From positions 1 to 27,192 of IMG/VR virus record IMGVR_UViG_3300014499_000027: a DNA stretch of 27,192 nt; one strand, 5' to 3'. The notes under the pieces were generated by a model. It was not told where the DNA came from, made no database searches, and worked only from the letters and a program-made list of their open reading frames with translations. Positions 1 through 27,192 of this stretch are shown piece by piece. This DNA comes from a virus. Each line of letters starts with the position of its first letter. The first letter of the stretch is position 1. Both the position numbers and the translations under genes were made by a program.

Positions 1-137
1 CAAAAGGCATCTGTTTCACCAAATGCCTCACATACTTGCGCCATAGTAAACGCTAACAACTCTAAAGTATTCAGGAATACATGAAGAATAGTCCCAAAAT
101 CACTCAAAGAAAAAAGCTCCTGACAGCGATTTATCAT
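1..137 (-). CDS. Partial minus-strand hypothetical protein, runs off left edge
   Basis: An open frame of 45 codons starts at ATG 137 and continues without a stop to base 1, so the C-terminus lies outside the window. The visible product is mostly hydrophobic and helical (contains LNTLELLAFTMAQVCEAFGE) with no motif I recognise. Its ATG overlaps the TGA of the upstream minus-strand frame in an ATGA junction, a usual sign of translational coupling. It could still be chance, because only 137 bases are visible. Confidence 0.3.
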   Translation of the reverse strand, partial: MINRCQELFSLSDFGTILHVFLNTLELLAFTMAQVCEAFGETDAF

Positions 138-241
138 TTCATGCGTTTGGTAAAAATTTCCACCCAACTTCCAGCGAAAGCAAGAGCAATATCAATTATC
201 TCAGCGCGAACATCGATTATTGAAAAACAGTACAAACTCAC
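134..241 (-). CDS. Small minus-strand ORF coupled to the left-edge ORF
   Basis: A frame ending at TGA 136-134 and coupled by ATGA to the left-edge gene. It can start at GTG 241 (35 residues) or extend to ATG 319 (61 residues). The longer form would overlap the start of the plus-strand replication gene, so the short form is preferred. The C-terminal part (AEIIDIALAFAGSWVEIFTK) reads as an amphipathic helix. No family is recognised and no good ribosome site is seen. It may be the end of a broken gene. Confidence 0.22.
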   Translation of the reverse strand: MSLYCFSIIDVRAEIIDIALAFAGSWVEIFTKRMK

Positions 242-276
242 CGAAGTGAAGAATGTACACCCCGAAAGGAAGAGGA

Positions 277-1443
277 ATGTCAATTTCTGAAAATAATTAT
301 AAACGAAATAAATCCACAAGTCAACAATGTTGGCCGAATGATATTATTTCACAGGATCCTGAATTCTTTTTTAGAAATCTGACACGTACCCAACGTAATC
401 TTATAGAAATACTTATACGGTGGTCTTTAAAATATAAACATGTCTATTTCCGCCAAGATACGGTGGCATCTATCCTTAAAATATCACGGCAGCATTGTAA
501 CAGACTTATTCAATGGATGAGAGATTGTGGGCTCTTAGTATCTGAATATCGTCATAAACTGTCCTGTCATTACACACTTTCTTCTTTCTTCTTTACTCCC
601 TCGATCCAATCCCGTCTACGACATATATTCAGGCCGCTAAGGGCCCTCTCATTAGGGCTCCTGTGTTCTATTTCCAGTGATGTGACACAATATATTGATA
701 AGTTAAATAAGAATTTAACTAACCTTATAGTTAAACGACAGACCGATGAGAGTAGTATGCAGTTTACCCAAAAATATCATGGTGATAAGCCGGTGTCTGA
801 AGCGATAAGAGGATTGAAGACACTCAATCTCACCCGAGCAGGGCAAATAAAGCTTTCAGCATTTCCTGATGAGGCTATTCTGGATGCAGCAAATGCATTC
901 AAGTATGCCAAAAAGGTGAAGGATCCCTTTGGATGGTTCTTTAAACTCTGTCTAGAGTACTGTAAACGCAATGAAATTGACCCAGATTGGTCGTTTATGC
1001 ATGCTTTAGTAGATAAGTACAAAATCTCCCTTTCAGCGCCTATGATTGGGATATCAGCACCAGCAGTTCGTGACAAAACGGTACGCCCTGAAAACAGATA
1101 TCCAACCCGTGACAAAACTTCACATGTTCCTTTGGTGAATGCAACCTCTAAAGAGTATGTCGAAAAGACCGAATGGAAGGGTCATACTGAGGCCCCTCGA
1201 GTAGCAAAAGATTCCGCTGCTCTCAGGCTGCCTATCATCAACGCTCTGCAAACAAAAAACTCTTTTATCATCTCTTTAATGAGAAACTATTCTCTTGAAA
1301 CACAAAAGAATACAATCGATCTTTTATCCTTTAATGATTCGTGCTACTGTGAACTATTAAAAGAGGTATGCGGCTGGCCAATTGATTGTTTGCATATCTT
1401 AGGAGAGAGTAATGAAGCACAAGGTGTATGTCCTGCATGGTAA
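277..1443 (+). CDS. Winged-helix DNA-binding protein, probable replication initiator
   Basis: About 388 residues. The N-terminal third has a helix-turn-helix/winged-helix pattern: a helix RTQRNLIEILIRWSLKY, then VASILKISRQHCNRLIQWMR and a likely wing (GLLVSEYRHKLSCHYTL). Phage and plasmid replication initiators and regulators use such folds. The middle is charged and the part around 'DPFGWFFKLCLEYCKRN' is a conserved-looking aromatic helix. The C-terminus overlaps the RusA gene by 32 bases, placing it in a DNA-metabolism operon. I chose ATG 277 because AAAGGAAGAGG lies just upstream; ATG 253 in frame is possible but has a weak ribosome site. The replication role is inferred from domain and position. 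A transcriptional regulator is the alternative. Confidence 0.55.
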   Translation: MSISENNYKRNKSTSQQCWPNDIISQDPEFFFRNLTRTQRNLIEILIRWSLKYKHVYFRQDTVASILKISRQHCNRLIQWMRDCGLLVSEYRHKLSCHYTLSSFFFTPSIQSRLRHIFRPLRALSLGLLCSISSDVTQYIDKLNKNLTNLIVKRQTDESSMQFTQKYHGDKPVSEAIRGLKTLNLTRAGQIKLSAFPDEAILDAANAFKYAKKVKDPFGWFFKLCLEYCKRNEIDPDWSFMHALVDKYKISLSAPMIGISAPAVRDKTVRPENRYPTRDKTSHVPLVNATSKEYVEKTEWKGHTEAPRVAKDSAALRLPIINALQTKNSFIISLMRNYSLETQKNTIDLLSFNDSCYCELLKEVCGWPIDCLHILGESNEAQGVCPAW

Positions 1444-1801
1444 TCCTGTAGCATGGGCTCGCCCTTCCCCTTATAGAGGGCGTATGTGGGACACTCAGAA
1501 ACACATCAAATTTCAATATGGCATGTATGTTCGACAACAACACAATGATGAGCCCTTATTAGTCGGACCCCTTCATCTAGAGATCAAATTCTATTTTACT
1601 ATCCCTCGAAGCAGCAAAAAGAAAGCCGGTGAGTTTCACCACTACAAACCTGACCTGTCAAATCTCATCAAACTCATTGAGGATGTTGGTTCGGGAATAT
1701 TGTATGAGGATGATGCACTCATCGCTTCTATTGCTGCATCAAAACACTATGATTCACAGCCACGTATCGAGTTTTCCCTCTATACCCTAAACCAGGAATA
1801 A
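1412..1801 (+). CDS. rusA: RusA-family Holliday junction resolvase
   Basis: 129 residues, the usual length for RusA-type crossover-junction endonucleases, which cut four-way DNA junctions as homodimers during phage recombination or before packaging. The family signature is clear: an N-terminal 'GNPVAWARPS' strand/loop, then 'YKPDLSNLIKLIEDV' and 'ILYEDDALIA'. Asp81, Asp100 and Asp101 fit the metal-binding acidic residues. The position equivalent to the second Asp of the E. coli 'DLDN' motif is Ser83, which is unusual. The gene overlaps the upstream replication-type gene by 32 bases and has a good ribosome site (AGGAGAG) 5 bases before ATG 1412. Confidence 0.85.
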   Translation: MKHKVYVLHGNPVAWARPSPYRGRMWDTQKHIKFQYGMYVRQQHNDEPLLVGPLHLEIKFYFTIPRSSKKKAGEFHHYKPDLSNLIKLIEDVGSGILYEDDALIASIAASKHYDSQPRIEFSLYTLNQE

Positions 1802-1804
1802 TGC

Positions 1805-2404
1805 ATGCAGAATAAAGAAAAGCGTGACATGGAAAGAAACGATAAGAAGAAACCAGCACAAAAATTCGATTTCTATAAAAGTCTTCATACGTGGCAAGAT
1901 GTCCCTGTTACTGATAATTGGAAAGATGCACTCGCTCAAGAGCTCTTTTTATGGGCTCGTGATAATGAAGAAGCATATAAGATGTCACAATTTTATCTAG
2001 AGCGGGGTATACACTATCGTGATTTTGATAGATGGTGCCAAACCCATGAGCATCTCAAAACAGCCAAAGAAGCAGCACTTATCCTTATTGGTAATAGAAG
2101 AGAGATAGGCGGCCTGAAAAGGAAGCTGGATGCCGGTATCGTGGTTAAATCCATGTGTCGTTATGACATTGAGTGGAAAGAGTTAGCAGAATGGTATGCT
2201 AAGCTCAAATCTGACAATGATAATAGACCAGAAACAAAGATTATTGTCATGGAACAGTATAATCCACCAACTACCCCACTTGATGAACCCTTAGATGAAC
2301 CTACCCCACTTACCCCCGATGCACCTACCCCTGAACAAGTTGCTCGGAAAGCCCGTAATGGGTGTATAGGAAAAAATATTGATCATCATCGCAAACGACG
2401 ATAG
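1805..2404 (+). CDS. Possible small terminase subunit / DNA-binding phage protein
   Basis: 199 residues, highly charged. The central part (residues about 45-140) is a series of helices: 'YLERGIHYRDFDRWCQTHEH' followed by 'AKEAALILIGNRREIGGLKR' and 'IEWKELAEWYAKLK'. This layout (a DNA-binding helical domain, then a helix ending in a run of short oligomerisation helices) resembles small terminase subunits. The C-terminal tail has repeated Pro-Thr-Leu/Asp units ('LDEPLDEPTPLTP') and ends in a basic stretch (HHRKRR). It sits three bases after rusA and is the last gene before a terminator. The large terminase is 3.8 kb downstream behind accessory genes, so the packaging role is an inference. An in-frame ATG at 1829 is an alternative start. 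Confidence 0.45.
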   Translation: MQNKEKRDMERNDKKKPAQKFDFYKSLHTWQDVPVTDNWKDALAQELFLWARDNEEAYKMSQFYLERGIHYRDFDRWCQTHEHLKTAKEAALILIGNRREIGGLKRKLDAGIVVKSMCRYDIEWKELAEWYAKLKSDNDNRPETKIIVMEQYNPPTTPLDEPLDEPTPLTPDAPTPEQVARKARNGCIGKNIDHHRKRR

Positions 2405-2452
2405 TATCTACTATAACGTTTTAATCTCCCGCTTCATGCTTCATCACTGACT

Positions 2453-2480
2453 GACCGGAGGCGTACTCCGGTCCTATTTA
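2453..2480 (+). terminator. Rho-independent terminator after the rusA operon
   Basis: A perfect 8-bp stem, GACCGGAG (2453-2460) with CTCCGGTC (2466-2473), and loop GCGTA, is followed by a T-rich stretch (CTATTTATTATT). It sits between two convergent genes (plus ending 2404, minus ending 2484). The T-run is interrupted, so termination may be moderate. The other strand has no T-tract. Confidence 0.65.
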
Positions 2481-2483
2481 TTA

Positions 2484-2699
2484 TTAGATAGTGATAGAAA
2501 ATCTCATTCTGCTTGAATGTTGACCTGGACTCGGATCAACAACGACCCTCCATTCTACATCACTGGTTATTTTCCCATCAATTACTATAAATTTACCATC
2601 GGGAATTATTGCTATATCGAAATCTATCGTAATATCCCCTTTACTGAATTTGGCCGCTTCTACAATAGATTTACTTATAATATCGTTAATAGTCATCAT
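2484..2699 (-). CDS. Small hypothetical protein downstream of regulator
   Basis: 71 residues, second gene of a two-gene minus-strand unit. Its ATG overlaps the 3' end of the helix-turn-helix gene by 4 bases (ATGA), so the two are probably translated together. The sequence is beta-rich ('GDITIDFDIAIIPDGKFIVI' then DGKITSDVEWRVVVDPSPG) after a short helix. No membrane segment or known motif is visible. Co-expression with a repressor-like gene suggests a prophage-maintenance or exclusion role, but nothing in the sequence shows which. Confidence 0.55.
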   Translation of the reverse strand: MMTINDIISKSIVEAAKFSKGDITIDFDIAIIPDGKFIVIDGKITSDVEWRVVVDPSPGQHSSRMRFSITI

Positions 2700-2899
2700 A
2701 TATATTCCTGATTCTTAGTGATATAATCCCGCAGCTTTCTCTTAGTCATAATATTCAGAGAAGGTGGCTGTGGGCCATTCTTTATTCTTATCAGTTGCAT
2801 CTGCGATATGCCTATATCACGAGCAACCTCTTTCCACGTACAAAGCTTATTCTCTTTTATGCGGCAAACGTCATTTACTAATTTAGTGTTAAAATCCAT
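2696..2899 (-). CDS. Helix-turn-helix repressor-like protein
   Basis: 67 residues. The segment 'TWKEVARDIGISQMQLIRIK' (about residues 22-41) is a standard helix-turn-helix: a helix with Ala/Gly at the turn, then a recognition helix, followed by 'NGPQPPSL' and a last helix. The size and placement fit Cro/CI-type or XRE-type phage regulators. It is transcribed away from the plus-strand accessory operon, and the 137 bases between hold nested inverted repeats, which fits a divergent lysis/lysogeny or immunity switch. The family call comes from the motif; the regulatory role is inferred. The recognition helix ends unusually early because the protein is short. Confidence 0.6.
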   Translation of the reverse strand: MDFNTKLVNDVCRIKENKLCTWKEVARDIGISQMQLIRIKNGPQPPSLNIMTKRKLRDYITKNQEYI

Positions 2900-2930
2900 A
2901 CGTAATCCTCTTTGGAATGTTTACGAAAAG

Positions 2931-2985
2931 TATACCAAATGTTACTCTAAAGTATAAGGATTGGTATAAATCTTTAATAGTAACA
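2931..2985. promoter_or_regulatory. Nested inverted repeats, likely operators between divergent genes
   Basis: Two inverted repeats are nested. TATACCAA (2931-2938) pairs with TTGGTATA (2961-2968). TGTTACT (2940-2946) pairs with AGTAACA (2979-2985), extended inside by CTAAAG (2947-2952) against CTTTAA (2972-2977). They lie in the AT-rich gap between the minus-strand repressor-like gene (start 2899) and the plus-strand gene at 3037, where divergent promoters and repressor sites are expected. No strong -35/-10 pair stands out. Confidence 0.45.
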
Positions 2986-3036
2986 ATAATGGAAATTTAG
3001 AACAGTTATCGGAGTCGATACGAAAAGAGGACTGAA

Positions 3037-3285
3037 ATGAACTATAAAGAAGTGATCTCTAAACTACAAAAGTACTTTTTGAAGCAAGACCGCAAAACAC
3101 TTGCTCGTCTATGTGCTATTTTTGCTGCTGATCTTGATAAATTTATAAATATAGCTGATTTATCTAAGCAAGAGAGAGATATTTTCCTAGAAAGAGTATA
3201 TCTCAATAAGAAAGAAATTAGCCGATTCATAAAAGGTGATGGCGAGGCAGAATTTCAATTTGATTGTGTGCAAAGCGAGGACTGA
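3037..3285 (+). CDS. Small helical hypothetical protein, first gene of accessory operon
   Basis: 82 residues, Lys/Asp/Glu/Leu-rich and almost entirely helical ('VISKLQKYFLKQDRKTLARL'), without recognised motifs. It is the first plus-strand gene after the divergent control region, so it would be the first product if the repressor-like protein lets go. The ribosome site is GAGG in a leader (GAGGACTGAAATG) that is repeated exactly before the next gene. There is no signal peptide. Function unknown. Confidence 0.55.
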   Translation: MNYKEVISKLQKYFLKQDRKTLARLCAIFAADLDKFINIADLSKQERDIFLERVYLNKKEISRFIKGDGEAEFQFDCVQSED

Positions 3286-3286
3286 A

Positions 3287-3664
3287 ATGGAAGATACATT
3301 CTTTACCCAAACAGAGTTAGAGATTGTTAGAGATCGCATATTAAGACCATTTGTGAGCTCTGTTTTGATGTCTATATTTTTTGCCGAGACAGAAGGAAAA
3401 GAAGGATTCGAAAAAAAAGTTTTAGAGAACTTAGAAATGCAACTGAAGAAGTCGATAGGAAAATACGACATAGATTCAAAAATAAGAGATTCTTCAGTTG
3501 CATTTCTTAAAGAAAACGTAGGGCTTCTTGTGGTGCACCTTATAGAAAATGGCCGTCATAAGATTGAAGATATAGTTGTTCAAATAGAGATATATACCGA
3601 TGAGCAAACTCAGAAAATTCATGAGGTTTTAGTGAAGTATGATAATAATCGAACTAAGAACTAG
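3287..3664 (+). CDS. Hypothetical helical accessory protein
   Basis: 126 residues from ATG 3287, one base after the TGA of the previous gene. An earlier in-frame ATG at 3236 lies inside that gene and lacks the leader, so it was not chosen. The protein is helical, with 'TELEIVRDRILRPFVSSVLM' near the N-terminus and a hydrophobic segment around VGLLVVHLI. It has no recognised domain. The same 13-base leader as the preceding gene suggests the two starts arose by duplication or exchange at the leader. Followed 18 bases later by the palindromic element. Confidence 0.55.
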   Translation: MEDTFFTQTELEIVRDRILRPFVSSVLMSIFFAETEGKEGFEKKVLENLEMQLKKSIGKYDIDSKIRDSSVAFLKENVGLLVVHLIENGRHKIEDIVVQIEIYTDEQTQKIHEVLVKYDNNRTKN

Positions 3665-3675
3665 CACTTAAAGGA

Positions 3676-3702
3676 CAATTACGCAGCAGCTGCTGCAGGT
3701 TG
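3676..3702. repeat. Palindromic element, copy 1
   Basis: The core GCAGCAGCTGCTGC (3683-3696) is a perfect 14-bp palindrome. The left flank CAATTAC is the reverse complement of the right flank of copy 3 in the capsid intron, so this copy is inverted relative to copies 2 and 3. The right flank (AGGTTG) has diverged. It lies between two genes, 12 bases after a stop codon and 33 bases before the next start. There is no T-run, so it is not a standard terminator. Confidence 0.85.
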
Positions 3703-3734
3703 AGATTTTCAGTTTTACTGTGAAAGAGACATAG

Positions 3735-4196
3735 ATGGAAGAGAAAAAATGGTTCACGAGAGAAGTAGAGAAGCTTAACTGGGTACGTATTACAGCCTTC
3801 AGACCCGGTAAGAGCCAGATTCCTATTTTAGTTAGGGGATCGACTAGAGTTTGTTTGAATGAGCCGATCTTTTGTAAGCCTGCCAATATGCTTCATGAAA
3901 CTCCGTATGGGGTTGAGGATAAGATTGTTATAGACTTTTATGCAGTAATATCATTTGGATGGAGTGAATATTATCCCCTTAATGGAGTTTTTATCAACAG
4001 TTGGTATTCGTTTGGTGAAGGGAAAACGATACCTCGCAAAGATTATAATCCTGATAAAGGCATCAAGAGATCAACGATAGATTCAAATATTTTTGGTACT
4101 TTTACTGCAGAAAAAGCTCGCCTATTCCTTGTTGATAGCGATGAAAATAAGCATTTTGAGACTGATGATATAATTGAATGGGTACATATCTTATGA
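3735..4196 (+). CDS. Hypothetical protein, first gene of palindrome-bounded block
   Basis: 153 residues, mixed strands and helices, with many aromatic residues (LNWVRITAFRPG; VISFGWSEYYPLNGVF). The 'NWVRI..' start and the alternation of short strands recall the DUF551-like proteins encoded further right, but the C-terminal signature of that family is absent. The good ribosome site is GAAAGAGA. It overlaps the next gene by four bases (ATGA). With the two following genes it forms a co-translated trio between palindromic copies 1 and 2. Function not recognised. Confidence 0.5.
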   Translation: MEEKKWFTREVEKLNWVRITAFRPGKSQIPILVRGSTRVCLNEPIFCKPANMLHETPYGVEDKIVIDFYAVISFGWSEYYPLNGVFINSWYSFGEGKTIPRKDYNPDKGIKRSTIDSNIFGTFTAEKARLFLVDSDENKHFETDDIIEWVHIL

Positions 4197-4654
4197 GTAA
4201 TTCAGCATGGATTAATACTGATGACTATTTCCCAGGCGCTAGTCATAAAGGGATAATAGTAGTTCACGGAATGATGAATTTGGAGCTTAAAGAACCTTTT
4301 AGACTCCGAACATTTATCACTTTGAAGAATATGAAAGAGAAATTTGAAGAAACAAAGCACATAGGTATGGAATATTATCTTTTTACCAATAAAAGTCCTC
4401 TGAATATCCGACCTATAAGCTTGGAGGGATGCTTTATAAAAGACATTTCTTGTCTCTGTGGATGCAAAGTGTCTAAAGGATTTGATGCATATGGTGAAGA
4501 CCATGATATTTTATTGGGAAAGCTTGATCTTGGCAACATTTTAACGGCTGGTAAATCAGAAATATTTACTTCTCCACCTATGTTCTGTTGGGAACAAGTG
4601 CTTTATTGGCAAAGATTAGAGGATATAAGAGATGAACTGGCAGAAATTAAATAA
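4193..4654 (+). CDS. Hypothetical protein with Cys cluster
   Basis: 153 residues from ATG 4193, which overlaps the preceding TGA. An in-frame ATG at 4178 is inside the previous gene and was not preferred. The segment 'EGCFIKDISCLCGCKVSKGF' carries CLCGC plus an earlier Cys and could bind metal. The N-terminus 'SNSAWINTDDYFPG' again resembles the Trp-Ile start seen in DUF551-like neighbours, but no full family match is visible. It overlaps the next gene by 23 bases. Function unknown. Confidence 0.5.
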   Translation: MSNSAWINTDDYFPGASHKGIIVVHGMMNLELKEPFRLRTFITLKNMKEKFEETKHIGMEYYLFTNKSPLNIRPISLEGCFIKDISCLCGCKVSKGFDAYGEDHDILLGKLDLGNILTAGKSEIFTSPPMFCWEQVLYWQRLEDIRDELAEIK

Positions 4655-4898
4655 AGATTCTCTTGAGGGGCTTAAAGCTATCAAGAGCTATATTTTAGTA
4701 GGCAACCCCAACGATAAAGAATTCCCCTATGATCTGATACTTTTTTTTAAGGAAGATGTACAGGATGGGATACCGAGTTTTTGGTATAGCATGGTTCATC
4801 ACGCATGTTATAAGTGTGGTCAGGTATATGAATATGATGACGAAGACGTTATTAACTGCTATACCCATTTTTGTGTTGTGAATGAGCCATTAGACTAA
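4632..4898 (+). CDS. Small hypothetical protein, MNW-start, CxxC
   Basis: 88 residues starting MNWQKLNKDSLEG. Later comes a 'HHACYKCGQVYEYDDEDV' stretch with a CxxC pair and a preceding His, which may be a small metal site. It overlaps the upstream gene by 23 bases and ends right at palindromic copy 2 (the stop TAA, 4896-4898, shares its last two bases with the element). The MNW start links it loosely to the DUF551-like cassettes at 7.7-9.6 kb. Function unknown. Confidence 0.5.
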   Translation: MNWQKLNKDSLEGLKAIKSYILVGNPNDKEFPYDLILFFKEDVQDGIPSFWYSMVHHACYKCGQVYEYDDEDVINCYTHFCVVNEPLD

Positions 4899-4920
4899 TT
4901 GTGCAGCAGCTGCTGCGTAA
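4897..4920. repeat. Palindromic element, copy 2
   Basis: A 24-base stretch identical to 16877-16900 inside the capsid-gene intron. The core is the 14-bp palindrome GCAGCAGCTGCTGC (4903-4916), with flanks AATTGT on the left and GTAA on the right. It directly abuts the stop codon of the preceding gene. Together with inverted copy 1 it brackets a three-gene block of about 1.2 kb. Confidence 0.9.
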
Positions 4921-4938
4921 ATAGAAAGAAAGAAAATT

Positions 4939-5310
4939 ATGAAGATAAAAACGATATCCGTTAGAGATGAAACCGTCAGATATCTTATTCTAAAAGTGTT
5001 AAACGCGATAGTTGATGAAATGTTTTATCATTTTATAGTGACGGGTAAAAAAGAAGCGTGTGTACCTACTGATCAAAAGATTGAAGCTCTTAATAATTTT
5101 CTTAAAAAGGTTGCTTTTAATAAGCCTGAAGATCATGAAACCTATGCCGGAATAACAGCTGAAATAAGCACCGTGATTAAAATAATAGGCGCGGAGAAAA
5201 AGTTAGCGGCCTTTTTGTTTGATCTATCGCACGAAGTACTTAAAAAATTAAAAATACATAATGTAGAAGGGTTCATTAATGAATACCACGAAGAAAAAGA
5301 AGCTAACTAA
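4939..5310 (+). CDS. Hypothetical helical accessory protein
   Basis: 123 residues, predicted almost all helical, beginning MKIKTISVRDETVRYLILKV and ending with a basic/acidic helix. It is similar in size and composition to the products at 3287 and 5779, but I cannot align them convincingly. Its start follows palindromic copy 2 by 18 bases, with AGAAAGAAAG as ribosome site. The 3' end overlaps the next gene by 32 bases. No known domain. Confidence 0.5.
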   Translation: MKIKTISVRDETVRYLILKVLNAIVDEMFYHFIVTGKKEACVPTDQKIEALNNFLKKVAFNKPEDHETYAGITAEISTVIKIIGAEKKLAAFLFDLSHEVLKKLKIHNVEGFINEYHEEKEAN

Positions 5311-5707
5311 TATTAACTTTGACATATTTATTCACGATGTCCTTTTAAACACCCACGAACAGATGGGTTCAACGTCTGCGGAAGTTCTGACTAAGAAAGA
5401 ATGGGAATTCCTCATTCAAGGTTGGCCTAGAGAAGAAGAGTTATATGTATGGCATAGACCCAATCACAAGGAAGAGGTATTCAGCATATTAAGAAATAGG
5501 GATCCAAATGGCTATGAGCCAGATAGTTTAAATTATATGTATAACTCAGTGCTCTTTAGATCGCATAGTCACGCTGATACTTCGGCTAAGACGCTCAAAG
5601 ATCTTGGTGAATACATAGAGTCTAATTCTCTTACTAACTTTGCTGTTATTTACTGCAGTATGGATGAAGAGCCATATAGAATCATGGTCCCCAATAAGAA
5701 AAAATAA
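5279..5707 (+). CDS. Hypothetical protein with JAMM-like HSH...D segment
   Basis: 142 residues; strong ribosome site (AGAAGGG) before ATG 5279, inside the previous gene. The stretch 'VLFRSHSHADTSAKTLKDL' followed by a strand 'NFAVIYCSMDEEPYRIMV' resembles the JAB/MPN (JAMM) metalloprotease layout: a strand, then H-S-H, then Asp about ten residues on, then a hydrophobic strand. The canonical Ser is missing at the expected spot and the spacing to Asp is one short. A candidate catalytic Glu further upstream cannot be fixed. This is therefore a weak family suggestion. Phage JAMM domains usually occur in tail-assembly or anti-host proteins. Confidence 0.45.
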   Translation: MNTTKKKKLTNINFDIFIHDVLLNTHEQMGSTSAEVLTKKEWEFLIQGWPREEELYVWHRPNHKEEVFSILRNRDPNGYEPDSLNYMYNSVLFRSHSHADTSAKTLKDLGEYIESNSLTNFAVIYCSMDEEPYRIMVPNKKK

Positions 5708-5710
5708 GTA

Positions 5711-5795
5711 ATAGAGAGTAGTAATGAGCATAGAAACAACAATTCATCTGAACAAGTTCAGCAATGAAAGAGGCATAAATGAGCTTAAAGCTTGA
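5711..5795 (+). pseudogene. Relic of a second large-terminase gene start
   Basis: Bases 5711-5760 closely match 6191-6242, which holds the ribosome site and first 12 codons of the large terminase gene. Reading from ATG 5724 gives MSIETTIHLNKF, against MNVETTIHLNKF for the real gene, then an unrelated tail of 11 residues and a stop at 5795. Most base differences are synonymous (gaa/gag, aca/acg, aac/aat), so the copy came from a diverged but functional terminase gene rather than a recent local duplication. The next gene starts at 5779 in another frame. Confidence 0.75.
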
Positions 5796-6150
5796 TCCAC
5801 AACTACTTCAGTTATTCTTATTAAAACTAAAGCATTTTACTGAAGAAATGCATTTAATTCAGCAACTATTGCCGGGAAAAGATAAGGATGAATTGATTGA
5901 GTATTATCTGGATTTAGTAGAGAAGAGTTATTTAGAATCATATTTTCACTTTGCTCATATAGATCAACCTGAATGGCGTGGTATTTTTATTGAAGTTCTT
6001 TTTTCAAAATTCGGGGTACATATGAAAAAAGAGGGAATAGTAGAAATTATTCAGAACGACGTAGATTTGTTTTCGAAGACATTTATTCATAAAGTCCTAA
6101 TGCAGTTTTTTAGAGGCGAATTAGAAGGTATGGAAGATTTGAAGGATTAA
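5779..6150 (+). CDS. Hypothetical helical accessory protein between terminase start copies
   Basis: 123 residues, helical, starting MSLKLDPQLLQLFLLKLKHF with several aromatic-rich helices after it (LESYFHFAHIDQPEWRGIF). No recognised motif. The gene begins inside the tail of the terminase-start relic, with GAAAGAGG as ribosome site, and ends 55 bases before the true terminase gene. It therefore lies between two copies of the same start region and looks like an inserted cassette. A T-rich tract (6162-6181) follows the gene but lacks a GC stem. Confidence 0.55.
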   Translation: MSLKLDPQLLQLFLLKLKHFTEEMHLIQQLLPGKDKDELIEYYLDLVEKSYLESYFHFAHIDQPEWRGIFIEVLFSKFGVHMKKEGIVEIIQNDVDLFSKTFIHKVLMQFFRGELEGMEDLKD

Positions 6151-6205
6151 TTTTTCATCTCCCGCTTTTTTTAGTTTTTTTATTTAAGAAATAGAAAGAG
6201 TAGTA

Positions 6206-7576
6206 ATGAACGTAGAGACAACGATTCATCTGAATAAGTTCAAACCACGAGCATATCAGGTGCCGATTTGTAAGGCGATAGCGTCTGAGGGTGGTAAGTA
6301 TAGAAAGTTGATATGTGTATTGCCCAGGCGGGCAGGTAAGGATGTTCTGTTATGGAATCTGGTAATTAGAGCAGCGCTGAAAGAGGTAGGAAATTACTTT
6401 TATTGCTTGCCCACATTTGCACAGGCGCGAACAGTAATATGGGATTCTATTACTAACGATGGCCAGAAGTTCTTAGACTTCATTCCAAAAGAGATCATTG
6501 CAAAGATCAGGAATGACACGATGCAGATAGTGCTGATTAATGGATCACAGATCAAGCTTATAGGATCAGACTCTTATGATACCAGTATCATTGGATCTAA
6601 CCCCAAGATGATCGTTTTTAGTGAGTACGCACTAGCAGATGAGAATGCTTATAAACTTGCTGCTATGCCCATATTAAGGGCCAATAACGGCATTGTGGTA
6701 ATGATATCTACCCCTCGTGGCAAGAATCATATGTATGAGCTGTTTGAGATAGCAAAGAATAGCCCTGAATGGTTCACTTATTTTCAGACAGTTGAAGAAA
6801 CTCAGCACATTGATATAGAAGAGATTAAGAGGGATATTGAGCGGGGTGAGATAAGCCCCGATATGGCACGCCAAGAATATTATTGCAGCTTTGAAATGGG
6901 ACAGGAAGGGTCACTTTATGCTAAATATATTGATAAAATGCGCCTTGATGGTCGTATTGGCATCGTACCATGGGAGCCTTATCACAAGGTTTATACTAGC
7001 TGGGATCTTGGCATTGCTGATCCAACTTGTATAATTTTCTTCCAAGTAATTGGCGAGTTGGTTAGAGTTATAGATTATTATGAACAATCGGATAGAGCGA
7101 TGGATCATTTTGCCAAAATAGTGATGGAGAAACCGTATGTCTATGCTACGAATGGGCATTTTCCTCCTCATGATATCATGGCTCGCGAGTCTGCTCGTGG
7201 GCTTACTAAGCGTGAGATGTACAAGGAGCTCGGGATCAAATTCACCGAGCCAGTTCTCATTGATATCGAAGATGGAATAGAGCTTGTAAGAAGGACGTTT
7301 AGTAAGATGTGGCTCGATGAGAAGAATTGTAAGCAGCTGATTAAGGCGCTAGAGAACTATCGCTATGAGTGGGACGATAAGATTAAGAGATATAAGAGTA
7401 AACCATTACACGATTGGTCTAGTCACGCGAGCGATTCTATGCGGTATATGTGCGCTGCACTGCCCAAATGTCGCTCTGGTTCGAGCCCTGAAGATCTTGA
7501 AAAGCGGTATCAGGAAGCAATGTATGGAACGAATAGTAGAATGCCGAGTGTGTTTAGAGACGATATAGGATACTAA
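6206..7576 (+). CDS. terL: Large terminase subunit (packaging ATPase/nuclease)
   Basis: 456 residues, within the usual terminase range. The ATPase domain shows a Walker A 'LPRRAGKD' (residues 39-46), a Walker B 'MIVFSE' ending in catalytic Glu140, and the coupling motif 'ISTPRG' (167-172). The nuclease domain shows 'TSWDLGIADPT' with Asp267, a second acidic patch at DYYE (290-293) and 'HDWSSHASDSMRY' with Asp410, the expected RNase-H-like metal triad. It would pump DNA into the prohead through the portal and cut the concatemer. The ribosome site is AAAGAG. The start region is partly duplicated 480 bases upstream, and the stop codon abuts the ATG of a small membrane peptide. Confidence 0.93.
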   Translation: MNVETTIHLNKFKPRAYQVPICKAIASEGGKYRKLICVLPRRAGKDVLLWNLVIRAALKEVGNYFYCLPTFAQARTVIWDSITNDGQKFLDFIPKEIIAKIRNDTMQIVLINGSQIKLIGSDSYDTSIIGSNPKMIVFSEYALADENAYKLAAMPILRANNGIVVMISTPRGKNHMYELFEIAKNSPEWFTYFQTVEETQHIDIEEIKRDIERGEISPDMARQEYYCSFEMGQEGSLYAKYIDKMRLDGRIGIVPWEPYHKVYTSWDLGIADPTCIIFFQVIGELVRVIDYYEQSDRAMDHFAKIVMEKPYVYATNGHFPPHDIMARESARGLTKREMYKELGIKFTEPVLIDIEDGIELVRRTFSKMWLDEKNCKQLIKALENYRYEWDDKIKRYKSKPLHDWSSHASDSMRYMCAALPKCRSGSSPEDLEKRYQEAMYGTNSRMPSVFRDDIGY

Positions 7577-7741
7577 ATGAAAATCGATGATTTTATAGTC
7601 ATAAACTTTATAATTTTCGCTCTTCTGTCATTCCATGCACCTCTTTTTTGGATGCGTTATGCCTCAATGATGGTAACGCTGATCGTCCTCGTAGTTTATT
7701 GCTTTATAATAGAATACGAAACAAGAAAAGGAATTCGATGA
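7577..7741 (+). CDS. Small two-helix membrane protein
   Basis: 54 residues starting at ATG 7577 directly after the terminase stop and ending in TGA overlapping the next ATG. Two hydrophobic segments are visible: about residues 6-24 (FIVINFIIFALLSFHAPLF) and 31-46 (MMVTLIVLVVYCFIIE), with a short basic link (WMRYAS) and a charged tail ETRKGIR. The size and two helices fit a small holin-like or other inner-membrane phage protein, but no lysozyme gene is nearby, so the role is open. Confidence 0.5.
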   Translation: MKIDDFIVINFIIFALLSFHAPLFWMRYASMMVTLIVLVVYCFIIEYETRKGIR

Positions 7742-8346
7742 ACTGGATTAACCCAAGACACAAACTCCCCGTAGATGAACAGCTTATATGGGCACTCTTT
7801 ATAGAGAATAGAGCTGGCGAGCAAAACGGATTTCCTTCTGCAAGTGCTAAGATATGTAAAGCATCTATAGATATGTATGGAGTTGTTGAAGCATCTGAAA
7901 TTACGCATAAGGGATTTCCAGAGGGAGGCGGCAAGTATTTCTTTGAGTGGTGGCATTCGTATCAAGAAGAAGACGCAGACCGTTATTACCATGGACATGG
8001 CGCCTATAGAATGGAAAACATGATTATTGCGTGGATTCCTTTCGAGTCCCTTCCTGCGTGGACTCATATTAACATAGAAGAGTCTAAAAGAATGATCATA
8101 CATTCTGAGCAGTATAAAAAAGGCATTATGATTGCTAAAACAAGAAAAGATATAGAAAAAGCACGAGGAGAAAGCCCTTACTTTATACAGATATCAGATA
8201 GAAAACCCATAGAAGACGGTGTCTATGTTGTTGCGAATAAAGACGGTGTTTGGCTTTGTCGTTATGAGCAGAAGACATGTAGCCCATGGATAGCGCCTAA
8301 TGGATCACTAGTTGACGCATGGTACCCCGTTCCAAATCATTACTAG
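7738..8346 (+). CDS. DUF551-like protein with two repeated domains
   Basis: 202 residues from ATG 7738, with AAAAGGAATTCG just upstream; an in-frame ATG at 7648 is inside the previous membrane gene and was not preferred. The N-terminal half starts 'MNWINPRHKLPVDEQLIWAL' and ends 'MIIAWIPFESLPAW', the first and last signatures of DUF551. The C-terminal part (about 155-202) repeats them: 'FIQISDRKPIEDGVYVVANK' ... 'LVDAWYPVPNHY'. DUF551 proteins are small phage and prophage proteins of unknown function, and two copies in one chain is uncommon. First of a series of DUF551-type genes here. Confidence 0.65.
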   Translation: MNWINPRHKLPVDEQLIWALFIENRAGEQNGFPSASAKICKASIDMYGVVEASEITHKGFPEGGGKYFFEWWHSYQEEDADRYYHGHGAYRMENMIIAWIPFESLPAWTHINIEESKRMIIHSEQYKKGIMIAKTRKDIEKARGESPYFIQISDRKPIEDGVYVVANKDGVWLCRYEQKTCSPWIAPNGSLVDAWYPVPNHY

Positions 8347-8354
8347 GATATTAG

Positions 8355-8606
8355 ATGATTTCCGATTTTCCGATTGCCTATGCATATAAGAAAATAAGAA
8401 AACATGAGGTTAGTTTTAGTATACAGTCTCCTCAGGAGTCCATCGATGATAAGAAATACTTTGATGACCTTGCAGCGCGTGGTCTTGTTGACGAAGAAGG
8501 GTATGAGCTCACTGAAGAAAGGGAACGCATAATTCGTTATAAGAACGATAAGAAGTACACCAAGGCTCAATGGGATGAGTATTTAAAGGAAAGAAGAAAT
8601 GGCTAG
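8355..8606 (+). CDS. Small charged hypothetical protein
   Basis: 83 residues, highly charged towards the C-terminus ('EEGYELTEERERIIRYKNDK' then KKYTKAQWDEYLKERRNG). It is likely helical with no hydrophobic segment. It follows the DUF551-like gene after 8 bases and overlaps the next gene by 8 bases. The ribosome site is weak (AGGAT). No known family. Confidence 0.45.
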   Translation: MISDFPIAYAYKKIRKHEVSFSIQSPQESIDDKKYFDDLAARGLVDEEGYELTEERERIIRYKNDKKYTKAQWDEYLKERRNG

Positions 8607-8793
8607 AAGAAACACTCGTCATATCATAATAAAACAGACAAAGACTCAGAATCCTCATTTGAGAATGATAATGATAATGGGAAGAAAGGACGCCGACGCA
8701 AAGTACGGCGTTGGTATGTATGATAGAGCGAAGGCTTTTTCAGAGGATTGGAAGAGAAGCGATATTCCCATGGATTATGGGATTATGGAATGA
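8599..8793 (+). CDS. Small basic hypothetical protein
   Basis: 64 residues, basic N-terminus (MARRNTRHIIIKQTKTQNP) and a middle 'MGRKDADAKYGVGMYDRAKA'. It has a strong ribosome site (AAGGAAAGAAG) within the preceding gene, and its TGA overlaps the next ATG. Function unknown. The good ribosome site and tight overlaps on both sides argue that it is translated. Confidence 0.45.
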   Translation: MARRNTRHIIIKQTKTQNPHLRMIMIMGRKDADAKYGVGMYDRAKAFSEDWKRSDIPMDYGIME

Positions 8794-9017
8794 TGAATTG
8801 GATTAGTGTTAAAGATAAAATATTAGAAAAACTTAATGATAACGATCTTTTAATAGACGAACCATGCAATCTTATCGATGGGTTTATAAATATACCTCTT
8901 GAGCCCATGTTACTTGAGATAATAATACCCAGAAAATATTATTCAGTCATAAGTGTTATAGGTAAGGAAACGGGAAAGATATATTATATAAGCCTTGATA
9001 GTCTAGGAATTCTATGA
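8793..9017 (+). CDS. DUF551-start hypothetical protein
   Basis: 74 residues from ATG 8793, which overlaps the previous TGA (ATG 8790 is directly upstream and also possible). The first eight residues MNWISVKD are those of DUF551, and the DNA there matches the starts at 9014 and 9311. The rest ('LEPMLLEIIIPRKYYSVISV' and so on) has no DUF551 end signature and looks unrelated. It is best read as a hybrid: a DUF551 start joined to a different body. It overlaps the next gene by ATGA. Confidence 0.45.
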   Translation: MNWISVKDKILEKLNDNDLLIDEPCNLIDGFINIPLEPMLLEIIIPRKYYSVISVIGKETGKIYYISLDSLGIL

Positions 9018-9157
9018 ATTGGATTAGTGTAAAAGATCGGCTTCCACTAAGTGGAGCTATCGTTCTTGGTACTAGTTATACTATCGCGACAAATCTCTGC
9101 GGTTTGCATGTAGTTATGTATGTAAATGATGATTTGAGTATTTTGTGGGGGTTGTGA
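9014..9157 (+). CDS. Truncated DUF551 protein
   Basis: 47 residues: MNWISVKDRLPLSGAIVLG, then about 28 more residues ending DDLSILWGL. It has the canonical start of DUF551 but lacks the 'WMPLP' end found in the full-length copy at 9296. The start overlaps the previous stop, and its own TGA overlaps the next ATG. Probably a broken or shortened copy; it may still be translated. Confidence 0.4.
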   Translation: MNWISVKDRLPLSGAIVLGTSYTIATNLCGLHVVMYVNDDLSILWGL

Positions 9158-9324
9158 TGCTTGAAGAGTGCAAAAATAAATATGTAGTATGGAATTGGGA
9201 AAGAGGGATGAAAACTTTTTGCTGCAAAACTCACGTAGAAAAATATGTCGAAGAGAGGAACGAGCTCAAGAGAGTAAAGATAAGTAAAAGTGAAAATGAA
9301 CTGGATTCCAATGACTTGGATTAG
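9157..9324 (+). CDS. Small Cys-containing hypothetical protein
   Basis: 55 residues beginning MLEECKNKYVVWNWERG with TFCCKTH later, then a charged helix. It starts within the stop of the truncated DUF551 gene (TGATG) with GGGGGT as ribosome site, and overlaps the start of the next DUF551 gene by 29 bases. No family recognised. It could be a chance frame, but the junctions fit the style of this cluster. Confidence 0.35.
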   Translation: MLEECKNKYVVWNWERGMKTFCCKTHVEKYVEERNELKRVKISKSENELDSNDLD

Positions 9325-9652
9325 TGTAAAAGATCGATTGCCTAATGATTCAAAAGAGACTGTTTTGGCTCTCGTTAATAATAAGATTATGATGGGCTAT
9401 TTTCATGCTAGAGAAAGTTGGAATGAGGACCTTAAGGGCGTTAAGAGAAACTATGTTAAATGGCGATACTTTACTCCTTGTATATGGCTAGAAGATAACT
9501 CATGCGATGAATGCGAAACTAAGAAGTCATGTGGCAATCATTGTATTAGTTGTTGTGAAAAAGATTATGAGATATCTCTTTTAATACCTTCTTATGGAAT
9601 TGATGTAGTAACTTATTGGATGCCATTACCGAAGGGACCTGATAATGAATAG
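9296..9652 (+). CDS. DUF551 protein (full length)
   Basis: 118 residues. It starts 'MNWIPMTWISVKDRLPNDS' and ends 'DVVTYWMPLPKGPDNE', the complete DUF551 pattern with an insertion holding six Cys ('DNSCDECETKKSCGNHCISC') that may bind metal. DUF551 genes are frequent accessory genes of tailed phages; their role is unknown. The M-x-W-I unit is doubled at the N-terminus, so the true start could be ATG 9311; GTG 9290 is also in frame. The 3' end overlaps the next gene by 8 bases. Confidence 0.65.
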   Translation: MNWIPMTWISVKDRLPNDSKETVLALVNNKIMMGYFHARESWNEDLKGVKRNYVKWRYFTPCIWLEDNSCDECETKKSCGNHCISCCEKDYEISLLIPSYGIDVVTYWMPLPKGPDNE

Positions 9653-10169
9653 CCTTGTTGAGAAGATAATGAACGTTGACAAAGCAGTCCGTGAGCTCTA
9701 TGCGTCTATGATTGAGATGCTCAATCAAGAGGATATGGACTATAAGATTGAGTTTCAGGATAAAGTATTTGACTTTTGGGCGCCTTTGACCCAGGAAGAG
9801 AAGTATGAGATGGATAGGAATAAACATAATGCCACTACTGCTCTCTTAAAGGATGCTCTCGAAAAGCTTATTAATACTTCATATGCTGAAACTTCGAATA
9901 TAAGAAGCGGACCTACACTAGAAGGTCTACTTACATTTGTCTGGATAAACATAGCAAATCTACAGCGAGCCACTAAGAAACAAGACCAAGTAAGTACTAT
10001 TGTGTCCACTGAATCGTATTCTGTTGACGAAGGAAGCTCAAAAGATCTAGACTATGATAGTATCTATATACAAGCACAAAGAAAGGATCTGTCTGATGAA
10101 GAGAAGTGGGATATTCTCCTCCGTAGTTTCGTGGATAAAAAACCTGTGGTATCAGAGCAATCAGAGTGA
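9645..10169 (+). CDS. Hypothetical acidic phage protein
   Basis: 174 residues, acidic and mostly helical ('MNSLVEKIMNVDKAVRELYA' and so on), with a disordered Ser/Asp-rich stretch near residues 120-145. No domain is recognised. Its start overlaps the DUF551 gene by 8 bases. The last 74 bases overlap another frame that continues to 10419. It is the last or next-to-last gene before the terminator at 10456. Confidence 0.5.
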   Translation: MNSLVEKIMNVDKAVRELYASMIEMLNQEDMDYKIEFQDKVFDFWAPLTQEEKYEMDRNKHNATTALLKDALEKLINTSYAETSNIRSGPTLEGLLTFVWINIANLQRATKKQDQVSTIVSTESYSVDEGSSKDLDYDSIYIQAQRKDLSDEEKWDILLRSFVDKKPVVSEQSE

Positions 10170-10419
10170 TACTACCCAATCAATAATTTTAGACAGTACT
10201 CCTGTAGATCTAACACCACAATCGGTGATTCAGAAAGAGATCAATAGGCCTCGCGCAACAATAAGACAGGTAAAAAAGTCTGTTATGAGTGAATTGAAAA
10301 CAAATTCTATGAAACCCCATTCAGGTACTTGTGAAGACATCTTTGCGTGTAAGAAGAGAGTGTGCTTTGATAGAGAACCTGATAAGATTGTTTCTAAGCC
10401 ATACGCCGTAAAACGTTAG
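10096..10419 (+). CDS. Overlapping hypothetical basic protein
   Basis: 107 residues from ATG 10096 in a frame different from the preceding gene, overlapping it by 74 bases; an earlier ATG at 10054 is possible. The N-terminus 'MKRSGIFSSVVSWIKNLWYQ' could form an amphipathic helix, and the rest is basic and probably disordered (RPRATIRQVKKSV). No other gene covers 10170-10419, and the frame ends 37 bases before the terminator. Function unknown. Confidence 0.45.
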   Translation: MKRSGIFSSVVSWIKNLWYQSNQSDTTQSIILDSTPVDLTPQSVIQKEINRPRATIRQVKKSVMSELKTNSMKPHSGTCEDIFACKKRVCFDREPDKIVSKPYAVKR

Positions 10420-10455
10420 ACGAAGTTCTCATCCCCCTAATTTATTCGTTTATCG

Positions 10456-10480
10456 CCTCGGGTAACACCGAGGTTTTTTT
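10456..10480 (+). terminator. Rho-independent terminator
   Basis: CCTCGG (10456-10461), loop GTAACA, CCGAGG (10468-10473), then seven T. A textbook intrinsic terminator. It separates the terminase/accessory operon from the portal-led virion operon, so the latter needs its own promoter. Confidence 0.9.
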
Positions 10481-10497
10481 ATGTTTGTAACAAATAC

Positions 10498-10524
10498 TTG
10501 ATTACGAATCTCCTCCTTTATAGA
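10498..10524 (+). promoter_or_regulatory. Weak promoter candidate for the virion operon
   Basis: TTGATT (10498-10503) and TATAGA (10519-10524) are spaced by 15 bases in the gap between the terminator and the portal gene. A promoter is expected here, but the boxes and spacing are poor, and a phage-modified recognition is equally possible. Confidence 0.2.
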
Positions 10525-10564
10525 GTTAGTGCTGAGGCATTAAACTTTTAAAAAGGAGAGTGGA

Positions 10565-12613
10565 ATGTTGTTTCCCCAACTTGGCCCTCAATACTATGAT
10601 GAACGTGATCGTGGCATCCTGGGAAGAATGGAAGCTTTCTATGCAGAAAGCATTACAATTAACCAATCTTTCTGGGGAGAAGCTGATACCGATACACGAT
10701 TCTTTGTAGGAGATCAAACCTTATGGAATGATCTGTATGGCAACCTCCCTGCCAATAGACGCAGGCAATTCACTTTTAATAGAATCCGTCGTGTTGTTAA
10801 TATGATTAGCGGTCATCAAAGACGTAATAGAAAGTCTTTGATTGTCTCTCCACGAGAAAATGGAGATTCTGAAACGGCCGATCAAATGACTAAAGTGCTC
10901 ATGAGTATGATGCGTCATGAAGGAATGCTTGAAACTATTTCAGAAGCATTTGAGGGATCATTAGTAACGGGTATGAATCTTTTACAAGTCTGGGTGGACT
11001 ACAGAAGCGATGTTATATCGGGCGATATTAAACTTGATAAGTGTAGCTATAATAGCTTTCTTATTGATCCCTATTTTCGTAAGCCAGATCTTTCTGACTG
11101 TAATGCAATTTGGAAGCGATCTTTTCTCACCAAACGAGAAGTAGTATCCCTTTTACCTGATAAAGCAGATGAGATCCTGGGGCTTATTGGCACGGACAGT
11201 GGAACAGGCAGAGATGGTAAGTTCCAGTTTATGCCTGAGTCTTACAATTTTGGCCTCAAAAACCTCTTAACCTACGATGAGTTCTATTATCGTGATTATC
11301 GCACGCAGAGAATGCTCGCCGATACTGAAACGGGAGAACAAATTGAATGGAAATCCACGGATGATGAGAAGCTAAAACTTTTCATGCAGGCATATCCCAA
11401 TACCACGATCATAGAACAGGAAATTCCAACCGTTAACTTGGCAATTGTTGTGCAAGGGAAGGTGTTCTATGATGGACCAAATCCTCTGGGAATTGATAAA
11501 TATCCTTTTGTTCCTGTGCTTACTTATTATGCGCCTGAACTGCCATATTTCCCGTGGCGTATACAGGGTGTTGTGCGTAATCTACGTGACAGTCAGTATT
11601 TATATAACCGTAGAAAAGCAATCGAACTTGACATACTGGAAAGCCAGATTAACTCAGGGTGGATCTATAAAGAGAACGCACTCGTAAATCCTAAGGATGT
11701 GTTCTTGAGCGGGCAAGGTCGTGGACTGGCTCTTAAAGAAGAAGCACAGATGACCGATGTGCAACAGATTCTTGCTCCTGCTATACCACCATCTACTATT
11801 CAGCTTTCGGAGATCCTGGGCAAAGAAATAAACGAAATTAGCGGTGTATCAGAAGAGCTTATGGGCTTTGATAACAAGGATACTCTTTCTGGGTTCCATG
11901 CAGCATTAAAACTGAGTGCCAGTACCACAACATTACAAAGTCTTTTTGATCAACTTGATAGGGCTATGCAGATTACTGGTGAGCTCATCTTAGATGTTCT
12001 AAGGGTGAATTACACTCCGGGTAAGATACAGAAGTTCTTAGAAGGGCAACAACCGACTAAAGAGTTCTATTCTAAAGCATTTGGGCGATATCATGTTGCT
12101 GTTGAAGAAGGTCTTAATACTACAACTCAAAAGCAAATGCAGTTTGCTCAGTTGATGGATCTGAGAGCAGCGGGTATTCCTATTCCTGATGATGTGCTCT
12201 TAGAAGCAACCACTATACAGAACAAGAAACAACTCATTGAGACGTTACAGAAGAACCAAGAGCAGCAACAGAAGATGCAACAAATGCAGATGCAAGCGCA
12301 GCTTGAACAGTTACAGGCGCAAACTGAACTCAACAAAGCTCGTGCAGTGGCAGATGAAGGATTGGGTCTTGAACGTGCGAGTCGTGTTCAGGAAAACCAG
12401 GCATTGGCTGTTGAACGAAGAGCTGAAGCTGAGAAGGATCATGCAGTTACTCTCGTTAACATTGTAAAAGCGTTAAAAGAGCTGGACCACATGGACATTG
12501 AACAGTTAGAGAAATTGATCGCTATTTCGCACTCTATTAAGGATCAGACACGCCTTGATGAAGAGCAGGTAGCAATGAAACAACAAGTTCCAAAGAATGC
12601 CACTAACAAGTAG
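10565..12613 (+). CDS. Portal protein (podovirus/P22-like)
   Basis: 682 residues, in the size range of podovirus portals. The N-terminal segment includes 'NRRRQFTFNRIRRVVNMISG' and 'HQRRNRKSLIVSPRE', characteristic of P22-like portals. Residues about 330-450 hold the stem region and 'EINEISGVSEELMGFDNKDT', also typical. The C-terminus (about 565-640) is Gln/Met/Ala-rich coiled coil (QQKMQQMQMQAQLEQLQAQT). Twelve copies would form the ring at one capsid vertex through which the terminase packs DNA. The ribosome site is AAAAGGAGAG. First gene of the virion unit. Confidence 0.88.
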   Translation: MLFPQLGPQYYDERDRGILGRMEAFYAESITINQSFWGEADTDTRFFVGDQTLWNDLYGNLPANRRRQFTFNRIRRVVNMISGHQRRNRKSLIVSPRENGDSETADQMTKVLMSMMRHEGMLETISEAFEGSLVTGMNLLQVWVDYRSDVISGDIKLDKCSYNSFLIDPYFRKPDLSDCNAIWKRSFLTKREVVSLLPDKADEILGLIGTDSGTGRDGKFQFMPESYNFGLKNLLTYDEFYYRDYRTQRMLADTETGEQIEWKSTDDEKLKLFMQAYPNTTIIEQEIPTVNLAIVVQGKVFYDGPNPLGIDKYPFVPVLTYYAPELPYFPWRIQGVVRNLRDSQYLYNRRKAIELDILESQINSGWIYKENALVNPKDVFLSGQGRGLALKEEAQMTDVQQILAPAIPPSTIQLSEILGKEINEISGVSEELMGFDNKDTLSGFHAALKLSASTTTLQSLFDQLDRAMQITGELILDVLRVNYTPGKIQKFLEGQQPTKEFYSKAFGRYHVAVEEGLNTTTQKQMQFAQLMDLRAAGIPIPDDVLLEATTIQNKKQLIETLQKNQEQQQKMQQMQMQAQLEQLQAQTELNKARAVADEGLGLERASRVQENQALAVERRAEAEKDHAVTLVNIVKALKELDHMDIEQLEKLIAISHSIKDQTRLDEEQVAMKQQVPKNATNK

Positions 12614-12617
12614 TTAG

Positions 12618-12650
12618 GGGTTTACACAAACCCTGCAGGTAATGCTGCAG
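12618..12650 (+). other. Tandem stem-loops between portal and next gene
   Basis: GGGTTT (12618-12623) pairs with AAACCC (12628-12633), and CTGCAG (12633-12638) with CTGCAG (12645-12650). There is no T-run, so these are not terminators. They may stabilise or partition the mRNA ends between the portal and the abundant small protein downstream. Confidence 0.35.
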
Positions 12651-12666
12651 TAACTAAGGAGCCACA

Positions 12667-12942
12667 ATGGCTAAAAGACACCACGGTCACATGAAACACA
12701 AAATGGAAGGTCATTACGAGGGTCATGCAGGTCGTCGTCATCAAGAGATGCAAGACGCAGGTATGATTCGCGAAGACCATTCAGCAATTGCTAATCTTCC
12801 TCAGGAAGTGATGATAAAAAGCTGGGAAGCTCGTGAAATGTATACGCCCGAGAACCTTGATGACACCGCAAAAGGCATTGATCGTCAAATGCATGAAGAT
12901 GGTTCTAAACGTAGCAAACACGAACGTCCCCATAAATACTAA
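12667..12942 (+). CDS. Small His-rich virion-module protein
   Basis: 91 residues. The N-terminus is rich in His and Lys (MAKRHHGHMKHKMEGHYEGH), a possible metal-binding tail. Next comes 'RRHQEMQDAGMIREDHSAIA' plus NLPQEV, a motif shared with the protein at 13157. The C-terminal half (LDDTAKGIDRQMHEDGSKR) is charged. The strong ribosome site is TAAGGAG. Its place between portal and scaffold suggests a minor head or morphogenesis protein, but no function is recognised. Confidence 0.6.
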   Translation: MAKRHHGHMKHKMEGHYEGHAGRRHQEMQDAGMIREDHSAIANLPQEVMIKSWEAREMYTPENLDDTAKGIDRQMHEDGSKRSKHERPHKY

Positions 12943-12945
12943 AGC

Positions 12946-12978
12946 GTCGACAACTTGTCGACAGTTTGTCGGCAGCTT
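12946..12978 (+). repeat. Three tandem 11-bp repeats, partly palindromic
   Basis: GTCGACAACTT, GTCGACAGTTT and GTCGGCAGCTT follow one another with an 11-base period. GTCGACAA and TTGTCGAC (12946-12962) form a palindrome. Units 2 and 3 can also fold into a stem (GTCGAC with GTCGGC) before GCTTGTTTTT, so a weak terminator or attenuator is possible. The spacing equals one helical turn, which would also suit a protein-binding site. Confidence 0.6.
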
Positions 12979-12997
12979 GTTTTTATAAGGAGTGACT

Positions 12998-13147
12998 ATG
13001 CCAGTAATGCCACGGTTTAGTAAGAAAGGAGCTAAAATTGCGTTCAAACTTTTGGGAACACCCGAAAATCTACTCTATAAGCCTAAGAGCAAAAAGAAAG
13101 AGATTGATAAGCAGTTATTGTTCCAAGAAACCACTCGCATAAGGTAA
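12998..13147 (+). CDS. Tiny basic protein
   Basis: 49 residues: MPVMPRFSKKGAKIAFKLLG, then a Lys-rich tail (PKSKKKEIDKQLL) and TRIR. Perfect ribosome site (ATAAGGAGTGACT before ATG). It is basic and possibly nucleic-acid binding. It stands in a run of tiny genes between portal and scaffold. Function unknown. Followed nine bases later by the next gene. Confidence 0.55.
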   Translation: MPVMPRFSKKGAKIAFKLLGTPENLLYKPKSKKKEIDKQLLFQETTRIR

Positions 13148-13156
13148 AGGACAATT

Positions 13157-13387
13157 ATGGATAATTTTAGCGTAAAGTTTGCTTCGGGAACATTCTACGA
13201 CAATATTACGCCTCGTAGGCGGCAGGAAGTAGCAGACTCTCGTATGATCCAAGAGGATCAACAGGCGATGTCTAACTTGCCCACTAAAGGGTTCCAGCGA
13301 ATGTTTGATCCAGGAAGTTTTGATAGGCCACCATTTGGTGATGACGAGGTAGGACCTTCTCCCCGTCGCACTGCAAGAAAGGGATAA
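13157..13387 (+). CDS. Small protein related to the His-rich protein
   Basis: 76 residues. It shares the motif R-R-x-Q-E-x2-D-x2-M-I-x-E-D-x2-A-x2-N-L-P with the 12667 product ('RRRQEVADSRMIQEDQQAMS' against 'RRHQEMQDAGMIREDHSAIA'), so the two are paralogues over about 25 residues. The rest is Pro/Asp/Arg-rich. Ribosome site AAAGGAC. Probably a minor virion or head-assembly protein by position; function not known. Confidence 0.55.
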   Translation: MDNFSVKFASGTFYDNITPRRRQEVADSRMIQEDQQAMSNLPTKGFQRMFDPGSFDRPPFGDDEVGPSPRRTARKG

Positions 13388-13389
13388 TT

Positions 13390-13446
13390 ATGAAAGCAAT
13401 GTGTCACAAGTGCAAAAAAGCACCATGCAAGTGCAAAAGTAAGTAG
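13390..13446 (+). CDS. 18-residue Cys-rich peptide
   Basis: ATG 13390 lies two bases after the previous stop, with AAGGGAT as ribosome site. The product MKAMCHKCKKAPCKCKSK holds four Cys as CxxC and CxC, a compact zinc-knuckle-like pattern with many Lys. It is too short for standard gene finders. Coding is suggested by spacing, ribosome site and the regular Cys pattern, and not otherwise proven. Confidence 0.45.
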   Translation: MKAMCHKCKKAPCKCKSK

Positions 13447-13457
13447 TTATTAGCGAT

Positions 13458-13486
13458 AGGTGGCGTTTGTGAAAATAGCGCCACTT
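13458..13486 (+). other. Intergenic stem-loop
   Basis: AGGTGGCG (13458-13465) pairs with CGCCACTT (13479-13486) over eight bases with one G-T pair and a 13-base loop. No T-run follows. It lies in the 115-base gap before the DUF6496 gene and may be an mRNA structure. Confidence 0.35.
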
Positions 13487-13561
13487 CTTATGTGCGTACC
13501 TTGTATTTCGACCATAAGTTACACAAATCTGGGTGGATTTTTAACCAAAAAGGAGATAATT

Positions 13562-13765
13562 ATGCCAAAACTTAAGCCTACAGCCCCTAAAAAGGCAAAA
13601 AAGAAACGCGTTAAAGAAGAAATGCACAAGTTTAAAGAAGGAAAACTACACTCTGGTTCTAAAAAGGGGCCTGTTGTAGAAAACCCTAAGCAAGCAATTG
13701 CAATTGCTCTTTCTGAAAGCGGACAGTCTAAGAAGAAAAAGAAAAAGCATAAGAAGAATAAATAG
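13562..13765 (+). CDS. DUF6496-like small basic protein
   Basis: 67 residues from ATG 13562 (ribosome site AAAAGGAGAT); an in-frame upstream start at 13460 lacks one. The core 'EEMHKFKEGKLHSGSKKGPV' followed by NPKQAIAIALSESG matches my memory of DUF6496, a short family found in phages and bacteria and characterised by a K-x-G-x-L-x-S-G...QAIAIAL.E pattern. Both ends are runs of Lys. Probably binds nucleic acid, perhaps DNA in or around the head; that is an inference. Function is not established for the family. Confidence 0.65.
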   Translation: MPKLKPTAPKKAKKKRVKEEMHKFKEGKLHSGSKKGPVVENPKQAIAIALSESGQSKKKKKKHKKNK

Positions 13766-13800
13766 AAAAGGACGGCGCATTAGGATCGCTATCCTTTTCT
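13764..13800 (+). terminator. Stem-loop after DUF6496 gene, possible weak terminator
   Basis: AGAAAAGGA (13764-13772, starting within the stop codon) is perfectly complementary to TCCTTTTCT (13792-13800), with a 19-base loop that can add GCG/CGC pairs. The only T-tract is inside the stem, so it may act as partial terminator or mRNA 3'-end protector. Confidence 0.35.
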
Positions 13801-13866
13801 AAAAAAGTAATAGAAGTTCTTTTAAGGGAACGTCATGTAAGATTATCACAAAAGAGGCAGAATACA

Positions 13867-14349
13867 ATGAAAAAAAAACAGACGGTTGGATCCGTTGCGC
13901 TTGATTTGATGCAAAAGACTCCTGAATCTCGTAGTCCAATCGAGATAGAACGAGAAATGCAAAAAGAGTATCTCAAAGAGCTCATAGAGTGTGTTAATAT
14001 TCACAAACCATTACTTATAGGCAATTTCTTTTTAGTAGTTATCACTAAGAATGAGAAGCTTATGCCCAATGTGTTTAGAAACTACTTCTCCGCACGGCAA
14101 TCGTGTCCCACTCCAGACTATGATCAATCAGTGTTTATGTATCATCGAGCTAATGATGCTATTGAATATCTATGGACGATCCCTACAAGGGAAGTTTGTC
14201 ATCACTTAAAGGATAATGCTATCCACGTAGCGCCTGAAGAGCGGCAACTGCTTACATTTATTCTTGAATTTGCAGATGGGACGCTCTATAAACTGTGCAA
14301 AAAGCTTAATAATGAAGAAGAAAAATCACCTTTGATCGTGAAAGGATAG
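13867..14349 (+). CDS. Hypothetical virion-module protein
   Basis: 160 residues, mixed helix and strand, with a hydrophobic strand 'LLIGNFFLVVITKNEKLMPN' and a middle 'VFMYHRANDAIEYLWTIPTR'. No motif or membrane span is recognised. It lies four bases before the scaffold-like gene with a clear ribosome site (AAGAGGCAG). Its conserved-looking order next to scaffold and capsid suggests a head-related role, unproven. The 100-base gap upstream holds the stem-loop described separately. Confidence 0.5.
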   Translation: MKKKQTVGSVALDLMQKTPESRSPIEIEREMQKEYLKELIECVNIHKPLLIGNFFLVVITKNEKLMPNVFRNYFSARQSCPTPDYDQSVFMYHRANDAIEYLWTIPTREVCHHLKDNAIHVAPEERQLLTFILEFADGTLYKLCKKLNNEEEKSPLIVKG

Positions 14350-14353
14350 TAGT

Positions 14354-15274
14354 ATGAACGATATTAACTCATTACCACCAGTACCAACACACGTTATAGA
14401 CGCAATGCAACGTGAAGCTGATAAGAAATTTGGTAAAGTTCCCGGCCTTGATGAGCAACCAGTAGTACAACCTAAACTTAATCCTATGTTGCAGCAGCAT
14501 GAAGAGCCAGTATTTCAGGAAGTACAAGAAACTGTGGATCAAGAACCCACAAATTACCCTGAAAATCCGGAGCCCCAGTCCGAAATATCAGGTGAAGATG
14601 AAGAAGTTGATTTAAGAGAGGTAAAAAAGAGAGTAGCTGAAGCCGAGCAAGTTACTAATTTTAGAGCTATGAAAAGAAAAGCTGAAGCTGCAGAGCGTGA
14701 GCGCGATGAAGCCCTTAAGCTTCTTAAAAAATTAGCTGCTCAACAAGAAGCTTTAAAACCAGAGCCCCAGGAGCCTGAAGAAGTTGATACTTTTGGTATG
14801 AATCCCGATGATCTTGTTGAAGGAAAACATCTGAGTAAAGTAGCTCGTGAGATAAAAGCGCTTAAGCAACAACTTGATGCTGCTCAAAATCAAAACTATA
14901 TGAGCACCACCGAAGCACGCCTCAAGGCGCAGTTTCCTGACCTCGATAAGGTACTTACACCAGACAACATAGAAACGTTTAAATACGCCTATCCTGAGCT
15001 TGCTTCTACGATAGATTCAACCAAAGATATCTATACTAAGGCAGTTTCGGCCTATACAATGATCAAGAAGTTCGGCGTCTATCAAGAACCCGGATTCAAT
15101 GCTGAAAAAGAGATTGCCAAGAAGAATGCAGCTAAACCGCGTCCTTTGGCAAGTGTTGCTCCACAGCAGGGTGATAGTCCAATGTCACGAGCTAATGCTT
15201 TTGCGAATGGGTTAACCAAGGAACTTCAAGAGCAGATGTGGAAAGAGATGAGTCAGGCAAGGAAGGATTATTGA
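14354..15274 (+). CDS. Probable scaffolding protein
   Basis: 306 residues, strongly acidic, Gln/Glu/Pro-rich at residues 30-85, then a coiled coil about 88-140 ('EAEQVTNFRAMKRKAEAAER' and on) and a second helical part 165-185. The C-terminal region is Ala/Lys-rich and ends 'LQEQMWKEMSQARKDY', a likely capsid-binding basic helix. This composition and the place just upstream of the capsid gene fit phage scaffolds, which guide capsid assembly and then leave. No sequence signature is decisive. Its stop overlaps the next start (TGATG). Confidence 0.6.
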   Translation: MNDINSLPPVPTHVIDAMQREADKKFGKVPGLDEQPVVQPKLNPMLQQHEEPVFQEVQETVDQEPTNYPENPEPQSEISGEDEEVDLREVKKRVAEAEQVTNFRAMKRKAEAAERERDEALKLLKKLAAQQEALKPEPQEPEEVDTFGMNPDDLVEGKHLSKVAREIKALKQQLDAAQNQNYMSTTEARLKAQFPDLDKVLTPDNIETFKYAYPELASTIDSTKDIYTKAVSAYTMIKKFGVYQEPGFNAEKEIAKKNAAKPRPLASVAPQQGDSPMSRANAFANGLTKELQEQMWKEMSQARKDY

Positions 15275-15477
15275 TGAGAAAAAAATCTTTATATTGTACT
15301 CACATGAGTAATATGCCATCAGGCGTTCAAATAAAAATGTTTGTTATTTCTGATTCTGATGGGCAACGTTATATAATTTGTGATGATTGCAATAATGATT
15401 ATGTTATCGGCAAAGAAGAGTCTTTTCCTAAGAATGGAATAGAATTGACTAATATTGATCCATCAGAAAGACAATAG
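15274..15477 (+). CDS. Small CxxC hypothetical protein
   Basis: 67 residues from ATG 15274 overlapping the scaffold stop; a longer frame from 15238 lies inside the scaffold gene. It carries C8-T-H-M near the start and 'YIICDDCNNDYVIG', so Cys8/His10 and the CxxC pair could form one zinc site, as in small zinc-ribbon proteins. Function unknown. The tRNA starts eight bases after its stop. Confidence 0.5.
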   Translation: MRKKSLYCTHMSNMPSGVQIKMFVISDSDGQRYIICDDCNNDYVIGKEESFPKNGIELTNIDPSERQ

Positions 15478-15485
15478 ATTTACCC

Positions 15486-15562
15486 GTCCGTGTCGTCTAA
15501 ATGGTTAGGACCTCAGGTTTTCAACCTGAAAATGATGAGTTCGATTCTCTCCACGGATGCCA
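15486..15562 (+). tRNA. tRNA-Glu (anticodon UUC)
   Basis: A 77-base cloverleaf with encoded CCA. Acceptor stem GTCCGTG pairs with CACGGAT (G1-U72 wobble). D-stem GTCT/GGAC. Anticodon stem TCAGG/CCTGA with loop TTTTCAA gives anticodon TTC, which reads Glu GAA/GAG. T-loop TTCGATT is normal, but its stem ATGAG/CTCTC has two mismatches (U-U, A-C), so it may be weak or decaying. It lies in the same orientation between the scaffold and capsid genes, so it would be cut out of the late transcript. GAA/GAG codons are common in this phage. Confidence 0.85.
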
Positions 15563-15727
15563 TTTACTTGCATTCAATTTCGCACTCGTCCTATACTATC
15601 CTTAGCGTCTAAGAAGGATCGCTCCCTTCAGAGCGTCAATAGAGCCATCGCTCAGCTCACAGGCGTCAGTACGCAAGAATCGACCTACTTGCAAACCCGC
15701 GTATCAACCCTTGTTCAAGGGAATACT

Positions 15728-16013
15728 ATGTCAATTACTACTACGAGTTCATTACCTGCTCCGGTGCAGCAGAGTTTTAGTTATAAACTCTTATCTGTTC
15801 CGGTTCCAAATATGATCCACAAAATACCTGCGATGCGTAAGAATATGCCCCGTAATGGTGGTACAACACTGCGTATGCGTCGTTATAACCCTCTTAACAC
15901 TGCGATGGTTCCACTAGGAAACTCTGGTGTTACTCCACCACCTCAGAATCTCACTGCAGTAGATATCGATGCTAAGATCAGTTTTTACGGTAAAGGTGCC
16001 GTAACAGTTCACT
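15728..16013 (+). CDS. Major capsid protein, exon 1
   Basis: N-terminal part of the capsid protein (95 codons and one base). It starts MSITTTSSLPAPVQQSFSYK and runs to 'DAKISFYGKGAVTV', typical of the N4-gp56 / P22-coat-type capsid family, where this piece is followed by a D-P-V-L-x-E segment. Here the frame instead meets TGA at 16013-16015, and the DPVLNE segment only appears at 16936, so the gene is split by the intron. I chose ATG 15728 (ribosome site AAGGGA); the frame open from 15557 has no such site. The exon is given up to T16013, the U expected before a group I intron; other junctions up to six bases earlier keep the frame. Confidence 0.72.
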
Positions 16014-16161
16014 GAGAATGACCTATGTTCAGTTGAACGAGCAGGTTAACAAATTGTTCTTTGAAATTTCTTGGTTTTGTAGCAGATAGCCTGCTTTAAA
16101 TCCGCTCTGATTGACTTGGAAGCCCTAACGTAAAGACGAGGGTGACAAGGGCGAAGATATT

Positions 16162-16692
16162 TTATCCTAAGCGATTTAGTTCTTTACAGCGAAGCCAAAG
16201 TTCCTTTCTTTTTTGAAGGACTGCATCAGAAACATTCCATCCAGTTTTACCAACGGTTTTTCTGTATTCTAGAACTACATCGGCTTGTTTACGCTTTATT
16301 AATAAATAGGGTTTTATAAATCTAAGAGCTGCTTCGAGGTCTTTCCCAAATATATGCCATCGATAACATTTTTTTCTTCCTTCGATGTCTTTTCGTTTAT
16401 CAAATTGACCTCCAAACACAAATTTAAGTTCATTCATTAGCTCGAGGGAAGTATTGACGACGGTTAATCGGCACACATAGTAATCTTTTTTCCTAGATTT
16501 ATTGTCAGGAGCAAGATGTTCTATACCAATACTGCCTTCACCGTCTATTATGCCTGCTAGATAGATCCAATTTTCTTTTACTGAAAGAGCGCGGAGATTG
16601 CGAATTTGGTCACATCCATCGCAAGGACACCTACTAAGATTATGCTCGTGGTCACATTTATTACACAGGCAAACGTTAAGACTATGATCCAT
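16162..16692 (-). CDS. LAGLIDADG homing endonuclease, antisense to the host intron
   Basis: 176 residues. 'NWIYLAGIIDGEGSIGIE' (41-58) is the LAGLIDADG helix with catalytic acid (Asp50/Glu52 region). The rest has the beta/helix pattern of the family ('VCRLTVVNTSLELMNELKFV', 'YRWHIFGKDLEAALRFIKPY'). One motif implies a homodimer. The enzyme would cut intronless capsid alleles and spread the intron. An N-terminal Cys cluster (C-x-C-x2-C at 8-13 and at 22-27) suggests a zinc site, unusual for this family. It is on the minus strand inside the P6 loop, so it needs its own antisense transcript. GAGGAA before the ATG is a good ribosome site. The 3' end overlaps P6 pairing by a few bases. Confidence 0.87.
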   Translation of the reverse strand: MDHSLNVCLCNKCDHEHNLSRCPCDGCDQIRNLRALSVKENWIYLAGIIDGEGSIGIEHLAPDNKSRKKDYYVCRLTVVNTSLELMNELKFVFGGQFDKRKDIEGRKKCYRWHIFGKDLEAALRFIKPYLLIKRKQADVVLEYRKTVGKTGWNVSDAVLQKRKELWLRCKELNRLG

Positions 16693-16708
16693 AGATTCCT
16701 CACAATTG

Positions 16709-16724
16709 TCCCACAGTTGTGGGA
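16709..16724. promoter_or_regulatory. 16-bp perfect palindrome upstream of the endonuclease gene
   Basis: TCCCACAGTTGTGGGA has 7-bp arms around a central GT. It lies 16 bases before the start of the minus-strand endonuclease gene. It could be an operator, or in the intron RNA a hairpin that shields the region. No promoter boxes were found with confidence. Confidence 0.45.
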
Positions 16725-16874
16725 TAAAGATAAAACAACATAATTATGGATACAGCGTACCATAAATAGGATAAAATGTCACGCTGAGAGACTGAGGCGA
16801 GTGGACACCGAAAGGTGAAGCGACAGTCCGAACTGTATGGAGACATACAGAGGGAGGAATAACAAGACTCCCCG

Positions 16875-16904
16875 CCAATTGTGCAGCAGCTGCTGCGTAA
16901 TTGG
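16875..16904. repeat. Palindromic element, copy 3, within the intron 3' part
   Basis: A 30-base palindrome: CCAATT (16875-16880), GT, the core GCAGCAGCTGCTGC (16883-16896), GT, AATTGG (16899-16904). It forms the last hairpin of the intron, eight bases before the terminal G. Bases 16877-16900 are identical to 4897-4920. The copy is the longest of the three and may be the most intact. Confidence 0.9.
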
Positions 16905-16912
16905 TCATAAAG

Positions 16913-17580
16913 TAACAGAATGTACCTTACAAAACCAAGATCCTGTATTAAACGAATGCGCAGCACGTCTTGGAGTAAGTTTAAGGCAAACTGAGGATCA
17001 GTTGACTCGTGATATGCTTGCATCGACAGCCAGCTTCATTAACTGTACTGGTGGCGTAAATGGTGATAACCCTACCGAAATTACTCGCTCAGACGTTGAT
17101 ACTGTCGTACGTGCGTTACTTAATAACAATGCATACACAATTATGGACAATATCGAAGGGGAAAATAAATTTGGTACAGCTCCTGTACGTAATGCTTACT
17201 TCGCTCTCTGCTCTACGCAGTTAACGGGTAACTTAGACGCAGTTTCTGGCTTTATACAAGTAAACCAGTATCCAGCGCCTATGAACGCATTACAGTCAGA
17301 ATGGGGTGCAATAGGTAACCTTCGGTTCCTTATTTCATCTATCGGTTCTTCTGTAGCAAACGCATCTGCTAACGGTAACACCGTATATAACATCTTCTGT
17401 GTTGGTATGGAAGCATATGCTTGTATCGAACAAGATGGCTATTCTGCTGCCTTCATTTATAGACCGCCTATCTATGATGGTCCATTAGCGCTTAATGCTT
17501 CTGTGGGTTATAAATTCGCTGAAGTGCCACGTATTACGAACGATCTTTGGGTACTCAACTTACGTGCGACACTCGCTTAA
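16913..17580 (+). CDS. Major capsid protein, exon 2
   Basis: C-terminal two thirds of the capsid protein (222 residues). It begins in the middle of a codon and continues 'TECTLQNQDPVLNECAARLG', then 'VSLRQTEDQLTRDMLASTAS', the conserved block of N4-gp56-type capsids. It ends with a beta-rich region 'VGYKFAEVPRITNDLWVLNL'. An ATG at 16837 in the same frame is inside the intron P9 region and is not the real start. After splicing the protein is 317 residues, a normal length. It forms the icosahedral shell with the scaffold. The next gene follows after nine bases. Confidence 0.72.
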
Positions 17581-17589
17581 GGAGAAATC

Positions 17590-18816
17590 ATGGACGGAAC
17601 TATATTAGGTCAAGGTACCTTTGTAGCAAATTCTACAGGTATTACTAACCCCAATGCGGGTAATGCTTCTATTGGTCAAGCGAATGCGACGATTATCCAG
17701 ATTCCTTCAAGCGCTGATTGGATGATAGTAAGAAACTTCACTCAATACGGTACTGTGGGAACAACAGGCGCTTACTTTAATGGAACAGCCAATGCTTCTA
17801 ATGGTCAAGAATTCTATTGGCAACGTGGTATGGCTGCCGGCGCTGCAATTGTTACCTATAAAGGAGCTGCTTCAGGAGTTCTTTCGGGCGATACTATTGC
17901 TTCCGGTGGGTTCACTCTTTATGATCCATCAGGAGTATCAACAGGCGCTCAACCACTTCTTGGACCTGCTGTTGCAACGACTGCAACGACTAATGCAACA
18001 CGACCAGTAGTATCAACTGCTTCAACTGCAGGAATATCTGTGGGGACCGTGGTTCGTTTAAGTAATACTGCACAAAGTGACATCAATGGTATCGACTTTG
18101 TTGTTGGTGCGGTAACTCTTAATACAAGCTTTACTTTAACGGGTAATGCAGGATCAGCTCTCGCTACAGCTCCTGGAGCTATCGGTGGTGCTGGATTCTA
18201 TAGAATTGTATATAACGGTAACAGCGCTCTCTTCTATCCAAGAAGAAGGGTTATTACCAATATTACTCAAGCGGCTAATGCCGTTGTTTCTACTTCTGTG
18301 GCACATGGGTTAACTCCAGGACAAGAAGTTAGATTTAGTATTCCTGATGTTTCTGGAATGACTCAGTTAAATCCACAGATATTGAATAGTTATTTCCCTG
18401 CTAATAGCTCAGTAGGCGCTATTGTATTGACGGTGATAGATGACTATAGCTTTACTATCAATATTAATACCACAGCATACACTGCGTTCACGTATCCAAC
18501 TATTGCTCAACAACCAAGTTCATTCCCTCTCGTGATTCCTTTTGGTGAAGATACTGCGACATCACTTTCAGTCCTTGGAGCGCAAGTTCCTACTATTAAT
18601 GGTCAGCAGATCTTTAATACCAATACCGGACTTCTTGCTGATGCAACAGTGAATACTGGGTATCTCGGAATGATTTTAGGAAATGGTGGGGCTGGACTTG
18701 CTCTTACTACGCCAATTCTTGGACCTTCTGGATCAATAGCATGGTCGGCGGGTAATGCTCCAACAGGTGACACTATGTATTGGGTAGCAGGTAAGTCTAC
18801 GTACGGCGGACTATAA
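17590..18816 (+). CDS. Virion protein with FCCH-like beta domains
   Basis: 408 residues, rich in Gly, Ala, Ser, Thr and Asn, no membrane segments. Residues about 220-305 ('VITNITQAANAVVSTSVAHG' ... 'VLTVIDDYSFTININTTAYT') match the beta domain often reported as 'ubiquitin-activating E1 FCCH-like' in phage structural proteins. Residues about 138-185 ('VSTASTAGISVGTVVRLSNT' ... NTSFTLTG) look like a second, shorter copy. A decoration or capsid/tail-associated protein fits its place right after the capsid gene. Strong ribosome site (TTAAGGAG). Followed by a stem-loop. Confidence 0.6.
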   Translation: MDGTILGQGTFVANSTGITNPNAGNASIGQANATIIQIPSSADWMIVRNFTQYGTVGTTGAYFNGTANASNGQEFYWQRGMAAGAAIVTYKGAASGVLSGDTIASGGFTLYDPSGVSTGAQPLLGPAVATTATTNATRPVVSTASTAGISVGTVVRLSNTAQSDINGIDFVVGAVTLNTSFTLTGNAGSALATAPGAIGGAGFYRIVYNGNSALFYPRRRVITNITQAANAVVSTSVAHGLTPGQEVRFSIPDVSGMTQLNPQILNSYFPANSSVGAIVLTVIDDYSFTININTTAYTAFTYPTIAQQPSSFPLVIPFGEDTATSLSVLGAQVPTINGQQIFNTNTGLLADATVNTGYLGMILGNGGAGLALTTPILGPSGSIAWSAGNAPTGDTMYWVAGKSTYGGL

Positions 18817-18818
18817 AA

Positions 18819-18848
18819 AAAGGCCGTAGCATGAGGACTACAGCCTTT
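18819..18848 (-). terminator. Stem-loop reading as a strong terminator on the minus strand
   Basis: AAAGGCCGTAG (18819-18829) pairs with CTACAGCCTTT (18838-18848) with one C/A mismatch and an 8-base loop. On the plus strand only three T follow, so termination there is weak. On the minus strand the stem is followed by a run of seven T. It could stop antisense transcripts, or act as a two-way barrier after an abundant late gene. Confidence 0.55.
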
Positions 18849-18866
18849 ACAAAAAAAGGAAATAAA

Positions 18867-18971
18867 ATGATGGATAGAAATCATCATATTATTCACACAA
18901 AGATTAACACCCTTAAAAAAGGATTGCAATGGAAGCACAAAAAGTCGTTAAAAAAGAAGAACCAAAAGTAA
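18867..18971 (+). CDS. Possible 34-residue basic peptide
   Basis: Frame from ATG 18867 (ribosome site AAAAGGAAAT) to TAA 18971: MMDRNHHIIHTKINTLKKGL, then a Lys-rich end. It overlaps the next gene by 43 bases in another frame. It may be a real leader peptide, or only the spacer that carries the following ribosome site. Confidence 0.22.
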   Translation: MMDRNHHIIHTKINTLKKGLQWKHKKSLKKKNQK

Positions 18972-19324
18972 ATTTAAACTATCAACGTGACAAAGATAAA
19001 GAGCCAGTAAAAGGCATATTTAGATTTCATGAAGTACCGGGGGGGGAGATGAGTTTTAGCCTCAAAATCCATAAAGGTGACCAGGTTGAAACCTATACGC
19101 TCAAAGATGGTGAAATAAAAACAGTACCACTCGGCGTTGCAAAGCATCTCAATAAGAACTGCTGGTACCCTGAATATGACTATGTGAAAACTGATGATGG
19201 TGGAATAATGCAAAACATTGCAAAAATCACTAAAAAAGTACGCCGATGCAGTTTCCAGAGCTTAGAGTTTATTGATATTGATGATGTGAGCAATGACTTT
19301 AAAGCAGTAGAAGCGGCGGTGTAA
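18929..19324 (+). CDS. Conserved virion-module protein of unknown function
   Basis: 131 residues, with a charged N-terminus (MEAQKVVKKEEPKVNLNYQR) and a beta-rich core: 'GIFRFHEVPGGEMSFSLKIH', 'VPLGVAKHLNKNCWYPEYDY', 'VRRCSFQSLEFIDIDDV'. I recall proteins of this pattern from other podoviruses with this capsid type, without known function. Its position between capsid and connector genes suggests head completion or stabilisation. Ribosome site AAAAAAGGA. Confidence 0.5.
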   Translation: MEAQKVVKKEEPKVNLNYQRDKDKEPVKGIFRFHEVPGGEMSFSLKIHKGDQVETYTLKDGEIKTVPLGVAKHLNKNCWYPEYDYVKTDDGGIMQNIAKITKKVRRCSFQSLEFIDIDDVSNDFKAVEAAV

Positions 19325-19325
19325 T

Positions 19326-19691
19326 ATGGCAATTCTTGCATTTCCATTTCCTATTTTTCAGAGGGCGATGCGGATAATATCAACCATATCGCAGGCACCC
19401 CAAGCTCAAATAACAACAACCTTTAATCACCAATATCAATCAGGTGAGATCGTTCGTCTTGTTATACCTCTTGGATTTGGCATGCAACAAATTAACCAAA
19501 TGTATGCGCCTATTACCGTAACGGGACTGACGACGTTCACGATGCCCATAGATTCAACCAATTTTGATGCATTTAATGCAGCGTCTACGTTTCCTGATAA
19601 TAAGCAATACGCACAGGTGGTTCCGATAGCTGAGATTGCCTCGCAGCTTGAAGGGGCCACCCAAAATGTACTGCCCTATAACGCAGTATAA
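19326..19691 (+). CDS. Small FCCH-like beta protein
   Basis: 121 residues. Residues 17-85 ('ISTISQAPQAQITTTFNHQY' ... 'ITVTGLTTFTMPIDSTNFDA') have the strand order and 'I..I.q...a.itT...H....G..V.l.ip...GM.Q.N' pattern of the FCCH-like domain in the 408-residue protein, so this may be a free-standing copy. Starts one base after the previous stop with a weak ribosome site, so it is likely coupled. Probably a virion accessory protein. Confidence 0.5.
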   Translation: MAILAFPFPIFQRAMRIISTISQAPQAQITTTFNHQYQSGEIVRLVIPLGFGMQQINQMYAPITVTGLTTFTMPIDSTNFDAFNAASTFPDNKQYAQVVPIAEIASQLEGATQNVLPYNAV

Positions 19692-19705
19692 AAAGGAGAA
19701 TAGTA

Positions 19706-20767
19706 ATGGCAGATTCTACGTTAGTTGCCATACAGCAAAAGGTACGAAGATTAACGCGGAGTAACTCTGAAGCATTACTGACTACTGCGCAACTTAATCA
19801 GTACATAAACACTTTTGTTCTGTATGATTTCCCTGAACAGATAAGACTTCTTAACTTAAGAACAACATTTAGCTTTTATACGGAACCCTATATCGATGTG
19901 TATACAACAAGCACTGATACGACTTCACCTCTCTATAATTTTATTAATAAATATATTACTGTGCACCCTCCTATTTATATAGCAGGATTTCAATCACAGT
20001 TTTTTGAAGATAGAGAACAATTCTTTGGGATTTATCCTTTTGTGAACTCTATTTCATCTATTGGTATAGATGGAGATGGCTCAACCACTTCTTTTTCAGG
20101 AGTTATAAATTCTCAACAAGCGATTAATCCACCGGGAAGTACCCAGCAGACCGCACTGCTTCGTAACAATGTACTGTTTAGCTCCGTTGATACCAACGAT
20201 AATGGTCTTGCAATGATCGATTTTCCTATCAGTGCTTCGATAGGTAATCTCTATGTTCCCGGTGGAACCCCAACCTCAACAACCGTTCAGGATCCTAATA
20301 ACTATATTAACTATGTTACAGGACAGTACGTCGTTACCTTTATTGCTCCTCCCGGCATAGGAACCATGATTAATAGCCAGACAGTGCCTTTACAGATATC
20401 ACTTCCTCAGGCGCTCCTATTTTATGACGGTAAGTTTATCGTTCGCCCTGTTCCTGATCAGCCATACAAAATAAATATGGAAGTGTATACGCAACCTACT
20501 GAACTCCTTTCTAGTGGCCAAAGTCCTGATCTTCAAGAATGGTGGCAATATATAGCCTATGGAGCGTCAAAAAAGATATTCGAGGATCGTATGGATCTTG
20601 ATTCAGTGCAATCAATTATGCCTGAATTTAAGATGCAAGAGCGTCTGTGCTTAAGAAGATCTATTGTTCAACAAACAAGTCAAAGAACTTCAACTATTTA
20701 CACTGACCAGTCGAGCACTGCAGGGGCTTATGGACCCGGCTTTTTTTCTGGAGGCGGTACGCAATAA
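19706..20767 (+). CDS. Head-tail connector/adaptor-like protein
   Basis: 353 residues. The N-terminus 'STLVAIQQKVRRLTRSNSEA' with LLTTAQLNQYINTF is a helical stretch like those of podovirus adaptor and tail-tubular-A proteins. The middle is beta-rich, and the helical end 'EWWQYIAYGASKKIFEDRMD' is again typical of adaptors. Adaptors form the ring between portal and tail hub. Position after capsid and before the large tail-hub-like gene supports this. The family is recalled from pattern only. Ribosome site AAAAAGGAG. Confidence 0.5.
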   Translation: MADSTLVAIQQKVRRLTRSNSEALLTTAQLNQYINTFVLYDFPEQIRLLNLRTTFSFYTEPYIDVYTTSTDTTSPLYNFINKYITVHPPIYIAGFQSQFFEDREQFFGIYPFVNSISSIGIDGDGSTTSFSGVINSQQAINPPGSTQQTALLRNNVLFSSVDTNDNGLAMIDFPISASIGNLYVPGGTPTSTTVQDPNNYINYVTGQYVVTFIAPPGIGTMINSQTVPLQISLPQALLFYDGKFIVRPVPDQPYKINMEVYTQPTELLSSGQSPDLQEWWQYIAYGASKKIFEDRMDLDSVQSIMPEFKMQERLCLRRSIVQQTSQRTSTIYTDQSSTAGAYGPGFFSGGGTQ

Positions 20768-20808
20768 TGTTGGCACACAATAATATTTAAAAATTAAGGA
20801 GATTAGTA

Positions 20809-21426
20809 ATGGCATTAAATGATGTACCTCAATCAGGACAAACCCTAGGTGCAACTCAAAACCCAATCAGACAGAACTTTTTGACCCTAGAAAATTCTTT
20901 TATCGTGGACCATGTGGACTATGGAGCAGCAGGTCAAGGTAAGCATAATAAAATAACGTTTCCTGTACAGGGATCAGCGCCTGCTTTTTTAGCAGGAGAA
21001 ATGGGACTTTTCAACCAGAATGCTGTTCCTACCTCCACGTCTGACATATGGGTTGCTCGAGGAACTGCAACTCCTTATCCTATGACCGGATTTGCTAATG
21101 GAACCATATCGAGCAATCAAGCAACATTCTGGACGTACTTGCCTTCAGGAATGTTAATGATCGGTGGCTATAACACGACAAGCGCCAACGTTGTTACTAT
21201 AACCTTTGGTAGCACTGCAGCTGGTGGATTAAATTCTTTTCCTGGATTTTCTAGTTTTATAGGATCTATTACTTCTACACGAATTGACCCGAGTGGTACA
21301 TCTAATACAGTATCTCGCGTTAACTCTTTTACGTTAACAACGGCAACTTTTGGGACAGCGGTAGGAGCAACCCTTACGGGAACGCAGCCCGTAATAAACT
21401 TTTTCTGGACTGCAATAGGAATGTAA
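20809..21426 (+). CDS. Tail protein, possible fibre or receptor-binding part
   Basis: 205 residues. The N-terminal part 'LGATQNPIRQNFLTLENSFI' followed by VDHVDYGAAGQGKHNKITF is a conserved-looking helix and turn that phage tail-fibre-like proteins use for attachment. The rest is a Ser/Thr/Gly-rich beta region, ending 'FFWTAIGM', a common tip-end pattern of short tail fibres. Strong ribosome site (TTAAGGAGA). No signal peptide. Host binding is an inference. Confidence 0.5.
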   Translation: MALNDVPQSGQTLGATQNPIRQNFLTLENSFIVDHVDYGAAGQGKHNKITFPVQGSAPAFLAGEMGLFNQNAVPTSTSDIWVARGTATPYPMTGFANGTISSNQATFWTYLPSGMLMIGGYNTTSANVVTITFGSTAAGGLNSFPGFSSFIGSITSTRIDPSGTSNTVSRVNSFTLTTATFGTAVGATLTGTQPVINFFWTAIGM

Positions 21427-21436
21427 GGAGATTTTC

Positions 21437-23920
21437 ATGGCTACAGACCGATTTTTTATCGCACCTTATGATCAAAACTCTGGTCTACAGACTAATGTAC
21501 GGCCATGGTTGATTCCTGATGATGCATTTGCCAATTTAACAAATGCCTATGTATTTAGAGGAAGAGTTCGAAAACGATTTGGGTCTCGATGGTTCTTAGA
21601 CAATCCTCTGTTATCTCGCTTTAGAGTAGGAGTTGGATCGACTAATAGTAGTGGAACTTTGAGTGGAACCGTACCGGTCTCAGGACCTTCATTAACCAGT
21701 GTAGGTGCACAAGGACAATGGTTTTCTATAGGAACAGTACTATTTACGGTTAATACAACAGGCGCGCTTCTTATATCAGGAGGAAGTGCTACTACTGCAA
21801 CGTTTGACTTCGCTAACGGAGAGTTCGTTTTTACTGCCGTCTATAATAACGCTACTATACCGGTGCTTCAAGCCAACATGGTCGTTTATTGGTATCCTGG
21901 ATTTCCTGCAATGGGGCTTTTGACCTATGAAACGGCTATCGTCGATAATCAACTTACTATTGGATTTGATACAAGTTATTCCTACCTTTATAATGGCGGC
22001 TGGAATTATATAAGTACCGGTGCAAATACATGGACAGGAAATGACTCCCAATTCTTCTGGGGAGCAACATGGACTGCTGCTAATGCTTCAAGCACTGTAT
22101 TCTTTGTAACAAATTTTAATGCGCCTGACGGTATTCGTTACTATTCGACAACTGCGGGCACATGGGCACAAGCAATATTTAATTACGATACTATTTCTCT
22201 TCCTGGAGGAGCTGCTGTCGGAATAACTGACGGTTCAGGTAACGCTTCAGGCACTGTTGCAGGAGGTTCTGGATTTATAGGGGAGTCATTTATTATTGGC
22301 AATACTATATTCACTGTGACTGCTACGAGTGGTGCATTGACTGTGGCATCATTAACTTCTTCTGCTGCAGTAGGGGCCGGAACATTTAACACATCAACAG
22401 GCGCCTATACGTTTACTGGCGCTTCTGCAACGAGCCAAATATATTTTACTGATGGTAATGTCGTCAATACGGCGGCTATTATAGTGGTATTTAAAAACCG
22501 ATTGTTGCTCTTTAATACGGTAGAGAATGGACTGCCTTATGTTAACAGATGTAGATTCTCTCAAATAGGGAACGTATTAGATCCTGCTGCATGGCTCCAA
22601 AGTATACCGGGAAGGGGAGGAGCGATTGACGCGCCTACGGTAGAATCTATTAACACCGTAGAGTTTGTTAAAGATCGACTTATCGTATTCTTTGAGCAAT
22701 CTACTTGGGAAGTAGTTTACACAGGAAACCAAGTGCTTCCTTTCGTATGGCAGCAGATTAATACCGAATTAGGCGCTGAATCTTCATTCTCCGTGGTTCC
22801 TTTCGATAAGGTCGCACTTTGTGTCGGTAACGTTGGAGTACATGCTTGTAATGGATCTAACGTTGAACGTGTTGATGATAAAATTCCAGATCAGGTTTTC
22901 ACTGTCTCGAATGCAAATAATGGCATTTATCGTGTGTATGGCATCAGGGACTATTTCGTTGAGCAAGTATATTGGAGCTACCCTAGTACTGATACTTCTA
23001 CTGATTCTTACTTTCCCAATAGAGTATTGGTATTTAACTATAAGACGGGAACATGGGCTCTAAACTGGGACTGCATAACCTGTTTTGGCTATTTCAATCC
23101 ACAAAACGGCGTTACATGGTCTAACAATGATGTTACATGGGATGATGCGGTTCCTTGGGATAGTGATGAAGTACAACTTCTCTTTAGGCAGGTTATTGCT
23201 GGTAATCAAGAAGGATTTACCTTTGTATGCGATGCTGATATTACCTCTAACGCTGCAGTTCTCCAGATAACTGATGTTATAACCAATCCGGTAACTCAAT
23301 TAACTATTATTAATCATACCATCGAACAAGGTGAATTTGTCTACATAATCGATTGTTCATGGAGTGATAGTAGTAATGGCCTTAATGGACAAATATTCCA
23401 AGTTATTGGAGTTATTGATGTTAATAACATAGAAATAGGACCAATAGCGCCTTTCACGGGAAACTATTCAGGAGGTGGTCTTGTTGCCCGCGTAAGCCAA
23501 TTAGATATTCAGACGAAGGAATATAACTTCTATGCCAAAGAGGGTAGAAATTCTTACGTCTCAAAAGTTGATTTCATGGTTGATAAGACAGGCGCAGGGC
23601 AAATAACGGTTAACTTTTATGACTCAACATCGACTTCGCCCTTGTTACAGGATGGTCTTTATAATGGAGTCACCTTAGGTACAGGAGTTCTGGAGACATT
23701 TCCTTACACTGCGGCTAATGGAGTTCCTGCACCCGTTGAATTTGAACAAAATCAGGTCCGCCTATGGCATCCTGTCTATCTTCTTGCTGAAGGTGAGGTA
23801 ATACAGATGCAACTTACTATGACAGACGCTCAAATGACTAATGTTGCTTTGATGGATGAAGATTTTCAACTGCATGCAATGTGCATATACGCCCAACCTA
23901 CTACTATGAGGTTCCAATAA
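21437..23920 (+). CDS. Large tail-hub/stabilisation-like beta-propeller protein
   Basis: 827 residues, nearly all beta. It starts 'MATDRFFIAPYDQNSGLQTN', then 'NAYVFRGRVRKRFGSRWFLD'. The middle shows strings such as 'VEFVKDRLIVFFEQSTWEVV' and 'FPNRVLVFNYKTGTWALNWD', propeller-like repeats reminiscent of P22 gp10 and T7 gp12 tail hubs, which plug the portal/adaptor. Two similar beta insertions lie at about residues 71-150 and 265-345, each with a '..F.IG..lFTV....GAL' core. An FCCH-like domain lies at about 607-690. The family assignment is by fold-like pattern, so moderate. The stop TAA overlaps the next ATG. Confidence 0.6.
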   Translation: MATDRFFIAPYDQNSGLQTNVRPWLIPDDAFANLTNAYVFRGRVRKRFGSRWFLDNPLLSRFRVGVGSTNSSGTLSGTVPVSGPSLTSVGAQGQWFSIGTVLFTVNTTGALLISGGSATTATFDFANGEFVFTAVYNNATIPVLQANMVVYWYPGFPAMGLLTYETAIVDNQLTIGFDTSYSYLYNGGWNYISTGANTWTGNDSQFFWGATWTAANASSTVFFVTNFNAPDGIRYYSTTAGTWAQAIFNYDTISLPGGAAVGITDGSGNASGTVAGGSGFIGESFIIGNTIFTVTATSGALTVASLTSSAAVGAGTFNTSTGAYTFTGASATSQIYFTDGNVVNTAAIIVVFKNRLLLFNTVENGLPYVNRCRFSQIGNVLDPAAWLQSIPGRGGAIDAPTVESINTVEFVKDRLIVFFEQSTWEVVYTGNQVLPFVWQQINTELGAESSFSVVPFDKVALCVGNVGVHACNGSNVERVDDKIPDQVFTVSNANNGIYRVYGIRDYFVEQVYWSYPSTDTSTDSYFPNRVLVFNYKTGTWALNWDCITCFGYFNPQNGVTWSNNDVTWDDAVPWDSDEVQLLFRQVIAGNQEGFTFVCDADITSNAAVLQITDVITNPVTQLTIINHTIEQGEFVYIIDCSWSDSSNGLNGQIFQVIGVIDVNNIEIGPIAPFTGNYSGGGLVARVSQLDIQTKEYNFYAKEGRNSYVSKVDFMVDKTGAGQITVNFYDSTSTSPLLQDGLYNGVTLGTGVLETFPYTAANGVPAPVEFEQNQVRLWHPVYLLAEGEVIQMQLTMTDAQMTNVALMDEDFQLHAMCIYAQPTTMRFQ

Positions 23921-24435
23921 TGGCATATATTACTTCACAACTTACCAACACCGGTTCATTCGTTACGACAACAAACGTCTGGGATGTTCAGCAGATACAG
24001 GAAGTTGATGTTCGTAGTCCTGAGTTTAAAGAGCTTCTCGTGAGGCTCTATCAAACGGTCAATAACATCGCTCTTTCACTCAATGGTAAAGACAGTGCAT
24101 TATATACGACCTATGAATTCGTTACCGGTCAAATTTATTCGTTTAATGGCATTAACGATCAAAGGCCAGGATACAGGACAATGGTCAATACTGGCCATAT
24201 TGGAGCAGGAACAACAAGTATTAATCATAATCTTGCAGTAACCAGTTCATGGACATGGATAAGTCTTGATGGAATGCTCACAAATCAGACGACTCTTGTG
24301 GGTTATCCGATTGACTACGCTAATCCCTCAGCAGCTATTTATGCCCACGTTACAAGTACTCAAGTGGTGATAAATAATTCGAGCGGTGTTACGTTTACTA
24401 ATGGAGTTGTTGTATTGGAATATATTAAAACTTAA
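23920..24435 (+). CDS. Conserved podovirus tail protein
   Basis: 171 residues from ATG 23920 (TAATG overlap); a frame from 23881 lies inside the previous gene. Sequence: 'MAYITSQLTNTGSFVTTTNV' then 'RSPEFKELLVRLYQTVNNIA', a helix-rich N-terminus often seen in phage structural genes at this place. The second half is beta and ends 'VVVLEYIKT', again a familiar ending. Probably a tail accessory or tip protein. Function unknown. Confidence 0.55.
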   Translation: MAYITSQLTNTGSFVTTTNVWDVQQIQEVDVRSPEFKELLVRLYQTVNNIALSLNGKDSALYTTYEFVTGQIYSFNGINDQRPGYRTMVNTGHIGAGTTSINHNLAVTSSWTWISLDGMLTNQTTLVGYPIDYANPSAAIYAHVTSTQVVINNSSGVTFTNGVVVLEYIKT

Positions 24436-24444
24436 GGATAAATC

Positions 24445-25110
24445 ATGGCTATTAATTGGGGCGATTTAGGCGCGGGCGGTCTGGCAGGAGCAGGGACAGG
24501 AGCTACGATAGGGACATCAATTAATCCTGGATTAGGGACAGGTATTGGTGCAGGAGTCGGTGGACTTGCAGGTATATTAGCCGCTCTCTTTGGTGGTGGT
24601 GGTAAAGAAGGTGGTAATCATCGACTCACCGAAGCTAGTGAAGAAGAACAATCTATATTAGATTTCTTATTGCAGAATGGCATGGGGCAGTTACAGGATC
24701 CTCAAAAGGGATTTAAACCATTAGAAGATTATGCCAGGACACAGTTTGCCAATCATACGGTGCCTTCTTTAGCAGAACGATTCACCTCATTTGCAGGAGG
24801 GAATAACGCGTTAAGTTCTCCATCATTCGCATCACAATTAGGGCAAGCGGGAGCAGGATTAGAGTCCTCACTCGCTGCGTTAGGAGCTCAATATGGGCAA
24901 CAAAATCAACAAAATGCATTACAGCAATTGAATACAGGATTAAAGCCGGCATTCAATACTGATTATAGAGCAAACCAACCGGGAACAGGAACCAATATAT
25001 TGGCCAGCCTATTGCAGAGCAAAGCTATTCCTAAACTTATTGAACATGGGCCTGCAATATATAATCAATACAAAGCGAATAAAATGGCTCCTAAACAAGC
25101 GAAAGGATAA
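24445..25110 (+). CDS. Gly-rich putative DNA-injection protein
   Basis: 221 residues. Residues 8-55 form a glycine-zipper-like hydrophobic stretch ('GAGGLAGAGTGATIGTSINP' ... 'GVGGLAGILAALFGGGG'), able to insert in membranes. The rest is helical, Gln/Ala-rich ('LGAQYGQQNQQNALQQLNTG'). Podoviruses eject such proteins (as P22 gp7, gp20 and gp16) with DNA to form a channel, and three candidates follow one another here. No sequence similarity to P22 proteins is claimed. Ribosome site TTAAGGATAAATC. Confidence 0.55.
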   Translation: MAINWGDLGAGGLAGAGTGATIGTSINPGLGTGIGAGVGGLAGILAALFGGGGKEGGNHRLTEASEEEQSILDFLLQNGMGQLQDPQKGFKPLEDYARTQFANHTVPSLAERFTSFAGGNNALSSPSFASQLGQAGAGLESSLAALGAQYGQQNQQNALQQLNTGLKPAFNTDYRANQPGTGTNILASLLQSKAIPKLIEHGPAIYNQYKANKMAPKQAKG

Positions 25111-25113
25111 GTC

Positions 25114-26037
25114 ATGATACGAGATGAATCATCAGGTTCTCTTCTAGGCAGATCTTTAGGGACAGGGCTTGGAGAAGGTCTTGCTGCACTTATAGAAGGT
25201 AAAATGAAGTCCGTTAAAAAGTCTAACTTTGCTGACTTACTGGGTAAGCAAGGGGGATTTGGAGAAGATAAAGGAAGGATTCTTGCTGAACTTAGCGAGA
25301 TACATCCCCAGAAGTTTAATGAATTACTCATGGCACTTTCTCAGGGTCAACAACCGGAACAACAGCAAGAAGTAAATCCTTTGGCTCCTCAACAAAAAAG
25401 TTCTTTTGCTCAAGATCTTGCAAGAGGTGTTTCACAACAACAAGAAGCAACTCCCGCTCAACAAAAAGCACAGGCTGAGTTAAAGAATTCCGGAGAGAAT
25501 CTTTTGAGTACTTATAATAACGTTAAGAAGCTTCAGGGATTAATAAATGAAGGAGCACAATTTGGTGCATTCTCACAAATAGCAAACATCTTTGGTAATA
25601 ACGCTCTTCAATCTCTCACAAATCCTGCCACCGCTATTTATGATCAAACGGCACAGGAATATTTAACGAATGTTACCCAGAATTTGAAGGGTAGAGTTTT
25701 AGCAGGGCAACAAAAAGCATTAGAGCGAGCAAAGCCAGGTATTAATAAGTCAAAAGAGGCTAATGAATCTGCGCTTAAAGATGCAGAAAAAGTATTATCT
25801 CGAAGGATAAAGCAATTTTCTCAAGAAAATCCTGGTGTTATTGATGAGGAATCATTACCAGAAATATTTGGTAGCAAGAATGTTGCTGGTAATAGACAAT
25901 TGGATGCCGAACGCATTAAAGAAGCGCATAAAGAACTTCCTCCTGCTAAAAATTTTGATGAAGAAGATGCGTGGGAAACAAAAAATGGGGTCGTGTTTGA
26001 AATAAAAAATGGTGGATGGGTTTTATCAAAGGAATAA
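25114..26037 (+). CDS. Putative injection/internal virion protein
   Basis: 307 residues. A short Gly-rich start ('GSLLGRSLGTGLGEGLAALI') comes before a long helical, Gln-rich middle (EQQQEVNPLAPQQKSSFAQD) and a charged C-terminal domain with a 'FDEEDAWETKNGVVFEIKNG' strand pair. Position between two Gly-rich proteins and the lack of signal peptide suggest an internal virion or injection protein. The function call is from context. Ribosome site AAAGGATAAG. It ends three bases before the next ATG. Confidence 0.5.
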   Translation: MIRDESSGSLLGRSLGTGLGEGLAALIEGKMKSVKKSNFADLLGKQGGFGEDKGRILAELSEIHPQKFNELLMALSQGQQPEQQQEVNPLAPQQKSSFAQDLARGVSQQQEATPAQQKAQAELKNSGENLLSTYNNVKKLQGLINEGAQFGAFSQIANIFGNNALQSLTNPATAIYDQTAQEYLTNVTQNLKGRVLAGQQKALERAKPGINKSKEANESALKDAEKVLSRRIKQFSQENPGVIDEESLPEIFGSKNVAGNRQLDAERIKEAHKELPPAKNFDEEDAWETKNGVVFEIKNGGWVLSKE

Positions 26038-26040
26038 ATT

Positions 26041-27192
26041 ATGCCTCTTATACGCAAAGGCGGTAAGCCTATTGATTCTGGTCCAGCAAATATAGCAACT
26101 CGGTTTGCGGGAGCTTTGACTTCTGGGTTAGATCTTCCTGGAAATATTGTCAAAACTATTAATAATGCTACCGGAGGAGATGTATTCAAAAGCCTATCAG
26201 GAGGAGGTTTAAACGCTGGAATCGCTGATATTGTTAACGCAGCCTCTGGTTATTTAGGCGGTCCCACTACTAAAGACCCTCTACAGTCACGTGAGCTTTT
26301 AAAAAGTGCGACTGGATCAACCGAAGAGCAACTGCAACCTCAGGGATTTGGTGAGAAGATAGGCCACAATATCGTAGAAGGAATTCCTCTTACGGCTGCT
26401 ACTATTGCTTCAGGCGGCGCCGCACTTCCGGCAGCTCTTTCTAATATAGGGTCAGGAATTGGTTCAGCAGCAGGAGAAAAACTTGCAGGCACTCCAGGCG
26501 CTATAGCAGGGGGGTTTGCAGGAGGAATTGGAGCAAATCGTTTATATGATTGGCTTTCTGGTGCCGCAAAAGCAGGTACCAATCCACAAACATTGAAAAC
26601 TATTGCTAAGGAAGCTGAGACCACCTTTTATAATGCAGAAAAAGAGTTAGGTAAAAATATAAAAGTGTCTTCTGTTCCGTATAGAGATGGCCTTAATAGG
26701 ATAGAAAAAGAGATTGGACGATCTAAAGCATTGAGTGATACAGAACGAAAAAGCCTTCTTAAAGTCGCAGACTTAATGAAAAGCGATCTAACGAATCTCG
26801 ATACTAATGTTTCTTTTTTGGTAGAAGCAGATAAGGATCTTAATAAACTTTATAAGAGTTTAGGTTCTCCAGGCGCTGATACGTTTATAAATAGCCTTAA
26901 AGCTGAAGTAGAAAAAGCAGCACAAAATATTAGTTCAACCTCTGAAAAAGCTAATCAATGGTACAATGCTTGGCATAATGCCAAAGATACCCATAAAGCG
27001 CTTAACTATAAAACGTATATGGGTGACATCTATGACAAATATCCAAAATTATTAAAGACACTAACAAGCCCAGTAGCTAAACTTGCCTTAGGGGCCGGAT
27101 CTTTGGGTTTTGGAGGTATACCAGGAATAGTAATCGGTGGCTTAGGATACGGAGCAACAAAGCTTGCTGGAAAAGCAGCAGAAATTTATGGA
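26041..27192 (+). CDS. Large internal virion/injection protein, truncated by the window edge
   Basis: The frame opens at ATG 26041 (ribosome site AAAGGAATAA) and stays open for 384 codons to the end of the window. The N-terminal 200 residues contain Gly/Ala-rich hydrophobic stretches ('TAATIASGGAALPAALSNIG', 'GTPGAIAGGFAGGIGANRLY'). A helical charged middle follows, then another hydrophobic stretch (LALGAGSLGFGGIPGIVIGG). This pattern fits large podovirus ejection proteins that cross the envelope at infection. No catalytic domain is visible in this part. Confidence 0.6.
   Translation, partial: MPLIRKGGKPIDSGPANIATRFAGALTSGLDLPGNIVKTINNATGGDVFKSLSGGGLNAGIADIVNAASGYLGGPTTKDPLQSRELLKSATGSTEEQLQPQGFGEKIGHNIVEGIPLTAATIASGGAALPAALSNIGSGIGSAAGEKLAGTPGAIAGGFAGGIGANRLYDWLSGAAKAGTNPQTLKTIAKEAETTFYNAEKELGKNIKVSSVPYRDGLNRIEKEIGRSKALSDTERKSLLKVADLMKSDLTNLDTNVSFLVEADKDLNKLYKSLGSPGADTFINSLKAEVEKAAQNISSTSEKANQWYNAWHNAKDTHKALNYKTYMGDIYDKYPKLLKTLTSPVAKLALGAGSLGFGGIPGIVIGGLGYGATKLAGKAAEIYG

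What the first reader, a model, noticed from the sequence alone, without database searches (positions are those of the whole stretch)
3676..16904. Three copies of a palindromic element, one inside an intron hairpin
GCAGCAGCTGCTGC occurs at 3683, 4903 and 16883. Copies 2 and 3 are identical over 24 bases although 12 kb apart; copy 1 is inverted and shares 19 bases. For a 14-mer this repetition is far beyond chance. Two copies sit between genes and one forms the last hairpin of a group I intron. This recalls palindromic elements that insert in RNA loops (rickettsial palindromic elements, fungal mitochondrial double-hairpin elements), but I do not know a phage example of this one.
Basis: partly seen in the sequence, partly recalled or inferred. 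Interest (0 to 1): 0.85.

Follow-up and report, generated by a model that had tools for sequence, protein, structure and literature searches.

The report
Nuclease-gene palindrome scattered in a phage
A short palindrome repeated in this uncultured phage, once inside the last hairpin of an intron, turns out to be the same palindrome that sits in or beside genes for a poorly understood bacterial nuclease family, which suggests a small mobile or decoy DNA site.

Summary
The repeats are real: GCAGCAGCTGCTGC lies at 3683, 4903 and 16883, plus a diverged fourth copy at 16704. Copy 3 forms a hairpin in the P9.2 position of a LAGLIDADG-bearing group I intron (inferred 16047-16922) in the major capsid gene. 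It is optional there: 3 of 27 parsed introns have it (1 of 24 found by capsid similarity alone).

The surprise is what it is. In bacterial genomes, AATTNN-GCAGCAGCTGCTGC-NNAATT lies in or near a DUF1016/YhcG PD-(D/E)XK nuclease gene in 14 of 16 loci; with TT/AA flanks only in 7 of 11; with neither in 0 of 38. In DUF1016 genes not chosen for it, a palindrome with changing, complementary arms recurs upstream of the PWGHN codons, beyond what the protein explains (39 of 45 loci). It is even read in two frames. The phage records examined lack DUF1016.

Best reading: this phage group carries stand-alone, dispersed copies of a DUF1016 site. Whether they move (REP-like) or act as decoys is not shown, nor is recognition by DUF1016. 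No empty site could be found for copies 1 and 2. A second oddity, a 29-nt core-less mini-intron at 15992-16020, is reported in passing.

The parts
3676..3702 (+). Palindrome copy 1 (core 3683-3696), between + strand ORFs, inverted relative to copies 2 and 3
   Evidence: RNA hairpin with internal loop, not clearly better than shuffles (14 of 200 as good); identical in sister phage G001
4895..4924 (+). Palindrome copy 2 (core 4903-4916), just after the stop codon of ORF 4632-4898
   Evidence: identical in G001
16875..16904 (+). Palindrome copy 3 (core 16883-16896) = hairpin in the P9.2 position of the intron
   Evidence: identical 29-nt hairpin in G002/L084, variant in L102
16704..16727 (+). Diverged fourth palindrome AATTGTCCCACAGTTGTGGGATAA inside the intron, upstream of the endonuclease start
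   Evidence: family D2; z -3.8; same arms as an in-gene DUF1016 palindrome in L253
16047..16922 (+). Group I intron in the major capsid gene, inferred borders CAGGT|TAAC...GAATG|TACC
   Evidence: by comparison with intronless relatives; 92% identical intron in L102
16162..16692 (-). LAGLIDADG homing endonuclease ORF in the intron, antisense to the capsid gene
   Evidence: PF00961 E 3.7e-6

Best explanation
The palindrome is the DNA site that belongs to DUF1016/YhcG PD-(D/E)XK nucleases. In bacteria it lies inside the nuclease gene, upstream of the PWGHN codons, or close to the ends of its open frame. In this phage group, where no examined record has a DUF1016 gene, it is a stand-alone dispersed repeat: two copies between genes here, one in the P9.2 hairpin of the capsid-gene intron, and others at different places in related phages. 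Most likely mechanism: a DUF1016 nuclease of the host or of a co-infecting element recognises the palindrome, probably as a hairpin or cruciform, and cuts. Repair of such breaks now and then copies the short palindrome to new places, as REP sequences depend on a RAYT enzyme encoded elsewhere. Copies last where an extra hairpin does little harm, such as between genes or in a free ribozyme loop; the palindrome then travels with the intron when the intron homes. Shown here: the sequences, their positions, the link to DUF1016 and conservation at DNA level. Inferred: recognition, cutting, copying, and that the phage copies came from such a system.
For: Genome scan for AATTNNGCAGCAGCTGCTGC, 65 stretches. 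A DUF1016 gene lies in 13 of 16 loci with AATT on both sides, in 7 of 11 with TT/AA on both sides, and in 0 of 38 others. L150 makes it 14 of 16: its palindrome lies 136 nt from a DUF1016 domain on the same contig. In 89 DUF1016 loci not chosen for palindromes there are 38 strong palindromes against 1 and 0 in two shuffles. 39 of 45 motif-bearing loci are more palindromic than synonymous recodings of the same protein (p<0.05, uncorrected; 26 at p<0.01). The same palindrome is read as NCAAAAAQ in L137 and as EFCSSCCR in L118 at the same alignment columns. 7 of 9 named DUF1016 records fetched show it in the gene. Of 12 viral stretches with the half-flanked palindrome, all 4 flanked by AATT on both sides belong to this phage group: L008, L102 and L108 by DNA or tblastx matches, L100 with 66% capsid and 61% portal identity. 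No DUF1016 in G000, G001, G002 or in the records of L100, L102, L108.
Against: No binding, cutting or movement was shown. No host is known, so no DUF1016 gene can be tied to this phage; the capsid protein was not found in 86 genomes of the Dependentiae phylum, which shows little. The phage records may be fragments, so their lack of DUF1016 is not final. No empty site was found for copies 1 and 2: the neighbouring genes had no relatives outside G001 in the loci and the scan used. The copies of window, G001, G002 and L102 are imperfect at the two positions between AATT and the core (GT/GT, GC/AC, AC/AG); those of L100 and L108 are perfect. Copies beside a DUF1016 gene do not always share the arms of the in-gene copy: they do in L137/L215, L267, L209 and L212, but not in L226, L245 and L311 or Pseudanabaena. 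2 of 9 named DUF1016 records have no palindrome. In 42 of the 89 unselected loci one search placed no PWGHN motif; 29 of these list no palindrome at all. The exact 22-mer common to the two versions of copy 4 is absent from all viral contigs.
Confidence: 0.42

Rival explanations
1. Decoy or self-mimic: the palindrome in the DUF1016 gene controls or restrains the nuclease, and the phage keeps copies to titrate or mislead a host DUF1016 defence enzyme.
For: DUF1016 proteins match PDC-S02, a candidate phage-defence family in PADLOC, at E 9.9e-143 (L137). The phage carries several copies of one arm type. Copies 1 and 2 are unchanged between the window and G001, while 12 differences crowd into 385 nt between them.
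Against: PADLOC lists only a candidate; no defence activity is shown here. A copy inside an intron hairpin is an odd place for a decoy. No host is known.
Confidence: 0.2
2. The copies between genes derive from the intron: the intron carried the hairpin in P9.2 and recombination or reverse splicing left its 3' end elsewhere.
For: Copy 1 matches the intron's 3' end inverted over 32 nt at 88%, reaching beyond the hairpin. The hairpin is identical in two introns at different sites (window and G002).
Against: G001 has copies 1 and 2 but a different intron without the palindrome. Copies 2 and 3 share only the palindrome and its edges. L100 and L108 have copies with other flanks. It does not explain the DUF1016 link.
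Confidence: 0.13
3. The phage copies are the phage's own RNA hairpins (processing or stability sites), alike to the DUF1016 palindromes by convergence.
For: All four window copies can fold as RNA hairpins, with G-U at most imperfect pairs on the + strand, though copy 1 folds no better than 14 of 200 shuffles.
Against: The fully flanked palindrome has 22 fixed bases; 4 such loci in viral contigs, all in one phage group, is far beyond chance. A control palindrome of another common DUF1016 arm type gave 4 viral stretches, each matching on one flank only. L102 has a C-A mismatch in P9.2 where the window has G-U. No terminator-like site was found around the four copies.
Confidence: 0.15
4. Chance or coding bias: GCAGCAG is a common Ala/Gln codon run.
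For: Five of seven viral records holding the 19-mer are of another, GC-rich phage type (59-62% GC), where the site lies in a long frame coding FTQQLLQYC.
Against: Those five lack the AATT flanks. In the window the copies do not lie in + strand genes and 2e-5 are expected.
Confidence: 0.02

Closest known systems
REP sequences with RAYT (Y1) transposases (recalled)
   Same: Short palindromes, some beside the gene of one nuclease-type protein, often with arms like that gene's own copy, others alone elsewhere
   Different: The partner is a PD-(D/E)XK protein, not an HUH transposase. The palindrome is also inside the gene. No GTAG foot. No Y1_Tnp in six phage records.
Rickettsial palindromic elements (RPE)
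   Same: Palindromes in intergenic regions, functional RNAs and, in different reading frames, coding sequence
   Different: RPEs are about 100-150 nt (passage of PMC4316617); these share 22-32 nt. The passages I read of that paper treat RPEs and DUF1016 separately.
Fungal mitochondrial double-hairpin elements (recalled; related titles seen in a listing only)
   Same: Hairpins that occur in introns and between genes
   Different: One hairpin, not two; bacteria and phage; link to a nuclease gene
Phage group I introns with homing endonucleases (T4 td type, recalled)
   Same: P1 with terminal U-G, 3' hairpins P9, P9.1, P9.2, terminal G, insertion in a conserved phage gene
   Different: LAGLIDADG gene on the antisense strand; P9.2 carries a DUF1016-type palindrome in 3 of 27 parsed introns

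Membership tests
DUF1016-linked palindromes (as defined in this report) | Centre CAR(N)YTG, complementary arms, AATT-like outer ends | tested here: met
   Copies 1-3 CAGCTG, copy 4 CAGTTG; AATT on at least one side of each
DUF1016-linked palindromes (as defined in this report) | DUF1016 gene in or next to the palindrome | tested here: not met
   0 of 3 phage records G000-G002, 0 of 7 further virus records. The phage copies are orphans of the family at most.
REP/RAYT | Y1 HUH transposase in the genome | tested here: not met
   0 of 6 phage records; a host could supply it
REP/RAYT | GTAG tetranucleotide at the foot of the palindrome (recalled) | tested here: not met
   Sequence of the four copies, read by eye
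Rickettsial palindromic element | About 100-150 nt element | tested here: not met
   22-32 nt of shared sequence; length
Rickettsial palindromic element | Insertion in genes and functional RNAs without breaking them | tested here: inconclusive
   Optional in P9.2, in DUF1016 genes read in two frames; splicing not tested
Group I intron | Match to Rfam Intron_gpI | tested here: inconclusive
   Window intron: no RF00028 among matches up to E 10. L015: none up to E 1. Relative L075: 28.4 bits, E 1.9e-5, below the gathering score of 50.
Group I intron | P1 with U-G at the 5' splice site; intron ends in G | tested here: met
   GCAGGU/GCCUGC and ...GAAUG| (read by eye)
Mobile element | Empty site and target duplication | tested here: inconclusive
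   P9.2: L079 has CCCCGCCA-GTAA-TGGTCAT where the window has the palindrome, no duplication seen; for copies 1 and 2 no relatives to compare were found

The most novel reading that the evidence does not exclude
DUF1016/YhcG nucleases and a palindrome kept inside their own coding sequence form an unrecognised two-part genetic system across bacterial phyla. The protein acts on a hairpin or cruciform whose sequence it carries in its own gene, and phages and introns carry loose copies of that site as mobile hairpins or as counter-defence decoys.
Probability: 0.35. Interest if true: 0.9.

Novelty: new variant of a known kind. Interest (0 to 1): 0.76.

Why it matters
DUF1016/YhcG is a widespread predicted nuclease family whose function I found nowhere stated; PADLOC lists it as a candidate phage-defence protein. 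A palindrome inside its own gene, kept at DNA level in several phyla with changing arms, is a concrete and cheap lead to its substrate. Stand-alone copies in a phage group, one of them in a ribozyme hairpin, connect that nuclease to phage biology and give a test of whether short palindromes can be moved by a PD-(D/E)XK enzyme.

Tried and rejected
Rejected: ordinary terminator (0 terminator-like sites around the copies). Rejected: conserved P9.2 part of the intron family (3 of 27). Rejected: chance. Rejected: that the in-gene DUF1016 palindrome is only a by-product of the protein motif (and the two reading frames); the motif [IF]VQQ...[AG]Q[IL]PW does code for something palindrome-like, so that control was needed.

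Inconclusive: RNA or DNA level. In 51 in-gene palindromes, chosen for at least 10 of 13 pairs, imperfect pairs on the gene strand are A-C 20, G-T 5, other 40. That gives no sign of a sense-RNA hairpin; part of the A-C excess comes from how the loop was set. In the window the imperfect inner pairs are mostly G-U on the + strand, in L102 C-A.

Led nowhere: a rigid search for AATT-arm-AATT palindromes in phage loci missed even the window copies because of their imperfect inner pairs; its counts (0 in the window, 3 against 8 shuffled in capsid loci, 1 against 0 in G001/G002 and in terminase loci) say nothing. Megablast of 25 kb of the window against phages found nothing. A short-query search in phages gave 92 records, none covering 80% of the query. 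No solved relative of DUF1016 by sequence. The AlphaFold model of the L137 DUF1016 protein is weak overall (mean pLDDT 58.6; blocks between residues 21 and 140 mostly 77-93, one at 62), so I ran no fold search; in it the palindrome-coded residues fall on a helix, 109-115. The viral DUF1016 scan found 2 loci only, because it needs exact peptides; their palindromes have another build.

Corrections to my notes: they say 51 intronless relatives and 14 out-of-frame mini-inserts; the counts are 52 and 13.
Full report
What was checked. The palindrome GCAGCAGCTGCTGC is present three times exactly and is far beyond chance (2.1e-5 expected from composition). Copies 2 and 3 share 24 bases, copy 1 shares 19 in inverted orientation, and copy 1 against copy 3 runs over 32 nt at 88%. 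A fourth, diverged palindrome, AATTGTCCCACAGTTGTGGGATAA, lies at 16704-16727. The window is a whole 27,192-base IMG/VR record of an uncultured phage with a P22-type portal and a terminase. Six phage records have a related capsid protein; the one cultured phage among them has 26% identity.

The intron. Comparison with capsid genes of 80 related viral loci (the best 80 of at least 595) places it. In 52 of the 80, the two conserved parts of the capsid gene are exactly 27 nt apart, coding TYVQLNEQV or the like; 27 have insertions and L082 lacks the first part. In the window the intron runs from 16047 to 16922, CAGGT|TAAC...GAATG|TACC, and carries a LAGLIDADG gene on the minus strand. The group I class rests on P1 (GCAGGU/GCCUGC), on the T4 td-like 3' end (recalled) and on a relative, L075, that matches Rfam Intron_gpI below its gathering score (28.4 bits against 50, E 1.9e-5). 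The window intron itself gave no such match, nor did L015.

The palindrome in the intron is optional. Of 30 intron-bearing sequences (27 of the 80 loci, G001, the window and L102), P9.2 could be parsed by pattern in 27. Of these, 24 have other hairpins of 9-27 nt and 3 have the palindrome: the window, L084 (= G002) and L102. The window and L102 were picked for the palindrome; among the 24 parsed loci found by capsid similarity alone it is 1 of 24. L102 has the same intron at 92% identity with a variant, CCAATTGCGCAGCAGCTGCTGCACAATTGG. G002 has a hairpin identical to the window's, but its intron's 3' end lies about 22 nt further downstream in the gene (by eye); its 3' end matches over 55 nt (94.5%), plus one 29-nt stretch elsewhere in that locus. 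L079, 88% identical over the end of the intron, has a minimal hairpin, CCCCGCCA-GTAA-TGGTCAT, in the same place. The four window palindromes can all fold as RNA hairpins; three beat nearly all shuffles, copy 1 does not (z -1.5).

Other places in the same phage group. The sister record G001 (99.7% over the first 16 kb) has copies 1 and 2 unchanged but another intron without the palindrome. In 2.9 million viral contigs, AATTNNGCAGCAGCTGCTGC occurs in 12 stretches. Four have AATT on both sides: L008, L102, L108 and L100. L008, L102 and L108 match the window directly; the record of L100 has capsid 66%, portal 61% and terminase 47% identical. L010 is G001; the other seven have one flank only. In L108 the palindrome lies between genes; in L100 it overlaps a 63-codon minus-strand ORF of doubtful status; both places differ from those in the window. 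A control with another common DUF1016 arm type, AATTNNGCAACAGCTGTTGC, gave 4 viral stretches, each matching on one flank only. Of the 7 records with the 19-mer TGCAGCAGCTGCTGCGTAA, 5 are coding matches (FTQQLLQYC) in a phage type of 59-62% GC.

The link to DUF1016. The same pattern in 84,980 species genomes gave 65 stretches. Comparing the loci with two DUF1016 proteins (tblastn) and sorting by flanks: DUF1016 in 13 of 16 loci with AATT on both sides, in 7 of 11 with TT/AA on both sides, in 0 of 38 of the rest. L150, one of the three exceptions, is cut at the locus end; its palindrome (G017:C1:399965-399986) lies 136 nt from a DUF1016 domain, making 14 of 16. In the TM6 record L132 the DUF1016 gene has one palindrome on each side; in the Dependentiae record L137 copies lie inside the gene, centred 24 nt after it, and further out.

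Not an effect of the choice. From four draws of genomes (PF06250 in 25 of 86, 48 of 148, 39 of 92 and 6 of 119), each giving at most 30 best-scoring loci, I took the 89 new loci L243-L331. They hold 38 strong palindromes against 1 and 0 in two shuffles; 45 phage capsid loci as a second control hold 7 in 567 kb. Of the 89, 45 carry the PWGHN-type motif as searched. In these, 39 are more palindromic near it than random synonymous recodings with the gene's own codon use (p<0.05 uncorrected; 26 at p<0.01). The loci are related, so these are not 45 independent events. The palindrome centre lies 14 to 111 nt before the PWGHN codons, by subfamily. In 40 distinct in-gene palindromes (chosen for at least 10 of 13 pairs, so the total is raised by construction), pairs 3 to 6 from the centre are complementary in 40 of 40 with two to four pair types each, and all cells together give 455 of 520 against at most 362 when partners are shuffled within columns. 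The centre is mostly CAR(N)YTG: the innermost pair is G-C in 19, A-C in 12 and G-T in 7 of 40. Against the rule: in 42 of the 89 loci one search placed no motif, and 29 of those list no palindrome at all.

DNA rather than protein is kept. In L137 the palindrome is read as NCAAAAAQ, in L118 as EFCSSCCR, at the same alignment columns. In named records the usual reading is [IF]VQQ followed by [AG]Q[IL]PW. There, 7 of the 9 records that I fetched (of 15 phage and 475 plasmid records with a match) have at least 11 of 13 pairs in the gene: Simkania, Pseudanabaena, Nostoc, Leptolyngbya, Cupriavidus, Frigoriglobus and Hymenobacter. Deinococcus QL22 and Wolbachia phage WO do not. Copies outside the open frame were found in 14 distinct loci; in 10 of them one lies within 100 nt of a frame end (frames run from stop to stop, three of them, L249, L301 and L304, may be parts of a gene, so that the copy is really inside, and the L245 copy has another build). 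Where a locus has both, the arms agree in L137/L215, L267, L209 and L212 but differ in L226, L245, L311 and Pseudanabaena. Between loci the arms differ: GTGCAGCAG, TTGCAACAG, GTCCCACAG, GTCGCGCAG and others. Window copy 4 has the arms of L253 (GTCCCACAG).

What it may do. [quoted passage not shown] PADLOC lists the family as candidate defence system PDC-S02. From this I infer, without proof, that the palindrome is the enzyme's site. For the phage, which has no DUF1016 in the records examined (they may be fragments), I rank trans-mobilised copies first and decoys second. The RNA or DNA level stays open: in-gene copies show no excess of G-U on the gene strand (5 G-T against 20 A-C), while window copies show mostly G-U.

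Literature. GCAGCAGCTGCTGC occurs in 2 papers, both unrelated by title. DUF1016 with 'palindrom' gives 3 papers; I read passages of one, PMC4316617, and saw the other two in the listing only. DUF1016 or YhcG gives 48 papers, 30 of them seen in a listing; of PMC1189080 I read passages. DUF1016 with 'inverted repeat' gives none, a combined nuclease-palindrome search none, and PDC-S02 gives 4, listing only. So these searches found no earlier report; the library holds open-access papers only.

A second finding in the same gene. Between FYG and TYV of the capsid gene lies a 29-nt insert, 15992-16020, that cannot be read through. 19 sequences carry such inserts of 28-38 nt (16 of the 80 loci, G001, the window and L102; L073 is a twentieth by eye; L025/L026 and L017/G001 are identical inserts). 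All 19 have UACGGU|...GCCGUA, a six-pair P1 with U-G at the border, and end in G. In all 19 the four bases before GCCGUA pair with the first four of the next exon, with changes on both sides (AGGU/ACCU, AUGU/ACAU, ACGU/ACGU, AAGU/ACUU, GGGU/ACCU): 76 pairs in total against at most 70 with partners swapped. 13 are out of frame; the 6 of in-frame length contain a stop (by eye). A helix joins the rest of the insert to the 26-nt exon behind it in most carriers (140 pairs against at most 127 swapped; only 4-5 pairs in L017, G001, L075 and L087). With L073, the insert occurs in 17 of 27 intron-bearing loci and in 0 of 52 intronless ones. In L075, Rfam's group I model takes its P1 from this insert and its core from the intron behind it. 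The bold reading is a mini-intron with both splice-site helices but no catalytic core, cut out by the ribozyme of the intron downstream. Nothing was tested in RNA, and a literature search on phage group I introns with exon skipping (10 of 30 listed; passages of PMC11878797) showed nothing like it but was not aimed at it.

Noticed in passing
window 15992-16020: 29-nt insert in the capsid gene with group I P1 (UACGGU/GCCGUA) and P10 (AGGU/ACCU) and a terminal G but no catalytic core; unreadable in all 19 carriers; present in 17 of 27 intron-bearing relatives (one by eye) and 0 of 52 intronless ones. Possibly a mini-intron spliced by its neighbour's ribozyme.
   Followed up: partly
window 16162-16692 (-): LAGLIDADG endonuclease gene antisense to its host intron and capsid gene; best PHROG is named HNH endonuclease although Pfam says LAGLIDADG_1.
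   Followed up: no
window 3869-4253: All 12 differences between window and sister phage G001 in 3400-5100 lie in these 385 nt, inside the three-gene block between palindrome copies 1 and 2; no relatives of these genes outside G001 were found.
   Followed up: partly
window 5715-5760 and 6197-6242: The 46 nt around the start of the terminase gene are duplicated 482 nt upstream at 89% identity.
   Followed up: no
window 7730-9336: Four diverged copies of a 34-nt stretch around gene starts (MNWI...), spaced 221-1055 nt.
   Followed up: no
window 15486-15562: tRNA-Glu (TTC) just upstream of the capsid gene; the listed ORF start at 15557 overlaps it, so the real start is more likely the ATG at 15728.
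   Followed up: no
L263 (G020): DUF1016 gene remnant with internal stops on the same 3.3-kb locus as a perfect AATTTTGCAGCAGCTGCTGCAAAATT.
   Followed up: no
L111 and L166: Fully flanked palindromes in bacterial genomes without DUF1016 in the 8-kb locus; no PF06250 match in the whole genome of L111 (G016); possible stand-alone copies in bacteria.
   Followed up: no
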